Assembly: GCF_035917575.1 (NCBI RefSeq)
Contig: NZ_CP109090.1
Span: 7,688,001-7,752,000, forward strand
DNA length: 64,000 bases
Direction: 5' to 3'
DNA from: Streptomyces sp. NBC_01788
GTDB lineage: Bacteria > Actinomycetota > Actinomycetes > Streptomycetales > Streptomycetaceae
Under the pieces are notes generated by a model. The model was not told where the DNA came from and made no database searches. It worked only from the letters and a program-made list of their open reading frames with translations. The position numbers and the translations under genes were made by a program. Every line of letters begins with the position of its first letter. Position 1 is the stretch's first letter. Of this stretch, positions 1 to 64,000 are shown in pieces.

Positions 1-26
1 CGGGCCCGTCGCCCCGCGTGGGAGGC

Positions 27-683
27 TCACGCACCGCGCAGAGTCCGCCTGGCGAGTTCGTAGGCGGGGAGCATCTGTTCGTGTTCCTCGGTGTCCATGC
101 CGCCGAGGTGCAGGACCACGGGACCCTGGTCCGTGCTCACGGCGAGGGCGCGTGCCTTCTTCGACTCGTCCAGGAACTCGCTCGTGCGCAGGTACTCGAC
201 TTCGACGCCTTCGAGCCCGCCCGTCGTGAACGAGCGGTACGTCTCCTCGCTCACGTCCTTCTCCGCGGCCACGAAGGCCCGCAGCACCGTGCTCGCGTCC
301 CCCGCGTCCGGGGAGCCGGTGAACACGCGGAGGAAACCGATGTTCCCCGCGGGCTTGGCGTCGACCTCGCACACGGTGGTCACCGGGCCCTGGCGCAGCA
401 GCGCGTCTGCGACCTCCTTGCCGGCGGGGGAGTCGCCGACTGCCGTCGGATTCACCGCCTCGGCCTTCCAGCTCTCGGCGATGTCGAAGGTGACGGGAAG
501 CTCGCACACCGAACCCCGGGCGCCGATCGTGCCCCCGCTGCGGACGGCCGTGCCCGTCGCGTCCGTCGCCCGCACGGCGGAGGCACTCTCATGCGCCCCC
601 GAACAGGCCGTCAGCGCGCCGCCCAGCAGCAGTACCACCACAGTCGCCGAACCCCGCCACGCCGTCCCCGCCCGAAGCCGCAC
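27..683 (-). CDS. Putative secreted lipoprotein of unknown function
   Basis: Predicted surface lipoprotein of about 218 residues. The N-terminus has a short basic stretch, a hydrophobic run (VVVLLLGGAL) and a lipobox LTAC with Cys27 as the lipidation site, followed by a Ser/Ala-rich tether. The mature domain contains two Cys (in RGSVCELP and TTVCEVD) that could form a disulfide. I chose the GTG at 683 because a GGAGGGGAG ribosome-binding sequence lies just upstream; an in-frame GTG at 713 would add ten residues but would contain that site. No family recognised. Neighbours give no functional hint; it is transcribed leftwards towards the window edge. Confidence 0.7.
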   Translation of the reverse strand: MRLRAGTAWRGSATVVVLLLGGALTACSGAHESASAVRATDATGTAVRSGGTIGARGSVCELPVTFDIAESWKAEAVNPTAVGDSPAGKEVADALLRQGPVTTVCEVDAKPAGNIGFLRVFTGSPDAGDASTVLRAFVAAEKDVSEETYRSFTTGGLEGVEVEYLRTSEFLDESKKARALAVSTDQGPVVLHLGGMDTEEHEQMLPAYELARRTLRGA

Positions 684-1052
684 CGCTTTCTCCCCTCCTC
701 GCCGGCGCGTCACTCTAACCGCTGTGACCTGGAGGGTTGCGGCCCGGAGGCCTTGAACGGCCTTGTCCGGGTACGCGCTCCGGGGCAGCCGGTGTGCCGG
801 TCGACGCGCCCGGCGTGATCGTCGGCGCCGGCGGTCCCGCCACGCTGGAGGAGGTCACGTCCCTCCTCGGCACCCACCGCGTCTGGGAGCGCTTCCCCGC
901 CGGGGCCTGACCGGGGCCGCGTTCCGGGCGGGCGCCGCCGCTCATCGTCGTCGGCGCGTGCGAATGTGGCGGAAGCCACGCCCTGGGGGCGGCCTGGGTC
1001 ATATTCCTCGGCCCGGGGCGCGGGCTACCGTTTCAGGCAGTCCTTTTTGTCC
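684..1052. other. Intergenic region with a possible coding remnant
   Basis: Spacer of about 370 bp between two divergent genes. The + strand between roughly 788 and 910 reads as a protein-like tail (including APGVIVGAGGPATLEEVTSL) ending in TGA at 908-910, but has no start codon or ribosome-binding site in frame. It could be the 3' end of a decayed gene or chance in GC-rich DNA. Nothing else recognised. Confidence 0.3.
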
Positions 1053-1607
1053 GTGAACGGCTCGAACGGCCCGGCAGTGCACGAAGATCTCTCTCCGCTC
1101 ATCGCAGCGACCACCCACTGGCTGACCAGCGCATACCCGGCGTCCGGCGGCGCCCTGGCCTCCGCCCTGTGCGAGGCGCAGGCACGCCAGGCGGTGACGG
1201 TCGCGGCCCGTCTGCGCTACCCGACGCCGATGGACGCCGCGCTGGTGATGATGGCCGGCCCCGGGGGCTCGGCCCGCCTCGACTGGATCGCCGGCGCGGA
1301 CGGCGTCGAGAGCGACGACCCGGACGCGCACGCGTGGCGCACCTGGGTGGACGAGGTCGTACTGAGCTGGGCCGCCTGTCTGCTCACCGACCCCGAACTG
1401 GCCTGGCGCGCGGTGGACGCGCTCGCCGAGGCGACCGAACCGACCTCCACGCCCCCCGAGTTCCGCCGCCTGGTGACTCCCGACGACGGCGACCGGCAGG
1501 CAGCGGCCCTACTCCGCCACCCCGATCTCCTCGCCCCGGTCTCCGCCCTCCACCACCCCCAGCTCCTCGACCGCCTCGAGGAACAGGGCCAGGCCTTCGC
1601 CGCCTGA
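1053..1607 (+). CDS. Conserved hypothetical protein
   Basis: Protein of about 184 residues with no recognised family, signal peptide or membrane segment. It is rich in Ala, acidic residues and Trp; a helical N-terminal segment is followed by a GG-turn region (MMAGPGGSARLDWIAG) and a Pro-rich C-terminus. The GTG at 1053 is preferred because upstream sequence in this frame does not look coding. It ends 24 bp before the convergent glpD stop. No operon partner. Confidence 0.5.
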   Translation: MNGSNGPAVHEDLSPLIAATTHWLTSAYPASGGALASALCEAQARQAVTVAARLRYPTPMDAALVMMAGPGGSARLDWIAGADGVESDDPDAHAWRTWVDEVVLSWAACLLTDPELAWRAVDALAEATEPTSTPPEFRRLVTPDDGDRQAAALLRHPDLLAPVSALHHPQLLDRLEEQGQAFAA

Positions 1608-1631
1608 GAGATGCCCTGGTGAGGTGCCTCT

Positions 1632-3230
1632 TCACCGGGAGCCCAGAGTCTCGCCCAGCACCTCTCGGGCGGCCTCCAGCGCTCTTGTCCGGTCGGAGGG
1701 GATCAGGCCGATTCGGGTGCGGCGGTCCAGGAGGTCGGACTCGTCGAGGGCGCCCTCGTGGTGTGCGGCCCAGAGGAGTTCGGCGCGGGTGACGGGGTGG
1801 CCCTCCAGTACGGGGGCACGCAGGTGCGGATCCCGAGCGCCCAGGGCGTGGACGGCCGGTGCCTCCGTGCCGTAGAGGCGGACCAGGCGGCGCGGGGCCC
1901 GCAGCGCGGCCAGAGCCTGTGGTGACGCGGCGCCGACGAGGGGGAGGGAGGCCGTGGGGGAGGGGCCCGCGCCGAGTCCTTGCGCGGCTACGGCGGTGTC
2001 GACGGCGTCCTCGGCCATGCGCCGGTACGTGGTGAGCTTGCCGCCCACCACGGTGACCACGCCGTCCGGCGAGGTGAGCACCGCGTGCCTGCGGGAGATG
2101 TCCGCGGTCCGGGGCGCCGAGTCGGATCCGTTCGCCGACGTCGTGTCCAGCAGCGGCCGCAGACCCGCGAAGGCCCCGGCCACGTCGTCGCGGAGTACGG
2201 GCACGTCGAGGGCCGAGGCCAGCACGTCGAGCAGGAAGCCGATGTCGGACTCAGGGACCTCCGGTACGTCCGGGACGCCGCCCTCGACGGGCTCGTCGGT
2301 GAGCCCGACGTAGACCCGGCCGTCGTCCTGCGGCAGGACCAGGACGAAGCGGTTGGTCTCCCCGGGGACCGGGATGTGCAGCCCGGCCGGCAGCGGACCG
2401 AGCACGCCGGGGCGCAGCACGAGGTGGGTACCGCGCGAGGGCCGGACCCGGATGCCGTCCACCAGGCCGCCCGCCCACACCCCGGAGGCGTTGATCACGG
2501 CGCGGGCCCGGATCTCGCCCTCCTCGCCGGTCAGTTCGTCCCGCACCCGGGCCCCCGAGCCGGTGAGTTCCAGGGCCCGGACCCGGGTCAGGACGCGGGC
2601 GCCGCGCCCCGCCGCCGTCCGGGCGAGCGCGGTCACCAGACGGGCGTCGTCGGTCAGCCGCCCATCCCAGGACAGCAGCCCGCCGCGCAGCCCGGCGCCA
2701 CGCACGGCGGGTGCGAGGTGGCGGGTCTCCACCACGGACAGCCTGCGCGGCACCGGCAGGGTGGCGCGGGCGGTGCGCGCCGCCAGCCGCAGCCCGTCGC
2801 CCGCCCGGAAGCCGGCCCGGGCCAGGGCGGCCTGCCCGCGCGAGACCAGCGGGGTGAGGGGCAGCACGAACGGCTGGGCACCGACCAGATGAGGAGCGGT
2901 GCGTTCCATCAGCACACCGCGTTCGACCGCGCTCTCGTGGGCGACGTCGAACTGGGCGGAGGCGAGGTAGCGCAGTCCGCCGTGGACGAGTTTGGAACTC
3001 CAGCGTGAGGTGCCGAAGGCCAGGTCGTGCGCGTCGATCGCGGCGACGGACAGTCCGCGCGCCGCGGCGTCCAGCGCGGCCCCGGCGCCGGTCGCGCCCA
3101 GGCCGACGACCAGGACGTCCACGGCCGGACCGCCGACGGTCCTGGCCAGTTCGCGGGCGCGGCGGGCGGCGGTGAGCGAGGTGCCCGGATCCGTGCGGGC
3201 GGGGGCGGCCGGGCCGGTGCCGAGGCTCAT
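1632..3230 (-). CDS. glpD: Glycerol-3-phosphate dehydrogenase (FAD-dependent, GlpD type)
   Basis: 532-residue flavoenzyme oxidising sn-glycerol 3-phosphate to dihydroxyacetone phosphate, normally membrane-associated and feeding electrons to quinone. The N-terminus has the Rossmann FAD motif VLVVGLGATGAGAALDAAAR followed by the family's FGTSRWSSKLVHGGLRYL block; a C-terminal GlpD helical domain closes the protein. The start at 3230 overlaps the stop of the upstream TetR gene (ATGA, 3227-3230), so the two are translationally coupled. Together with the divergent alkyl-DHAP-synthase-like gene and lipid kinase this suggests a glycerol phosphate/glycerolipid locus controlled by the regulator. The family assignment is secure; the physiological role is inferred. 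Confidence 0.93.
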   Translation of the reverse strand: MSLGTGPAAPARTDPGTSLTAARRARELARTVGGPAVDVLVVGLGATGAGAALDAAARGLSVAAIDAHDLAFGTSRWSSKLVHGGLRYLASAQFDVAHESAVERGVLMERTAPHLVGAQPFVLPLTPLVSRGQAALARAGFRAGDGLRLAARTARATLPVPRRLSVVETRHLAPAVRGAGLRGGLLSWDGRLTDDARLVTALARTAAGRGARVLTRVRALELTGSGARVRDELTGEEGEIRARAVINASGVWAGGLVDGIRVRPSRGTHLVLRPGVLGPLPAGLHIPVPGETNRFVLVLPQDDGRVYVGLTDEPVEGGVPDVPEVPESDIGFLLDVLASALDVPVLRDDVAGAFAGLRPLLDTTSANGSDSAPRTADISRRHAVLTSPDGVVTVVGGKLTTYRRMAEDAVDTAVAAQGLGAGPSPTASLPLVGAASPQALAALRAPRRLVRLYGTEAPAVHALGARDPHLRAPVLEGHPVTRAELLWAAHHEGALDESDLLDRRTRIGLIPSDRTRALEAAREVLGETLGSR

Positions 3231-3862
3231 GGCGTCAGGGTCCTCTCCAGGATGGTCCGCAGTTCCGCGAGGAAGGCCTCGCCGTCCAGGCCGGGGTCGT
3301 CCTCCTCGGTCATGGTGCGCAGCGACAGCGTGAAGGACTGCACGACCAGCAGCAGGGACCGCGCCTGACGTTCGGTGTGGCCGGTACGCACCGACCCGTC
3401 GTCGTGGCCGTCGCGCAGGTGGTCGGCGAGCAGGGACAGCAGGGCCTCCTGGCTGGCTCCCCGGCGATCCAGCACATAGGGGAGCAGCAGTTCGGGGTCC
3501 ACGTCGACGATCTTGCGGAAGAGCGGGTGGGCGCGGAACGCCCTCACCCCGGCCACCAGCCCGTCGACGATCAGCGTGCGCGCGGTCGTCCCGGGCGCGC
3601 GTTCCGGCATCGCCCCGACGGCCACGGCGATCCACTCCCGCGTCATCAGGTCGCCGACCAGGGACCGCACATCGGGCCAGCGGCGGTAGAGCGTCATCCG
3701 GGACACGCCCGCGCGGCGGGCCACGTCCGTCAGGGTCGTACGCCGTACGCCGACGGCCAGGACGCAGTCGCGCACGGCGTCGAGAACGGGATCACCGTCC
3801 GAGCGGCCGGGGCGGTCTGCGCGGTCCGGCCCGGCCGGGCCATTGTGACGAATGGGCGTCAT
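3227..3862 (-). CDS. TetR-family transcriptional regulator
   Basis: 211-residue regulator. After a disordered N-terminus, residues about 25-75 form a TetR helix-turn-helix (RTTLTDVARRAGVSRMTLYR), followed by a ligand-binding/dimerisation domain. It heads a two-gene operon with glpD (stop and start overlap) and diverges from the FAD-oxidase gene at 3920. A palindrome immediately beside its start codon (3865-3877) is the natural operator, so it probably represses itself, glpD and possibly the divergent genes. The ligand is unknown; an acyl or glycerolipid metabolite is a guess from context. Confidence 0.9.
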   Translation of the reverse strand: MTPIRHNGPAGPDRADRPGRSDGDPVLDAVRDCVLAVGVRRTTLTDVARRAGVSRMTLYRRWPDVRSLVGDLMTREWIAVAVGAMPERAPGTTARTLIVDGLVAGVRAFRAHPLFRKIVDVDPELLLPYVLDRRGASQEALLSLLADHLRDGHDDGSVRTGHTERQARSLLLVVQSFTLSLRTMTEEDDPGLDGEAFLAELRTILERTLTP

Positions 3863-3864
3863 GT

Positions 3865-3877
3865 GTCACAGTGTAAC
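3865..3877. promoter_or_regulatory. Candidate TetR operator
   Basis: GTCACAGTGTAAC is a 13-bp palindrome of form GTYACA-N-TGTRAC with one mismatched pair in its arms. It lies three bases from the TetR start codon, in the 57-bp gap between divergent TetR-glpD and the FAD-oxidase gene. Position and symmetry fit a TetR-family operator; binding is not shown. Confidence 0.5.
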
Positions 3878-3919
3878 GCGCGCACGTCTCCTTCGACACG
3901 ACCGGTGAGGAACAACCCC

Positions 3920-5515
3920 ATGGACATGCTGTGGAGCGGCTGGGGCGACCCGGCCAGGGCCACACCGCTGCCCGACTCGGTGACCGGACTCCTGCGCGAC
4001 CTGCTCGGCGTCAAGCCGCGCGAGTCCGGGCCGGTCGCCCTGGAGGCGATCCGCGTCCCCGCCTCACCGCTGACCGCGGACGCGCTCCGCGCCCTGGGCG
4101 AGGCCGTCGGCGGCGAGGCGCACATCCGCACCGACGACGAATCCCGGATCCGCCACACCCGTGGCAGGTCCACCCTCGATCTGCTGCGCATCAGAGACGG
4201 CGACGTCACGGACGTCCCGGCCGCCGTGGTGCTCCCCGCGGACCACGACGACGTACTCGCCGTGCTGCGCGCCTGCGGCGCCCACGGCCTCGCGCTGGTC
4301 CCGTTCGGCGGCGGCACCTCCGTCGTCGGCGGTCTCGCCCCCGAACGGCGGCGTCCCTTCGTCGCCCTGGACCTGCGCCGGATGAACCGGCTGCTCGCCC
4401 TGGACCCGGTCTCCCGTACCGCCACCCTGCAAACGGGCCTGCGCGGCCCGGACGCGGAGGCTCTGCTGGCCGAACACGGCTTCACGCTCGGCCATTTCCC
4501 CCAGTCCTACGAGTGGGCGACCCTCGGCGGTTTCGCCGCCGCCCGCTCCAGCGGGCAGGCCTCGGCCGGGTACGGGCGCTTCGACGAGATGGTGCTCGGC
4601 CTCGCCCTCGCCACGCCCGAGGGCACGGTCGAGGCCGGCCGCGCCCCGCGCTCGGCGGCCGGACCCGACCTGCGCCAGCTCGTCCTCGGCTCCGAGGGCG
4701 CGTTCGGCGTCATCACCTCGGTGACCGTGCGCCTGCGTCCCCTCCCGCAGACCCGCGTGTACGAGGGCTGGCGCTTCGCCTCCTTCGAGCAGGGTGCCGC
4801 GGCCCTGCGCCGGCTCGCCCAGGACGGGCCGCGCCCGACCGTGCTGCGCCTGTCCGACGAGACCGAGACCCTGATCGGCCTCGCCCAGCCCGACGCCATC
4901 GGCTCCCAGGACAGCCAACGGGGCGCCGGCTGCCAGGCGATCGCCGGCTACGAGGGCACCGCCGAGGACACCGCGCACCGCAGGCGGCGGGCCGCGGCCG
5001 TGCTGCGCGAGGGCGGCGGCACCTGCCTGGGCGAGGAACCGGGGGAGCGCTGGGCCCACGGCCGCTACTCGGCGCCCTACCTGCGCGACTCCCTCCTGGA
5101 CGCGGGCGCGTTCGCCGAGACGCTGGAGACCGCCGCCTTCTGGTCCCGGATCCCCGGGCTGTACGCCGCTGTCCGGGAGGCGCTGACCACCACGCTCGCC
5201 GAGTCGGGCACCCCGCCCCTGGTGATGTGCCACATCTCGCACGTCTACGAGAACGGCGCCTCGCTGTACTTCACCGTGGTCAGCGCCCAGGGCGACGACC
5301 CGGTGGCGCACTGGGCGCCCGCCAAGCGGGCCGCGAACGAGGCGATCCTCGCCGCGGGCGGCACCATCAGCCACCACCACGGCGTGGGCACCGACCACCG
5401 CGACGGATACGTCCGGGAGGCCGGCCCGCTCGGCGTCGCGGCCCTGCGGGCCGTCAAGCGCCGACTGGACCCCGACAGCCTGCTCAACCCGGGCGTCCTG
5501 CTGCCCCTCGACTGA
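3920..5515 (+). CDS. FAD-binding oxidase, alkyl-dihydroxyacetonephosphate-synthase-like
   Basis: 531-residue PCMH/VAO-type flavoprotein. The FAD-binding domain begins near residue 97 (AAVVLPADHDDVLAVLRAC, then PFGGGTSVVGG) and the C-terminal part has the His-rich active-site stretch ISHHHGVGTDHRDGY typical of alkyl-DHAP synthase relatives, followed by a C-terminal LNPGVLLP. AGPS swaps a fatty acyl group on DHAP for an alkyl group to make an ether bond; bacterial relatives are mostly uncharacterised, so the exact reaction is inferred. The ATG at 3920 starts just after the operator region; a second ATG lies at 3926. A lipid kinase follows 48 bp downstream, and glpD, which produces DHAP, diverges from it. 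Confidence 0.85.
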   Translation: MDMLWSGWGDPARATPLPDSVTGLLRDLLGVKPRESGPVALEAIRVPASPLTADALRALGEAVGGEAHIRTDDESRIRHTRGRSTLDLLRIRDGDVTDVPAAVVLPADHDDVLAVLRACGAHGLALVPFGGGTSVVGGLAPERRRPFVALDLRRMNRLLALDPVSRTATLQTGLRGPDAEALLAEHGFTLGHFPQSYEWATLGGFAAARSSGQASAGYGRFDEMVLGLALATPEGTVEAGRAPRSAAGPDLRQLVLGSEGAFGVITSVTVRLRPLPQTRVYEGWRFASFEQGAAALRRLAQDGPRPTVLRLSDETETLIGLAQPDAIGSQDSQRGAGCQAIAGYEGTAEDTAHRRRRAAAVLREGGGTCLGEEPGERWAHGRYSAPYLRDSLLDAGAFAETLETAAFWSRIPGLYAAVREALTTTLAESGTPPLVMCHISHVYENGASLYFTVVSAQGDDPVAHWAPAKRAANEAILAAGGTISHHHGVGTDHRDGYVREAGPLGVAALRAVKRRLDPDSLLNPGVLLPLD

Positions 5516-5563
5516 CCCCGGCTGCCCCAGCCCCACCCCGTTTCCGTCCCGGAGGCCCCACCG

Positions 5564-6445
5564 ATGCGACAGTTCACCGCCATCGTCAACCCCACCGCGG
5601 GCGGATCCGCCGGGGCCGCGGCGCTGCTGCGGGTGGCCAGGCTGCTCCGGGAGGCCGGCGCCGGGGTGGAGACCGAGTACAGCCGCAGCCTCACCCACGC
5701 CCAGGACCTCGCCCGCTGGGCCGGCGAGCGCGACCGCGTGGTGCTCGCCGTGGGCGGCGACGGCATCGCGGGCGGCATCGGCGGAGCCCTCAGCGGCACC
5801 GCCACCCTCCTGGGCCTGGTCCCCGCGGGCCGCGGCAACGACTTCGCCCGCGCGCTCCAACTGCCCGACGATCCTGCCGCGTTGGCCAGCATCCTGCTGC
5901 ACGGCGCCCCGCGCCGCGTCGACACCGTCGAGGTGGAGTCGGCCGCGCACCCGCGCACCGTCGTCCTCGGCAGCGTGTACGCGGGCGTCGACGCGCTCGC
6001 CAACCGGCACGCGAACAACTCCCGGCTGCTGCGCGGCGCCGCCTCCTACTACGCCGGCGGGCTGCGCGCCGTGGCCACCTGGCGGGCGGCGACCTACCAC
6101 GTGACCGTCGACGGGGAGGAGCACATCCACCGCGGCTACACCGTGGTGGCCGCCAACTCCGCCTTCTACGGCTCCGGTCGCATGATCGCGCCCGGCGCCC
6201 GCGTCGACGACGGCCTGCTCGACGTGGTGATGATCCGCGAGGCACCACGACGGCTCTTCTTCACGCTGATGAACGAGCTGAAGTCGGGCGCGCACGTCGA
6301 GCGCCCCGAGGTGCGGATCCTGCGGGGCGAACGGATCCGGATCGCCGCCGACCGGGAGGTGCCCTACGGCGCCGACGGCGAGGTCGAGGCGGTGCTGCCC
6401 GTCACGGCCCGTGTGCTGCCCGGCGCGCTCGCCGTGCTGTGCTGA
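5564..6445 (+). CDS. Diacylglycerol kinase family lipid kinase (YegS/DgkB type)
   Basis: 293-residue lipid kinase. It shows the N-terminal IVNPTAGG motif, the ATP-binding AVGGDGIAGGIGGAL loop and the PAGRGNDFAR motif, all in family order, followed by the C-terminal beta-sandwich. Members phosphorylate diacylglycerol or related lipids at the inner membrane face. It follows the AGPS-like gene by 48 bp with an upstream GGAGG, so co-transcription is likely. The substrate could be an alkylated glycerolipid, given its neighbour, but this is inference. Confidence 0.9.
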   Translation: MRQFTAIVNPTAGGSAGAAALLRVARLLREAGAGVETEYSRSLTHAQDLARWAGERDRVVLAVGGDGIAGGIGGALSGTATLLGLVPAGRGNDFARALQLPDDPAALASILLHGAPRRVDTVEVESAAHPRTVVLGSVYAGVDALANRHANNSRLLRGAASYYAGGLRAVATWRAATYHVTVDGEEHIHRGYTVVAANSAFYGSGRMIAPGARVDDGLLDVVMIREAPRRLFFTLMNELKSGAHVERPEVRILRGERIRIAADREVPYGADGEVEAVLPVTARVLPGALAVLC

Positions 6446-6501
6446 CCGTCCGCCGTCCCGACCGGCGTGCAGCGAACGGTGCTTGAGCGCCCGAGGCGCC
6501 G

Positions 6502-6882
<381 letters not shown>

Positions 6883-7077
6883 TCATATGATCAGAAAGTA
6901 GTGAAATGACGCGCCGGGCGCCTGCCCGTTCGAGCCGCGCCCTGGACGATCCGCACAACGCGATCCGGATGGAGGGAAAGACCTGACGCGGACGGCGGAG
7001 TGCGCCTGAGGCAGTCGGACTAACGCCCCGCCGGGGTCCTTCCCCAAGGCCTGATGAACCGGACACCATGCCGCGTC

Positions 7078-8787
7078 ATGGACATTCTGCTCGTCGCCAG
7101 TGCGTTCAACAGCCTGTCCCAGCGCGTCTACGCCGAACTGACGGACCACGGCCACCACGTCGACGTCGTGCTCGCCGCGCACGGCCCCGACGCCGTCCGT
7201 GCCGCCGTCACCGGGACGAACCCGGAGCTCGTCATCGCGCCGATGCTCAAGACCGCGCTGCCCGAGGACGTGTGGCGGGAGCACCCCTGCCTCATCGTGC
7301 ACCCCGGCCCACCGGGGGACCGCGGTCCCTCCTCGCTGGACTGGGCGATCGCCGACCAGGCACCCGAGTGGGGCGTCACGGTCCTCCAGGCCGAGGCGGC
7401 GATGGACGCCGGCGACATCTGGGCGGCCGTGCCGTTCCCCACGGCGCCGGTCGGCAAGAGCGACCTGTACCGCAACGAGGCCTCCGACGCCGCAGTGACC
7501 GCCGTACTCCTGGCCGTACGGCGCTACGCGGAGGGCTCCTTCAAACCGCTGCCGCAGAGCGACCCCTCCATCGGCGTCGTCCGGCGCGGCTTCCTGCGCC
7601 AGGAGCGGCGCCGCGTCGACTGGGAGAACGACAGCACGGCGACCGTGCTGCGCAAGCTGAGGGGCGCCGACTCGCAGCCCGGAGTCCTCGACGAACTCCA
7701 CGGCCGTGAACTGTTCCTGCACGGCGGCCACCCGGAGGACCAACTGCGCGGCCGTCCTGGAGAGTTGCTCGCCACCCGGGCGGGAGCGGTGTGCCGGGCC
7801 ACCCGGGACGGCGCCGTGTGGATCCCGGAACTCAGGCCGCGCAAGAACTCCGGCGACCCCGCCCCCTTCAAACGCCCGGCCGCCTCGGTCCTCGGCCCGA
7901 CCGGCCTCCCGGAGGCCGCCGTCCCGCTCGAACTGCCCCCGGACCGGAGCACCTGGACCGACATCCGCTACCGGCAGCGCGGCGAGGTCGGCTTCGTCTC
8001 CTTCTCCTTCCCCGGCGGCGCGATGAGCACCGACCACTGCCGCAGACTGCTCGCCGCGTACCGCCACGCCCTCTCCCGCCCCACCCCGGTACTCGTCCTC
8101 GGCTGCGCCCGCGACTTCTTCTCCAACGGCATCCATCTGAACGCCATCGAGGCGTCCGAGGACCCGGCCGCCGAGTCGTGGGCCAACCTCAACGCCATGG
8201 ACGACCTGGTCGAGGCGGTGCTGCGCACCACCGACCGGCTGGTCGTCGCCGCGCTCGGCGGCAACGCCGCCGCGGGCGGCGTCATGCTCGCCCTCGCCGC
8301 CGACGAGGTGTGGTGCCGCACCGGCGCCGTGCTCAACCCGCACTACCGCCGGATGGGCCTGTACGGCTCGGAGTTCTGGACGTACAGCCTGCCCCGCCGC
8401 ACCGGCACCGGCACGGCCGGGCGGCTGACCACCGAGGCCCTTCCGGTGAGCGCCGCGACCGCGCACGGCCTCGGCCTGGTGGACCGTCTCGTGCCCGCAC
8501 CCGCCGGGGAGTTCACCACCGAGGTGGACCTTATGGCGGCCGCGCTCGCCGACGCGCCCGACCTCGGCCGGCGCATCGACGCCAAGGCGTCGGCCCGCGC
8601 ACGCGACGAGGCCGTACGACCGCTCGCGGACCACCGGCGCGCCGAACTCGCCCGGATGCACGACATCTTCTTCGACCCCGCCGCCCCCTACCACGCACTG
8701 CGCTCGGCGTTCGTCCGTAAACTCCCCGGCGCCTGCGCCCGTCCCCTGACCCAGGCCCCCGCCCCGCTCACCGGAGGCACCCGATGA
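7078..8787 (+). CDS. hypX: HypX hydrogenase maturation factor (formyltransferase-like/enoyl-CoA hydratase-like fusion)
   Basis: 569-residue two-domain protein. Residues 1-190 resemble formyltransferases that use formyl-tetrahydrofolate (LIVHPGPPGDRGPSSLDWAI); after a linker, residues about 285-500 form a crotonase-like domain (LGCARDFFSNGIHLNAIE; GGNAAAGGVMLALAADEVW). In oxygen-tolerant hydrogenase systems HypX makes the active-site CO ligand under air, via a formyl-CoA intermediate. The ATG at 7078 is used; an ATG at 7054 is in frame but is not needed for the domain. It overlaps the protease gene (ATGA at 8784-8787), so it is the first gene of the maturation operon. Confidence 0.92.
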   Translation: MDILLVASAFNSLSQRVYAELTDHGHHVDVVLAAHGPDAVRAAVTGTNPELVIAPMLKTALPEDVWREHPCLIVHPGPPGDRGPSSLDWAIADQAPEWGVTVLQAEAAMDAGDIWAAVPFPTAPVGKSDLYRNEASDAAVTAVLLAVRRYAEGSFKPLPQSDPSIGVVRRGFLRQERRRVDWENDSTATVLRKLRGADSQPGVLDELHGRELFLHGGHPEDQLRGRPGELLATRAGAVCRATRDGAVWIPELRPRKNSGDPAPFKRPAASVLGPTGLPEAAVPLELPPDRSTWTDIRYRQRGEVGFVSFSFPGGAMSTDHCRRLLAAYRHALSRPTPVLVLGCARDFFSNGIHLNAIEASEDPAAESWANLNAMDDLVEAVLRTTDRLVVAALGGNAAAGGVMLALAADEVWCRTGAVLNPHYRRMGLYGSEFWTYSLPRRTGTGTAGRLTTEALPVSAATAHGLGLVDRLVPAPAGEFTTEVDLMAAALADAPDLGRRIDAKASARARDEAVRPLADHRRAELARMHDIFFDPAAPYHALRSAFVRKLPGACARPLTQAPAPLTGGTR

Positions 8788-9386
8788 CGCCGCCGCCCGC
8801 CCCCCGGATCCTGGTCGCCGGTGTCGGCAACATCTTCCTCGCCGACGACGCCTTCGGCCCCGAGGTGATCCAGGCCCTCGGCACCCGCCCGCTGCCCCCC
8901 GTGGTCCGGGTGCGGGACTACGGCATCCGCGGCCTCGACCTTGCCTACGAACTGCTGGACGGCTACGACACGGCCGTCCTCGTCGACGCGGCGCCGCGCG
9001 GCCACCGGCCCGGCACCCTGTCCCTGATCGAGGCGGAACTCCCCGACTCGGAGACCGGCGCCGCGGCCCCGCCGGAGGCCCACGGCATGGACCCGGCCAA
9101 GGTGCTCGCCCTGGCCGCCCACCTGGGCGACGGGCCGCTCCCGCGCGTCCTCGTGCTCGCCTGCGAGCCCCAGGTGCGGCCCCGCGGCGACGAGGACATC
9201 ATGCCCGGGCTCAGCGACCCGGTACGGAATGCCGTCGCCCCGGCCGTCGAAGCCCTGCACACCATGATCCCGGTGCTGCTCGCCGACCCCACGGCCACCC
9301 CGCCGTTGGTCCGCACGGAGGAATCCGCCCCCGCGCACACGGCTGCGCTCCCGCACCTCGCCACCGACGCGGCCGAAGATCGGTGA
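8784..9386 (+). CDS. Hydrogenase maturation protease (HyaD/HupD/HoxM family)
   Basis: 200-residue endopeptidase that removes the C-terminal tail of the hydrogenase large subunit after nickel insertion. The N-terminus shows VAGVGNIFLADDAFGPEV, with the acidic residue pair of the nickel-recognition site, then LDLAYELLDGYD and VLVDAAPRG; the conserved EAHGMDP block carries the metal-binding His. The likely target is HhyL, whose tail after His575 is 22 residues. It starts inside the hypX stop codon (4-bp overlap). It has a longer C-terminus than usual, ending in a Thr/Pro/His-rich tail of no known role. Confidence 0.92.
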   Translation: MTPPPAPRILVAGVGNIFLADDAFGPEVIQALGTRPLPPVVRVRDYGIRGLDLAYELLDGYDTAVLVDAAPRGHRPGTLSLIEAELPDSETGAAAPPEAHGMDPAKVLALAAHLGDGPLPRVLVLACEPQVRPRGDEDIMPGLSDPVRNAVAPAVEALHTMIPVLLADPTATPPLVRTEESAPAHTAALPHLATDAAEDR

Positions 9387-9482
9387 GGGGCCCCGCCCCC
9401 GCCCGCCCTGTTTCTCCCGCCCAGCCCTCCCCGTCATCTCCGCACCCGCCCCCGCCCCGAGCCGACTCCCAGGAGCAGCGCC

Positions 9483-10256
9483 ATGTGCCGGTCCGTCGAC
9501 GTCAAGCAGGCCGTCCTCGCCAAGAACGACGACCTCGCCGCCACCCTGCGCGGCGACCTGGCCCGGCAGGGCGTGGCCGCCGTCAACCTGCTGTCCAGCC
9601 CCGGCAGCGGCAAGACCGAACTCCTCGGCCGGGTACTCGCCCGCGCCGTCGAACGGGGCGTCCCGGTGGCCGCGCTGACCGCGGACCTGGCGACCGAGAA
9701 CGACGCCCGCCGGCTGGCCCGCTCCGGCGCCCCGGTGCAGCAGGTCCTCACCGACGGACTCTGCCACCTGGAGGCCCGGCAGGTCCGCTCCCGGCTGGAG
9801 GGCTGGCTGCCGGAGGACACGGCGGTGCTGTTCGTGGAGAACGTCGGCAACCTCGTCTGCCCCGCGTCGTACGACCTCGGCGAGACCCTGCGGATCGTGC
9901 TGATGGCGGTGACCGAGGGCGAGGACAAACCACTGAAGTACCCCACCGCGTTCGGCTCCGCCCACCTGGTCGTGGTCACCAAGACCGACCTGGCCGAGGC
10001 CGCCGGCTTCGACGAGAGCGCCTTCCGGGCCCATGTGCAGCAGGTCAACCCCGGCGTGGAGATCGTACGGACCTGCGCGCGCACCGGCGACGGCGTCGAA
10101 ACCGTGCTGGACCGCGCACTGGCCGCCCGTGACGGCGCCCCGGAGCACCGGCCGCCGCTCACCCCGCACCCTCACACCCACGACCACGCCGCCGACGGCG
10201 AGCAGGCCCACGACCACCACACGCATCCGCACCCGGCGACCACCCCCGTCTCATGA
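9483..10256 (+). CDS. hypB: HypB nickel-delivery GTPase with a C-terminal histidine-rich tail
   Basis: 257-residue SIMIBI GTPase that drives Ni insertion into the large subunit together with HypA. Walker A (NLLSSPGSGKTELLGR) is at about residues 35-50, followed by VPVAALTADLATENDA and the VVVTKTDLAEA guanine-specificity motif. The last 36 residues hold ten His (blocks such as HPHTHDH and HDHHTHPH), a likely nickel store. In most HypB proteins a His-rich stretch, when present, is near the N-terminus. The C-terminus overlaps the hypF start (ATGA at 10253-10256). SD sequence CAGGAGCAGC precedes the start. Confidence 0.95.
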   Translation: MCRSVDVKQAVLAKNDDLAATLRGDLARQGVAAVNLLSSPGSGKTELLGRVLARAVERGVPVAALTADLATENDARRLARSGAPVQQVLTDGLCHLEARQVRSRLEGWLPEDTAVLFVENVGNLVCPASYDLGETLRIVLMAVTEGEDKPLKYPTAFGSAHLVVVTKTDLAEAAGFDESAFRAHVQQVNPGVEIVRTCARTGDGVETVLDRALAARDGAPEHRPPLTPHPHTHDHAADGEQAHDHHTHPHPATTPVS

Positions 10257-12625
10257 CCGCACCCGTCACCGGCCCGGTACGCCGCAGGCTCACCGTGCGC
10301 GGCACCGTGCAGGGCGTGGGCTTCAGGCCGTACGTGCACCGCCTGGCCGCCGACCTGGCGCTGGCCGGCTTCGTCAGCAACACCGCCGCCGGCGTGCTGA
10401 TCGAGATCGAGGGGCCGCCCGACGACGTCACCCGGTTCTGCGAACGGCTGGCCCGGCAGCCGCCCCCGCTGGCCGCCGTCACCGGCATCGGCCTGGAGGA
10501 CCTTCCCGCCGACGGCGCCACCGGCCCGTTCGTCATCCGCGCCACCGAACACTCCCCGGGCCGCACCCAACTCCCGCCCGACACCGCCACCTGCGCCGAC
10601 TGCCTGCGCGAACTGGCCGACCCGGACGACCGCCGCCACCGGCACCCGTTCATCACCTGCACCCACTGCGGCCCCCGCTTCACCATCGCCACCGCCATGC
10701 CGTACGACCGCGCCGTCACGACCATGGCCGGCTTCCCGATGTGCCCCGCCTGCGCCCGGGAGTACACCGACCCCGCCGACCGGCGCTTCCACGCCCAGCC
10801 CGTGGCCTGCCCCGACTGCGGCCCCCGGCTGCGCCTGGTCCCCGCCGCGGGCAGCGGGGACCGCCCGGCCCGGGACGCGGACGCCCTGGCGGCCGCCAGG
10901 GCCCTGCTCGCCGCCGGACGGATCGTCGCCGTCAAGGGCGTCGGCGGCTACCACCTGGCCTGCGACGCCACCGACACCCGCGCCGTCGCCACCCTGCGGA
11001 CCCGCAAGGAACGCGGCGGCAAGGCGTTCGCCGTGATGTGCGCCGACCTCGCAACCGTCGAGCGGATCGCCGACCCCACCGACCGCGAACGGGCCACGCT
11101 CACCGACCCGAGGCGGCCCATCGTCCTGCTGCGCCGGCGACCACGGCCGGACGGGCTCCGCCTGTCCGACGAGGTCTGCCCCGGCAGCCCCCACGTCGGC
11201 GTGATGCTGCCCTACACCCCCGTGCACACCCTGCTGTTCGGGCTGCCCGGCGACCCTCCCGGCCCGCGCGCGCTGGTGATGACCAGCGGCAACCGCTCCG
11301 GCGAACCGATCGTCACCGACGACGAGGAGTCGCTGACCCGGCTCGCCGGACTCGCCGACGCCTGGCTCGCCCACGACCGGCCCATCGCCTGCCCCTGCGA
11401 CGACTCCCTGCTGCGGGTGCGCCTCGACGGCACCGAACAGGTCCTGCGCCGCTCCCGCGGCTACACGCCCCGCCCCCTGCGCCTGCCGATCGCGGTGCGC
11501 CCCGCCCTCGCGGTGGGCGGCGACCTGAAGAACGCCCCGTGTGTCGGCGACGGCGAGCAGGCCTGGTTCGGGCCGCACATCGGCGACATGGGGGACCTCG
11601 CCACCCAGGAGGCCGCCCACCGGGCGGAACGGCACCTGCTGCGCCTGACCGGCGTGACCCCCGCCCTGGTCGCCGCCGACCGCCACCCCGGCTACCACTC
11701 GGCCCGCTGGGCCCGCCGCCGCGCCGCCGGGCTTCCGCGGCCGGAGCCCGTACTGGTCCAGCACCACCACGCGCACATCGCCTCGGCGATGGCCGAGCAC
11801 GGCCTCGACGGCACCACGCCCGTCATCGGCGTCGCCTTCGACGGCACCGGATACGGCGACGACGGCACCGTCTGGGGCGGCGAGTTCCTGCTCGCCGACT
11901 ACACCGGCCACCGCCGCTTCGCCCGGCTGACCCCCGCCCCGCTGCCCGGCGGCGACGCGGGCGTGGCCAACCCCTGCCGGCTCGCCCTGGCCCGGCTGTG
12001 GGCCGCGGGACTGCCCTGGGACCCCCGCCTGCCCAGCGTCGCCGCCTGCACGCCCGACGAACGGGCGCTGCTGCGGAAGCAGTTGGAGCGAGACCTGGCC
12101 TGTGTGCCGACCTCGAGCACGGGCCGGCTCTTCGATGCCGTGTCCTCCCTCGCGGGCGTGTGCCACCGCGCGGGATACGAGGCGCAGGCCGCGCTGGAGT
12201 TGGAAGCGGCCGCGACCCTGGCCCGCGACGCCGACAGTGCGGCGTACTCCTTCGGCTTCACCGACGGCCCAGGCCCCCTCGGCTGCGACCCGGCGCCCAT
12301 GCTGCGGGCGCTCCTCGACGACCAGCGGCGCGGCACCCCGCCGCCGGTCCTCGCGGCCCGCTTCCACCGGGGCCTCGCGCGGGCCGTCGCGGAGATCTGC
12401 CACCGCGCCCGCGCCGTCACCGGCCTGACCACCGTCGTCCTCAGCGGCGGTGTCTTCGCCAACGGGCTGCTGGAGGACGCGTGCGCCGCGCTGCTCACCG
12501 GGGACGGCTTCACCGTCCTGCGCCACGGCGAAGTCCCCCCGAACGACGGCGGACTGGCCCTTGGACAGCTCGTGGTCGCGGCACACGAGCCACACCACCG
12601 GCGGCGCCAGGAAGCCGCCGGATGA
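10253..12625 (+). CDS. hypF: HypF carbamoyltransferase
   Basis: 790-residue enzyme that converts carbamoyl phosphate to carbamoyl-AMP and transfers the carbamoyl group to the C-terminal Cys of HypE, the first step in making active-site cyanide. Domains in order: acylphosphatase (about 8-95, VRGTVQGVGFRPYVHRL), two zinc fingers (about 112-190; CADCLREL, CTHCGPRF, CPACAREY, CPDCGPRL), YrdC-like (about 205-390) and a Kae1-like C-terminal domain with HHHAHIASAMAEHG and GVAFDGTGYGDDG. Full length for the family. It is translationally coupled to hypB and followed 73 bp later by hypC. Confidence 0.97.
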   Translation: MTAPVTGPVRRRLTVRGTVQGVGFRPYVHRLAADLALAGFVSNTAAGVLIEIEGPPDDVTRFCERLARQPPPLAAVTGIGLEDLPADGATGPFVIRATEHSPGRTQLPPDTATCADCLRELADPDDRRHRHPFITCTHCGPRFTIATAMPYDRAVTTMAGFPMCPACAREYTDPADRRFHAQPVACPDCGPRLRLVPAAGSGDRPARDADALAAARALLAAGRIVAVKGVGGYHLACDATDTRAVATLRTRKERGGKAFAVMCADLATVERIADPTDRERATLTDPRRPIVLLRRRPRPDGLRLSDEVCPGSPHVGVMLPYTPVHTLLFGLPGDPPGPRALVMTSGNRSGEPIVTDDEESLTRLAGLADAWLAHDRPIACPCDDSLLRVRLDGTEQVLRRSRGYTPRPLRLPIAVRPALAVGGDLKNAPCVGDGEQAWFGPHIGDMGDLATQEAAHRAERHLLRLTGVTPALVAADRHPGYHSARWARRRAAGLPRPEPVLVQHHHAHIASAMAEHGLDGTTPVIGVAFDGTGYGDDGTVWGGEFLLADYTGHRRFARLTPAPLPGGDAGVANPCRLALARLWAAGLPWDPRLPSVAACTPDERALLRKQLERDLACVPTSSTGRLFDAVSSLAGVCHRAGYEAQAALELEAAATLARDADSAAYSFGFTDGPGPLGCDPAPMLRALLDDQRRGTPPPVLAARFHRGLARAVAEICHRARAVTGLTTVVLSGGVFANGLLEDACAALLTGDGFTVLRHGEVPPNDGGLALGQLVVAAHEPHHRRRQEAAG

Positions 12626-12698
12626 GCCGACCGGGCCGGGACCCGCGCGAGGGCCGCGAAGCCGGCGGACGACTGACAGCGACGAGACGGAGTGACCC

Positions 12699-13030
12699 AT
12701 GTGTTTGGCAGTGCCCGGCAAAGTCGTGGCCATCGACCACCACGCCGACCCGCTCACCGGTCTGATCGACTTCGGCGGGGTGCAGAAACAGGCATGTCTG
12801 GAGTACCTGCCCGATGTGCGGGTGGGGGAGTACGTGATCGTCCACGTCGGGTTCGCCCTCCAGCGGCTGGACGAGGAGTCGGCCCGGGCGTCCCTGGAGC
12901 TGTTCAAGGAACTGGGGCTGCTGGAGGAGGAGTTCGGCGACGCCTGGGCCCAGGCGGCCGAGCAGGCCGGCGACCCGGCCCCGCACGCCTCGGGAGCCGG
13001 AGAACGCGAGAAGAGCGGGAGTGAGGCCTG

Positions 13031-13031
<1 letters not shown>
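12699..13031 (+). CDS. hypC: HypC/HupF hydrogenase assembly chaperone
   Basis: 110-residue chaperone that carries the Fe(CN)2CO precursor together with HypD and docks it on the large subunit. The N-terminal [10 protein letters not shown] has the essential Cys2; [15 protein letters not shown] is the conserved helix. The last 30 residues (Ala/Gly/Glu-rich, charged) extend beyond the usual HypC. Its stop overlaps the hypD start (ATGA at 13028-13031), so the partner proteins are translationally coupled. Confidence 0.95.
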
Positions 13032-14183
<1,152 letters not shown>

Positions 14184-14191
<8 letters not shown>

Positions 14192-15266
14192 ACTGGCTTC
14201 CGCGACCGCCGACGCCCCCGTCGACCCGGCGAACTGGACCTGCCCCGCCCCCCTGCGCGACCAGCCGGTCGTGGTGATGGGCCACGGCGGAGGCGGCGCG
14301 CTGTCCGCCGAACTGATCCAGGACATCTTCACCCCGGCCTACGGCAACCCCGTCCTCGCCGCCATGGGCGACTCCGCCGTCCTCCACCTCGGCGGCACCC
14401 GGCTGGCCTTCTCCACCGACTCCTACGTCGTCAGGCCGTTGTTCTTCCCCGGCGGCAGCCTCGGCGACCTGGCGGTCAACGGCACCGTCAACGACCTGGC
14501 GATGAGCGGCGCCCGGCCCGCCTACCTCTCCGCGGCCTTCGTCCTGGAGGAGGGCGTGGAGCTGACCGTGGTCGAACGGATCGCGCGCGCCATGGGCGCC
14601 GCCGCCGAGGCCGCGGGCGTCACCGTGGCCACCGGCGACACCAAGGTGGTGGAGGCCGGACACGGCGACGGCGTGTACGTCACCACCGCCGGCGTCGGTG
14701 TCGTCCCCGAAGGAGTGGACATCCGCCCACAGCGCGCCCGGCCGGGCGACGCCGTCATCGTCAGCGGCCCGATCGGCCTGCACGGCGTGGCGATCATGAG
14801 CGTCCGGGAAGGCCTGGAGTTCGGCGTCGAGGTCGCCAGCGACACCGCGCCCCTGGGGGACCTGGTGGCCGCCATGCTGGCCGTCACCCCGGACATCCAC
14901 GTGCTGCGCGACCCCACCCGGGGCGGTCTCGCCGCCTCCCTCAACGAGATCGCCCGCGCCTCCGGCACCGGGATCCGGATGAGCGAACGCGCCATCCCCG
15001 TCCCCGACGCGGTCGCGAACGCCTGCGGATTCCTCGGCCTCGACCCGCTGTACGTGGCCAACGAGGGCCGGCTCGTCGCCTTCGTGCCGCCCACCGATGC
15101 GGAGGCCGTCCTGGAGGCGATGCGTGCCCACCCGCAGGGCGGCGGAGCCGTGCTCATCGGCGAGTGCGTCGCCGAGCACCCCGGCATGGTGGTCGTCGCC
15201 ACCGGCCTCGGCGGCACCCGGGTCGTCGACCTGCCGCTGGGCGAGCAACTGCCGCGTATCTGCTGA
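14184..15266 (+). CDS. hypE: HypE dehydratase (cyanide ligand formation)
   Basis: 360-residue AIR-synthase-like enzyme that dehydrates the carbamoyl group on its own C-terminal Cys to thiocyanate. The C-terminus LPRIC ends in the required terminal Cys360. Other signatures are [18 protein letters not shown] near the N-terminus, a Mg-ATP-binding region around [10 protein letters not shown], and [17 protein letters not shown]. The start overlaps hypD by 8 bp. A strong hairpin directly downstream ends the + strand maturation operon, facing the converging hypA. Confidence 0.97.
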
Positions 15267-15276
15267 CCCGCAGAAC

Positions 15277-15321
15277 CGAACGGCCCCCGCCGGTGCGTCG
15301 TGCACCGGTGGGGGCCGTTCG
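15277..15321. terminator. Strong bidirectional terminator between hypE and hypA
   Basis: A 20-bp stem with one G/A discrepancy (CGAACGGCCCCC... pairing with ...GGGGGCCGTTCG) around a 5-base loop, 10 bp after the hypE stop and 17 bp from the hypA stop on the other strand. It fits a shared terminator for two convergent operons. Confidence 0.85.
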
Positions 15322-15337
15322 GCCGCCGGACGGCCCC

Positions 15338-15697
15338 TCAGGGCGTCGGCGACGGCGCGGGCTCGATGGCGGTGATCTCCAACTCCCGTCCGCTGCGCAG
15401 GTCCCGCGAGGGACGATCGCAGTGGGGGCACCAGAAGAACGGGGGCATTCCGACCGGGAACTCCGCGTCGCACGGCACGCAGTGGGCGTGCGCGGTCACC
15501 TGCTCGACGACGAGCCGGGCCCCGGCCAGGGCGGTGCCCTCGCGGGCGACCTCGAAGGCGAAGCTCAGCGCGTCGGGCACGACCCCGGCCAGCTCGCCCA
15601 CCCGCACCGTCACCACCGAGACGGGGCCCGTGCCCTCGGCGCGGGCCACCTCGTCGGCCTGTTCCACGATCGCGGTCGCGATCGACAACTCGTGCAT
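15338..15697 (-). CDS. hypA: HypA nickel metallochaperone
   Basis: 119-residue nickel carrier that works with HypB. The N-terminal MHELSIA provides the Ni ligand His2; two CXXC pairs (Cys73/76 and Cys90/93, in HCVPCDAEF and FWCPHCDRPS) form the zinc site. It is the last gene of the - strand operon that also holds hydrogenase large-subunit copy A, separated from the other hyp genes, which lie on the opposite strand. The 74-bp gap upstream contains short direct repeats. Confidence 0.95.
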   Translation of the reverse strand: MHELSIATAIVEQADEVARAEGTGPVSVVTVRVGELAGVVPDALSFAFEVAREGTALAGARLVVEQVTAHAHCVPCDAEFPVGMPPFFWCPHCDRPSRDLRSGRELEITAIEPAPSPTP

Positions 15698-15699
15698 GT

Positions 15700-15743
15700 C
15701 GGCCGGCTCCGTCCGGTAGCTCCGATCGGCCGGCTCCGTCCGG
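15700..15743. repeat. 17-bp direct repeat in the DUF5947-hypA gap
   Basis: CGGCCGGCTCCGTCCGG occurs twice, at about 15700-15716 and 15727-15743, immediately upstream of the hypA start. A second tandem repeat follows at 15761-15788. No function recognised; slippage or a regulatory site for hypA are both possible. Confidence 0.6.
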
Positions 15744-15760
15744 CCGGTTCCGTTCGGTCA

Positions 15761-15788
15761 GTTCTGCTCGGTCAGTTCTGCTCGGTCA
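15761..15788. repeat. 14-bp tandem duplication across the DUF5947-like stop codon
   Basis: GTTCTGCTCGGTCA is present in two perfect adjacent copies, preceded by a partial third. In the coding direction the duplicated unit contains the final codons (ACC GAG CAG AAC TGA), so the gene end has been copied once more after the stop. This looks like recent slippage. Confidence 0.65.
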
Positions 15789-16368
15789 GCTCCGCGAAGA
15801 ACTGCTCGACGGCGGGCCACAACCGGCCCCCGCCGGACAGGCCCCGCCACTCGCGGCGGACCACGGCCAGCATCCGGAAGCAGTCGTCGACGGGCACGAC
15901 CCAGTGATGGTCCATGCCCTGGACGGTGCTGACGAGCAACGCCTCCACCTCGGGCTCCATGCCGCCGAGTTCGGGGATCCGGCCGGCCAACTGCCGCCAG
16001 GCCGCCGCGTCCACCTCCCACCGCATGGAACCTGCCGGGCTCGGGCCCTCGGCGGTGACCGTGCCGTCGGCGCGCGGCACGAAGAAGACCAGGCCTACCG
16101 GCACCCCCAGCGCCGCCGTGTCGACGTGCGGAAGCCGCACCCGGCGCCGGGGGACGAGCCGGTGGTGCCCGCCGCCCGCCCCGTCCCCGGCGAAGAGCAC
16201 CGAGCACGGGCCGCAGGCGCACCGCACCTCGGCCTCGGCGGTGTCGTAGAGATGGCGGTGGTCCTCGGGCACCGGCGCGGCGCACAGATCGCACACCTCG
16301 CCCGCCGCCGCGGCGCTGCCGCCGGCCGAGGAACGGATGAGACGGGCCAGCGCCCCGTCCCCGCTCAC
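15772..16368 (-). CDS. Hydrogenase-operon Cys-rich protein (DUF5947-like)
   Basis: 198-residue soluble protein of unknown function. After about 24 residues it has a Cys cluster: CDLC (Cys26/29), then CACGPC further on, probably binding zinc or an Fe-S cluster, followed by a mixed domain with WEVDAAAWRQLAGRIPELGG and a C-terminal HHWVVPVDDCFRML stretch. I recall this as the DUF5947 family found next to actinobacterial hydrogenases, but could not check. The GTG start at 16368 overlaps the upstream stop (GTGA), giving translational coupling to the NifU-like gene. A role in maturation or electron transfer is inferred from its place in the operon. Confidence 0.8.
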   Translation of the reverse strand: MSGDGALARLIRSSAGGSAAAAGEVCDLCAAPVPEDHRHLYDTAEAEVRCACGPCSVLFAGDGAGGGHHRLVPRRRVRLPHVDTAALGVPVGLVFFVPRADGTVTAEGPSPAGSMRWEVDAAAWRQLAGRIPELGGMEPEVEALLVSTVQGMDHHWVVPVDDCFRMLAVVRREWRGLSGGGRLWPAVEQFFAELTEQN

Positions 16369-16961
16369 CGCGGCTCCTGCGACTGTGGCGCACCCCGGCG
16401 CATGAGCGTGTCCAGGGGGACGAACGCCGGAGCCGCCTGCCGCTCGGCCGCGGCGGCCACCGCCTCCACCGCCGCCAGTTCGGGCGCGGCGGCGAGCACG
16501 GCGGCACGGACGGCGTCGCTCACGTCGTCCGTGCCGCCGCCGCACCCGGCACCGCACCCGCCGCCGCCCGTGGTGACCCGCACCCGAGCCACTTGCTCCT
16601 CCACGCCCACCCACTCGACGTCGCCGCCGCGCTCCCGGACGGCCGGGCGCAGCCGTTCGACGGCGCGCTCCGCCCGGCGCTCGGCCGGCTCGGGGTGGAT
16701 CTCGTGCAGGACCAGCAGATGGCCCACCAGCTCGTCGTCGGTCAGACGCCCCGTCAGTTCACCGTCTGCGCGGTCGAGCACGCGGCCCAGCGCCTCGCCG
16801 TACACCTCGGTCAGCAGCCGCACCGCCTCCAGGGCGGACCGCACGGTCGGCCCCGGAGCGGCCTCGAGGCCCGCGAGGAGTTCGTCGAGCCGGGCGAGCC
16901 GCGCCTCGACGTCCGGGTCCGCGAGCCGGCCGGACCGGGTGCCCTGCTCCGTGTCAGACAT
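16365..16961 (-). CDS. NifU-like protein of the hydrogenase operon
   Basis: 198-residue protein. The N-terminal half is helical with a HEIHPEPAERR motif; the C-terminal half resembles the NifU C-terminal Fe-S scaffold domain (VEEQVARVRVTTGGGG, then GCGAGCGGG). The usual NifU CXXC is replaced here by Cys136-X3-Cys140 in a Gly-rich loop. It may supply or hold Fe-S clusters for the small subunit. Its start overlaps the end of large-subunit copy A by 8 bp (16954-16961), and the A of its ATG is the last base of the duplicated hhyL block, so the duplication ends exactly where this gene begins. Confidence 0.75.
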   Translation of the reverse strand: MSDTEQGTRSGRLADPDVEARLARLDELLAGLEAAPGPTVRSALEAVRLLTEVYGEALGRVLDRADGELTGRLTDDELVGHLLVLHEIHPEPAERRAERAVERLRPAVRERGGDVEWVGVEEQVARVRVTTGGGGCGAGCGGGTDDVSDAVRAAVLAAAPELAAVEAVAAAAERQAAPAFVPLDTLMRRGAPQSQEPR

Positions 16962-18747
16962 GGTCGGTTCCGTAGGTGGGGGTGTGGGTGGTGGTGAGGG
17001 TTTTGCCGTTGCCGAGGTACATGTGGACGCCGCAGGGGAGGCAGGGGTCGAAGCTGCGGACGGTGCGCATGATGTCGACGCCTTTGAAGGTGTCGGGGTC
17101 GTTTTCTTCGAAGATGGGTTGTCCTTGGACGGCGTCTTCGTAGGGGCCGGGGGTGCCGTAGGGGTCGCGGGGGCTGGCGTTCCAGGGGGTGGGTGGGTAG
17201 GGGTGGTAGTTGGCGATTTTCTGGTTTTTGATGACGAGGTGGTGGGAGAGGACGCCGCGGACGGCTTCGTGGAAGCCGCAGCCGATGGCTTCGTCGGGGA
17301 CTTGGAAGTTTTCGAAGACTTTGGTTTCGCCGGCGCGGACGAGGGTTTGGGCTTGTTCGAGGAATTGGAGGGCCATGGCGGCGGCGTAGGCGATGAAGTA
17401 GGGGCGGGCTCGGTCGCGTTCGATGGTGTTGGACCATTGGGGGATGGTCCATTCGAGGGTGGTTTCGGGGAGTTTTTCGCCGTGGGGGAGGGTGATGCGG
17501 ACGCTGTGGCCGGTGGCTTTGATGTAGGGGGTGTCGACGAGTCCGTTGAGGGCGGTGGACCAGAGGCGGGCGAGGGGGCCGCCGCCGGTGTCGAGGGCGA
17601 GGTGCTGGCCGGTTTCGGGGTGGTGCCAGCGGGGGCTCATGACCCAGCTGTAGTTGTGGTCGAAGGCGCGTTTTTGGGGGTGGGGGAGGGTGGTCTGGTT
17701 CCAGGGGTGGCGGATGTCGACGGGGTTGCCGAGGGGGTCGTGGGTGACGAAGGGTTCTTCGGAGGTCCAGTCGTCGTAGTAGGAGGAGCCGAGGAGGATG
17801 CGCAGGCCGAGGTTGATGTCGACGAGGTTGTTGGTGACGAGTTGGCCGTCGACGATGATGCCGGGGGTGACGTACATGGCCTTGCCCCAGTGGTTCATCG
17901 TTTCGTAGCGGTAGTCGACGATGTCGGGGTTTTGCCAGGCGCCCCAGCAGGCCAGGAGGATGCGGCGGCGGCCGACTTCTTCGTAGCCGGGCAGGGCCTG
18001 GTAGAAGAAGTCGAAGACGTCGTCGTTGAGGGCGACGGCTTGTTTGACGAAGTCGATGACGCGCATGAGGCGGGCGAGGTAGTCGGTGAAGACGGTGGGT
18101 TGGGGCATGGTGCCCACGCCGCCGGGATAGAGGGTGGAGGGGTGGACGTGGCGTCCTTCCATGAGGCAGAACATTTCCCGGGTGATGCGGGACATCTTCA
18201 GTGCCTGTTTGTAGATTTCGCCTTCGAAGGGGTTGAAGGCGCGCATGATGTCGGCGATGGTGCGGTAGCCGTGGAGGTGTCCTCGGGGGGCTTCGGTGCG
18301 TTCGGCGCGGGCGAGGACGCTGGGGTTGGTGGCTTTGACCATGGCTTCGCAGAAGTCGACGAAGACGAGGTTGTCCTGGAAGATGGTGTGGTCGAACATG
18401 TACTCGGCGGCTTCGCCGAGGTTGGTGATGTGTTCGGCGAGCGGTGGGGGTTTGACGCCGTAGGCCATCTGCTGGGCGTAGTTGGAGCAGGTGGTGTGGT
18501 TGTCGCCGCAGATGCCGCAGATGCGTGAGGTGATGAAGCCGGCGTCGCGGGGGTCCTTGCCCTTCATGAACACCGAGTAGCCGCGGAACAGGGACGAGGT
18601 GGAGTGGCACTCCACGACCTCCCGGTTCGCGAAATCGATTTTCGTGTAGATGCCCAGATTCCCGATGATCCGCGTGATCGGATCCCAGGACATGTCCACG
18701 ATCTGAGCGGGCTTACGCCCCGCCCGACGCGCCTCGGTGGTCGTCAT
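16954..18747 (-). CDS. hhyL: [NiFe]-hydrogenase large subunit, copy A (group 1h type)
   Basis: 597-residue catalytic subunit. The L1 motif RICGICGDNH (Cys77, Cys80) and the L2 motif DPCLPCGVH (Cys569, Cys572, His575) supply the four Ni-Fe ligands. After His575 a 22-residue tail should be removed by the maturation protease. Sequence style (MSWDPITRIIGNLGIYTKID, no signal) fits the actinobacterial high-affinity class. It is 1,787 bp identical to copy B at 44361 apart from two synonymous bases (18469 and 17956) and differs in protein only at the last two residues (HV versus QG), inside the cleaved tail. No small-subunit gene precedes it; instead a 505-aa gene ends 5 bp upstream, and NifU-like, DUF5947-like and hypA genes follow. 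It would have to pair with HhyS encoded 25 kb away. Confidence 0.97.
   Translation of the reverse strand: MTTTEARRAGRKPAQIVDMSWDPITRIIGNLGIYTKIDFANREVVECHSTSSLFRGYSVFMKGKDPRDAGFITSRICGICGDNHTTCSNYAQQMAYGVKPPPLAEHITNLGEAAEYMFDHTIFQDNLVFVDFCEAMVKATNPSVLARAERTEAPRGHLHGYRTIADIMRAFNPFEGEIYKQALKMSRITREMFCLMEGRHVHPSTLYPGGVGTMPQPTVFTDYLARLMRVIDFVKQAVALNDDVFDFFYQALPGYEEVGRRRILLACWGAWQNPDIVDYRYETMNHWGKAMYVTPGIIVDGQLVTNNLVDINLGLRILLGSSYYDDWTSEEPFVTHDPLGNPVDIRHPWNQTTLPHPQKRAFDHNYSWVMSPRWHHPETGQHLALDTGGGPLARLWSTALNGLVDTPYIKATGHSVRITLPHGEKLPETTLEWTIPQWSNTIERDRARPYFIAYAAAMALQFLEQAQTLVRAGETKVFENFQVPDEAIGCGFHEAVRGVLSHHLVIKNQKIANYHPYPPTPWNASPRDPYGTPGPYEDAVQGQPIFEENDPDTFKGVDIMRTVRSFDPCLPCGVHMYLGNGKTLTTTHTPTYGTDHV
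16961..18747 (-). repeat. Inverted 1,787-bp repeat, left arm (hhyL copy A)
   Basis: This block matches 44361-46147 in reverse orientation with two mismatches (18469 C versus coding A at 44639; 17956 G versus coding G at 45152 on the other strand, i.e. CTC versus CTG). Homology starts at the A of the start codon: upstream bases GTCAC here and ACCGAG there do not match. It ends at ...GACCA, after which the copies read TGTCTGA and AGGCTGA. The two arms bracket 25.6 kb. Confidence 0.97.
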
Positions 18748-18752
18748 GTGAC

Positions 18753-20270
18753 TTACTGCCCCTCACTGTTCGGGTTCCGGGGATCGGTGTACGGCTCCAG
18801 CTCGTCGGGCCGGAAGTAGTGGAAGCGGCCGTACCAGGCGTGCAGTTCGGCCGCGGGGTCGTCGTCGAGGGTGACGGCGAGGTGCACGCTGCCGTCCACG
18901 TCGTGGAAGACCGCGGCCACCTGTGCGGTCCGCCCGGCCAGGAACATGTCCTGGGCGTCGGCGCCCCGGCCACGGGGACGCAGCAGGACACGGCTGCCGC
19001 TTCCCACGGGCACGCCGTCGACGAGCACCGTCTCCGTGGTGGGGGAGAGGCCGTCGTCACCGCCCTCCTGCCACCAGGCGGGCCGGTCCACGCCGAGGCC
19101 CCCGGTGGCGGCAGGCCCGGCGGGGGCCAGCGAGCGGATGGCGCCGTGCAGCCGGGACAGGACCTCCGGCGGCATGTTGTCCACCCGGTCCAGGATCTCG
19201 GCGGCGCGCGGGTCGGTCGCGCGGGCCTCGCGCTTCTCCTCGTCGGTCAGGAGCATCGTCCGCAGCGTCAGGATCTCGTCGATCTCCGCCGCGTCGTGCA
19301 GGTCGCCCGGACTCTCGGGCGCGACCTGCGGACGGTCGGGCAGGATGATCGGCGCGGACAGCAGCACGGGGCCGGTGTCACCGTCCGACGGCCGCGCGGG
19401 ATGCGCGGCGCCGGTGCCGGCGTCCGGGGCGGGCGGTGCGCCGCCGAGGACGGGGAAGGTGAACGCGTTGCGGCAGCCGCGGACGTGCTCCAGCAGGTCC
19501 GCGGGCGGGTCGGTCAGCGAGACGAACTCCACGCCCGTACCGCCGATGAGGGTGTGCGTGGCGATGAGCGCCTGGCGCAGTGCCGTGTCCCGCGGGGCCC
19601 GCGGGTCCGCCGCGTGCCCGGTGTTCTCGGTGCGCACGCGCAGCCGGACCAGGCCGTCCGCGAGCCGCTCGGCCGTGAGTGTGGTGTCCGCCCGGATCTC
19701 CGTGCGCCGCCGTACGATCCGCCCGGCGCCCCCGGGCAGCGGCTCGCTCTCCTCACCGGCCGCCGCTCCCACGGGGGCGGTGTGCTCCCGCCGCAGCAGG
19801 TCCTCCAGCGGTACGACGAGGTCGCTCTCACGCGGCACCGCCTCGTCGAAGGTCAGGTGGGTCGTGCCGTCGCCGGTCCGCAGCGACTCGACGGGACGGT
19901 TTGTGCCGTCCGGGCCGGTCTCCTCCACCTGCTTGTGCTGCGCCTGGAGGTAGCGCACCCGGATCCGCAGGACGGCGTCGGGCGCGTGGACCCGCAGCAG
20001 GCACTCGGTCCGCTGGTACCAGGAGTCGGCGGAGCCGGACACGCCGACCGTGACGGGCCCGTCGTGCTCCACCCAGTTTCGCGGCGCCAGCACCCCGAAC
20101 TGCCACCGGACGCGGTTCTTGGGGGAGGAGCGGCGGTACGGATAGAGGAGGTAGCCCTCGTAGAGGACGGCGTCGGCGACCGCGCCCACCTGCTCGAACG
20201 GCCGCTCGCCGGAGCCGACCGGCACGGCGCCGTCGCCGCCCACGGCACCCTCGACCACAGCATCCGGCAT
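18753..20270 (-). CDS. Large hypothetical protein heading the hydrogenase copy A operon
   Basis: 505-residue soluble protein of unrecognised family. The N-terminal two thirds look beta-rich (YEGYLLYPYRRSSPKNRVRW; WYQRTECLLRVHAPDAVLRI); residues about 330-390 are helical (EILTLRTMLLTDEEKREARA); the C-terminus is beta-rich with aromatic residues (AELHAWYGRFHYFRPDELEP). No Cys cluster, signal peptide or membrane helix stands out. The start at 20270 has an excellent GGAGGAGAG ribosome-binding sequence; an upstream ATG at 20321 lacks one. Its stop is 5 bp from hhyL copy A, so the two must be co-transcribed. A role in hydrogenase assembly or in binding electron acceptors is inferred only from context. 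Confidence 0.8.
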   Translation of the reverse strand: MPDAVVEGAVGGDGAVPVGSGERPFEQVGAVADAVLYEGYLLYPYRRSSPKNRVRWQFGVLAPRNWVEHDGPVTVGVSGSADSWYQRTECLLRVHAPDAVLRIRVRYLQAQHKQVEETGPDGTNRPVESLRTGDGTTHLTFDEAVPRESDLVVPLEDLLRREHTAPVGAAAGEESEPLPGGAGRIVRRRTEIRADTTLTAERLADGLVRLRVRTENTGHAADPRAPRDTALRQALIATHTLIGGTGVEFVSLTDPPADLLEHVRGCRNAFTFPVLGGAPPAPDAGTGAAHPARPSDGDTGPVLLSAPIILPDRPQVAPESPGDLHDAAEIDEILTLRTMLLTDEEKREARATDPRAAEILDRVDNMPPEVLSRLHGAIRSLAPAGPAATGGLGVDRPAWWQEGGDDGLSPTTETVLVDGVPVGSGSRVLLRPRGRGADAQDMFLAGRTAQVAAVFHDVDGSVHLAVTLDDDPAAELHAWYGRFHYFRPDELEPYTDPRNPNSEGQ

Positions 20271-20368
20271 CTGGCTCTCCTCCGACTCGCAGGTTCGCCA
20301 TGCCTTCCACCACCCACCCACCCCTCACGCGCCCTCTCCCCCTCCTGCCCAGCGCTGTTGGGCCGTCC

Positions 20369-20434
20369 GGGGGAGCGGCGGCGGTCGCCCGGGGGAGCGG
20401 CGGCGGTCGCCCGGGGGAGCGGCGGCGGTCGCCC
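20369..20434. repeat. 22-bp tandem repeat, three perfect copies
   Basis: The unit GGGGGAGCGGCGGCGGTCGC plus CC is repeated at 20369-20390, 20391-20412 and 20413-20434 with no mismatch, followed by a partial GGGGG. It lies in the 174-bp gap between the PP2C stop (20445) and the 505-aa gene start (20270), so it is in the presumed promoter/leader region of the hydrogenase copy A operon. Confidence 0.9.
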
Positions 20435-20444
20435 GGGGGTTCGC

Positions 20445-21803
20445 TCAGCCCGGCAGGCGCGGCACGCGCAGGGCCAGCAGCGCCACGTCGTCGTCGTAGC
20501 CGTCCTGGTGGCCGAGCAGCGCGTCGCACAGCGCGTCCAGCGGGTCGGAGGCCAGGGCGGCGGCGTGGTCCGCCAGGTCCCGCAGGCCGGCGTCGATGTC
20601 CCGGTCACGGCGCTCGATCAGGCCGTCGGTGAACAGCAGCAGGGTGCTCTCCGGGGGCAGCGGGTGCCGGTGGTCGGGACGCGGCAGGCCCGGCTGCACG
20701 CCGACCGGGATACCGTGCGCGTCCGGCGCGAGCCACTGGGCCGTGCCTTCGGCGGTGATCAGCAGCGGGGGCGGGTGCCCGGCGTTGGTCCAGCTCAGAA
20801 CGTACCCGGCGGCCGGCTCCCGCTCGATGCGGGCCAGGACCAGGGTGGCGGCCGGCGGCTCGTCGACCGCGGTGAGCGCCCGGTCGAGCCGGTCCACGAT
20901 CAGGCTGGGCGGCCCGCACCGGTCGAAGGCCAGGGCCCGCAGCATGTTGCGGATCTGCCCCATCAGCGGCGCCGCCTCCACGTCGTGCCCGGTCACGTCC
21001 CCGACGACGACGAGGACCGCCCCGTCGGGCAGTCCGAGGGCGTCGTACCAGTCACCGCCGAGGTGGGGAAGCTCGGACGCCGGCTCGTAGCGGGCCTCCA
21101 CGAGCAGCGGGGACAGGTCGGGCAGCACCGGCAGCAGACGGCGCTGGAACTGCTCGGCGGACCGCTTGAGCCGCCCGTACAGGCGGGAGTTCTCGATGCT
21201 GACGCTCGCGGCGCTGGCCAGCGCGGTCAGCAGGGCCTCGTCGGCGTCGGCGAACGGCGTGCCGTCCTCCTTGTCCGCCAGGTAGAGGTTGCCGTACACG
21301 GTGTCGCGCACGCTCAGCGGGACTCCGAGCAGCGTGGTCATGACCGGGTGGCCCTCCGGGAAGCCGACCGAGCGGGGGTCGGCGGCGATGTCGTCGACCC
21401 GGAGCGGCTTGGGATCCTCGATCAGGCGGCCCAGCAGGCCATGGCTCTGTGGCAGCCCGGACTCGGCCAGGAGCCGCTCGGCGTCGGCGGCGCCGACGGT
21501 GATCAGGTCGATGATCTCCCCGCCCTCGCTGAGCACGCCGAGGGCGCCGTAGCGCGCGGCGACGAGGTCGGTGCCCGCCCGCACCAGATGCCGCAGCACG
21601 GTGCGGGTGTCCATGTCGGCGCTGATGGCCACCACCGCGTCCAGCAGGCAGTGCAGCCTGCGCCGGTCCAGGCTGAGCTGCCGGATCTGGGCGCTCAGCT
21701 CCTCGACGGCCTCGCCACCGCGCGTCCGGCCGCCTTCCGGGGCCGCGCCGGTCCCGTGGCCGGCCGCCTCTTCAGGCTCCGGTCGCCGTGGATCGTCCGA
21801 CAT
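20445..21803 (-). CDS. GAF-PP2C (SpoIIE-type) serine/threonine phosphatase
   Basis: 452-residue cytosolic phosphatase. After a disordered N-terminus and a coiled-coil segment (about 35-55), a GAF domain spans about 55-205 and a SpoIIE/PP2C domain about 220-450, with ELPHLGGDWYDALGL, VVVGDVTGHDVEAA, WTNAGHPPPLL and FTDGLIERRD carrying the metal-binding Asp residues. Such proteins typically dephosphorylate anti-anti-sigma factors (STAS proteins) in sigma-factor partner-switching. No STAS partner is adjacent. It is the first of five PP2C enzymes in an 18-kb stretch. Confidence 0.92.
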   Translation of the reverse strand: MSDDPRRPEPEEAAGHGTGAAPEGGRTRGGEAVEELSAQIRQLSLDRRRLHCLLDAVVAISADMDTRTVLRHLVRAGTDLVAARYGALGVLSEGGEIIDLITVGAADAERLLAESGLPQSHGLLGRLIEDPKPLRVDDIAADPRSVGFPEGHPVMTTLLGVPLSVRDTVYGNLYLADKEDGTPFADADEALLTALASAASVSIENSRLYGRLKRSAEQFQRRLLPVLPDLSPLLVEARYEPASELPHLGGDWYDALGLPDGAVLVVVGDVTGHDVEAAPLMGQIRNMLRALAFDRCGPPSLIVDRLDRALTAVDEPPAATLVLARIEREPAAGYVLSWTNAGHPPPLLITAEGTAQWLAPDAHGIPVGVQPGLPRPDHRHPLPPESTLLLFTDGLIERRDRDIDAGLRDLADHAAALASDPLDALCDALLGHQDGYDDDVALLALRVPRLPG

Positions 21804-22011
21804 GGGGCACCTCCCGGCAGGGCCGGTGCTCGGCGGTGCTCGTGCTCACTCACCGTACGGGCCCCCGCACGGCCACCTTACGCCGAGCGGGGAGGCGGCG
21901 GCCTCCTCCCGCCCGCCACGAGCCGGGGAGGGAAGCCCGAAGGCGGCGGCGCAGCGGCGTACGCTACGGAACTGCCCAGCTCAGGTCCCCTCGTGAGGAA
22001 GAGTCACCGTG

Positions 22012-22344
22012 ATGCAGAAGATCTCCCTCGACGCCCTCGCCCGCGAGCATCTCGGACGCGCCGAGTCGTCCTCGGCCGGCCGCAGCGCGGAGACCGTCTA
22101 CGGCGGTCACGAACACGTGCTGCGCCAGACCCTGATCACGCTGCGTGCCGGCACGGCCCTCGCCGAGCACGACAACCCCGGTGAGGCGACCGTGCTCGTG
22201 CTGCGCGGGCGCGTGGTGCTGCACAGCGGCGACACGTCGTGGGAGGGCATGGCGGGGGACCTGCTCATCGTGCCGCAGTCCCGGCACAGCCTGGAGGCCG
22301 TCGAGGACGCCGCGGCCCTGCTGACGGTCACCAAGGCACCCTGA
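22012..22344 (+). CDS. Small cupin-domain protein
   Basis: 110-residue single-domain cupin. It shows the first cupin motif in degenerate form (RAGTALAEHDNPGEATVLVL, one His and one Glu) and the second motif (AGDLLIVPQSRHSLEAVED). Metal ligands are therefore plausible but incomplete. An adjacent in-frame GTG at 22009 is an alternative start; GAGGAAGAG lies just upstream. Small cupins of this kind often sense or bind a metabolite; function unknown. The group 2 sigma gene begins 160 bp downstream. Confidence 0.8.
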   Translation: MQKISLDALAREHLGRAESSSAGRSAETVYGGHEHVLRQTLITLRAGTALAEHDNPGEATVLVLRGRVVLHSGDTSWEGMAGDLLIVPQSRHSLEAVEDAAALLTVTKAP

Positions 22345-22503
22345 CCAGCCAATTCTCCGTGTCCCTCCGCCGCAAGCGATGGGTGGAGGGACGCGCCCCG
22401 CACAGCTCCGAGGTCTGATCCCCGCTCCCTCGTCCGCCGCACGTATGGCTCGCGGCCGCTCCGGGTACCCGAACGACGCCCGCGACGAGATGAGGAGCGC
22501 GCG

Positions 22504-23523
22504 ATGGCTCCCGCGAAGCAGAGGACGGCGGCGTCCGCAGGCGGCGGACGACGGGTGTCGGCACGTGCCAGCAAGCGGTACGACGCGATGCCCGAACTCG
22601 ACGGCGAACCCGATCTGCTCGGCCAGTACCTGCGCCAGATCGGCGCCACACCGCTGCTCGACGCGGAGGGCGAGGTGCGCCTCGCCCGGCGCATCGAAGC
22701 CGGTCTGCAAGCCACCGAGGAACTGAACCAGGCCGACGAGGGCGGCCGTGAACTCGCGCCGGAGCGGCGGCGGGAACTGGAGGCCGCCCTGCGGGTCGGC
22801 CAGGAGGCCAAGGACCACATGGTGCGGGCCAACCTCCGGCTCGTCGTGGCCATGGCCAAACGGCACGCACACCGCGGGCTGCCACTGCTCGACGTCATCC
22901 AGGAGGGCAACCTGGGGCTCATCCGGGCCGTGGAGAAGTTCGACCACACCAAGGGGTTCAAGTTCTCCACCTACGCCACCTGGTGGATCCGCCAGGCCAT
23001 GGAACGCGGCCTCGCCACGCACGCGCGTTCCGTGCGGCTGCCGATGCATGTCGTGGAGCAGCTGCAGAAGCTCGCCAAGATCGAGCGCAAGCTGCAGCTG
23101 CGCCTCGAACACCAGCCGACCGTCGAGGAGGTCGCCGGCGAGAGCGGCCTCGCCGAGGACAAGGTCGTCTGGCTGCGCCGCGTCGGCCGACAGGTGATCA
23201 GCCTGGACATGCCGGTGGACGACACCGGAGAGACCGTGGTCGGCGACCTCATCCCCGACACGGAGGTGCTGCAGGCCCCCGAGGTCGCCGAGTACCAGGC
23301 GCTGGCCGAGGAACTCCGGGAGGCCGTCGACACCCTGGCACCGCGCGAGGCCCTCATCCTCAGCCTGCGATACGGCCTGCACGACGGTCACCAGCGCACC
23401 CTGCACGAGGTCGCCCAGCACGTGGGCCTGACCCGGGAGCGCGTACGCCAGCTGGAGAAGCAGTCACTGGCCCAGCTCAGGGAACAGGAGCCGGGCGAAC
23501 GGCTCCTTGCGTGGGCGAGCTGA
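22504..23523 (+). CDS. Group 2 RNA polymerase sigma factor (HrdA/C/D type)
   Basis: 339-residue sigma-70 family protein. Region 1.2 (DLLGQYLRQIGATPLLD), region 2 with RANLRLVVAMAKRH and the -10-recognition stretch FDHTKGFKFSTYATWWIRQA, region 3 (PTVEEVAGESGLAED) and region 4 with the -35-binding helix VGLTRERVRQLEKQSL are all present. It lacks the long N-terminal extension of the essential HrdB, which places it in non-essential group 2. Substrate promoters should resemble the vegetative consensus. It is monocistronic; nearby PP2C phosphatases could belong to an anti-sigma circuit, but no anti-sigma factor is adjacent. Confidence 0.93.
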   Translation: MAPAKQRTAASAGGGRRVSARASKRYDAMPELDGEPDLLGQYLRQIGATPLLDAEGEVRLARRIEAGLQATEELNQADEGGRELAPERRRELEAALRVGQEAKDHMVRANLRLVVAMAKRHAHRGLPLLDVIQEGNLGLIRAVEKFDHTKGFKFSTYATWWIRQAMERGLATHARSVRLPMHVVEQLQKLAKIERKLQLRLEHQPTVEEVAGESGLAEDKVVWLRRVGRQVISLDMPVDDTGETVVGDLIPDTEVLQAPEVAEYQALAEELREAVDTLAPREALILSLRYGLHDGHQRTLHEVAQHVGLTRERVRQLEKQSLAQLREQEPGERLLAWAS

Positions 23524-23606
23524 GGCGCCCGGGCGGAACAGTGCGCCCGGCACGATCGCCGGGCGCACGGCTCCACTCGGGCCGCCGCGACGCGCGGCGG
23601 CGGCCG

Positions 23607-23777
23607 TCACCAGCGGTACCAGCGGCCCCTGCGGCCGCCGGCGCCCTCGGACCGTGCGACGAAACCGAGCAGCCACAGCACGAGCACGATGATCGCGATC
23701 CACCACAGCGCCTTCAGGGCGAACCCGGCGCCGAAGAGGATCAGGGCGAGCAGGAGAACGAGCAGCAAGGGAACCAT
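23607..23777 (-). CDS. Small hydrophobic membrane protein (56 aa)
   Basis: A 56-residue peptide missed by length cut-offs. It begins MVPLLLVLLLALILFGAGFA, continues with a second hydrophobic span (ALWWIAIIVLVLWLLGFVA) and ends in a basic, Trp-containing tail (GRRGRWYRW). Two membrane segments with a short turn. This is a recurring streptomycete small hydrophobic protein; role unknown. A GGAGGTGGATATAC leader gives a good ribosome-binding site, supporting the start. Confidence 0.75.
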   Translation of the reverse strand: MVPLLLVLLLALILFGAGFALKALWWIAIIVLVLWLLGFVARSEGAGGRRGRWYRW

Positions 23778-23977
23778 GTATATCCACCTCCGGACCTTCG
23801 AATGCCCGGCCTACGCGCGAACACACCCTGGGAAATACGGTGTTTCCGCACGTGAAGCAGGGGAACTCGTGGATGCTGCCCGCGAGTCGGCCAGTTGGGC
23901 CGGACGGGGTCGGACAGAGGACGGCTTCCGGTGTCGAGCCGGAGCCGGCCCGGGTGCGCGGATCTCCGGAGGCAGAG

Positions 23978-25051
23978 GTGACGGTGCGTCGTATCGGCCT
24001 GGTCGTCCATGGCGGGCGCGGTGAGGCCGCGGCTGCCGCCCGCATCGTGCGCGAGTGGTGCGACGAGCACGGCGTGGGGTGCGCGGACATCGACGTGTGG
24101 CACGACGGAGGGCGGCGCAGCGCCCGGGAGGAGATCGAGGCCGCGGGCGATCCGGACCTCGTCGTCACCCTGGGCGGTGACGGCACGTTCCTGCGCGGTG
24201 CCCGGCTGGCCGCCGTGAACGACGCCCTGGTCCTGGGCGTCGACCTCGGCCGGGTGGGTTTCCTCACGGAGGTGCCGGTCACGGTCGTGCGCGCCGCGCT
24301 GGACGCCGTCCTCGCGGAGCGCCTCACCGTGGAGAACCGGATGATGCTCAACCTGCGCGCCTCGCGGCGCCTGGAGGTGCCGGCCGACATCGAGGAGCTG
24401 ATGCGCTACGGCCGCCGTCCGCTCCTGCCGCCACCGCGGGTGCGCGCCGACTGCCAGGCCGGCGGTGACTGGGGCATCCCGCTGAACGTCACCGCGCTGA
24501 ACGACGTCGTGCTGGAGAAGCTGGCCCGGGACCGGCAGGTGTCCGTCGGCGTCTACCTCGCGGGCCGCCTCCTGGCGTCCTATTCGGCCGACGCGCTGCT
24601 GGTCGCCACCCCGACCGGCTCCACGGCCTACAGCTTCGCCGCCGGGGGGCCGGTCGTCTCGCCCCGCGCGGACGCCCTCGTCTTCACGCCGGTCGCCCCG
24701 CACATGGTCTTCAACCGCTCGGTCGTGGCCGCGCCGGACGAACCGATCGGCCTGCGCGTCCTGGAACGCTCGGGCCAGGCCGCCGTCACCATCGACGGCC
24801 AGTTGCGCGGTGTACTCGACCCGGGCGACTGGATCGGCGTCTACGCCGCGTCGCGCCGGCTGCGGGCCGTCCGCCTCGGTCCCATGGACTTCTACGGCCG
24901 TCTGCGGGAGCGCATGAACCTCACGGACGCCCCGGCCGCGGTCGCCGACGGCACCCCGGCCCCCTTGTGGCCGGTGACGTCGCCGCGACCGGCCGATCTC
25001 GCCCACCTGGCCCTGCCGGCCCGCCCCGGTGAGGTCTCATGGGTCCCGTGA
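23978..25051 (+). CDS. nadK: NAD kinase
   Basis: 357-residue enzyme phosphorylating NAD to NADP. It has the catalytic/ATP site LVVTLGGDGTFLRGARLA near residue 70, LGRVGFLTEV and the NAD-binding loop VATPTGSTAYSFAAGGP. It is longer than the minimal enzyme, with a Pro-rich insertion around residues 150-170 (RYGRRPLLPPPRVRADC) and a disordered C-terminal tail. Start GTG at 23978 follows GGAGG by 5 bp; GTG at 23984 is an alternative. Streptomycetes often have more than one NAD kinase, so this may be a paralogue. Confidence 0.92.
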   Translation: MTVRRIGLVVHGGRGEAAAAARIVREWCDEHGVGCADIDVWHDGGRRSAREEIEAAGDPDLVVTLGGDGTFLRGARLAAVNDALVLGVDLGRVGFLTEVPVTVVRAALDAVLAERLTVENRMMLNLRASRRLEVPADIEELMRYGRRPLLPPPRVRADCQAGGDWGIPLNVTALNDVVLEKLARDRQVSVGVYLAGRLLASYSADALLVATPTGSTAYSFAAGGPVVSPRADALVFTPVAPHMVFNRSVVAAPDEPIGLRVLERSGQAAVTIDGQLRGVLDPGDWIGVYAASRRLRAVRLGPMDFYGRLRERMNLTDAPAAVADGTPAPLWPVTSPRPADLAHLALPARPGEVSWVP

Positions 25052-25079
25052 ATCCGCGGTGGACCGTCCCGGCCGCCGC

Positions 25080-26246
25080 TCAGGGGCGGGGCTCCGTGGG
25101 GAGGCGGTGGGCGGCGAGGGCGGCGAGGTCGTCGTCGAGGTGTCCGTCGCTGTAGTCGAGCAGATCCGCGTGCAGGCGCTCCAGCAGCGCGCCCGGCGGA
25201 AGGCCGGTCCAGGGCCGGACCCGCTCGGCGAGCGGGTAGAAGGCGCCGGCGGAATCGCGGGTCTCGGTGACGCCGTCGGTGTACAGAAGCAACGTGTCGC
25301 CCGGCCGGAAGGGCACGACGTCCACCCGGTACCCGTTGCCGAGCAGCCCGCCGAGGTTGATGGGCGGCGAGGGCTCGGTGGGTTCCAGCTCGCCGACCCG
25401 GCCGCCGCTGACCAGCAGCGGAGGCGGGTGGCCGCAGTTGACGAGACGTACGACGTGCTCGTCGTCGGGGATCTCCGCGAACACCGCTGTCACGAAGCGC
25501 TCGGCCGCCTCGGTGCCGGGAAGCTGCTCGGCGTAGCGGCTCATGCTGCGCTCCATGCGCCGGGCCAGACCGGCCAGGTCGGGCTCGTCGGGCGCGGCCT
25601 CGCGGAAGGCTCCGAGCACCGTCGCGGCCGTCTCCACGGCGACCAGGCCCTTGCCGCGGACGTCGCCGACGAGCAGCCGCACTCCGTGCGCCGTCGGCAC
25701 CGCCTCGTACAGGTCGCCGCCGATCTGCGCCTCGGCCGCCGCGGAGAGGTACAGGGTCTCGATGGAGACCTGGCCGAGCCTGTGGGGGACCGGGCGCAGT
25801 AGGACGCGCTGCGCGGTCTCGGCCACGGAACGCACCGTGGCCAGGGTGTGCTCCCGGCGCGCACGGTGCCAGGCGAGGATCGTGCCGAGGATGCCCACCA
25901 CGAACGTGCAGATGTAGTTGGCCACGTAGTGGCGGTCCCAGAGATTGCCCACGGTGCGGCCCGCACAGCACGGCGTGCCGGCCAGGACGCCCTCCAGGAC
26001 GATGGCGAACACCGTGACGGCGGCGACCACGCGGGGGCCGTACCCGAAGGCGGCCACCAGCGGCAGAGCGGTGAGCACGAAGCTCACGGGCCACAGCGCC
26101 GGGGTGAGCGGCTCGACGGCGAGGACCACCACGACGTAGAAGACCGGCAGCCAGCGCAGCCACAGGGGCTGGGCCGGCACCTGCGACCGCCCTCTCGGCT
26201 CGCGCGGGCGGCGGTCCTCGCGGAAAGACTCAGGCGGCCTGTTCAC
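25080..26246 (-). CDS. Membrane-anchored PP2C (SpoIIE-type) phosphatase
   Basis: 388-residue protein with four to five predicted membrane helices in residues 30-125 (LPVFYVVVVLAVEPLTPALW; FVLTALPLVAAFGYGPRVVA; YICTFVVGILGTILAWH) and a cytosolic PP2C domain at about 165-380 (EAQIGGDLYEAVPTAHGVRL, VGDVRGKGLVAVETA, NCGHPPPLL, YTDGVTETRD). No sensory PAS or GAF domain. The same architecture recurs at 31762-32931, suggesting paralogues. It probably acts on a phosphorylated STAS protein or another cytosolic target. Confidence 0.9.
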   Translation of the reverse strand: MNRPPESFREDRRPREPRGRSQVPAQPLWLRWLPVFYVVVVLAVEPLTPALWPVSFVLTALPLVAAFGYGPRVVAAVTVFAIVLEGVLAGTPCCAGRTVGNLWDRHYVANYICTFVVGILGTILAWHRARREHTLATVRSVAETAQRVLLRPVPHRLGQVSIETLYLSAAAEAQIGGDLYEAVPTAHGVRLLVGDVRGKGLVAVETAATVLGAFREAAPDEPDLAGLARRMERSMSRYAEQLPGTEAAERFVTAVFAEIPDDEHVVRLVNCGHPPPLLVSGGRVGELEPTEPSPPINLGGLLGNGYRVDVVPFRPGDTLLLYTDGVTETRDSAGAFYPLAERVRPWTGLPPGALLERLHADLLDYSDGHLDDDLAALAAHRLPTEPRP

Positions 26247-26360
26247 AGGTACTCCCGGCGGGCTTGACCAAGAGGACCAGCCTGCTGTGCCGTACCGTCA
26301 CCGCCTCGGCATTGCTCCAGGCAAGGGCATGTCAGCGAGGCCGGCAGCCGCCACGTACGG

Positions 26361-26400
26361 GCACGACCGGGGCGCCGCGCGAGACGCGCCCCGGTCGTGC
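26361..26400 (-). terminator. Terminator downstream of the xylanase gene
   Basis: A perfect 15-bp stem (GCACGACCGGGGCGC pairing with GCGCCCCGGTCGTGC) with a 10-base loop, 20 bp past the xylanase stop. No other gene end is near. Confidence 0.85.
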
Positions 26401-26419
26401 GTGACGTGGTCCGGCCCGG

Positions 26420-27866
<1,447 letters not shown>

Positions 27867-27947
27867 CGGTTCGCGCACGATGTGCTGCGGGATGGCTGAA
27901 GCTTGACCTCCCGCTATTCCTTTGGGAGTTACGGGTGGCTCCAGTGG

Positions 27948-27976
27948 TTGACGCGACGGTGCGACGCCTCTAGCGT
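27948..27976 (+). promoter_or_regulatory. Predicted esterase promoter
   Basis: TTGACG (27948-27953), 17-bp spacer, TAGCGT (27971-27976). This mirrors the xylanase promoter on the other strand; its operator lies at the equivalent distance downstream (28003-28013). Confidence 0.6.
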
Positions 27977-28002
27977 GACGCGGCGCCTTCCCGAAATCGA
28001 TG

Positions 28003-28013
28003 CGAAAGTTTCG
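28003..28013. promoter_or_regulatory. Palindromic operator CGAAAGTTTCG (esterase side)
   Basis: Second perfect copy, 17 bp upstream of the esterase start and about 27 bp after the predicted -10. A related half-site CGAAATCGA lies just upstream at about 27992. Placement after the promoter suggests roadblock repression, symmetric with the xylanase gene. Confidence 0.75.
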
Positions 28014-28030
28014 AAACAAAGGATGCCGAC

Positions 28031-29335
28031 ATGCCCCGAACCCGAAGAAGGCCCGGACTCCGCACCTTGCTGACGGCCCTGCTCGCGGGTGTGACACCCC
28101 TGCTCGCGGCTCTCCTGCTCGCCGCGCCGAGCGCCCACGCCGCCTCGCTGACGGAGGTGACCGGATTCGGCGCGAACCCGAGCAACCTGCGCATGTACGT
28201 GTACCGCCCGGACAGCGCCCCGGCCCGGCCGGCGGTGCTCGTGGCCGTGCACTACTGCACCGGGTCCGGGCCCGCGTTCTACTCGGGCACCGAGTTCGCC
28301 TCGCTCGCCGACCGGTACGGCTTCCTCGTCGTCTACCCCTCGGCCACGCGCAGCGGCGGCTGCTTCGACGTGTCCTCGCCGCAGGCACTCAAGCGCGGCG
28401 GCGGGAGCGACCCGGTCGGCATCATGTCGATGGTCACCTACGCCCAGCAGCACTACGGGGCCGACCCGGCGCGCGTCTTCGTCGCCGGCGCCTCCTCGGG
28501 GGCGATGATGACCAACGTCCTGCTCGGCGACTACCCCGACGTGTTCAAGGCCGGCGCCGCCTTCATGGGCGTGCCCTTCGGCTGCTTCGCCACCACCGAC
28601 GGCTCCGAGTGGAACAGCGCCTGCGCCAACGGCACCGTGATCAGGACACCGCAGCAGTGGGGCGACCTGGCCCGCGGAGCCTACCCGGGCTACACCGGCC
28701 CCCGGCCGCGCATGCAGGTGTGGCACGGCACCGAGGACACCACCCTGCGCTACCCGAACTTCGGTGAAGAGATCAAGCAGTGGACCGACGTCCTGGGCGT
28801 GGGCCAGACCCCCGCCTTCACCGACCACCCGCAGTCCACCTGGACCCGTACGCGCTACGGGGGCACCGGCACCCAGGCGCCTGTGGAGGCCATCAGCATC
28901 CAGGGGACCGGCCACACCCTGCCGACCTCGGGCATGGCCGCCCGCGCCATCTCCTTCTTCGGGCTGGACTCCACGACCACACCGCCGCCGACCGACCCGC
29001 CCACCACACCGCCGGCGGGCGCCTGCCGGGTGGCGTACACGACCAGCGCCTGGAACACCGGGCTCACCGCCTCCATCACGGTGACCAACACCGGCACCGC
29101 GCCGATCGACGGATGGGCGCTGGCCTTCACCCTGCCGGCCGGCCAGACCATCACCTCCGGCTGGAACGCCACCTACTCCCCGGCGAGCGGCGCCGTCACC
29201 GCCCGCAACGTCTCCTACAACTCGGCCCTGGCCCCCGGAGCCTCGACCACCCTGGGCTTCCAGGCCAACCACACCGGGAACACCGGCAGCCCGGCGTCCT
29301 TCACCCTCAACGGGGCCGCCTGCCAGGTGAGCTGA
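28031..29335 (+). CDS. Secreted PHB-depolymerase/acetylxylan-esterase-like enzyme with CBM2
   Basis: 434-residue secreted alpha/beta hydrolase of the LpqC/CE1-like group. A signal peptide ends near PSAHAAS. The nucleophile elbow is GASSG (VFVAGASSGAMMTNVLLG), with His in IQGTGHTLP as the likely catalytic His. A Pro/Thr linker (TTTPPPTDPPTTPP) leads to a C-terminal CBM2 (CRVAYTTSAWNTGLTASITV). Given the divergent xylanase with identical operators, deacetylation or deferuloylation of xylan is the most likely role; polyhydroxyalkanoate hydrolysis is the family alternative. Confidence 0.9.
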   Translation: MPRTRRRPGLRTLLTALLAGVTPLLAALLLAAPSAHAASLTEVTGFGANPSNLRMYVYRPDSAPARPAVLVAVHYCTGSGPAFYSGTEFASLADRYGFLVVYPSATRSGGCFDVSSPQALKRGGGSDPVGIMSMVTYAQQHYGADPARVFVAGASSGAMMTNVLLGDYPDVFKAGAAFMGVPFGCFATTDGSEWNSACANGTVIRTPQQWGDLARGAYPGYTGPRPRMQVWHGTEDTTLRYPNFGEEIKQWTDVLGVGQTPAFTDHPQSTWTRTRYGGTGTQAPVEAISIQGTGHTLPTSGMAARAISFFGLDSTTTPPPTDPPTTPPAGACRVAYTTSAWNTGLTASITVTNTGTAPIDGWALAFTLPAGQTITSGWNATYSPASGAVTARNVSYNSALAPGASTTLGFQANHTGNTGSPASFTLNGAACQVS

Positions 29336-29348
29336 GCAGCCACGCGGA

Positions 29349-29397
29349 CGCGCCCCGCCACCCCCACGAAAGCGGTCGTCGGGGCGGTCGGGGCGCG
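29349..29397. terminator. Possible terminator between convergent genes
   Basis: Imperfect inverted repeat CGCGCCCCGCCACCCC / GGGGCGGTCGGGGCGCG with a 16-base loop, between the esterase and SRPBCC stops. Weak because arms are not perfectly complementary. Confidence 0.4.
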
Positions 29398-29447
29398 GGA
29401 CAGCCGGACTCGGCGGCTCTCGCCGGGGCCGTGGGTTCCGTGGGGCC

Positions 29448-29924
29448 TCAGAGGGAGGGGCCGGCGTCCTCGGGGCGGATCCGGCCCCGCCAGGCCCCTG
29501 TCTCGCCTCCGTGCTCCTCGATGTACTGCTTGAAGCGCTTCATGTCCCCCTTGACGCGCCGGTCGACCACGCCCAGCATGTCCCCGGCCGTCTCCACGGT
29601 GCCGCTGGGCTCGACCTCCATGACCAGTTCCACCCGGGTGTGCGTGTCGTCGACACGCTCGAAGCGGACCGAGCCCTTCTGTCGGGTGTCACCGGTGGTG
29701 CTGCGCCACGTGATGCGCTCGTCGGGCAGCTGGTCGACGATCTCGGTGTCGAACTCCCGCCGCACACCGCCGATCCTGGTGGTCCAGCGGTTGTGGCTGT
29801 CGTCGAGCTGCCTGACCTCCTCGACGCCCTCCATGAACCTCGGGAACTCCTCGAACTGCGTCCACTGGTTGTAGGCGGCGTGGACGGGGACGTCGACCTC
29901 CACCGTTTCCTTGACCGTGCTCAT
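29448..29924 (-). CDS. SRPBCC/polyketide-cyclase-like lipid-binding-fold protein
   Basis: 158-residue START-like protein with the typical opening MSTVKETVEVDVPVHAAYNQ, the WTQFEEFPRFMEGVEEV helix-strand and a long C-terminal helix (VKGDMKRFKQYIEEHGGET). Members bind hydrophobic ligands in a cavity; this version is common in streptomycetes as a stress or redox-related orphan. Start has GGAGGCGCAG upstream. No partner gene; ligand unknown. Confidence 0.85.
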   Translation of the reverse strand: MSTVKETVEVDVPVHAAYNQWTQFEEFPRFMEGVEEVRQLDDSHNRWTTRIGGVRREFDTEIVDQLPDERITWRSTTGDTRQKGSVRFERVDDTHTRVELVMEVEPSGTVETAGDMLGVVDRRVKGDMKRFKQYIEEHGGETGAWRGRIRPEDAGPSL

Positions 29925-30031
29925 CTGCGCCTCCTGTCTCTCGGACCGGCGGCGGGACGGGTGTCCCGTCGCGGAACAGCAGAGGCGACGGGTACCCGTG
30001 GGAGCCCGGTTCACGACCCGTTCGGCGTGGG

Positions 30032-31075
30032 TCAGCCGAGCTGCCCGGTGCGGGCGGACCGCCACAGGTCGACGCCGCCGTCGGTGGCGTGCTTGTCGAT
30101 CTCGGCGAGCTCCTCGGCGCTGAAGTCCATGCGGTCGAGGGCGGCCACGTTCTGCTCGAGCTGCTCCACCCGGGAGGCGCCGATCACCAGGGAGGTGACG
30201 CGCTCGTCGCGCAGCGCCCAGGCGAGCGCCATCTGGGCGAGGGTCTGCCCGCGGCGGGCCGCCATGTCGTTCAGGGCGCGCAGCCTGCGCAGCATGTCCT
30301 CGGAGAGCCAGGCGGCGTCGAAGGAGGTACCCTGCGCGGCGCGCGAGTCCTCCGGCACGCCGTCCAGGTAGCGCCCGGTCAGCAGCCCCTGGGCCAGGGC
30401 CGTGAAACCGATGACGCCGAAGCCCTCCTCCTCCGCGGTGTCGAGCAGCCCCTCGTTCTCGATCCAGCGGTTGACCATGCTGTACGAGGGCTGGTGGATG
30501 AGCAGCGGGGTGCCCAGCTCGCGCAGGATGGCGGCGGCCTGGCGGCTGCGCTCGGCGTCGTAGGAGGAGATGCCGACGTACAGGGCCTTGCCCTGGCGGA
30601 CGGCGGTGTCCAGGGCGCCCATCGTCTCCTCCAGCGGCGTGCTCGCGTCCAGCCGGTGGGAGTAGAAGATGTCGACGTAGTCCAGGCCCATGCGCTTGAG
30701 CGACTGGTCGAGCGAGGCGAGCAGGTACTTGCGGGAACCGCCGCCCTGGCCGTACGGGCCGGGCCACATGTCCCAGCCCGCCTTGGTGGAGATCACCATC
30801 TCGTCCCGGTACGGCGCGAGGTCCTGCTTCATCAGACGCCCGAAGTTGATCTCCGCCGAGCCGTAGGGCGGGCCGTAGTTGTTCGCCAGGTCGTGATGGG
30901 TGATGCCCAGGTCGAAGGCGCGCAGGGCGATCTCGCGCTGGGTCTCGAAGGAGCGGTCGTCGCCGAAGTTGTGCCAGTAGCCCAGCGAGAGGACGGGCAG
31001 GTCGAGCCCTGACTGTCCGGTGCGGCGGTAGCGCATGGTGCCGTGGTAACGCTCAGCATCCGCGACGTAGGTCAT
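30032..31075 (-). CDS. Aldo/keto reductase (L-glyceraldehyde 3-phosphate reductase type)
   Basis: 347-residue NADPH-dependent (alpha/beta)8 barrel. Catalytic tetrad elements are visible: Asp/Tyr in HHDLANNYGPPYGSAE, Lys in ISTKAGWDMWPGPYG and the His in YSHRLDAST; the C-terminal WALRDERVTSLVIGASR closes the cofactor site. The opening (RYRRTGQSGLDLPVLSLGYW) and the WPGPYGQGGGSRKYL insert resemble YghZ/GprA reductases that reduce L-glyceraldehyde 3-phosphate or methylglyoxal. The ATG at 31075 has GGGAGGTCT upstream; an upstream ATG at 31165 is not favoured. Confidence 0.9.
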   Translation of the reverse strand: MTYVADAERYHGTMRYRRTGQSGLDLPVLSLGYWHNFGDDRSFETQREIALRAFDLGITHHDLANNYGPPYGSAEINFGRLMKQDLAPYRDEMVISTKAGWDMWPGPYGQGGGSRKYLLASLDQSLKRMGLDYVDIFYSHRLDASTPLEETMGALDTAVRQGKALYVGISSYDAERSRQAAAILRELGTPLLIHQPSYSMVNRWIENEGLLDTAEEEGFGVIGFTALAQGLLTGRYLDGVPEDSRAAQGTSFDAAWLSEDMLRRLRALNDMAARRGQTLAQMALAWALRDERVTSLVIGASRVEQLEQNVAALDRMDFSAEELAEIDKHATDGGVDLWRSARTGQLG

Positions 31076-31223
31076 CGGGAGGTCTCCGGGTGGTGCGATG
31101 AGGGGGCGTCTCCCCGGGATCGGGGGGATGCCCCCACCTTGCTCCAGCATGATCCTGAAGTCCAACCGCTTCGTTCCATCGGACTCAGCGCCGGTGTTTC
31201 TGAATCGGGCGTACGGGGACGCC

Positions 31224-31631
31224 TCAGGAGTCGCGCGGCGGCGCGGTGAGGTGCTCGCCGAGCTGCTCGACGAGTTCGCTCATGGTGTGCCCGACGAGCC
31301 CGGCGTCGGCGTCCGCGGTGGTGATCACCGCCAGATGCGCGCCCTCGCCGGCCTCGACGATGAACAGCACCCCTCCGTAGAACTCGGTCATCGCCGAGCG
31401 GACCCCGCCGGTGCCGTCGCCGAACTCGACGGACGCGCCGTGCGACAGGGACTGGATACCGGCGGCGATCGCGGCGAGCTGGTCGGCCTGGTCGGGGGTG
31501 AGCTCCGGGGTGCGGCACAGCTTCAGTCCGTCACGGGACAGCACGAGCGCGTGCCGCGCGCCCGGGGTCCGCTCCAGCAGCCCCTCCAGGAGCCAGGTGA
31601 GCTTGTCGTCGGCGGTGGTCTGGCCGGTCAT
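31224..31631 (-). CDS. Orphan roadblock/LC7-domain protein (CvnB-like)
   Basis: 135-residue roadblock/LC7 protein: opening helix (KLTWLLEGLLERTPGARHAL), LVLSRDGLKLC and a C-terminal sheet-helix (FYGGVLFIVEAGEGAHLAVI). Family members work with small GTPases in conservons, but no GTPase, DUF742 or histidine-kinase-like gene is adjacent, so it is solitary. The conservon copy at 62455 has two such domains; this has one. Possibly it partners GTPases encoded elsewhere. Confidence 0.88.
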   Translation of the reverse strand: MTGQTTADDKLTWLLEGLLERTPGARHALVLSRDGLKLCRTPELTPDQADQLAAIAAGIQSLSHGASVEFGDGTGGVRSAMTEFYGGVLFIVEAGEGAHLAVITTADADAGLVGHTMSELVEQLGEHLTAPPRDS

Positions 31632-31761
31632 GAGGTGGTGTCGCCTTCCTGGGGCAGAGCCTGGCACTCGCCAGTTACACGTGTTGTCAACTGCCGGTCA
31701 CTATACGAAACTTGGTGATCATCTTGGCAAGCCCCGGGACGGATCTCCCTGGTGGAACCGT

Positions 31762-32931
31762 TCAGCTGGGGGCCTGGGCCTGCACCATGCGGCCGAAGCG
31801 GTGAGCGGTGGGCGCGGCGGGGACGCGCCGGATCGCGATCAGCGCCACGTCGTCGTCGAGGCGCCCGCCGGTGTGGGCGAGCAGGTCACGCTGGACGTGG
31901 TGGAGCAGGGACTCCGGGGAGCCGTCGGTCCACTGGGCCGTCCGCTCGACGAGCGGATAGAAGACACCGCGGCCATCACGGGCCTCGACGGCCCCGTCGG
32001 TGTAGAGCAGCAGGGTGTCGCCGAGGTCGAAGGGCAGTACGTCGACCACGGAGCCGTTCGGGTCGGTCAGGCCCACCCCGAGCGGCGGGGCGGGGCTGAG
32101 GTCCGGCATCGTCACCGATCGGTCCGGTCTCAGCAGCAGCGGTGCCACATGGCCGCAACTGGTCAGCCGCACGATCGGTTCGTCGTCCGGGATCTCGATC
32201 AGCAGGGCGGTGACGAAGCGCTCCCCGGCCTCTTCCTCCGGTTCGAAGTCGGACAGATAGCGGGTGATGCTCCGCTCCAGGGAGGCGGCGAGCGAGGGCA
32301 GGGCGGCGTGGTGGTGGGCGGCCTCGCGGAAGGCGCCGAGCAGCAGGGCCGCCTCGCCGATGGCGGGCAGCCCCTTGCCGCGTACGTCGCCGATCATCAC
32401 CCGGGCACCGTTCGGGGTGCGGGCTGCCGCGTAGAGGTCGCCGCCGATCGACGCCTCGTCCTCGGCGGCCAGATAGAGGGAGGCGAGCTGAAGCGGGCCG
32501 AGCCGGGTCGGCAGGGGCCACAGCAGCACCCGCTGGGCGGCTTCGGCGACCGACCGGACCTGGGCCAGCTCGCGGGCGCGGCGGTCGCGGACCGCGCACA
32601 GGGCCACGACCAGCAGGGAGAGCACCGCCAGGGCGATCATCTGCACGAACACTTCCCGGGACGGCAGGATGCCCAGCCGCCAGCCGGCGAACCCCTGGGC
32701 CGCCACCGCGGCGGCGCCGATGACCCCGGTGAACCACGGTCCCTCGAACCAGGCGGTGATCGCGGGAGCTATCACCAGCAGTGGCCCGAGCACGATGTCG
32801 GACGGGGCCACGATGTCGGACACGGTGATGAGGACGATGAGCGTGACCGGGATCAGCAACAGTATGTGGCCCGACTGCCGCCCCTGGGCCCGGTCCGCGA
32901 AACGCCCCTGCCAGGAACTCACGCCTACCAC
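31762..32931 (-). CDS. Membrane-anchored PP2C (SpoIIE-type) phosphatase
   Basis: 389-residue paralogue of the protein at 25080: several N-terminal membrane helices (about 20-115; ILLLIPVTLIVLITVSDIVA; FVQMIALAVLSLLVVALCAV), then a PP2C domain (about 150-375) with EASIGGDLYAAARTPNGARV, IGDVRGKGLPAIGEA, TSCGHVAPLL and YTDGAVEARDGRG. No sensory PAS or GAF. The helix plus PP2C architecture suggests a membrane-signal-responsive phosphatase, input unknown. Confidence 0.9.
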   Translation of the reverse strand: MVGVSSWQGRFADRAQGRQSGHILLLIPVTLIVLITVSDIVAPSDIVLGPLLVIAPAITAWFEGPWFTGVIGAAAVAAQGFAGWRLGILPSREVFVQMIALAVLSLLVVALCAVRDRRARELAQVRSVAEAAQRVLLWPLPTRLGPLQLASLYLAAEDEASIGGDLYAAARTPNGARVMIGDVRGKGLPAIGEAALLLGAFREAAHHHAALPSLAASLERSITRYLSDFEPEEEAGERFVTALLIEIPDDEPIVRLTSCGHVAPLLLRPDRSVTMPDLSPAPPLGVGLTDPNGSVVDVLPFDLGDTLLLYTDGAVEARDGRGVFYPLVERTAQWTDGSPESLLHHVQRDLLAHTGGRLDDDVALIAIRRVPAAPTAHRFGRMVQAQAPS

Positions 32932-33250
32932 AGTGCACCGCTGCGCCAGGGCGTGCGAGCGCAGTCACCCGGTTCACCGGCCGGGTACGGCACCTCGTCC
33001 GGCCGTCACGGGCCCGTCCCGCCGCCGTAAGGCCCGGCGGCCGGCGCGCGAGGACGCAGACCCCGGAGTGCCCTTGGCGCCGGGCGCCTGTTCGGGTGGC
33101 ACGCGCCGCCCGGCACCGAGCGGGCACGCACGGCTCGCCCGGAGCGAGGGCCGCCCGACGCGGACCCGGTGCGGCGGTCGCGCCGGTGACCGGGCGGGCC
33201 GGCGGTCTCGGGGGCCGGCTGCGGTATGGACGGAAGCCGAGTCGGTTCGT
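32932..33250. other. Gene-free region between two PP2C genes
   Basis: About 319 bp, GC-rich, between the PP2C gene starting at 32931 and the stop of the 932-residue phosphatase. No convincing reading frame, operator, tandem repeat or terminator seen; it should hold the promoter of the gene at 31762. Confidence 0.4.
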
Positions 33251-36049
33251 TCACCATGCCATCGCGTCCAGAAGTGCCTCCGGGTCCGGCTCCGGGCGGC
33301 CGTCCAGGCTCAGTTCCGCCCAGATCACCTTGCCGTGCGGCACGTAGCGCGTGCCCCACCGGTCCGCGAAATGAGAGACCAGGAACAGGCCCCGGCCGCC
33401 CTCGTCGGTGGTCGCCGCCCGCCTGAGGTGCGGCGAGGTGCTGCTGCCGTCCGACACCTCGCAGATCAGCGTGTGCCCGAGCAGGATCCTGACCCGCAGC
33501 GGCTCGGCGCCGTAGCGGATGGCGTTGGTCAGCAGCTCGCTGAGCACCAGCTCCGTGGCGAAGCAGGAATCCTCCAGCCCCCAGTCGTGCAGCCGACGGG
33601 CGACCTCCCCGCGTACCCGGGAGACCGCCTCCACGTCGAACGGCACGTCCCAGACCGCCACCCGCGAGGGATCGAGCAGCCGTGTCCGGGCGACGAGCAG
33701 GGCCACGTCGTCGCTCGGGTGGCCCGGCAGCATCACCTCCATCAGCGCCTGGCAGGTCTCCTCCGGCGTCCGGTCCGCGGGCGCGACGGTCTTGGCGAGC
33801 ACGGACAGCCCCTCGTCGACGTCCCGCCCGTGGTCCTCGACCAGACCGTCGGTGAACAGCACGAGCCGGCTGCCCTCGGGCAGGCTGAGCTCACCCGACT
33901 CGAACGGATGCCCGCCCACCCCCAACGGCGGCGCCAGGGGAAGATCAGGGAAGGTCACCCGCCCCACGGGGTCGACCACGGCCGGTACGACGTGCCCCGC
34001 GCGGGAGATGGCGCAATGCCCGCCCACCGGGTCGTAGATGGCGTACAGGCAGGTGGCTCCCGTGACCGCGGACACCTCGCCGTCCGCGCTCGCCGTCTGG
34101 GTGTCAAGACGCATCACCATCTCGTCCAGATGACCCAGCAGCTCGTCGGGAGGCAGGTCCAGGGACGAGAAGTTCAGCACCGCCGTGCGCAGCCGCCCCA
34201 TCGTCACCGCCGCGTGCAGCCCGTGCCCCACGACGTCGCCGACCACCAGCGCCACCCGGAAACCGGGCAGCGGGATGACGTCGAACCAGTCACCTCCCAC
34301 ACCGGACTGAGCCGGCCGGTACCGCCACGCCACCTCGAGCGCGTCCTGGTCGGGCAGGTCCCGGGGGAGCAGACTGCGCTGAAGCGTCACCGCCATCGCG
34401 TGCTCGCGGGAGTAGCGGCGCGCGTTGTCGATCGCCACCGCCGCCCGGGCCACCAGCTCCTCGGTGACCGCGACGTCCTCCTCCTCGAACCGGGGTGAGC
34501 CGGCACCCCTCCAGAAGTTGACCATGCCGAGGAGCACACCCCGCGCCCTCAGGGGCACGGTGATCAGCGAATGGATGCCGTGGTCGAGGACCCGGACCGC
34601 GCCCTGGGGATCCCGGGACCGCCAGTCCTGTGCGTGGTGCAGGTCCGGCACCAGCACCGCCTTGCCGCGTTGCAGCGCCGCCCCCATCGACGTGTCGGCC
34701 ACCACGAACTGGATGAGGTCGCCCACCGGCTGGAGCGGGCTGCGCGCGTCCGCGTCGTGCAGCGCGGTCCGGCGCATCCGGTGCATCGCCCCGTTGGGCT
34801 CCTCTCCCTGCAGCACCGACTCCAGCAGCTCCACGGTGACGATGTCCGCCACCCGCGGGACCGCCACCTCGGCGAGTTCCTGCGCGGTGCGCCGTACGTC
34901 CAGCGTCGTGCCGATCCGCACCCCGGCGTCGTACAGCAGCGTCAGGCGTTCCCGGGCCAGCTCCGCCCGGCCCGACAGGGCCCGCAGTTCGGTGGTGTCG
35001 CGGAAGCTGGCCACCAGGCCCGGCGCGGTGCCGTACGGGGTGGTGCGCCGGGTGTTGACCGCCAGCAGCCGGTCGCCGGCCGGGAACACCGCGTCCGACG
35101 CGACCTCGCCGGACTTCAGCAGCCGCGTCATCTCCGGTCCCAGGCCCAGCTCCGTGACGTGCCGCTGGTCGGCGTCAGGAGGGAGGTCAAGGAGCCGCTC
35201 CGCCTCGTCGTTGGCGAGCAGCACCCGTCCGTCGGCGTCGGTGATCAGTACACCCTCGCGCACCGCGTGCAGCACGGCGTCGTGGTGCTCGTACATGCGG
35301 GTCATCTCGGCGGCGCCGAGGCCACGGGTCTGGCGGCGCAGCCGCCGGGTGACCAGGAAGGTGCCTCCGGTCGCGAGCACCACGGCCAGCGCCGCCGCGT
35401 CCAGCACCATCGGGATCTGCTGGTCGAGCAGGTGCCCCAGGGTCTGGTACTCGATCCCCGCGGTGACGATGCCGATCACGTGCCGGCCGGCGCCCTCCAC
35501 GGGCACCACCGCGCGTACGGAGTCCGCCGGGCTTCCGTGGAAGGTCTCGGTGAAGGTCTTGCCCGCGATGGCGCGGCCGATCGCCTGGGCCGGGGTGCCG
35601 ACCAGCCGCGGCTCCGGGTCGGTGAGCCGCACGCCGTGGTTGTTCAGCACGGAGATGTAGTCGACGCCGGAACTCAGCTGCGCCTTCTCCGCCGGGATCT
35701 TCAGCAGCGCCGACGGATCGGGCGACTGGAGGGCCACCGCCGTACCGGGTGCCTGGGCGAACGCCTCCGCGACGGCCAGCGAGCGCGCCTTGGCTATGTT
35801 CTCCCCGTCGTACCGCCTCTGGAGGACCACGGCGGTGGCGGCCGCGGCGACGAGCACCAGGACGACGATCACCTGCAACAGGAAGACCTGAGCGGCCACC
35901 GTGCCGGGCCGCCAGGACGGTGGAAAACGGAACCCGGTGGCGCTCCGGGCCGTCCAGGTCACCGGCCCGCCGCGTGTCTCAGCGTCCGCCCGACGCTCAC
36001 CGAAAGGTGGTTGCGTCGCGCTTTGGGGCTGGCGGGAACGACCGACCAT
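33251..36049 (-). CDS. Multidomain sensor phosphatase: extracytoplasmic-PAS-GAF-PP2C-HATPase
   Basis: 932-residue integrated signalling protein. Two membrane helices (about 53-75 and 213-235) bracket an extracytoplasmic sensor (about 75-210). Then follow a PAS domain (about 250-340, GVLITDADGRVLLANDEAER), a GAF domain (about 365-535), a SpoIIE PP2C domain (about 555-790, SGVGGDWFDVIPLPG, VGDVVGHGLHAA, SRAGHVVPAV, FTDGLVEDHG) and an RsbW-like HATPase (about 800-930, ELVLSELLTNAIRYG, GRGLFLVSHFADRWG). Phosphatase and anti-sigma-kinase functions are fused, a streptomycete architecture. Targets are probably STAS proteins controlling a sigma factor, inferred from the family. Confidence 0.93.
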   Translation of the reverse strand: MVGRSRQPQSATQPPFGERRADAETRGGPVTWTARSATGFRFPPSWRPGTVAAQVFLLQVIVVLVLVAAAATAVVLQRRYDGENIAKARSLAVAEAFAQAPGTAVALQSPDPSALLKIPAEKAQLSSGVDYISVLNNHGVRLTDPEPRLVGTPAQAIGRAIAGKTFTETFHGSPADSVRAVVPVEGAGRHVIGIVTAGIEYQTLGHLLDQQIPMVLDAAALAVVLATGGTFLVTRRLRRQTRGLGAAEMTRMYEHHDAVLHAVREGVLITDADGRVLLANDEAERLLDLPPDADQRHVTELGLGPEMTRLLKSGEVASDAVFPAGDRLLAVNTRRTTPYGTAPGLVASFRDTTELRALSGRAELARERLTLLYDAGVRIGTTLDVRRTAQELAEVAVPRVADIVTVELLESVLQGEEPNGAMHRMRRTALHDADARSPLQPVGDLIQFVVADTSMGAALQRGKAVLVPDLHHAQDWRSRDPQGAVRVLDHGIHSLITVPLRARGVLLGMVNFWRGAGSPRFEEEDVAVTEELVARAAVAIDNARRYSREHAMAVTLQRSLLPRDLPDQDALEVAWRYRPAQSGVGGDWFDVIPLPGFRVALVVGDVVGHGLHAAVTMGRLRTAVLNFSSLDLPPDELLGHLDEMVMRLDTQTASADGEVSAVTGATCLYAIYDPVGGHCAISRAGHVVPAVVDPVGRVTFPDLPLAPPLGVGGHPFESGELSLPEGSRLVLFTDGLVEDHGRDVDEGLSVLAKTVAPADRTPEETCQALMEVMLPGHPSDDVALLVARTRLLDPSRVAVWDVPFDVEAVSRVRGEVARRLHDWGLEDSCFATELVLSELLTNAIRYGAEPLRVRILLGHTLICEVSDGSSTSPHLRRAATTDEGGRGLFLVSHFADRWGTRYVPHGKVIWAELSLDGRPEPDPEALLDAMAW

Positions 36050-36106
36050 GTTGTCAGTTCTAACACCGTGGTTCCCTGCCGGGCGACCGGTATGTCCGCT
36101 CCATTA

Positions 36107-38632
36107 CTATATGGATCGGTCAAGTCCTGAGGAGATCGATGGTTTTGCCCAGATGTCACTGGGGAGGGGCTGTTCCGCCCAGATCGTCTTGCCGGAGCCG
36201 GTGTACCGGGTGCCCCAGCGCTGGGCGAGCTGGGCGACCAGGAACAGACCCCGTCCGCCCTCGTCCGTGCTGCGCGCGCGCCGCAGGTGCGGGGAGGTGT
36301 GGCCGCCGTCCGAGACCTCGCAGATCAGGGTGCTCTCGTGGATGAGCCGCAGAGCGATCGGCCCGCGGGCGTGCCGGATGGCGTTGGTGACCAGTTCGCT
36401 GACGATCAGCTCGGTGGTGAAGGCCAGCTCGTCGAGGCCCCACTGGGACAGCCGGTCGCTGACGTCGTCGCGCACGACGCGCACGGCCGACGGGTCGGGG
36501 GGCACGTCCCAGGACGTCACACGGTCGGGGCTGAGGACGCGTGTGCGGGCGACGAGGAAGGCGACGTCGTCACGCGGCCGGTCGGCCAGCAGGGCGCGGA
36601 CCATGACGTCGCAGATCTCCTCCAGCGGCCGGTCGGGGTGGGCCAGGGCGAAGCACAGCCGCTCGATCCCGACGTCGACGTCCTGTTCCGCCGCCTGGAT
36701 CAGCCCGTCGGTGTAGAGGGCGACGACGCTGCCCTCCTCCAACGGGATCTCGGCCGACTCGAACGGCAGGCCGCCGAGGCCCAGGGGCGGGCCGGCGGGA
36801 ATGTCGGGGAACTCCACGGGCTCGGTCAGGTGCGCGACGGCCGGGCTGGGGTGTCCCGCGCGGGCCACGACCATCGTCCGGGCGATGGGGTCGTAGATGG
36901 CGTACACACAGGTCGCGCCGGCCGCCGCCGGGCCCTCGGCGGCTGCCTCCGCCTCGTCCGACAGACGCATCACCAGGTCGTTGACGTGCGCCAGCAGCTC
37001 GTCCGGGGACTGGTCCAGGTCGGCCAGCGTCTGCACGGCGGCGCGCAGCCGGCCCATGCTGGCCGCGGCGTGCAGGCCGTGTCCGATGACGTCGCCCACC
37101 ACCAGCGCGACCCGGGCGCCGGAGAGCGGGATGACGTCGTACCAGTCCCCGCCCACCCCCGACTCCGCGTCGGCGGGGAGATAGCGGTGGGCGACCTCGA
37201 CGGCGTTGTGCCGGGGCAGGTTGGGCGGCAGCAGGCTGGTCTGGAGGGTGAGCGCGGCCTCGTGCTCGCGGGCGTAGCGCCGGGCGTTGTCCACGCACAC
37301 GGCGGCCCGTGCCACCAGATCCTCGATCAGGAGCTGGTCGTCCTCGGTGAAGGGATCCGGGTTCTCCCAGCGCAGCAGGGTCACCACCCCCATCGTGACG
37401 CCGCGGGCCCGGAGCGGCAGCACCAGGTGCGTGTGCACGCCGAACCGGTTGATCCCGGTCCACCGCACCGGGTCGTCGGGCAGCCAGGGCGTCCCCGGGC
37501 CGAGGGCCTCGCGGCTGGGCTCCCCGCTGGCCAGGCACCGGTTCTGCAGCGACCCGGACGGGTACCGGATGGGTTCGCCGACCTCGGCGATCACCTCGGG
37601 CAGGTCCGGCCGGATCGACAGATGGGCCGCCCGGCGCAGCGTGATGGGGCCGTCCGGGGAGCGGGTGGGCGGCCCCTCTCCGGCGGTCGCCACGTCCAGG
37701 AGGTCGATGGCCACGAAGTCGGCGAGTTGAGGGACGGCGACCTCCGCGAGCTCCTGGACCGTCCGGCCCAGGTCCAGTGTGGTGCCGATGTGATCGGCGG
37801 CGGCGTTCAGCAGCACCAGCCGCTCGCGGGTGGGGTCGGGGGCGGTGACGTTCCGGGCGGCGTAGCAGATACCGAGCGTTCCGCCCGCCGCGTCGTGCAG
37901 CGGGAAGAAGGAGCGCGGCCGGGAACGCTCACGGCCGGCCCGCCCCGGCCTGCCGCGCCGGGGCGCCGCGTGGGCCACGGTCACCTGACGCTGCCCGGAG
38001 ACCATCCCGCGCCGGGCATGCCGCGTCACAACAGCCGAACTCCGCCCCATCCGGGCACCGGCCGGGATGGTACTGGAAGGGGTGGTGGGGGAGGCGGCAC
38101 CGGTCGGGGCGGCGCTGGAGGGGGAGGAGCCGGCCGGGGCGGTGCCGGCCGGGCCGGCGCCGGGAGTGACGGGGCCGGTCGCGGCGGGGGCGCTCGCGCC
38201 GGAGCCGGTAGGGACCGCGCCGGGCGTGGTGGGGCCGGTCGCGGCGGCGTCGGCAGGGGCGGGGCTCGTGGGACGGGTGGCGGCCGGGGCGGCTGCGGCC
38301 AGGAGCAGCCAGTCGCGGCGGTCGCCGGCGGTGAGCAGCGGGCACACCCGCACGGCGAGCCGTACCGCGTGGCCGACGCGGTCGTGGACCGTGAGCACCG
38401 CGTCCCCGGCATGACCGCTCCGGCACAGCCGGGACATCGCGGCCGTCGGATCGCGGCCGCGCAGCAGCGCCCGCGCGGGATGCCGCACGACCTCGGCGGC
38501 GGAGTAGCCGAGCAGGTCCTGGGCTCCCAGGCTCCAGTAGGTGATCAGCCCGTCGGCGTCGATGACCGCCACCGCCGTGGTCGTGCTGAACGGATCGCCC
38601 GGACTCGTACCGCTCGCGCCGTTGATGCCCAT
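36107..38632 (-). CDS. Multidomain PAS-GAF-PP2C-HATPase phosphatase with a long Pro/Ala linker
   Basis: 841-residue cytosolic relative of the gene at 33251. The order is PAS (about 15-110, VAVIDADGLITYWSLGAQDL), a 70-residue low-complexity linker of Pro, Ala, Thr, Gly and Ser (about 118-190), a GAF-like region (about 270-430), PP2C (about 450-675, SGVGGDWYDVIPLSG, VGDVIGHGLHAA, RAGHPSPAV, YTDGLIQAAEQ) and an HATPase (about 700-830, ELIVSELVTNAIRHA, GRGLFLVAQLAQRWG). No membrane helices, so its input is soluble. Start at 38632 is the first ATG giving the PAS domain; its ribosome-binding site is weak. Confidence 0.88.
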   Translation of the reverse strand: MGINGASGTSPGDPFSTTTAVAVIDADGLITYWSLGAQDLLGYSAAEVVRHPARALLRGRDPTAAMSRLCRSGHAGDAVLTVHDRVGHAVRLAVRVCPLLTAGDRRDWLLLAAAAPAATRPTSPAPADAAATGPTTPGAVPTGSGASAPAATGPVTPGAGPAGTAPAGSSPSSAAPTGAASPTTPSSTIPAGARMGRSSAVVTRHARRGMVSGQRQVTVAHAAPRRGRPGRAGRERSRPRSFFPLHDAAGGTLGICYAARNVTAPDPTRERLVLLNAAADHIGTTLDLGRTVQELAEVAVPQLADFVAIDLLDVATAGEGPPTRSPDGPITLRRAAHLSIRPDLPEVIAEVGEPIRYPSGSLQNRCLASGEPSREALGPGTPWLPDDPVRWTGINRFGVHTHLVLPLRARGVTMGVVTLLRWENPDPFTEDDQLLIEDLVARAAVCVDNARRYAREHEAALTLQTSLLPPNLPRHNAVEVAHRYLPADAESGVGGDWYDVIPLSGARVALVVGDVIGHGLHAAASMGRLRAAVQTLADLDQSPDELLAHVNDLVMRLSDEAEAAAEGPAAAGATCVYAIYDPIARTMVVARAGHPSPAVAHLTEPVEFPDIPAGPPLGLGGLPFESAEIPLEEGSVVALYTDGLIQAAEQDVDVGIERLCFALAHPDRPLEEICDVMVRALLADRPRDDVAFLVARTRVLSPDRVTSWDVPPDPSAVRVVRDDVSDRLSQWGLDELAFTTELIVSELVTNAIRHARGPIALRLIHESTLICEVSDGGHTSPHLRRARSTDEGGRGLFLVAQLAQRWGTRYTGSGKTIWAEQPLPSDIWAKPSISSGLDRSI

Positions 38633-38760
38633 GCCTTCATCCTCATCCACGGGCAGGACCCCCACCAGCCAGGACCTCCACCGGCCGTGTTGCCGTCGGG
38701 GCCGGTGTACCGCCGCCCGGGAAACGGGTGGCGTGGGGGAGGCATGCGGGACGGGTGTGG

Positions 38761-39237
38761 CTAGGCCCCCGCCCCCAGTGCCTTCAGCGGCTCGTCGGTC
38801 AGCCGGTACACCGTCCACTCGTCCTGCGGGCGTGCACCAAGGGCCTCGTAGAAGCCGATCGCCGGCCGGTTCCAGTTCAGGACCGACCACTCGAGGCGCT
38901 CGTACCCGCGCTCGACGCACACCCGGGCCAGTTCCGTCAGCAGGGCCCGGCCGTATCCGCCGCCGCGGGCCTCCGGGCGGACGTAGAGGTCCTCCAGGTA
39001 GATGCCGTGCACGCCCCGCCAGGTGGAGAAGTTGAGGAACCACAGGGCGAAGCCCACCACGTCGCCGTCCGCGTCCTGCGCGATGTGCGCGAACGCCGCG
39101 GGCCGCTCGCCGAACAGTGCCTCGGCGAGCTGCTCCGGCGTCGCCCGTACCTCGTCCAAGGCCTTCTCGTACTCGGCCAGTTCGCAGATCAGGGCGTGGA
39201 TGACGGGGACGTCGGCGGGGGTCGCGGTGCGAATCAT
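38761..39237 (-). CDS. GNAT-family acetyltransferase
   Basis: 158-residue N-acetyltransferase. The acetyl-CoA loop is LYVRPEARGGGYGRALLTEL; the N-terminus (IRTATPADVPVIHALICELA) and LEWSVLNWNRPAIGFYEALG are typical of the spermidine/thialysine (SSAT-like) branch. It would acetylate a small amine; substrate not predictable. Start 39237 follows ATGAT; an upstream ATG at 39255 is in frame. Confidence 0.88.
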   Translation of the reverse strand: MIRTATPADVPVIHALICELAEYEKALDEVRATPEQLAEALFGERPAAFAHIAQDADGDVVGFALWFLNFSTWRGVHGIYLEDLYVRPEARGGGYGRALLTELARVCVERGYERLEWSVLNWNRPAIGFYEALGARPQDEWTVYRLTDEPLKALGAGA

Positions 39238-39285
39238 GGGCGCAGTCTCACACACCGCGCCCCGCCGTCGGACAGCAGGTGCGGA

Positions 39286-40740
39286 TCAGACCGCGGGCGC
39301 CGGGTAGGTCGGGTACTCCACCCCGGAGACGTACTGGACGACGCGGATGACCTGGCAGGAGTAGCCGAACTCGTTGTCGTACCAGAGGTAGAGGATCGCG
39401 TTGTCGCCCTCGACCTTGGTGGCGCCGGCGTCGACGATCGAGGCGTGGCGCGAGCCGATGAAGTCGCTGGAGACCGCGTCGGGGGCGCTGGTGAAGTCGA
39501 TCTGGCGCTTGAGCGGCGAGGTCAGCGACACGTCGCGCAGGTAGTCCAGGACCTCCTCGCGGCTGGTCTCGCGCGCCAGCTGCAGGTTGAGGATGGCGAT
39601 CGAGACGTCCGGCACCGGCACGCGGATCGAGCTGCCGGTGATCTTCGCCGTGAGGTCGGGCAGCGCCTTGGCCACGGCAGAGGCGGCGCCGGTCTCGGTG
39701 ATGACCATGTTGAGCGGCGCGGAGCGGCCCCGGCGCTCGGCCTTGTGGTAGTTGTCCAGCAGGTTCTGGTCGTTGGTGAACGAGTGGACGGTCTCCACGT
39801 GGCCGCGCAGCACGCCGTACTCGTCGTCCATCGCCTTCAGCGGCGGGACGATCGCGTTGGTGGTGCAGGAGGCGCAGGACAGGATCTGCTCGTCCGGCTT
39901 GATGGTGTCGTGGTTGACGCCGTGGACGATGTTGGGGACGTCGCCCTTGCCCGGCGCGGTCAGCACGACCTTGTCGATGCCGGGGCGCAGGTGCCTGGAC
40001 AGGCCCTCGCGGTCGCGCCACTTGCCGGTGTTGTCGATGAGGATGGCGTCCTTGATGCCGTACGCCGTGTAGTCCACCGACGCCGGGTCGTCGGCGTGGA
40101 TCACCTTGATCTCGTTGCCGTTGGCGATGATCGCGCTGTTCGCCTCGTCGACGGTGATCGTGCCCTGGAACTGGCCGTGGATGGAGTCGCGGCGCAGCAG
40201 CGAGGCGCGCTTGACGAGGTCCTCGGAGGCCCGGCCGCCGCTTCCGCGGACGACGATGGCGCGCAGCCGCAGACCGTTGCCGGAGCCGGCCTTCTCGATG
40301 AGCAGGCGGGCCACGAGCCGGCCGATGCGGCCGAAGCCGTAGAGGACGACGTCGCGTCCCTCGCGGCTCTCGATCTTGTTGGCACCGGTGGCGCCGGCGA
40401 CGGCCTCGGCGGTGAACTCCTCCACCGACAGGCCGCGGGCGTCCTCGCGGTACGTCGCGGCCAGCATGCCGATGTCTATCTGGGACGGCCCGAGATCGAG
40501 CGTCGTCAGGGCCCGCAGGAAGGGGAGCGTCTCGGTGACGGACAGCTCCGCACCGGCGATCTGGCGGGCGAACCGGTGGGTCTTGAGGATGCTCACCACC
40601 GACTTGTTCACCAGGGAGCGGCTGTGGAGGAGGACGGTGACGTCCCGCTCCCGGTGCAGCTTCCCGATCATCGGGATCATCGACTCCGCGATCTCTTCGC
40701 GGTGCTTCCAGTTGGTGAACGAGTCGTCGTTGACAGTCAC
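39286..40740 (-). CDS. Glyceraldehyde-3-phosphate dehydrogenase, large form
   Basis: 484-residue GAPDH with a roughly 125-residue N-terminal extension not found in the normal 330-residue enzyme (MTVNDDSFTNWKHREEIAES onward). The Rossmann motif is VVLYGFGRIGRLVARLL, the active-site Cys is in LSCASCTTNAIVPPL, and the C-terminal WYDNEFGYSCQVI is conserved. Large GAPDH homologues occur beside the classic gap in actinobacteria and may serve gluconeogenesis or NADP use; cofactor preference cannot be read safely. Monocistronic. Confidence 0.93.
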   Translation of the reverse strand: MTVNDDSFTNWKHREEIAESMIPMIGKLHRERDVTVLLHSRSLVNKSVVSILKTHRFARQIAGAELSVTETLPFLRALTTLDLGPSQIDIGMLAATYREDARGLSVEEFTAEAVAGATGANKIESREGRDVVLYGFGRIGRLVARLLIEKAGSGNGLRLRAIVVRGSGGRASEDLVKRASLLRRDSIHGQFQGTITVDEANSAIIANGNEIKVIHADDPASVDYTAYGIKDAILIDNTGKWRDREGLSRHLRPGIDKVVLTAPGKGDVPNIVHGVNHDTIKPDEQILSCASCTTNAIVPPLKAMDDEYGVLRGHVETVHSFTNDQNLLDNYHKAERRGRSAPLNMVITETGAASAVAKALPDLTAKITGSSIRVPVPDVSIAILNLQLARETSREEVLDYLRDVSLTSPLKRQIDFTSAPDAVSSDFIGSRHASIVDAGATKVEGDNAILYLWYDNEFGYSCQVIRVVQYVSGVEYPTYPAPAV

Positions 40741-40802
40741 AGATCTATCTTTCGAGCTAGGCGGCGCTCATATGCTAACCCCACGGGTTGTTGATCATGA
40801 CA

Positions 40803-40839
40803 GTGGGCCGTACCCGCTGTCGTGCGAGGTACGGCCCAC
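40803..40839. terminator. Hairpin terminator between SPW gene and GAPDH promoter
   Basis: A perfect 12-bp stem, GTGGGCCGTACC / GGTACGGCCCAC, with a 13-base loop, about 75 bp past the SPW stop codon. Confidence 0.75.
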
Positions 40840-40913
40840 GGCCGGAAAGCCTCTGTGGCCAGGTCCCTTCGGTGCGTACGGGGTACGGGTCGGGCGCGCG
40901 CCCGGCGTCATCG

Positions 40914-41360
40914 TCACCGGCGCCTGCGGCGGGTCATTCCGACGGTGAGCCCCATGGTGGCGAGCCCCAGCAGGGCCGTGATCGCGCCCACCCAGGCGTT
41001 GTTCCAGATGATGCCCGCCCGGGAACCGTGGGCCGCGGTCACGACCCAGGGGGAGATGATCAGCCACACGCCGAGCGGGGCGACGATCCATGCCAGGCGG
41101 AACATGCGCTCGGGGGCCAGGGTGAGGCCGAGACCGACCAGGGCGACGGTGATGCCGATGATCAGGTTGTTGACGGCGAGACTCGGCTGGGCGGCGAAGT
41201 GCACCACCCACGGGGAAATCGCGGCGTAGACACCGGCCAGGACGATCATTCCCTCGATGACGATCGCCCGGTTGCTGGCGGCCGTCCGTTCGAGGCGTTC
41301 TCGCATCTCGGCGATCTCCGGGTGCGAGCTCATGCCGGTGGAGTGCTGCGGATACGACAT
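40914..41360 (-). CDS. SPW-repeat integral membrane protein
   Basis: 148-residue protein with an amphipathic N-terminus (residues 10-30) then four membrane helices arranged as two repeats, each with an ISPWV signature (YAAISPWVVHFA and WLIISPWVVTAAHG). SPW-repeat proteins are widespread in actinobacteria and have no established function. A basic RRRRR tail follows the last helix. It diverges from the PucR/CdaR-type regulator gene at 41606. Confidence 0.88.
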   Translation of the reverse strand: MSYPQHSTGMSSHPEIAEMRERLERTAASNRAIVIEGMIVLAGVYAAISPWVVHFAAQPSLAVNNLIIGITVALVGLGLTLAPERMFRLAWIVAPLGVWLIISPWVVTAAHGSRAGIIWNNAWVGAITALLGLATMGLTVGMTRRRRR

Positions 41361-41605
41361 CGCTGCCGTCTCCTCTCCATGAGATTGCCAGTGTGGAGTC
41401 CTCCTACAGAACCAAATTCCCCCTTATGTCGCGTTTATATCTGCTTGCCCCCATCTATGTGGTGAGTTGCGTCACAGTGCGGGCCCTCGGTGGTGAGTAC
41501 GGAACGGTCCGTCCGCGAGGGGCGCGGAGCCGTCTGTCAATCTTGTCGGGCGTGCGTCAAGAAAACGCCGATGACGTGCGCGGACCAGGGGACAGGGGAG
41601 GGCGA

Positions 41606-42667
41606 GTGACGGGGCCAGAGGTACCCGACGAATATCTGACGGGGTACGTGCAGATCCTGGCCGACGTCTGTGCCACCGGACGCCGTCTGACCCGGGACGA
41701 ACTGGACCTGCTGCGCGCCCACGGGGAACGGGCGGCGGAGGACGGCCACGGACTGCGTCGTCTCGTCCGCCGGCACCTCGCCGAGGCGAGGGCCTTCGCG
41801 CCCGCGCTGGCGTCCGCCGGCGTCGAACAGGTGCTCACCGCGGTGGAGCAGGCCGTCGACGCGTTCGCCGAGGGCCACGACCGCGCGCAGAAGCTCGCCA
41901 TGCGCAAGGAGGAGGCCGCCCGCCGGGAGTTCATCGACGACCTGCTCTACGGCCGCAGCGACCTCGGGCGCCTGGGCGAACGCGCGGAGCGCTACGGGCT
42001 GCTCTTCTCCCGAGCCCATGCGGTGGCCGTGGCCCAGGGCGGGGATCCCGTCGACGACACGCACCCGGCCGCCCGGTACGTCGAGAGCGAGGTGGTCGCC
42101 CGGTTCGGTGACCGGCGCATCCTGCTCACCACCAAGGACGGCCGGCTCATCTGCATCGCCCCGGGCGACCACGACGACGTCCTGGCGTTCTTCGCCAAGC
42201 AGGCGTACGCCTCCACCGAGGGCGGCCGGGTCGCGATCGGGCGCCCCCACCCGGGCGCCGGGGGAGTGGTCCACTCCTACGAGGAGGCCCTCAACGCGCT
42301 GGAACTCGCCGACCGGCTCGATCTCCAGGATCCCGTCCTGCGGGCCGCCGACCTTCTGGTCTACCCCGTGCTGACTCGCGACCGGCAGGCCATGGCCGAC
42401 CTGGTCCGCGACATGCTCGGCCCGCTGACGGCCGCCCGCGGCGGCGCCCAGCCGCTCCTGGACACGCTGACCGCCTACTTCGAGGCCGGCTGCACGGCCG
42501 CGGAAGCGGCCCGCCGCCTCAACCTCAGCGTGCGCGCCTTCACCTACCGCCTGGAGCGCATCCACAAGCTGACCGGAGCCGACCCGTCCGACCCCGTGCA
42601 CCGCTACACGCTCCAGACCGCCGTGATCGGCGCGCGCCTCCTCGGCTGGCCCACCGCCGAGCTCTGA
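41606..42667 (+). CDS. PucR/CdaR-type transcriptional regulator
   Basis: 353-residue regulator with a central GGDEF-like/CdaR-type region and a C-terminal PucR helix-turn-helix (about 290-340: AYFEAGCTAAEAARRLNLSV, RAFTYRLERIHKLTG). An N-terminal helical domain (about 15-110) precedes it. Relatives respond to small metabolites or to sugar and purine catabolism. Start GTG at 41606 has GGGAGGGCG upstream; the longer frame to 41393 is promoter DNA. It is the nearest regulator upstream of the hhyS operon and on the same strand, so it is a candidate regulator of it, but a hairpin terminator separates them. Confidence 0.87.
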   Translation: MTGPEVPDEYLTGYVQILADVCATGRRLTRDELDLLRAHGERAAEDGHGLRRLVRRHLAEARAFAPALASAGVEQVLTAVEQAVDAFAEGHDRAQKLAMRKEEAARREFIDDLLYGRSDLGRLGERAERYGLLFSRAHAVAVAQGGDPVDDTHPAARYVESEVVARFGDRRILLTTKDGRLICIAPGDHDDVLAFFAKQAYASTEGGRVAIGRPHPGAGGVVHSYEEALNALELADRLDLQDPVLRAADLLVYPVLTRDRQAMADLVRDMLGPLTAARGGAQPLLDTLTAYFEAGCTAAEAARRLNLSVRAFTYRLERIHKLTGADPSDPVHRYTLQTAVIGARLLGWPTAEL

Positions 42668-42711
42668 CCGGTCGGCGGAGGAAGGGTGGCCGCGCGAGGC
42701 GGCATGGTTTC

Positions 42712-42758
42712 CCGGCCCTGACCGGGGCGACGGTGCCGCCGTCTTTGGTCAGGGCCGG
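42712..42758 (+). terminator. Terminator after the PucR/CdaR-type gene
   Basis: CCGGCCCTGACC pairs perfectly with GGTCAGGGCCGG; the 23-base loop contains a second stem (GACGG/CCGTC) and ends in TTT. It lies 45 bp past the stop and immediately before the 36-bp tandem repeat. Confidence 0.75.
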
Positions 42759-42760
42759 CG

Positions 42761-42893
42761 GCACCTCGCGCTCGACCCGTGTGGCCGTGGCGCCTCGCAC
42801 CTCGCGCTCGACCCGTGTGGCCGTGGCGCCTCGCACCTCGCGCTCGACCCGTGTGGCCGTGGCGCCTCGCACCTCGCGCTCGACCCGTGTGGC
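42761..42893. repeat. 36-bp tandem repeat, 3.7 copies
   Basis: The unit begins GCACCTCGCGCTCGACCCGT and continues through GTGGCCGTGGCGCCTC. Copies lie at 42761-42796, 42797-42832 and 42833-42868, then a partial copy 42869-42893 diverging at GGTCGCG. There are no spacers, so this is not a CRISPR array. It sits between the PucR-type terminator and hhyS, 358 bp before the hhyS start. Confidence 0.93.
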
Positions 42894-43250
42894 GGTCGCG
42901 CACTGAACCCGGTCCGTGCGGCGGTGGCGCAGCAGCTCGGTCCGCGCGGCGGTGGCGCACCTCGCTCGGTCCGGTCGACGGCGTTGTCATGACTGGGTCC
43001 GGCTCGATGCGTCCCGGCCGCGTCGCGGCGGCGCCGTTCACTCCACTGACCGTCACAACGAGCGGTGTTCCTCGACCGGTGTGAGCCTGGTCAGGGATTC
43101 GGTGGGTGCGTCGCGCCGCCGTGGCCCGGAGGACCGCGCGTCCTCCCCGGCCGGTCCGGCCGGTACCGCGACGTCCGTCCCGGCATGCCGCGGTCCTCGG
43201 GCCGCCGGCTGCGACCGACTCCGCCACCGACCCCATGGGAGGCCGACGAC

Positions 43251-44339
<1,089 letters not shown>

Positions 44340-44360
44340 AGGAACGAGGTCCAGACCGAG

Positions 44361-46147
44361 ATGACGACCACCGAGGCGCGTCGGGCGGGGCGTAAGCCCG
44401 CTCAGATCGTGGACATGTCCTGGGATCCGATCACGCGGATCATCGGGAATCTGGGCATCTACACGAAAATCGATTTCGCGAACCGGGAGGTCGTGGAGTG
44501 CCACTCCACCTCGTCCCTGTTCCGCGGCTACTCGGTGTTCATGAAGGGCAAGGACCCCCGCGACGCCGGCTTCATCACCTCACGCATCTGCGGCATCTGC
44601 GGCGACAACCACACCACCTGCTCCAACTACGCCCAGCAAATGGCCTACGGCGTCAAACCCCCACCGCTCGCCGAACACATCACCAACCTCGGCGAAGCCG
44701 CCGAGTACATGTTCGACCACACCATCTTCCAGGACAACCTCGTCTTCGTCGACTTCTGCGAAGCCATGGTCAAAGCCACCAACCCCAGCGTCCTCGCCCG
44801 CGCCGAACGCACCGAAGCCCCCCGAGGACACCTCCACGGCTACCGCACCATCGCCGACATCATGCGCGCCTTCAACCCCTTCGAAGGCGAAATCTACAAA
44901 CAGGCACTGAAGATGTCCCGCATCACCCGGGAAATGTTCTGCCTCATGGAAGGACGCCACGTCCACCCCTCCACCCTCTATCCCGGCGGCGTGGGCACCA
45001 TGCCCCAACCCACCGTCTTCACCGACTACCTCGCCCGCCTCATGCGCGTCATCGACTTCGTCAAACAAGCCGTCGCCCTCAACGACGACGTCTTCGACTT
45101 CTTCTACCAGGCCCTGCCCGGCTACGAAGAAGTCGGCCGCCGCCGCATCCTGCTGGCCTGCTGGGGCGCCTGGCAAAACCCCGACATCGTCGACTACCGC
45201 TACGAAACGATGAACCACTGGGGCAAGGCCATGTACGTCACCCCCGGCATCATCGTCGACGGCCAACTCGTCACCAACAACCTCGTCGACATCAACCTCG
45301 GCCTGCGCATCCTCCTCGGCTCCTCCTACTACGACGACTGGACCTCCGAAGAACCCTTCGTCACCCACGACCCCCTCGGCAACCCCGTCGACATCCGCCA
45401 CCCCTGGAACCAGACCACCCTCCCCCACCCCCAAAAACGCGCCTTCGACCACAACTACAGCTGGGTCATGAGCCCCCGCTGGCACCACCCCGAAACCGGC
45501 CAGCACCTCGCCCTCGACACCGGCGGCGGCCCCCTCGCCCGCCTCTGGTCCACCGCCCTCAACGGACTCGTCGACACCCCCTACATCAAAGCCACCGGCC
45601 ACAGCGTCCGCATCACCCTCCCCCACGGCGAAAAACTCCCCGAAACCACCCTCGAATGGACCATCCCCCAATGGTCCAACACCATCGAACGCGACCGAGC
45701 CCGCCCCTACTTCATCGCCTACGCCGCCGCCATGGCCCTCCAATTCCTCGAACAAGCCCAAACCCTCGTCCGCGCCGGCGAAACCAAAGTCTTCGAAAAC
45801 TTCCAAGTCCCCGACGAAGCCATCGGCTGCGGCTTCCACGAAGCCGTCCGCGGCGTCCTCTCCCACCACCTCGTCATCAAAAACCAGAAAATCGCCAACT
45901 ACCACCCCTACCCACCCACCCCCTGGAACGCCAGCCCCCGCGACCCCTACGGCACCCCCGGCCCCTACGAAGACGCCGTCCAAGGACAACCCATCTTCGA
46001 AGAAAACGACCCCGACACCTTCAAAGGCGTCGACATCATGCGCACCGTCCGCAGCTTCGACCCCTGCCTCCCCTGCGGCGTCCACATGTACCTCGGCAAC
46101 GGCAAAACCCTCACCACCACCCACACCCCCACCTACGGAACCGACCA
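44361..46147 (+). repeat. Inverted 1,787-bp repeat, right arm (hhyL copy B)
   Basis: Partner of the left arm at 16961-18747; the two are in opposite orientation with only 44639 (A) and 45152 (G) differing. The arms coincide with the hhyL reading frame but not with any flanking DNA on either side. The segment between them, 18748-44360, would invert if they recombined. Confidence 0.97.
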
Positions 46148-46154
46148 AGGCTGA
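44361..46154 (+). CDS. hhyL: [NiFe]-hydrogenase large subunit, copy B (group 1h type)
   Basis: 597-residue catalytic subunit, identical to copy A through residue 595 (RICGICGDNH and DPCLPCGVH ligand motifs, predicted cleavage after His575), with QG as the last two residues. It is co-transcribed with hhyS 21 bp upstream and is followed 36 bp later by a 68-aa gene. From about codon 93 to the end Glu is almost always GAA, Lys AAA and Gln CAA, and G-ending codons are scarce; the first 90 codons and hhyS use normal GAG/AAG/CAG and CTG/GTG. This copy-plus-hhyS pair is the only complete structural pair in the window, so it is the default hydrogenase. Confidence 0.97.
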   Translation: MTTTEARRAGRKPAQIVDMSWDPITRIIGNLGIYTKIDFANREVVECHSTSSLFRGYSVFMKGKDPRDAGFITSRICGICGDNHTTCSNYAQQMAYGVKPPPLAEHITNLGEAAEYMFDHTIFQDNLVFVDFCEAMVKATNPSVLARAERTEAPRGHLHGYRTIADIMRAFNPFEGEIYKQALKMSRITREMFCLMEGRHVHPSTLYPGGVGTMPQPTVFTDYLARLMRVIDFVKQAVALNDDVFDFFYQALPGYEEVGRRRILLACWGAWQNPDIVDYRYETMNHWGKAMYVTPGIIVDGQLVTNNLVDINLGLRILLGSSYYDDWTSEEPFVTHDPLGNPVDIRHPWNQTTLPHPQKRAFDHNYSWVMSPRWHHPETGQHLALDTGGGPLARLWSTALNGLVDTPYIKATGHSVRITLPHGEKLPETTLEWTIPQWSNTIERDRARPYFIAYAAAMALQFLEQAQTLVRAGETKVFENFQVPDEAIGCGFHEAVRGVLSHHLVIKNQKIANYHPYPPTPWNASPRDPYGTPGPYEDAVQGQPIFEENDPDTFKGVDIMRTVRSFDPCLPCGVHMYLGNGKTLTTTHTPTYGTDQG

Positions 46155-46190
46155 ACGCGCCAAGGCACCGGGGGAGACGAGGAGCAGACC

Positions 46191-46397
46191 ATGGGCACGA
46201 TCAGAGTCGGCAGGCGTGACGTGAAGCCCGACACCCCCGGGCACGTCTCCGGACTGCACCAGGGCAACTGGGGCCCGTACGAGCGGCAGACGGGACACCA
46301 CCGGGACGGCACCTCCGACGCCCGGCGGTCCACGGGCATCCACTGGAAGAAGCACGACACGATCATGAAGGCCATGCCGAACATCTCGCCCGGATGA
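46191..46397 (+). CDS. Small hydrophilic protein after hhyL copy B
   Basis: 68-residue peptide rich in Gly, His, Arg and Lys (MGTIRVGRRDVKPDTPGHVS; GIHWKKHDTIMKAMPNISPG). No signal peptide, membrane helix or Cys. The start has GAGGAGCAGACC upstream and is 36 bp after the hhyL copy B stop, so it is very likely in the hhySL operon. Family unrecognised; it could be an assembly or anchoring accessory of the hydrogenase. Confidence 0.6.
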   Translation: MGTIRVGRRDVKPDTPGHVSGLHQGNWGPYERQTGHHRDGTSDARRSTGIHWKKHDTIMKAMPNISPG

Positions 46398-46459
46398 CGG
46401 GGCGCGTCGTGGTTCGGGACCGATGTCAGGAGCGGGTGAGTCGGAAGGGAGGAACGGGG

Positions 46460-46603
46460 ATGACAGCGAAACAGTTGCTGGCGGTGGAGGCCGCCCTGGT
46501 GGGCGGGCTGGTGGTCGCGGTGCTGATCAAGGAGATGCCGGGGCTGCTGCGCGAGATCAGGATCTGGCGGATGTCCGGCCGCGGCTCGGGCCACGCCCAC
46601 TGA
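46460..46603 (+). CDS. Single-pass small membrane protein (47 aa)
   Basis: 47-residue peptide with one membrane helix (LLAVEAALVGGLVVAVLI) and a basic C-terminus ending in His. GGGAGGAACGGGG precedes the ATG at 46460; an upstream ATG at 46394 in the same frame lacks a site and would add 22 basic residues. Similar tiny proteins (DUF6893-like, from memory) occur near hydrogenase genes. It could tether a hydrogenase complex to the membrane; this is inference. Confidence 0.6.
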   Translation: MTAKQLLAVEAALVGGLVVAVLIKEMPGLLREIRIWRMSGRGSGHAH

Positions 46604-46665
46604 GCGCCGGGTCGGTAGGCTGGCCGACCGCGGGCGCACACCGCCTTTCCCCTGCGAGGACCACC

Positions 46666-46884
46666 GTGACGCCCGCGTCGGACGGAGGGAGGCGGGCCGT
46701 GGACCCGGACGACGAGCGCCATTGGTGCGGGATCTTCTACTACGACCGCGACGATGCGCGCGTGGTGGTCCCCAAGCGCTACGGATGGGGCCGCACCCTG
46801 AACTACGGCCGCCCGATGGCCTGGGTCTGGACCTTCGGCGCCCCCGCGGCCGTCGCCGTTCTGACCCACCTCGGCCGGCACTGA
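46666..46884 (+). CDS. Small protein with DUF5808-like core
   Basis: About 72 residues. The core HWCGIFYYDRDDARVVVPKR, followed by GWGRTLNYGRPMAWVW, resembles the short FYYNPxDPR-VPKR domain of DUF5808 proteins, with a C-terminal membrane-like helix (WTFGAPAAVAVLTHLG). The GTG start at 46666 has GAGGA upstream; GTG at 46699 is an alternative. It ends the gene run after hhyL copy B, before a hairpin terminator. Confidence 0.6.
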   Translation: MTPASDGGRRAVDPDDERHWCGIFYYDRDDARVVVPKRYGWGRTLNYGRPMAWVWTFGAPAAVAVLTHLGRH

Positions 46885-46888
46885 AGGA

Positions 46889-46910
46889 GCGGCGGCCCGC
46901 CGGCCGCCGC
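46889..46910. terminator. Hairpin between convergent DUF5808-like and DUF6131 genes
   Basis: GCGGCGGCC/GGCCGCCGC, a perfect 9-bp stem with a 4-base loop, 5 bp after one stop and about 20 bp before the other. Confidence 0.6.
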
Positions 46911-46929
46911 CCCCGTCGTCGCTGATCGG

Positions 46930-47085
46930 TCACCAGTAGTGACGGCGACCCGCGACCGCGTGCCCCAACGACCCGAGGACCCACAGGATCAGGCCGATCA
47001 CGGCCAGGATGATGCCGATGGTCCACAGGATCGAGATGCCGGTGACGAAGCCGACGACGAGCAGGATGACGCCGAGGACGAGCAT
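46930..47085 (-). CDS. DUF6131-like small membrane protein (51 aa)
   Basis: 51-residue hydrophobic protein with two membrane helices (VLGVILLVVGFVTGISILWT; IGIILAVIGLILWVLGSLG) and a C-terminal GRRHYW motif characteristic of DUF6131. GGAGG precedes the ATG. Too short for a length-filtered gene search. Function unknown; it is not clearly connected to the hydrogenase, being on the opposite strand. Confidence 0.8.
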   Translation of the reverse strand: MLVLGVILLVVGFVTGISILWTIGIILAVIGLILWVLGSLGHAVAGRRHYW

Positions 47086-47156
47086 GACCGCCTCCTAGAA
47101 ATGCCTCACCGGGTCGGGTACCCCGAAACGGCGCTGTATTGCACTGCCTTGCGGGC

Positions 47157-47777
47157 TCAGCGGGGCCAGGTGGGCAGCAGCGTCCGCCGGTGCGTGGAGT
47201 TGATCACCCCGGCCGCCGAGGCGTACCAGGCGACCAGCCCCGTCGCGATCCCGAACCAGCCGCCGACCTGGGTGGCGACCTGCGGTGCCGGACCACCCTG
47301 GAACTCGCCGATCGCCAGGAGGACGAAGGTGATGGTCAGCAGTACCAGCACCCCGAGGACGGGGAGACTGGTGCGCAGCGCGGCCACCGCCATGTAGGCG
47401 GTGAAGATGGCCCACAGGAGCAGGAACAGGCCCAGGCCGTTGTGCGCGTCGAAGGCCGCCACCCGCGGCACCAGCCACCAGTACGTCAACCAGAACGCGC
47501 CGAAGGAACCGAACACGGTCGCGCCGAAGGTGTTGCCGCGGCGGAACTCGAACAGCCCCGCGACGAACTGCGCCAGACCGCCGTAGAAGGCGGCGAGCCC
47601 GAGCACCGGGAGGATCGCGCCGGGTTCCTTGAGCAGGTTGGTGTTGAGGATGGACAGCAGGATGGTGGTCATCGCGAACCCCGCCAGGCCCAGCGGGGCC
47701 GGATCCGCGTAGGCGACCGGCCGCGGATCCGCCGGGCGGGCCTGTTCGCGCACGGAGTCGCTGGTGTCGTCAGCCAT
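47157..47777 (-). CDS. Acetate uptake transporter family protein (GPR1/FUN34/YaaH)
   Basis: 206-residue membrane protein with six helices. It begins the family-specific motif with ADPAPLGLAGFAMTTILLS and continues GLAQFVAGLFEFRRGNTFGA and FGSFGAFWLTYWW. Family members carry acetate or succinate. Start at 47777 preferred over 47849, which reads through low-quality sequence; the family opens with a short cytosolic tail like this. Separate transcription unit. Confidence 0.9.
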   Translation of the reverse strand: MADDTSDSVREQARPADPRPVAYADPAPLGLAGFAMTTILLSILNTNLLKEPGAILPVLGLAAFYGGLAQFVAGLFEFRRGNTFGATVFGSFGAFWLTYWWLVPRVAAFDAHNGLGLFLLLWAIFTAYMAVAALRTSLPVLGVLVLLTITFVLLAIGEFQGGPAPQVATQVGGWFGIATGLVAWYASAAGVINSTHRRTLLPTWPR

Positions 47778-48059
47778 GACCGGAATCCCTTCGACCCGAG
47801 GTCGGCAGAACCAGCCAGAACCCGACGAGCGCAGGCACAAGACGTCCACGGGGCCGAGCCCGCGGGCAGCGCCGGCGCTGCCCGAGTCTTCAGCTGTATC
47901 TGTTCACCACACGCGTACCCCTTTGTCCCAGGATCAGTCGGCGGACGGCAGGTGCCGGGGCGCCCGCACTCCTGGCAGAATTCCGGACACCCGCACGACG
48001 AGACGGGCGTCGCGCGGTCGGAACACCGTCACAAGGGTCGGCCCTGGGGGGAACGCACC

Positions 48060-48722
48060 ATGAGTACCGAGATCTACTTCAGCAACAACCACCGCGACCT
48101 GTGTCAGGAGCACGGAACCGGCGCCGGTTTCCAGTTCGAGTTCTACTGCTCACGCTGCTCCGACACCTGGCGTTCCCCCTTCGAGCCCTTCCGGGCGGGC
48201 CAGATGGCGGGCTGGCTGTCGCGTGGGGTGAACGCGGCCTGGTCGGTCATCGGCGGCGGTGCCGCCCAGGGCGTCTCCAACGCGGCCGACGGGCTGGCCG
48301 GCGCGAACTACGGAACCCAGCGGGACGCGGCCTTCACCCGCGCCATCGCCAACGCCCAGGGCCACTTCGACCGTTGCCCCCGCTGCACGGCCTACGTCTG
48401 CGCCCGCTGCTGGAACCCGGGCCTCGGGCTCTGCCTCACCTGCTCCCCGGACACCGCGGCGGAGGCCCAGGCGGCCCAGCAGCGGGGCCTGAACGACATG
48501 GTGGCCCAGCGCGCCTACGACGCCGGTCAGCAGCGCGGCCAGGACTACGACGCCACCACGCCACGTCAGTTGGTCTGCCCGCTGTGCCGCACCGAGACCA
48601 GGGGCGCGGCCTTCTGCCCCTCGTGCGGACACCGCCTCGCCCAGACCGACAACTGCTCCTCCTGCCACCAGGACCTGCCCGACGGCGCGGCCTTCTGCCC
48701 CTCGTGCGGCACCCGCAGGTGA
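48060..48722 (+). CDS. Double zinc-ribbon protein
   Basis: 220-residue Cys-rich protein. An N-terminal FYCSRCSDTWRSPF ribbon is followed by a glycine/alanine-rich helical linker; then come CPRCTAYVCARCWNPG and CLTCSPD, and a C-terminal double zinc ribbon (VCPLCRTETRGAAFCPSCGH, then NCSSCHQDLPDGAAFCPSCG). No enzymatic domain. Such proteins are often adaptors in streptomycete signalling or membrane complexes. A helical segment near residues 55-75 (AGWLSRGVNAAWSVIGGGAA) might associate with the membrane. Confidence 0.85.
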   Translation: MSTEIYFSNNHRDLCQEHGTGAGFQFEFYCSRCSDTWRSPFEPFRAGQMAGWLSRGVNAAWSVIGGGAAQGVSNAADGLAGANYGTQRDAAFTRAIANAQGHFDRCPRCTAYVCARCWNPGLGLCLTCSPDTAAEAQAAQQRGLNDMVAQRAYDAGQQRGQDYDATTPRQLVCPLCRTETRGAAFCPSCGHRLAQTDNCSSCHQDLPDGAAFCPSCGTRR

Positions 48723-48763
48723 TCACCGGACCGCGGCCCCGGGACTGAGCGCACACGGCGATC

Positions 48764-48792
48764 GCGTACCGCACGCACGACATGCGGTACGC
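48764..48792 (+). terminator. Terminator after the zinc-ribbon gene
   Basis: GCGTACCGCA and TGCGGTACGC pair perfectly over 10 bp with a 9-base loop, 42 bp after the stop. Confidence 0.65.
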
Positions 48793-48919
48793 GGTCCGCG
48801 AACGTGCCGCGATCCACGGTGCCGCGGAGTGCCGACCTGGAGGATGATCATCCTTCAACGAGCCCGCCCTTCCAGCCCGGTCGGCCGGGCCACCGCATGC
48901 GAAGGAGCAAGGGCAGCAG

Positions 48920-49900
48920 ATGCCGGAGCAGCACGTTCACAACCCCGACATCGCCTTACGGTCCTTGCGCGGAGAACTGGCCCGCCGCTGCCGGACCGTC
49001 ACCGAGGCCCGCTGGTTCGCCCTCGGAGTCTTCGCGGTGATCCTCGTCAACGCAGGGCTGCTGGGCGTGGAGACGTACTCCGGTCTGGCGACGCAGTGGC
49101 ACCACTGGTTACGGCAGGCCGAACACATCTGCCTGGCCGCCTTCACGGTGGAGATCCTCGTCCGGATGCTGGCCTACGCCGACCGCCCGCGGGAGTTCTG
49201 GAAGGACCCGTGGAACTCCTTCGACCTGGTCGTCGTCCTGTGCGCCTTCGTGCCCGTCGTACGGGAGAACGCCACGGTGCTGCGGCTGCTGCGGCTGGCG
49301 CGCGTGCTGCGCACGGCCCGCTTCCTGCCGCAGGTGCGGATCGTGCTGGTCGCGGTGGTCCGCAGCCTGCCCGGCACCCTGAGCTTCCTCCTGGTCGGCG
49401 CCCTGCTGCTGTATGTGTACGCCATGGTCGGCTGGGTCTTCTTCGGCCGCCACGACCCCGAGCACTACGGCTCCATAGGCCGCGCCGTGCTGACCCTGTT
49501 CCTGCTGATGACCCTGGACGGCATCGGCGACGCGGTGCACAGCGGCCTGGAGGTGTCGCGCTGGAGCCTGATCTACTACGCCTCCTACGTCCTGCTGGCC
49601 TCCTTCGTCCTGGTCAACGTCCTCATCGGCGTGGTGATCACGTCCCTGGAGGAGGCCCGCGAGCTGGAGAGGGACCAGCCCGCCGACACGGCGGACGCCG
49701 GTGGCTCCCCTGACGTCCAGCAGCATCTCGCCGCCCGGATCGCGGCGGCCCGCAGAGCCCTCGACGACCTCGAACGCGACCTCGGGCAGACGGCGCCGCC
49801 ACGTCCCAGGCAGGCGGCCATGGTGGTCCCGGCGGTCGTGGCGCGCGCGGCGCCCGGCTCCGCGAGGGCCCGGCAGCGGGCGTCCCGACGGCGCAGGTGA
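48920..49900 (+). CDS. Voltage-gated ion channel subunit (six-helix, NaV/KV-like)
   Basis: 326-residue channel. S1 (about 33-52), S2 (66-86), S3 (99-113), an Arg-rich S4 (LRLLRLARVLRTARFLPQVR, 121-140), S5 (about 153-175), pore loop and S6 (about 213-238), then a Glu/Arg-rich coiled-coil tail (240-290). The filter region reads TLDGIGDA (198-205), resembling neither the K+ filter TVGYG nor the bacterial sodium filter TLESW, so its ion preference is unclear. Single-domain channels assemble as tetramers. Confidence 0.88.
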   Translation: MPEQHVHNPDIALRSLRGELARRCRTVTEARWFALGVFAVILVNAGLLGVETYSGLATQWHHWLRQAEHICLAAFTVEILVRMLAYADRPREFWKDPWNSFDLVVVLCAFVPVVRENATVLRLLRLARVLRTARFLPQVRIVLVAVVRSLPGTLSFLLVGALLLYVYAMVGWVFFGRHDPEHYGSIGRAVLTLFLLMTLDGIGDAVHSGLEVSRWSLIYYASYVLLASFVLVNVLIGVVITSLEEARELERDQPADTADAGGSPDVQQHLAARIAAARRALDDLERDLGQTAPPRPRQAAMVVPAVVARAAPGSARARQRASRRRR

Positions 49901-50070
49901 GGCGGCCGCGGGGCCGTCGGTGACCGGGCCGGGGAGCGGGTGGGTCTTCTCACAATTCGGGCCGAAACGGGTTCGCAGTGACGGCGGCCACTTCACCAGA
50001 CGCACATTTTGTCTACCTTCACCAAGCAGTTTCCCCCGTTTGCCGACCCATTGCGGAGGCCTGTCCGATC

Positions 50071-50979
50071 ATGTCCCATCCGCGTTCCCTGCCGCATGCG
50101 AAGACCTCGGCGGCCTCGTCCGGGCGCCGGGTCAGCCGCGCCGGTGCCTGCGCCGGCGCCCTCCTGGCCTCGGTGACGACCCTCTTCTCCCTCGGCGCGC
50201 TGCACGCGGCACCCGCGGTCGCCGCGCCCGCCCCGGCGCAGCAGGCCCACGCCGCGGCGGCCGTCCCGGCGGCGCCGCACCCGCAGAGCAAGGCGCGGGT
50301 GACGGCGGCGGTGCTCGACCTCGACGGTGCGAGCAGGAAGCCGCTGCTGTACGGCCAGGACGCCCCGTACGACACCGCCAGCATCATCAAGGTCGACATT
50401 CTCGCGGCGCTGCTGCTTCAGGCCCAGGACGCGGGCCGGCATCTCACCGCCCAGGAGCGCGGCCTGGCCGAGCCGATGATCCGCAAGAGCGACAACACGG
50501 CGGCGAACGCCCTGTGGCGCGAGATCGGCCGGGCGCCGGGTCTGCAGGCCGCCAACAAGCGCCTGGGGCTGGCCTCGACCAAGGGTGGTCCGGGCGGCAG
50601 GTGGGGGCTGACGCGGACGACGGCGAGCGACCAGATCCGCCTTCTGCTGTCCGTGTTCGACAGCGCCGGGGCGTCGGGGACCGGCTCCCCGCTGAACAAG
50701 GAGTCCCGGACCTACATCCGGTCGCTGATGAACCGGGTCGCGAGCGAGCAGGCCTGGGGTGTCTCGGCGGCCTCCGGCGCCGAGTTCGCCTTGAAGAACG
50801 GCTGGCTCCAGCGGACCACCTCCGGTCTCTGGGACGTCAACAGCGTCGGCCGGATCACGGTGGGCGGACACCACTACCTCGTCGCCGTACTGTCCGACGG
50901 CAGCGCGTCGATGAGTGACGGCGTCGCCCTGGTGGAGCGGGCGGCCCGGCAGGCCGTGTCCGCGGCCGCCCGGGCCTGA
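50071..50979 (+). CDS. Secreted serine hydrolase, class A beta-lactamase-like
   Basis: 302-residue protein with a long signal peptide (about 1-50, SRAGACAGALLASVTTLFSL) and a penicillin-recognising fold. Motif SIIK (Ser104, Lys107), SDN (140-142) and a KNG motif (FALKNGW) in place of KTG or KSG are in order. It lacks an obvious omega-loop Glu in class A context, so it may be a DD-peptidase-like or esterase-like relative rather than a resistance enzyme. It lies directly before an FtsW/RodA-type gene, consistent with cell-wall work. Confidence 0.85.
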   Translation: MSHPRSLPHAKTSAASSGRRVSRAGACAGALLASVTTLFSLGALHAAPAVAAPAPAQQAHAAAAVPAAPHPQSKARVTAAVLDLDGASRKPLLYGQDAPYDTASIIKVDILAALLLQAQDAGRHLTAQERGLAEPMIRKSDNTAANALWREIGRAPGLQAANKRLGLASTKGGPGGRWGLTRTTASDQIRLLLSVFDSAGASGTGSPLNKESRTYIRSLMNRVASEQAWGVSAASGAEFALKNGWLQRTTSGLWDVNSVGRITVGGHHYLVAVLSDGSASMSDGVALVERAARQAVSAAARA

Positions 50980-51046
50980 CGGGCACCGGCGCCGGAAACC
51001 CGCGGGTCCCGGCGCCGCACCCCGGCCACCCCACCCTCGGTGGTTA

Positions 51047-51072
51047 GTTGCGTCATTGCGCAACTGTATAGT
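51047..51072 (+). promoter_or_regulatory. Palindrome and -10 upstream of the FtsW/RodA-type gene
   Basis: GTTGCG-TCATTG-CGCAAC (51047-51064) is a perfect 6+6 palindrome directly followed by TATAGT (51067-51072), a good -10 element. The arrangement suggests an MarR-type or similar repressor overlapping the -35 region. The FtsW/RodA-type start is at 51134. Confidence 0.5.
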
Positions 51073-51133
51073 CGTGCCGGGTGTCACCGGGCCGGAGACG
51101 GGAGTCCGGAGCAACGCGACAGGGGGAGCAGCC

Positions 51134-52540
51134 ATGGGCAGTCGAGCCGGATCAGCGAGTCGGGGCGGCGATCAGGTCAGCCGCAACCAGGAGCTGGCGC
51201 TGCTGCTGGGCGCCGTGCTCATCTGCGGATTCGGCCAAGCGGGCAGCTCACTCGCCATGACGGGCAGCCTGCCGCCCGGTCTGGCGTTCCACGTCGCCGT
51301 TCTGGCCCTGCCCCCGCTGCTGTGCCACCTGGCGGTACGGCGGTTCGCCCCGCACGCCGACCCGCTGATCCTGCCCCTGGCCACCCTGCTCACCGGCCTG
51401 GGCATCGTCCTGATCCACCGCCTCGACGTCGCCTACCAGGCCCGGTACAACTCGCCCACGGCGGTCGGCGGGCAGATCATGTGGGTCGGCCTCGCGGTAC
51501 TCGGATTCATCGCGGTCGTGATCGGGCTCAAGGACCATCGCCGGCTCCAGCGCTATCCCTACGTGGCCGTCACCGTGGGCCTGGTGCTGCTGATGGCCCC
51601 GGCCTTCTATCCCGGCGACGTCTACGGCGCCAAGCGGTGGATCTTCCTCGGGCCGCTGTCCTTCCAGCCCGGCGAGTTCGTGAAGATCGTGATCGTGCTC
51701 TTCTTCGCCGGGTACCTGACGCTGCGCAGGGACGCCCTGGCCCTGGCCGGAAGGCGCTTCATGGGCATGTACCTGCCGCGGGGGCGGCAGCTCGGCCCGA
51801 TCGCGGCCGTGTGGGTCATCAGCCTGCTCGTCCTGGTCCTCGAACGGGACCTCGGCACCTCGCTCATCTTCTTCGGCGTCTTCGTGATCATGCTGTACGT
51901 CGCGACCGAGCGGACCAGCTGGGTCGTGTTCGGCGTCGCCATGTTCGCCGTCGGAGCCTTCGTCGTGGGCTCCTTCGAACCGCACGTCCACGGCCGGGTG
52001 GTCGCCTGGCTGCACCCCATGGACATCTACCTCCCCCCGGACCAGCGGCCGGCCGGGCTGATCTCCGACCAGGCGGCCCAGGCACTGTTCGGGTTCGGCT
52101 CCGGCGGGATGCTCGGTTCCGGCATCGGCCAGGGCCACCCCGAGCTCATCGGCTTCGCCGGGCGCAGCGACTTCATCCTCACCACCGTCGGCGAGGAACT
52201 CGGCCTGGCCGGAGTGATGGCCGTGATCCTGCTGTACGCCCTGCTCGTCGAGCGCGGCCTGCGTACCGCGATCACCGTGACCGACCCCTTCGGCAAGCTG
52301 CTGGCCGCCGGTCTGGCGACCACGCTGATGCTCCAGGTGTTCGTCGTCGTCGGTGGTGTCACCGGGCTCATCCCGCTCACCGGAAAGGCCCTGCCGTTCC
52401 TGGCCCAGGGCGGCTCGGCGATGGTCGCCAACTGGCTGCTCGTCGCCCTCCTCCTCAAGGTCAGCGACACCGCCCGCCGCCCCGCGCCGGTCCCGGCGGC
52501 GGACATGGACGCCGCCGAGACCCAGCTGGTCCGCCGCTGA
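51134..52540 (+). CDS. FtsW/RodA/SpoVE-type SEDS glycosyltransferase
   Basis: 468-residue polytopic membrane protein (about ten helices) of the SEDS family, which polymerises lipid II into peptidoglycan glycan. Signature stretches: YPGDVYGAKRWIFLGPLSFQ PGEFVKI (read across the helix boundary), VLERDLGTSLIFFGVF, FGFGSGGMLGSGIGQGHPEL and GLIPLTGKALPFLAQGG (the highly conserved C-terminal block). It is a streptomycete FtsW/RodA paralogue; no penicillin-binding partner is adjacent, although a serine hydrolase precedes it. Confidence 0.93.
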   Translation: MGSRAGSASRGGDQVSRNQELALLLGAVLICGFGQAGSSLAMTGSLPPGLAFHVAVLALPPLLCHLAVRRFAPHADPLILPLATLLTGLGIVLIHRLDVAYQARYNSPTAVGGQIMWVGLAVLGFIAVVIGLKDHRRLQRYPYVAVTVGLVLLMAPAFYPGDVYGAKRWIFLGPLSFQPGEFVKIVIVLFFAGYLTLRRDALALAGRRFMGMYLPRGRQLGPIAAVWVISLLVLVLERDLGTSLIFFGVFVIMLYVATERTSWVVFGVAMFAVGAFVVGSFEPHVHGRVVAWLHPMDIYLPPDQRPAGLISDQAAQALFGFGSGGMLGSGIGQGHPELIGFAGRSDFILTTVGEELGLAGVMAVILLYALLVERGLRTAITVTDPFGKLLAAGLATTLMLQVFVVVGGVTGLIPLTGKALPFLAQGGSAMVANWLLVALLLKVSDTARRPAPVPAADMDAAETQLVRR

Positions 52541-52584
52541 CCCGGTCCCCGGGGCGACCGTGGGTACCGGGTCCTGTCCCTCGT

Positions 52585-52803
52585 TCAGTGTTCGAGGAGC
52601 TTCCTGGCCACGCGAGCCGCCGCCTCGCTCTCGGCCGCCGGCGGCGACAGTTCGCTCAGGGTGTCGAGGTCGGTGTCCTGCTGGAGCTCCGTCTCCCAGG
52701 CGGCGGCGAGGCTCTCCTGATCCTCGCGTGACAGCCCCTGGACATGCTCCCGGTGCTGCGGATCGAGGGCGGTCAGGAATCGCTCGACGGTTTCGATGGG
52801 CAT
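52585..52803 (-). CDS. Small hypothetical protein (72 aa)
   Basis: 72-residue acidic, helical protein (MPIETVERFLTALDPQHREH; ETELQQDTDLDTLSELSPPA) with no signal or membrane segment. A strong AAGGAGAGCGAC ribosome-binding site precedes it. No family recognised; the helix-rich pattern with Leu/Glu repeats could be a small partner-binding protein. Confidence 0.6.
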   Translation of the reverse strand: MPIETVERFLTALDPQHREHVQGLSREDQESLAAAWETELQQDTDLDTLSELSPPAAESEAAARVARKLLEH

Positions 52804-52915
52804 GTCGCTCTCCTTGATCAAGGCGTCCCGGCCAGGCGTGTACGCCGAGGCCGGTACACCGGGTTACTCCCTGCGTCGGACGCCGTCCGCGCCACCGTCC
52901 GGCACCGTGTGACGG

Positions 52916-53452
52916 GTGAGAACAAGCCGCCCCGCACGCCGTGCCTTCCTCGTGGTCCATGTGGTCGCCTCCGCCAGTTGGCTCGGCCTCTCCCTCGGAC
53001 TGCTCGCCCTCGCGATCGCCGCGGTCACCACAGGGTCCGCGGTGACCGTGGAGACCTCCGTCCGCGCCATGAAACTCCTCGCCGACTGGCTCCTGCTCCC
53101 CGTCGCGTTCGCCACCCTGTTCAGCGGTCTCGTGCTGTCCCTGGGTACCCCGTGGGGGCTGGCCCGGCACCGGTGGGTCTACACGAAGTTCTGGCTCACC
53201 CTGGCCACGACCGCCGCCACGGTTCTCGCGCTGCGCCCCGGGCTGACCTCGATGGTCCGGGACGTCGCCGCGGGCGAGCCGCCGGCCGGCTCCCACGGAA
53301 TCCTGATGGGCCCCGCCGTCTCCCTGACCGCGTACGTCTTCATGACGGTGATCTCCGTACTCAAGCCCTGGGGCCTGACCCGCCGCGGCCGGCGGCACCG
53401 CGCCTCCCAGCGTGCGGCCCAGACCGCCGGCCGCCGGAGCGCACCGGTCTGA
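52916..53452 (+). CDS. DUF2269-like integral membrane protein
   Basis: 178-residue protein with four membrane helices (FLVVHVVASASWLGLSLGLL; LLADWLLLPVAFATLFSGLV; VYTKFWLTLATTAATVLALR; ILMGPAVSLTAYVFMTVISV) and a basic C-terminal tail (RRGRRHRASQRAAQTAGRRS). The His and Trp near the first helix (VVHVVASASWLG) are typical of DUF2269. Start GTG at 52916. Function unknown. Confidence 0.75.
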   Translation: MRTSRPARRAFLVVHVVASASWLGLSLGLLALAIAAVTTGSAVTVETSVRAMKLLADWLLLPVAFATLFSGLVLSLGTPWGLARHRWVYTKFWLTLATTAATVLALRPGLTSMVRDVAAGEPPAGSHGILMGPAVSLTAYVFMTVISVLKPWGLTRRGRRHRASQRAAQTAGRRSAPV

Positions 53453-53659
53453 GCCGGTCGCGGAACGGTGGCGGCAACGGCGTCCGGGCCGGCGTGGTCG
53501 TCGTCGTGCTGTTCCTGGCCACGGGGCCCGACACGAGGGACTGGTTCGACAGCCCGCGCCTGTGACGAGCCGCGCGGACCCGCCGGCCGTGCCGGGACCG
53601 TACCGGCGGCGTGCGGCGGGCGCCCGTCCCGTGCCCGCCGCACGCCCGCCGGCCAGGAC

Positions 53660-54577
53660 TCAGCCCCGCCCGTTCCGCTTGTCCAGGACCTTCAGCACCG
53701 CACGCGCCATGGCCTCCTCGCCCTTGGCGTTGGGGTGGGCCGGGGCCGCGGGCGAGGCCGGCTGCAACGGCTCGATCCAGCGGTCCGCCGGGGCCTTGCA
53801 CATGTCGTGGCCGACCGTGGGCCCGTAGGTGTCGACGTACTCCGCGCGGTTCCACGCGGCCACCAGGCGGAGCATCGTGTTCAGCCGTTTCTCGGTGTCC
53901 CGCAGATAGGGGAAGTCCCGCGCGGCGAACGGCACCGAGGGGAAGCAGCCGCTGCCGTCGTCGGGCAGCAGGTCCGGGTAGCCGACGACGAGCACCCGGG
54001 CGTGCGGCGCCCTGGCGTGCACGGCCCGCAGCACGCGGTCCACCTTCGGTGCCGTCCGCGCGATGTCGAACGTCAGCCGGTCGATGCCGGACGAGGCGTA
54101 GTGGCGCCGGCAGGGGTCCGACTCCGGCTGCTGGGAGCCGAGTTGGGCGCAGGTGGCGATGATGGCGCCGAACCCGACGTCGTTGCCGCCGATCTGGACC
54201 GTCACCAGGTCGGTGTCCTTGCGCAGCGCGTCGAGTTGGGCGCCGTTGGATCCCTGCGGCTTCCACATCTCCTCGGTCGTCGCCCCGCCGCAGCTCACGT
54301 CCGTGAACGAGGCGGCCTTCCGGTCCGCCGCGACGAGCGACGGGTAGTTGCTGTCCGAGCGCGCGCAGCGGGCGTCGACCTGCCGCGGGATTCCGGGACC
54401 GGAGGTGTAGGAGTCCCCGAGCGACACGTAGTGCGGGGCACGGCCGGTCCCCGCGCCGGTACCGGCTCCGTGGGCCGAGGCGGGCGCCGTGGAAGCGGCG
54501 GCGAGGGCGCACGCCCCGAGCGCCGCCCCCATCGCGGCCGGCCACCGGCGCCCTCTCGCGCCTTTCTGTCGGGTCAT
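53660..54577 (-). CDS. Secreted GDSL/SGNH hydrolase
   Basis: 305-residue secreted esterase/lipase. Signal peptide (about 1-35, RRWPAAMGAALGACALAAAS), then GDSYTSG (nucleophile Ser), the IGGNDVGFGA block with the oxyanion Asn, and C-terminal His in APAHPNAKGEEAMA. Two Cys pairs (DARCARSD; VSCGGATT; ATCAQLGS; DPCRRHY) suggest disulfides, as in the S. coelicolor SGNH hydrolases. Role: extracellular lipid or acyl-ester hydrolysis. Confidence 0.92.
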   Translation of the reverse strand: MTRQKGARGRRWPAAMGAALGACALAAASTAPASAHGAGTGAGTGRAPHYVSLGDSYTSGPGIPRQVDARCARSDSNYPSLVAADRKAASFTDVSCGGATTEEMWKPQGSNGAQLDALRKDTDLVTVQIGGNDVGFGAIIATCAQLGSQQPESDPCRRHYASSGIDRLTFDIARTAPKVDRVLRAVHARAPHARVLVVGYPDLLPDDGSGCFPSVPFAARDFPYLRDTEKRLNTMLRLVAAWNRAEYVDTYGPTVGHDMCKAPADRWIEPLQPASPAAPAHPNAKGEEAMARAVLKVLDKRNGRG

Positions 54578-54706
54578 CAGTTCCTCCCCCTGTGCCGGGA
54601 CTTCGTGCGCGGTCGGCGGCAGCAGGCCGCCGTCGCACGTTCGACTGGGCTTGTATACCGTTCGGTAAGTCCCCGGGGCCAGAGGTGTGAAGCGGTGACA
54701 GCGAGC

Positions 54707-56587
54707 TCACTCCGGGATGGACAGGGGCAGTTCGGCGATGATCGTGGCGCCCTCGGGATCGGTGCGGACGGTCAGGGTGCCGCCGATCTGTTCGACGCGC
54801 TCGTGCATGGACTGGATGCCGACGCCGGGTGTCCACGGCTCGGCGCAGCGGCCGGAGTCCGCGACGGTCACCCGCAGACGGCCGCTGCCGAGCAGCTCCA
54901 GGGTGAGCGTGGCGGTGGTCACGGCGGCGTGCCGGGCGATGTTGGTGACGGCCTCCACCGCCACCCTGTAGGCGGCGACCTCCACGGCCGCGGGAAGCTG
55001 CGGCAACTGCTCCGGGGCGTCGACCGTCACCGTGAGAGGGCTTCCGTCGGCGACCCGCAGCGGTGCGGTGCGCTGGCGGATGGCCTCGACGAGGCCGAGT
55101 TCGTCGAGGGCGCGGGGGCGCAGCCCGTAGACGATCCGCCGGATCTCGGTGATCGTGTCGCCCACGTCGGCGCGCAGCGCGCGAAGGGTCTCGACCGCGT
55201 GCTCGGGGTCGGTGGCGATGAGGTTGACGACCGCGTCCGCCGTGTAGGCGATGCCGGTCAGGGTCGGGCCGAGACCGTCGTGCAGGTCGCGGCGCATACG
55301 CCGCCGCTCCTCCTCCAGCGAGGTCACCGTGCGGCCCCTGGACAGGCGCAGTTGCTCGCTGAGCCGGGCCGCGTGCAGGGCCTGCGCCAGCGGGGCCGCG
55401 ACCAGGTCGAGCACCGCGGCGGCCGCTCGGGGCAGCCGCAGATGTCCCGGCGGCAGACCGACCACGAGATCGCCCACCTTCTCACCGTCCGCGCGCAGGG
55501 CGGTGACCTGGACGTGATCCGCGTCGACGGCGCCCGCGGTGGCGACCACGGTGTCCTCCTGGCGCAGCTCGATGCCGGGCACGCCGAGCGTCGTGCGCAG
55601 GGTGTGCAGCCACAGCGGGGGAGGGGCGCCGGCGGTCAGGTCCGTGCCGAGACGGGTCAGCGTCTCCACCGCGTCGGCCGACCGGCCGAACAGCATCTCG
55701 TCCATCACCGCCTCGACATGACGCCGGACCGGCTGGTACCCGGCGGCGATGGCGGCCGCCAGCAGCGGAGGCACACCCTTGTCCGGCCGGGCGCCCACCG
55801 CCATCTCCCAGACGGCGGCGATGCCCTCGTACACCGCGGCGCTCAGCGCGAGCATGACGATGAGGACGGCGGCGCCGCGCATCACCACCCGGACGTCCAC
55901 CGCGCGGGGCGCGACCAGCGCCACCGTGATGGCGCCCGGCAGCAGCAGGGACACCGCGCCGACCGTCAGCACGCCGGCCGGGAAGCCGAGCGTGAGGGAG
56001 TTGTCCACCGCGAACAGCAGCATCCCGGCCAGCGTCGTCCCGGCGGCGCCCAGCACCAGCCACAGCACGCGGCGCCGGTCGTCGCCGGAGGTGAGCTCGA
56101 ACAGCACCCAGGTGCCGGCGCACATCGCCGTCCCGGACGCCACCCCGGCCGCGATCAGCGCCGGTTCGCCGCCCGTCCGCGACGCGGCCGCGCAGCCCGC
56201 GCCGCAGAGGGCGATCGACGCCTCCGCCCAGCGCAGCGTCCGCGACACCGGCCGCGCCTCGACGACGCGGAGGGCGGCCAGCGGCACGGTGACCGTCGAG
56301 GCCAGCACCACCGGCACCACGGCGAGGTCCGGGACACCGGCCGCGGCCGCGAGCGGCGCGCTCAGCAGCGCCGCCGCGGACAGTCCGAGCAGCCGGGAGG
56401 CGGCCGAGGCGCCGCGCCGGGCGGTGACCAGGGTGTACGACGCCGTCAGTCCGAGGCCGACCACCAGGGCCCACAGGACCCATTGCTCGGACGGGGACGG
56501 CGGCGCCCACCACAGGGCGGCGAGCGCCGTGCCGGCGACCGGAGCGAGGGCCGCCCCGCGCAGGGCGGCCGGCGGGCGCGCGGTCAT
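54707..56587 (-). CDS. NarL-type sensor histidine kinase
   Basis: 626-residue kinase. About eight to ten predicted membrane helices fill residues 1-270; a GAF-like region follows, then a coiled coil and the HisKA_3 box RMRRDLHDGLGPTLTGIAYT (phospho-acceptor His) and a C-terminal HATPase (SMHERVEQIGGTLTVRTDPE). The ATG overlaps the stop of the upstream response regulator gene (ATGA at 56584-56587), so the pair is one system. The stimulus is unknown; the membrane-embedded sensor suggests an envelope or lipid cue. Confidence 0.92.
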   Translation of the reverse strand: MTARPPAALRGAALAPVAGTALAALWWAPPSPSEQWVLWALVVGLGLTASYTLVTARRGASAASRLLGLSAAALLSAPLAAAAGVPDLAVVPVVLASTVTVPLAALRVVEARPVSRTLRWAEASIALCGAGCAAASRTGGEPALIAAGVASGTAMCAGTWVLFELTSGDDRRRVLWLVLGAAGTTLAGMLLFAVDNSLTLGFPAGVLTVGAVSLLLPGAITVALVAPRAVDVRVVMRGAAVLIVMLALSAAVYEGIAAVWEMAVGARPDKGVPPLLAAAIAAGYQPVRRHVEAVMDEMLFGRSADAVETLTRLGTDLTAGAPPPLWLHTLRTTLGVPGIELRQEDTVVATAGAVDADHVQVTALRADGEKVGDLVVGLPPGHLRLPRAAAAVLDLVAAPLAQALHAARLSEQLRLSRGRTVTSLEEERRRMRRDLHDGLGPTLTGIAYTADAVVNLIATDPEHAVETLRALRADVGDTITEIRRIVYGLRPRALDELGLVEAIRQRTAPLRVADGSPLTVTVDAPEQLPQLPAAVEVAAYRVAVEAVTNIARHAAVTTATLTLELLGSGRLRVTVADSGRCAEPWTPGVGIQSMHERVEQIGGTLTVRTDPEGATIIAELPLSIPE

Positions 56588-57258
56588 GAGGCGGGGCCGG
56601 ACGTGTCGTCACCCAGTCCCCGCTCGCGGGCGAGCAGGATGGCCTCGGTCCGGCCGCTCACCCCCAGCTTGGCGAAGACGGCGGACAGATGGTTCGCGAC
56701 GGTCTTGACGGCCAGTTCCAGCTCGGCCGCGACCCGTGCGTTGCCGTGGCCGCGTGCCACCCGGTCGAGGATCTCCCGTTCGCGTACGGTCAGTTCGGGG
56801 AATGGGTCGGCAGGCCGGGGCGGCGGCCCCACCTGGCCGAGCAGGCGGGCCGCCACGCCCGGCGCGATGACGAACTGTCCGGCCGCCACCGACCGGATGG
56901 TGGTCAGGATCTCCTCCTGCTGGGCGCCCTTGAGGAGATAGCCGCGGGCCCCGGCGCGCAGCGCCGACAGCACCGTCTCGTCGTCCTCGTACATGGTGAC
57001 GACGAGCACCGCGACGTCGGGCAGCAGCGCGGTCAGCCGCCGGGTGGCCTCCACCCCGTCCATGGCCGGCATCCGGATGTCCATCACGACCACGTCCGGA
57101 CGGCTCAACTGCGCCTCGCGCAGTGCCTCTTCGCCGGTCGCCGCCTCCGCCACCACCTCCACCCCCGCCAGCGAGGTCAGCAGGGCGCTCATCCCGCGCC
57201 GTACTACGGGATGGTCGTCGGCGATGAGCACCCGGATGGGACGGGCCGCGGAGGTCAT
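56584..57258 (-). CDS. NarL/LuxR-type response regulator
   Basis: 224-residue two-domain regulator. Receiver domain with phospho-acceptor Asp in DVVVMDIRMPAMDGV and the Lys in GYLLKGAQQEE; C-terminal LuxR HTH with PELTVREREILDRVARGHGN and TVANHLSAVFAKLGVSGR. Translationally coupled to the kinase; in this operon it precedes the kinase. Start ATG 57258 has a short leader from the divergent gene at 57437. Confidence 0.94.
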   Translation of the reverse strand: MTSAARPIRVLIADDHPVVRRGMSALLTSLAGVEVVAEAATGEEALREAQLSRPDVVVMDIRMPAMDGVEATRRLTALLPDVAVLVVTMYEDDETVLSALRAGARGYLLKGAQQEEILTTIRSVAAGQFVIAPGVAARLLGQVGPPPRPADPFPELTVREREILDRVARGHGNARVAAELELAVKTVANHLSAVFAKLGVSGRTEAILLARERGLGDDTSGPAS

Positions 57259-57436
57259 GTCCCGATGATGGCCGAGACCGGTTCCCGTCGGGGAGGCTCT
57301 TCTCCCAGGACGTACGGGAAAACCTCCCTGCCGCCGGGGACGAACCACCGATGCGTGCCGGAACTCGGCTGCCGCATGCTCGCCGCACCGGGTCGCCGCA
57401 CCGGCGGCCCCCCGACTCCCCGAGACAGGAGCCCAG

Positions 57437-57850
57437 ATGAGCCCGAACAGCCCTTCCGGAACCGTTCCCGGCCTCACCCGCAAGAACAAGGTGGGCCTCG
57501 TCCTCGCGGGCCTGCTGGGCCTGCTCGACATGACCAACTTCGTCACGCTCCCGGAGCCCGACGCGGACACCCAGGGTCCGCCGATGGCCGTCGGCATCGC
57601 CGACGGCGTGCTCGGCGTGATCACGGTGCTCGCGGTCGTCTACACCTGGCGCACGCTGAACCGGACGGGTTCCCGCGTCGTGGCGGGCTCCCGGATCGTG
57701 TCGGTGGTCTCGGCCCTGCCGGCGTTCTTCGTCAGCGGCGTCCCGGCCGCGGTGGTCGCCCTGGTCGCCGTGTTCACGATCCTCAGCGTCGTCGTCATCG
57801 CCCTCGTCCTGACCCGCCCGGCCCCAGAGGCCGAGGCCGGCACCGCCTGA
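57437..57850 (+). CDS. Small integral membrane protein
   Basis: 137-residue protein with three to four membrane helices (VGLVLAGLLGLLDMTNFVTL; GVLGVITVLAVVYTWRTL; FFVSGVPAAVVALVAVFTIL). Divergent from the two-component operon at 57258 across 178 bp, so it is a candidate target or sensor partner of that system. Family not recognised. Confidence 0.75.
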   Translation: MSPNSPSGTVPGLTRKNKVGLVLAGLLGLLDMTNFVTLPEPDADTQGPPMAVGIADGVLGVITVLAVVYTWRTLNRTGSRVVAGSRIVSVVSALPAFFVSGVPAAVVALVAVFTILSVVVIALVLTRPAPEAEAGTA

Positions 57851-57884
57851 CCGGCTCCGGGGCACGTCGTGCCGCTCGCACGCC

Positions 57885-57927
57885 GGGGACGCATCCGCCA
57901 CCGCAGGGGAGCGGCGGATGCGTCCCC
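57885..57927 (+). terminator. Terminator of the membrane-protein gene
   Basis: GGGGACGCATCCGCC pairs perfectly with GGCGGATGCGTCCCC over 15 bp with a 13-base loop, 35 bp past the stop. Confidence 0.85.
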
Positions 57928-57968
57928 GTGCGGTACCGGCCGGGCCGCTCATGGACGCCACGAACGCC

Positions 57969-58005
57969 GTACGCGCCCGACACCAGGGGGGAGTCGGGCG
58001 CGTAC
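57969..58005 (-). terminator. Terminator of the conservon operon
   Basis: GTACGCGCCCGAC pairs with GTCGGGCGCGTAC over 13 bp with an 11-base loop, 14 bp beyond the enoyl-CoA hydratase stop on the minus strand. Back to back with the preceding terminator. Confidence 0.85.
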
Positions 58006-58018
58006 GGGCGGAAACGGT

Positions 58019-58807
58019 TCAGCGCCGGGCCGCCGCCCGGCCCTGGCTGAGCTGTGCGGTGAGGAGATGCGCGTCGAGCAGCGCGACGTCGGCGGTGCGG
58101 TCCGCCCGCGCGTAGCCGGCGAGCATGCGCTTGGTGAGGGTCAGGGCCTCCGGCGCGCGCCGCACGAGGGGCCTGACCCAGGCGTCGACGACCGCGTCCA
58201 GCTCCTCCACCGGCGCGACCTTGTGCAGCAGACCGAGCCGATGGGCGGTGCCGGCGTCGAACGGCTCACAGGTGAGCATGAGTTCGCGGATCCTGGCGGA
58301 CCCGCCCTCGGCGACCAGGCGGCCCATGGCACCTCCCCAGGCGGGCGGCAGCCCGAGGGCGATCTCCGGCATGCGGAACCGGCAGGTGTCCGCACCGGCG
58401 CGCAGGTCGCAGAAGGAGGCCAGCGCCAGTCCGGCGCCCACGACCTTGCCGTGGAGCCTGGCGATGGTCACCGCGTGCGAGTTCTCCAGGGCGTCGCACA
58501 CCCGGTAGGCCTTGTCCACGATGCGCCGCATGGCGCCGCCGGTCGGGTCCTCCGTCAGGGCCGCCTGGAACTCGTCGCGATCGGCGCCGAGACAGAAGTC
58601 GTCGCCCACCGCCGACAGCAGCAGGACCCGGATGTCGGGCCGGTCATGAAGGCTGTTGAGCAGCGAGACGAGGTCGTCGAGAGCGGCGACCGTCAGCGAG
58701 CTGTCCTGCGCCGACGGGTTGAGCGCGACCCGGAGGACCGGCCCGTCCTGCTCGACCCGTATCGCCTTGTAGGGGAAGTTGTCGAAGGTATTTGTCATTT
58801 CGATCAT
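58019..58807 (-). CDS. Enoyl-CoA hydratase/isomerase-like protein of the conservon operon
   Basis: 262-residue crotonase. Oxyanion-hole and CoA-binding regions are SAVGDDFCLGADRDEF and ARLHGKVVGAGLALASFCDL; it keeps the fold but uses Asp and Phe near the usual catalytic Glu positions, so activity is uncertain. The ATG at 58807 overlaps the P450 stop (ATGA); ATG 58798 is an alternative. It is the last gene of the cvn operon, downstream of two P450s, suggesting an acyl-CoA or acyl-carrier substrate in the same pathway. Confidence 0.8.
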   Translation of the reverse strand: MIEMTNTFDNFPYKAIRVEQDGPVLRVALNPSAQDSSLTVAALDDLVSLLNSLHDRPDIRVLLLSAVGDDFCLGADRDEFQAALTEDPTGGAMRRIVDKAYRVCDALENSHAVTIARLHGKVVGAGLALASFCDLRAGADTCRFRMPEIALGLPPAWGGAMGRLVAEGGSARIRELMLTCEPFDAGTAHRLGLLHKVAPVEELDAVVDAWVRPLVRRAPEALTLTKRMLAGYARADRTADVALLDAHLLTAQLSQGRAAARR

Positions 58808-60051
58808 ATGAGAGCGACATCCAGGTTCAGCGGGCGCCGGAACGCCACGCGCGGCGCCCACGTCGGTTGGCGCACGAGCGTGAGCCGCGGGAAGCGCCTG
58901 ACCACGTGGTGCAGGAGGGTCTGGGCCTCCATCCGGGCCAGGGGCGCGCCGAGGCAGTAGTGAATGCCGCCGCTGAAGGCCAGGTGCGCCGGTTTGCGGT
59001 GCATGTTGAACAGTTCGGCGTCCTTGTGCTTGGCGGGGTCGCGGTTGGCGGCCCCCACCATGAGGTGGACCATCTCGTCCTTGCGCACCTCGACACCGCC
59101 CAGCTCGGTGTCCCTGGAGGAGACACGGCTGATCACATGCGTGGGCGGGTCATAGCGCAACGACTCCTCCACGGCGGCCGGCACGAGGTCGGGGTGGATG
59201 GTCAGCCGGTCCCACTGCCTGGGGTGCTCGAGGACCAGCAGGGTCATGGTCGACAACAGGGTGGACGTCGTCTCCAGGGCTGCCAGCAGCACGAAGAGCG
59301 CCAGGAAGTAGACGGCCTCGTCCGCCCTGTCCTGGTCGCTCTCCATGGCGTCCCAGAGCTTGATCCAGCGCGATACGGGGTCGTCGCCCGGGTGGGCGCG
59401 CCGCTCGCGCACCAGGTCGAGGAAGTAGGCACGCAGTTCGGCCGTGGCCGCGTCGGACAGCGCCAGCTGACTGGCCGAGGGCAGCAACTCCTGCGTGAAG
59501 ACCTGGTCGTGGGTCAGCTCGCGCAGCCGGGGGAAGTCGGCGCTCGGCAGGCCCAGCCAGTGCCCGATCGTGGCGACCGGCAGCTCCTCGCTGACCAGGG
59601 CGTTGAAATCGGCCTCACCGTCGCGCAGCCGGACGGCGAGGGAGTCCATGAGCTGGCCCGTGATGCGGCCGACCGTGCCGCGTATCTCCTCCATGGAGGT
59701 GCGGTCGAACATGCCGGCCGACCGGCGCACCCAGGTGTGTTCGGGGGGATTGAGGGCGGGCAGCGTCCTGCTCATCTCACGGGAGGAGGGGGCAGTCCAA
59801 CGGGTGCCGTCGCCCTGCTGTTCTCGCCAGCGGGCGTCCGGTTCCAACCAGTCCCGGCTGCGCAGGACCTGATCGCACAGGTCGAAGCGCGTGACGAGAT
59901 GACCTCCCCATGGCGCTGCGACGACTCCGCCCCTCGACCGAAGTTCCGCGTAGATCGGAAAGGGGTTGGCCTGGCCCTTCGCTGTCCGAAGACGAGAGAA
60001 GAGAGAGACCGCAAAACGTCTGTCGGGGGGCGGAGTTACCGCTGTCTCCAC
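58804..60051 (-). CDS. Cytochrome P450 (second of the conservon operon)
   Basis: 415-residue class I soluble P450. The K-helix ExxR is intact (Glu296 to Arg299 in VEESLRYDPP), and the heme loop AFSGGIHYCLGAPLARME has the axial Cys366. The I-helix reads LLAALETTSTL, with Glu260-Thr261 standing in for the usual acid-alcohol pair. It likely uses ferredoxin and ferredoxin reductase encoded elsewhere. It follows the CvnE P450 by 89 bp and overlaps the enoyl-CoA hydratase by 4 bp, so it is part of the operon. Confidence 0.92.
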   Translation of the reverse strand: METAVTPPPDRRFAVSLFSRLRTAKGQANPFPIYAELRSRGGVVAAPWGGHLVTRFDLCDQVLRSRDWLEPDARWREQQGDGTRWTAPSSREMSRTLPALNPPEHTWVRRSAGMFDRTSMEEIRGTVGRITGQLMDSLAVRLRDGEADFNALVSEELPVATIGHWLGLPSADFPRLRELTHDQVFTQELLPSASQLALSDAATAELRAYFLDLVRERRAHPGDDPVSRWIKLWDAMESDQDRADEAVYFLALFVLLAALETTSTLLSTMTLLVLEHPRQWDRLTIHPDLVPAAVEESLRYDPPTHVISRVSSRDTELGGVEVRKDEMVHLMVGAANRDPAKHKDAELFNMHRKPAHLAFSGGIHYCLGAPLARMEAQTLLHHVVRRFPRLTLVRQPTWAPRVAFRRPLNLDVALI

Positions 60052-60140
60052 GACGGCTCCTTTCTAGGCATCAGCCGCCATGCATACCCCAGCGGTGGCT
60101 TGAACATACGAAATGACTATGCGCGCCGGGGTTGCCTTCG

Positions 60141-61505
60141 TCACTCCCCTCGGGTCCATGCCAGGAAGCGGCTGAACATGCCCGCCTTGGGCTTGGCCGC
60201 GGACGTCGCCGCAGGCCGCGGCGCTGCGGCGGTGGCCATCGGCGTCGCCGGAGCGGCCGTCTGCGGCGTCTGCGCCTGTGCGGGCGTCGGCGCCACGACC
60301 CGGGGCGTGAACCGGACAGGAAGGGCGACCAGCGAACGGCTCCACGGGGCCGGAACCCAGCTCAAGTCCTTGAACGGTACACGAACTTCGACGTCCGGCA
60401 GCCGGTTGAGGAGGGACTCGACGGCCGTGACCGCGATCATGAACGCCGGGTCCTTGGCCGGGCAGGCGTGCGGGCCCGCCCCGAAGGCCAGATGCGCCTT
60501 CGCGCTGAGCTGCTCACGGTGTTCGGCCAGCCGGGGATCGGTGTTGGCCGCCGCGAACGAGATGAGGACCGGGTCGTTCGCCCTGAGCGTTCTGCCGCCC
60601 AGCTCCACGTCGTGCGTCGGGTAGTGGGCCGCGTAGTTGGCGATCGGCGCGTAGTTCCACAGGACCCGGGTGACGGCGTCCTCGATCGGCAGCCCGGCCT
60701 GCCACTCCTCGTCGAGGATCAGCGCGCTGCTCGTGCCGATGGCCGCCGCCAGAGGAGCGGTGCCACCGGACAGCAGGGTCACCAGCTGGTGCAGCACCTC
60801 CTCGTCGGTCAGCCCCGCGCCGTGCTCCATCAGACGCGTGGTCAGGTCCTGTCCGGGCCGGCGCCGCTTGAGGGCGATCAGCTCGGAGAGCGCCTCGCCC
60901 AGCACCTGGTCGGCGTTGGGGGTGCCGTCGAAGATGCCGCTGATGCCGACGATGACACGGTCGCCGATCTCCGGCGGGCAGCCGAACAGGTCGCTGAAGA
61001 CCAGCAGCGGCAGCGGCTGGGCGTAGTCGGCCATCAACTCGGCCTGTCCGAGGCGGTCGGTGCTGAACCGGCTGATCAGGTAGTCGGCCGACTGCTGGGT
61101 CTGCCGCACCAGTTGAAGCTCGTTGACGCTGGCCAGGGAGTCCGTGACCGCCTGGCGCAGCCGGGCGTGCGCCGCGCCGTCACTGAACAGCGCGTTGGGC
61201 CGGTACCCCATCATCGGCAGCGCCGGGCTGTCCTCGGGGACACGCCCCTGGTTCAGCGCGTTCCAGCGCCGCGAGTCCCGGACGAACGAGGCGGGGTTCT
61301 GCAGGATGTACAGCGCGGCGTCGTAGCTGGTGACCAGCTCGACCTGGACGTCCGGGGCGACGTCGACCGGCGCGCTCGGACCGAGGGAGCGCAGGTACTC
61401 GTAGTGGCTGTCGGGATCGGAGCCGAACTGAGGCCCGTAGAACGGGACGTTGGCGTGGGCGGGGCAGCCGGGCGGCGGCCCCTGTATGCCGGGACGCTGC
61501 TGCAT
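60141..61505 (-). CDS. cvnE: Atypical cytochrome P450 of the conservon (CvnE, CYP157-like)
   Basis: 454-residue P450-fold protein. The heme loop AFGAGPHACPAKDPAF with Cys348 is present, but the K-helix ExxR is missing: residues 279-283 read TRVLW, so both the Glu and the Arg are replaced, as in CYP157 enzymes (which have EQSLW). The I-helix is also unusual (LLSGGTAPLAAA). A Pro/Ala-rich tail (about 400-440) follows the fold. It starts 11 bp after the cvnD stop, in the position of CvnE. Function in conservons is unknown, perhaps redox sensing. Confidence 0.92.
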   Translation of the reverse strand: MQQRPGIQGPPPGCPAHANVPFYGPQFGSDPDSHYEYLRSLGPSAPVDVAPDVQVELVTSYDAALYILQNPASFVRDSRRWNALNQGRVPEDSPALPMMGYRPNALFSDGAAHARLRQAVTDSLASVNELQLVRQTQQSADYLISRFSTDRLGQAELMADYAQPLPLLVFSDLFGCPPEIGDRVIVGISGIFDGTPNADQVLGEALSELIALKRRRPGQDLTTRLMEHGAGLTDEEVLHQLVTLLSGGTAPLAAAIGTSSALILDEEWQAGLPIEDAVTRVLWNYAPIANYAAHYPTHDVELGGRTLRANDPVLISFAAANTDPRLAEHREQLSAKAHLAFGAGPHACPAKDPAFMIAVTAVESLLNRLPDVEVRVPFKDLSWVPAPWSRSLVALPVRFTPRVVAPTPAQAQTPQTAAPATPMATAAAPRPAATSAAKPKAGMFSRFLAWTRGE

Positions 61506-61516
61506 GGGCGGTGCTC

Positions 61517-62077
61517 CTAAGAGATGAGGGACAGAAGGTGGTGCACGAGGGTGATGAGGGCCTGCGCCGCCGAGTTCTGGTCCCGTACGTCACAGGCGAC
61601 GACGGGGGTCTCCGCGGACAGGTTCAGGGCCTCGCGCACCTCCGTGAGCGGGTAGTCGGTGGTGCCTTCGAAGTGGTTGACACCGATGGCGTAGGTCAGG
61701 CCGAAGCGTTCGACCAGGTCGAGGACCGGGAAGGACTCGGAGAGCCGCTCGGGGTCGACCAGGACCAGGGCGCCGAGGGCACCCCGGGACAGCTCTTCCC
61801 ACATCTCCTTGAAGCGTTCCTGACCGGGCGTTCCGAAGAGGTAGAGCACCACCTCGTCGCTGATGGTCAGTCGGCCGAAGTCCATGGCGACCGTCGTGGT
61901 CGTCTTGTCCGGAGTTCCCGACAGGTCGTCAAATCCCACACTCGCTTCGGTGATCTCCTCTTCGGTCCGCAAAGGCTCGATCTCGGAGATACTTCCGATG
62001 CACGTGGTCTTCCCGACTCCGAAGTGGCCCACCACAAGGATCTTGACCGCGGTGGAGACGGCTGAATCCAGGTACAC
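61517..62077 (-). CDS. cvnD: CvnD GTPase
   Basis: 186-residue Ras/MglA-like small GTPase. The P-loop is VVGHFGVGKTTCIGS; VYLDSAVSTAVKILVVGHFG opens from a GTG start at 62077; LFGTPGQERFKEMWEELSRG is the switch II/DxxG-like motif and GALVLVDPERLSESFPVLDL the following strand and helix. It acts with CvnA-C as a G-protein-coupled-like switch in streptomycete signalling. Three bases separate it from cvnC. Confidence 0.95.
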   Translation of the reverse strand: MYLDSAVSTAVKILVVGHFGVGKTTCIGSISEIEPLRTEEEITEASVGFDDLSGTPDKTTTTVAMDFGRLTISDEVVLYLFGTPGQERFKEMWEELSRGALGALVLVDPERLSESFPVLDLVERFGLTYAIGVNHFEGTTDYPLTEVREALNLSAETPVVACDVRDQNSAAQALITLVHHLLSLIS

Positions 62078-62080
62078 GTA

Positions 62081-62458
62081 TCACGCTCCGAATCGGGCTT
62101 TGAGGCCATCGAGTACCGCGCTGAGGATTTCCCGATCGACACGTTCGGCACGGGGGACGGGCTTCCTCGTGATGATGAGGCCGCCGTCCTCCAACTCCGC
62201 CAGAAGAATCCGGACGATCCCCAGCGGCAGGTGAGTATGGGCGGCCACTTCCGCGACGGACAGAAAACCGTCCGTGACCATCTCCAGAACCTGGCCCGCC
62301 TCCGGGGAAAGCATGCGGCCGACGGCGGAGACGCCGTCCTCCGCGGACACCAGGGTGGTGCGCTCGTAGGCGTGGTCCGGGGGCAGGGAACGCCCGTTCG
62401 TGACCACGAACAGAGGCACTAAGGCCGAGGTCAGCTCGAGATCGGGCTCATCGCTCAC
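62081..62458 (-). CDS. cvnC: CvnC, DUF742 DNA-binding-like protein
   Basis: 125-residue DUF742 protein. A winged-helix-like segment GFLSVAEVAAHTHLPLGIVR ILLAELEDGG dominates the C-terminal half, preceded by PPDHAYERTTLVSAE. GTG start at 62458 overlaps the cvnB stop (GTGA). In conservons CvnC joins CvnA, CvnB and CvnD in a membrane-associated complex. Confidence 0.93.
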   Translation of the reverse strand: MSDEPDLELTSALVPLFVVTNGRSLPPDHAYERTTLVSAEDGVSAVGRMLSPEAGQVLEMVTDGFLSVAEVAAHTHLPLGIVRILLAELEDGGLIITRKPVPRAERVDREILSAVLDGLKARFGA

Positions 62459-63300
62459 TTGCTGCTCACCGCCCCTTGTGGTGACAGATGCTCGCTCAGC
62501 CGGGGCACCACCTGGTGCAGCCGGGTCGTGAACTCCTCGATGTCGGCCTCGTGGTCGGCCGCCGCGGCCAGGAAGGCGCCCTGACCGGCCGAGATCAGGA
62601 AGATCCAGCCGTGCTGGAACTCGATCACCGTCTGCCGCCACTTGGCGTGCTCGTGCACCCCGGCGAACTGCGAGGTGGCGCGGCTGTAGGCGTGGATGCC
62701 GGTCATGGCCGCCGAGATCGTGTCCGCCAGGTCCTGGCTCATGCCCGTGGTGGCACCGCGGGGCAGGCCGTCGGCGCCCAGCAGCACCGCGTGACGGGCG
62801 CCCCGCACCTGGTTGACCGCCTCGTCCAGGTCGGCGATCAGAACGCCGGTTCCCCGCCTGTCGCCCATCTGGCTCCCGGCACGGCCGGAACGCTCCGCCG
62901 CGGCCTCCGCGTTGACCCGGGGAGGCGAGGTGAGGTTGTTGCCGAGCCTGGCGACGAGCCGGTGCATGCGGAAGGAGATCTGCTGCATGTCGACGTCGGG
63001 CGCCGCGGCCGCGGCGAGGTAGGCACCCTGCCCCGCCCCGATCAGGAAGATCCAGCCGTGGGAGAACTCGATGATCGTCTGGTTCCACTGCCTGTCCTCG
63101 CCCGGACCGGCGAAGTGGGAGGTCGCCCGGCTCAGTGCCTGCATCCCCGCCATGGCGGCGGATATGGTGCGCACGTCCTTCTCCGACATCCCGTCGGTAG
63201 CGCCGCGGGGAAGACCGTCTGCGGACAGCAGAACAGCGTGCCGCGCCTTCGGCACGTTGCTCACGATGTCCTCGAGCATCCACGACAGGTCGTTGGTCAT
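62455..63300 (-). CDS. cvnB: CvnB with two fused roadblock/LC7 domains
   Basis: 281-residue protein, twice the normal CvnB length. Two homologous roadblock domains occupy about residues 1-120 and 150-270; matched blocks are KARHAVLLSADGLPRGATDG and GARHAVLLGADGLPRGATTG, and EFSHGWIFLIGAGQGAYLAA and EFQHGWIFLISAGQGAFLAA, joined by a 30-residue Ala/Gly/Arg linker. Roadblock proteins dimerise; this would make a covalent pseudo-dimer. Overlaps cvnA (ATGA) and cvnC (GTGA). Confidence 0.95.
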   Translation of the reverse strand: MTNDLSWMLEDIVSNVPKARHAVLLSADGLPRGATDGMSEKDVRTISAAMAGMQALSRATSHFAGPGEDRQWNQTIIEFSHGWIFLIGAGQGAYLAAAAAPDVDMQQISFRMHRLVARLGNNLTSPPRVNAEAAAERSGRAGSQMGDRRGTGVLIADLDEAVNQVRGARHAVLLGADGLPRGATTGMSQDLADTISAAMTGIHAYSRATSQFAGVHEHAKWRQTVIEFQHGWIFLISAGQGAFLAAAADHEADIEEFTTRLHQVVPRLSEHLSPQGAVSSK

Positions 63301-64000
63301 GCGTTATCGGACCCTTCGATCGGAGCCGCGGAGAGGTTCCGGCCCGAGAGTGTGCCGCGCTGGAAAGCTCCCAGGCTTCGGCCGGAGCGGCCGGCTTCGT
63401 CCGCCGGCGCGACGGGCCGCGCCGAGTCGTCGTCGGCGGGAACACGGTCGGGAGCGGCGTCGGGAACACTGGCTATGGGCACCTGGCGCGCTCCGCGCTT
63501 GGGCAGACCGTGCGCGGTGCGCGTCCCGGCCTCGGACCGGCCCGTCGCACTGCGGATCGGGCTGACCTGGGAGACCTCGGCGGGCGCGATCTCCTCCTCG
63601 GTCCACAACTCCTCGGGCAGCAGGACGACCGCGCGGACGCCGCCGTAGCGGGAGATGCCGGTGACGTCCACCCGGAACCCGTACTGCTGGGCGAGCAGGC
63701 CGATGACGGGGAAACCGAACTTCGGCTGGTTGCCCAGGTGGGACAGCCGGGGGCGGAACTCGCCGGACAGCAGGGTGGACGCCTTCTGCCGGTCCTCGTC
63801 GTTCATGCCGACACCGGCGTCGTCGATGACGATGCACAGGTTCTTCTGCACCCGCTGGAAGGTCACCTCGATCGGCGAACCCTGCTGGGAGAAGCTGGCC
63901 GCGTTGTCGAGGAGTTCCGCGACGGCGAGAGCGACCGGCGAGACCGCGGACGCCTTCAACGCGAAACCGCTCTGCTGCATGATTTCGACACGGCGGAAGT
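63297..64000 (-). CDS. cvnA: CvnA histidine-kinase-like ATPase, C-terminal part (runs off the window)
   Basis: Partial gene: only the C-terminal 235 codons lie in the window. The HATPase core is visible (VAVAELLDNAASFSQQGSPI; IDDAGVGMNDEDRQK; GFPVIGLLAQQYGFRVDVTG), preceded at the edge by FRRVEIMQQSGFALKASAVS, which continues past 64000. The tail (EEIAPAEVSQVSPIRSATGR and beyond) is Ala/Pro/Arg-rich and disordered. Its stop overlaps the cvnB start (ATGA). The sensor half and any membrane segment are outside the window. Confidence 0.95.
   Translation of the reverse strand, partial: FRRVEIMQQSGFALKASAVSPVALAVAELLDNAASFSQQGSPIEVTFQRVQKNLCIVIDDAGVGMNDEDRQKASTLLSGEFRPRLSHLGNQPKFGFPVIGLLAQQYGFRVDVTGISRYGGVRAVVLLPEELWTEEEIAPAEVSQVSPIRSATGRSEAGTRTAHGLPKRGARQVPIASVPDAAPDRVPADDDSARPVAPADEAGRSGRSLGAFQRGTLSGRNLSAAPIEGSDNA

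Follow-up and report, generated by a model that had tools for sequence, protein, structure and literature searches.

The window analysed here, a stretch of 64,000 nucleotides from Streptomyces sp. NBC_01788 (genome G000), contains a [NiFe]-hydrogenase operon in two complementary halves, which lie 25.6 kb apart in opposite orientations: half A comprises 522-hhyL-nifU-DUF5947-hypA and half B hhyS-hhyL-p68-p69 (Table 1). The small subunit and the NifU-like HhyE (a gene name used in PMC6883350) are both present with hhyL, but are divided over the two loci. The large subunit has a nickel-dependent hydrogenase domain with the motifs RICGIC and DPCLPCGVH; its nearest solved relative, with copy B as the query, is 5aa5_C (E 3.7e-300; next structure, E 3.9e-44), and for the hydrogenase subunits of the window as a whole it is 5aa5 (HofG/HofK). 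We take the two motifs to have their accepted roles in hydrogenase large subunits, and 5aa5 to represent the actinobacterial-type, group 1h hydrogenases; domain, motifs, structural match and gene cluster together suggest an enzyme of the atmospheric-H2 type, similar to the high-affinity group 1h. The ORF annotated as hhyS is probably over-long at its 5' end, the HypX-like gene is presumably correctly so named, and an ORF at 15758-16507, considered for the DUF5947 gene, was dropped for being in the wrong frame. Besides the 522 gene and hhyS, the segment between the hhyL copies encodes SpoIIE phosphatases, a sigma factor, an NAD kinase, a GH10 xylanase, an aldo/keto reductase, GAPDH and a PucR-type regulator.

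Table 1. Hydrogenase-related features of the window.
Feature	Position	Strand	Remarks
HypX-like gene	7054-8787	+	Pfam enoyl-CoA hydratase and formyl transferase domains
HycI-type protease	8784-9386	+	Maturation gene
hypB	9483-10256	+	Maturation gene
hypF	10253-12625	+	Maturation gene
hypC	12699-13031	+	Maturation gene
hypD	13031-14191	+	Maturation gene
hypE-like	14271-15266	+	Maturation gene; block spans 7054-15266
hypA	15338-15697	-	Half A
p1, DUF5947 protein	15772-16365	-	PF19372; half A in this genome; start codon approximate
NifU-like gene, HhyE-like	16365-16961	-	PF01106; begins (ATG) within the last 8 bp of hhyL-A
hhyL copy A, [NiFe]-hydrogenase large subunit	16954-18747	-	Between 522-aa gene and nifU-like gene; PF00374, E 3e-63
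hhyL-A leader (...ACAGTGAGGGGCAGTAAGTCAC)	18748-18775	-	Overlaps 522 frame end; similar to what separates hhyS from hhyL in the five unsplit loci compared
522-aa operon protein	18753-20321	-	First gene of half A; no Pfam match
Segment between inverted hhyL copies, 25.6 kb	18748-44360	.	Includes 522 gene and hhyS
hhyS, small subunit	43065-44339	+	Half B; 5aa5_A, E 6.4e-166; sole match in genome
hhyL copy B	44361-46154	+	Between hhyS and p68; 4 bases off copy A
p68, small operon protein	46191-46397	+	Half B
p69, small operon protein	46394-46603	+	Half B

Aligned base by base, the two hhyL frames (1,794 bp each) differ at four positions. Two are synonymous, at CDS bases 279 (G in copy A, A in copy B; Q93 CAG/CAA) and 792 (C and G; L264 CTC/CTG), and are the only mismatches in the first 1,787 bp, just as a sequence-only reading of this DNA had reported; the other two, at bases 1788 and 1790, make copy A end in ...DHV* and copy B in ...DQG*. 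All residue differences fall after His575, at whose equivalent the chain of 5aa5_C ends, consistent with cleavage there, and the mature proteins should thus be identical, as had been claimed. The genome, a single contig of 8,269,445 bp, holds exactly two hhyL matches, copies A and B, confirming the copy count; other repeats in a self-comparison of the window are only 68-71% identical, except for one 47-bp inverted repeat. An assembly duplication, for which nothing was found in favour, has next to no chance of being correct: the genome is a single contig, the copies differ at four bases and have different flanks, three relatives have assemblies interrupted at hhyL in the manner of a collapsed repeat, and further relatives show decay products of the gene.

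The arrangement in relatives shows what the two halves complement each other to. A hhyL gene was found in 197 of 392 genomes, with the hhyS position covered for part of them, fewest among the distant ones near 70% identity. In the loci compared (80 kept from 204 confirmed), hhyL lies between hhyS and the nifU-like gene in 73, the order hhyS-hhyL-nifU-DUF5947-p68 occurs in 71, and the full order 522-hhyS-hhyL-nifU-DUF5947-p68-p69-hypA in 49. A draw of 29 loci overlapping with these 80 has hhyS adjoining hhyL in 27; by coordinates, the same holds in 28 genomes of a set of 33 (G379 left out), where the exceptions include G299 (hhyS beside hhyL, in pieces), G347 (fragments) and G357 (no hhyS match), and where G421 is split. 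The nifU start overlaps the hhyL end in all 73 unsplit loci tested (unsplit locus L055 is absent from this count, as from the marker-gene and hhyL trees), and likewise in half A of the window's genome, G077, G192, S. kebangsaanensis and G106, as well as in half A of S. seoulensis, with GTG as the start codon. The flanks of the two copies had been called unrelated, which is true of their DNA, since it does not align, but not of their origin: both derive from the same ancestral operon. Several relatives have a common break in hhyL near residue 517-525, recalling the site-specific integration element in Anabaena hupL. Integration was rejected as its cause, the sequence at the break being adapter-like CTGTCTCTTATACACA in G270 and G418 (which we assume to be a Tn5/Nextera adapter end) and a run of N in G063, signs of sequencing or assembly failure. 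The same spot in G099 and G114 may be another such case.

The seven genomes with a split operon form one clade, with a support of 0.994 in a marker-gene tree of 70 tips (10 of the 80 rows, with fewer than three of five marker genes, were dropped) and of 0.998 in the hhyL tree, which is without G106; branching inside it is weak (0.08, 0.43) beyond (S. kebangsaanensis,(G421,G000)), G192 and G077 pairing at 0.91. In four of the seven, hhyL is assigned to both halves. The window's genome shows this base by base, S. kebangsaanensis and G106 show it through their contig ends, and G421 through an assembly gap of exact fit: one contig stops directly ahead of the hhyL-A ATG, a second one starts one base inside the nifU start, and hhyL-A would lie in the gap. 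In the other three, hhyL was found in half A alone. That the same two hhyL contexts recur in several species of the clade places the duplication before speciation, and further traces remain. Between hhyS and p68, S. seoulensis A01 keeps about 50 bp of hhyL 3' sequence, which we regard as a scrap of a deleted hhyL-B; half B of G106 retains the end of hhyL and, after it, 17 bp from the start of the nifU frame; and DUF5947 is a half-B gene in G077 and G106, while the other five have it in half A. The differing DUF5947 placement, the scrap and the nifU start argue for a segmental duplication older than the diversification of the clade, with reciprocal loss thereafter. In half A of the window, the hhyL leader is, on our interpretation, the mark of the hhyS deletion; in G077 it resembles the B leader and not the A leader, so that this locus has a less simple history. 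Because a search for relics of hhyS, p68 and p69 in half A and of 522 in half B found none, the evidence that these genes were duplicated is their order. Two candidates were discarded: the 636 bp that separate hhyS from p68 in G077 are the DUF5947 gene and not a relic of hhyL, and a stretch of DNA similarity upstream of hhyS in half B, a candidate remnant of 522, is a hemerythrin-domain gene, found upstream of hhyS in some relatives as well (a protein search of 522 against this stretch gave one unconvincing match on the other strand, 39% over 64 residues, E 5e-4).

These relics and gene orders lend no support to the part of the sequence-only reading that proposed copying of the frame alone in place of a segmental duplication, as they put the duplication of a multi-gene segment ahead of the divergence of at least seven species. 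That a copy of the hhyL frame was recently inserted beside hhyS in the window's genome would account for an identity that spans the frame alone and for the low divergence of the copies, but is very improbable, given that S. kebangsaanensis has nearly all of hhyL in both contexts and G106 its ends in both, that G421 has hhyL-B and a gap at A, that S. seoulensis keeps its relic, and that copy B occupies the ancestral position, after hhyS and before p68.

The other part, recent gene conversion, is upheld by synonymous rates and the tree. The dS between copies A and B is 0.005, against 0.096-0.099 (about 0.10) between either and the sister genome G421 and 0.19-0.20 for hhyL against S. kebangsaanensis; the other operon and flanking genes range over 0.05-0.17 and 0.11-0.47 in these two comparisons. 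Copies A and B have 46 substitutions in common against G421-B and pair with a support of 0.998 in the hhyL tree; in this genome, the paralogues are nearer to each other than to their orthologues. From the dS contrast and the common substitutions we infer that the pair is a product of concerted evolution by gene conversion. Selection on DNA or codon sequence alone, without recombination, is extremely unlikely as the cause of the likeness: hhyL is conserved, with a protein identity of 98% to G421 and 91-92% to S. kebangsaanensis, but 37-38 of about 411 synonymous sites have changed relative to the sister and pS reaches 0.43 within the clade. In the draft assembly of S. kebangsaanensis, hhyL is read from four contig ends, which from the ATG onwards are identical throughout 1,754 bp; in the final 37 bp, however, the two contexts disagree at 11 sites. 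This tail we consider old, unconverted sequence beside a partial conversion tract. Here and in G106, where the middle of hhyL is unassembled, identity is read from collapsed assemblies, in which a few differences may hide; the window's genome is the one in which it was established base by base. Independent re-duplication of hhyL in each species after loss of one copy would likewise give near-identical pairs, but it requires repeated insertion at the same site in four genomes, the junctions are largely common to the genomes, and the diverged tail beside 1,754 identical bases speaks for a partial conversion tract; we hold it to be highly unlikely.

The history that these observations very probably reflect is one in which an operon segment was duplicated in the ancestor of the clade, its genes were lost reciprocally, and the hhyL copies were homogenised by recombination, with one mature subunit as their product. 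The segment hhyS-hhyL-nifU-DUF5947-p68-p69 would have been copied some 25-60 kb away in inverted orientation, and redundant genes then deleted from either copy, the last pairs being settled differently in each lineage. Recombination between the hhyL genes, presumably of the RecA type, would repeatedly overwrite one copy with the other, in a tract limited to the homology, which begins at the ATG and runs out at the 3' end of hhyL, as the deletions took the common flanks; with hhyL the only homologous stretch left because the complementary genes were lost, conversion would stop near its ends. Both copies would yield the same mature large subunit. Copy A would be hard to lose because its end contains the start of nifU/hhyE, a gene that M. 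smegmatis requires for activity; this overlap suggests translational coupling. Copy B would supply the large subunit beside its partner HhyS, yet may be dispensable because three relatives are without it.

Identical inverted copies could also act as a reversible switch, a crossover inverting the 25.6-kb segment to give hhyS-hhyL-nifU-DUF5947-hypA and 522-hhyL-p68-p69, with which cells might switch hydrogenase expression back and forth between two states. This seems unlikely, as all readable junctions are in one state (both in the window's genome, the B junction in G421, and both in G238, G077 and G192, which as one-copy genomes can no longer flip), each assembly representing one state of a culture, with S. 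kebangsaanensis and G106 outside the reading. Under duplication, reciprocal loss and conversion, the seven related genomes would represent stages of one process, in which the last redundant gene is homogenised or deleted, and the clade allows one to ask, with gene deletions in a soil bacterium, why one duplicate stays and is converted while its neighbours are sorted out. Draft genomes hide such pairs: G106, G421 and S. kebangsaanensis either lack an hhyL copy or have it truncated where a contig stops, so that the number of hhyL genes counted in a draft may be incorrect.

A literature search found no title or abstract opening on duplicated or converted hhyL in Streptomyces. A close parallel is the pair of tuf (EF-Tu) genes in Salmonella, tufA and tufB, which lie in different operons and are likewise held alike by gene conversion; in contrast, the two hhyL copies face in opposite directions, each sits in one of two complementary parts of what was once a single operon, and loss of the duplicate can be followed in relatives. 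PMC6053082, in whose main text the word hydrogenase is absent, describes concerted evolution that is long-lasting and recurrent for 26 prokaryotic genes, including psbA, psbD and amoCAB; as there, the hhyL paralogues group by species, and each psbD copy type keeps a conserved synteny of its own, but the hhyL pair was found in one Streptomyces clade only. The group 1h operons of Streptomyces avermitilis and Mycobacterium smegmatis, as described in PMC4767420 and PMC6883350, also contain hhyS, hhyL, maturation genes and the NifU-like HhyE. Deletion of hhySL as a single unit abolished activity in S. avermitilis (PMC4767420); in the genome described here, by contrast, the operon lies in two halves and hhyL is double.

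The genome of Streptomyces sp. NBC_01788, a single contig of 8,269,445 bases, contains exactly two matches to hhyL and one to hhyS. The two hhyL genes lie where the sequence-only reading had placed them, are 1,794 bp each and differ at four bases: the two synonymous differences already reported, at CDS bases 279 and 792, and two more, at CDS bases 1788 and 1790, within the last two sense codons. Both encode a large subunit of [NiFe]-hydrogenase type (PF00374). Among solved structures, 5aa5_C stands nearest to it (E 3.7e-300, against 3.9e-44 for the second hit), and as that chain stops at the counterpart of His575, the same mature subunit is predicted from both copies, as had been expected. The surroundings of the copies are listed in the table; the 522-aa protein beside copy A is without Pfam match.

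Features of the two hydrogenase loci (half A, half B) and of the segment between them, in window positions
Feature	Position	Strand	Remark
hhyL copy A	16954-18747	minus	
522-aa protein, hhyL, NifU-like protein, DUF5947 protein, hypA	around copy A	minus	gene order, half A
hyp genes	beyond hypA of half A	opposite strand	
47-bp inverted repeat (85%)	15276-15322		in gap of convergent hypE/hypA; probably a two-way terminator
Five SpoIIE-type phosphatase genes	20445-39043		in segment separating hhyL copies; includes two pairs of dispersed paralogues, DNA identity about 68-70%
SpoIIE paralogue pair 1	33313-34463 with 36172-37325		
SpoIIE paralogue pair 2	25128-25844 with 31849-32568		
GH10 xylanase and PHB-depolymerase-like esterase genes	26420-29335	divergent	CBM2 domain in both
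hhyL copy B	44361-46154	plus	
hhyS, hhyL, small proteins p68 and p69	around copy B	plus	gene order, half B

Either half looks odd by itself: A lacks a small subunit to go with its large one, and B, which has both, lacks the NifU-like protein. This protein is similar to HhyE of M. smegmatis, reported to have a NifU-like domain and to be required for H2 oxidation by that hydrogenase (PMC6883350). Combined, the halves hold the ancestral gene set once, with hhyL alone held twice: hhyL is directly flanked by hhyS and nifU in 73 of the 80 named hhyL loci, the remaining seven being one that a contig end truncates within the operon (L082) and six from genomes with a split operon. The order hhyS-hhyL-nifU-DUF5947-p68 occurs at 71/80 loci and the whole order 522-hhyS-hhyL-nifU-DUF5947-p68-p69-hypA at 49/80, with nine more lacking a detectable p69; in relatives the hyp genes usually come next on the other strand, also in G067 and G080. 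Fragments of hhyS and/or hhyL in G056 (L051), G347 and G299 suggest operon decay or poor sequence. The apparent break of hhyL near residue 517-521 in G270 (L179, L206) and G418 (L180, L207), with adapter-like sequence at the break, is rejected as an assembly artefact; contigs of G099 and G114 end at the same spot. G397, a genome with 7% contamination, has hhyL matches of equal score on two contigs.

The split is present in six further genomes: G421, S. kebangsaanensis SUK12 (G239/G320), S. seoulensis A01 (G238/G382, chromosome record CP054936), NRRL S-340 (G077), G192 and G106. All seven form one group without other member in a tree of HypD, HypE, HypF, HypB and NifU (support 0.994; 70 loci, 10 of the 80 rows having been dropped for too few genes), and the same clade is obtained from the hhyL nucleotide tree, which does not include G106 (support 0.998). 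A single origin of the split is the simplest reading.

The proposed count of hhyL copies in relatives, once run, places the gene in both halves in NBC_01788 (complete sequence of both copies), S. kebangsaanensis (1,752-1,791 bases of it at each of four contig ends), G106 (both contexts show the ends of hhyL, its middle being absent from the assembly) and, judging by a gap over hhyL-A, G421; it is found in half A only in S. seoulensis, G077 and G192. G077 and G106 carry DUF5947 in half B, the other five split genomes (NBC_01788, G421, S. kebangsaanensis, S. seoulensis and G192) in half A. S. seoulensis has ~50 bp of the hhyL 3' end left between hhyS and p68; in half B of G106, the hhyL stop precedes 17 bp that begin at the nifU start codon, are identical to half A and run into DUF5947. 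These remnants are relics of former duplicates, and with the DUF5947 placement they put at least hhyL-nifU-DUF5947 into the duplicated segment, which argues against a copy of the frame alone, proposed earlier in place of a segmental duplication. By gene order, the segment probably extended from hhyS through p69; remnants of hhyS, p68 or p69 were looked for in half A, and of the 522 gene in its counterpart, but none was found. A hemerythrin-domain gene (PF01814) before hhyS went with half B in G239, G238, G077, G192 and G106, and has no match in the NBC_01788 window or the G421 stretch. PF01814 matches lie upstream of hhyS at 19 of the 80 named loci (18 unsplit and L056 of S. kebangsaanensis), the position being checked for part of them.

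The sharp edges of identity can be read from the flanks. Conversion requires homology on both partners, and as the leaders of A and B differ, homology starts at or near the ATG. The hhyL-A leaders of NBC_01788, G421, S. kebangsaanensis, G106 and G192 are all similar to the spacer separating hhyS and hhyL in the five unsplit loci compared; hhyL-A of G077 has a B-like leader. On the 3' side, nifU starts within the end of hhyL in 73/73 unsplit loci tested; this overlap is kept in copy A (CCATGTCTGA) and its ATG lost in copy B (CCAAGGCTGA), which accounts for the HV/QG difference noted from the sequence.

Gene conversion, the other option of the sequence-only reading, is supported by the synonymous-rate analysis it had suggested alongside a tree: A and B differ at 2/411 synonymous sites (dS 0.005), as against 0.096-0.099 to the sister G421, 0.19-0.20 to S. 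kebangsaanensis, 0.23 to S. seoulensis, 0.50 to G077 and 0.64 to G192. Other genes of the region show dS of 0.05-0.17 to G421 and 0.11-0.47 to S. kebangsaanensis, so synonymous change in hhyL is not exceptionally slow. Had the copies diverged independently from a time before the clade diversified, the A-B distance would be expected to be no smaller than that between species, and it is far smaller. At 46 sites, G421-B differs from a base common to A and B. The four contig ends of S. kebangsaanensis are identical over 1,754 bases counted from the ATG, after which the two outer contigs show 11 differences in the last 37 bases of hhyL, a pattern that reads as converted sequence followed by an old tail that escaped conversion. 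In G421, the contig on one side breaks off immediately ahead of the hhyL-A start codon and the one on the other side begins one base into that of nifU, a gap that matches the repeat exactly; the G106 contigs share 77 bases at each end of hhyL. Near identity is proven base by base in NBC_01788 only, as collapsed assemblies may hide a few differences. At codon 93, CAG stands in 11 of 12 non-window rows (including G421 and S. kebangsaanensis; S. seoulensis has CAA), and the CAA of copy B is probably new; at codon 264, CTC is shared by A, G421, S. kebangsaanensis and S. seoulensis, and CTG by B, G077, G192 and 5/6 unsplit loci, leaving the direction of change ambiguous. Overall, it is highly probable that an operon segment was duplicated before the clade diversified, that genes were lost reciprocally and that hhyL was kept alike by conversion; our confidence is slightly lowered because hhyL-A of G421 is deduced from a gap.

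From the overlap, nifU/hhyE is predicted to be translationally coupled to hhyL-A, which would explain why hhyL-A is kept in 7/7 split genomes (G421 by inference) and hhyL-B is missing in 3/7. Copy B probably adds to the supply of large subunit close to HhyS, possibly with regulation of its own, as suggested by a PucR-type regulator gene upstream of hhyS in NBC_01788; such a gene is also found in 5/6 other split genomes, with none in the G192 stretch. In S. avermitilis, the enzyme is reported to be active in spores, its loss reducing spore viability (PMC4767420).

Gene conversion between bacterial duplicates is well documented for tuf (PMC5485169), and 26 genes with long-lasting concerted evolution have been reported in a study whose main text names no hydrogenase (PMC6053082); a literature search turned up no report of the present case. 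The process is already known in bacteria, and the hydrogenase pair adds a case whose history is unusually readable.
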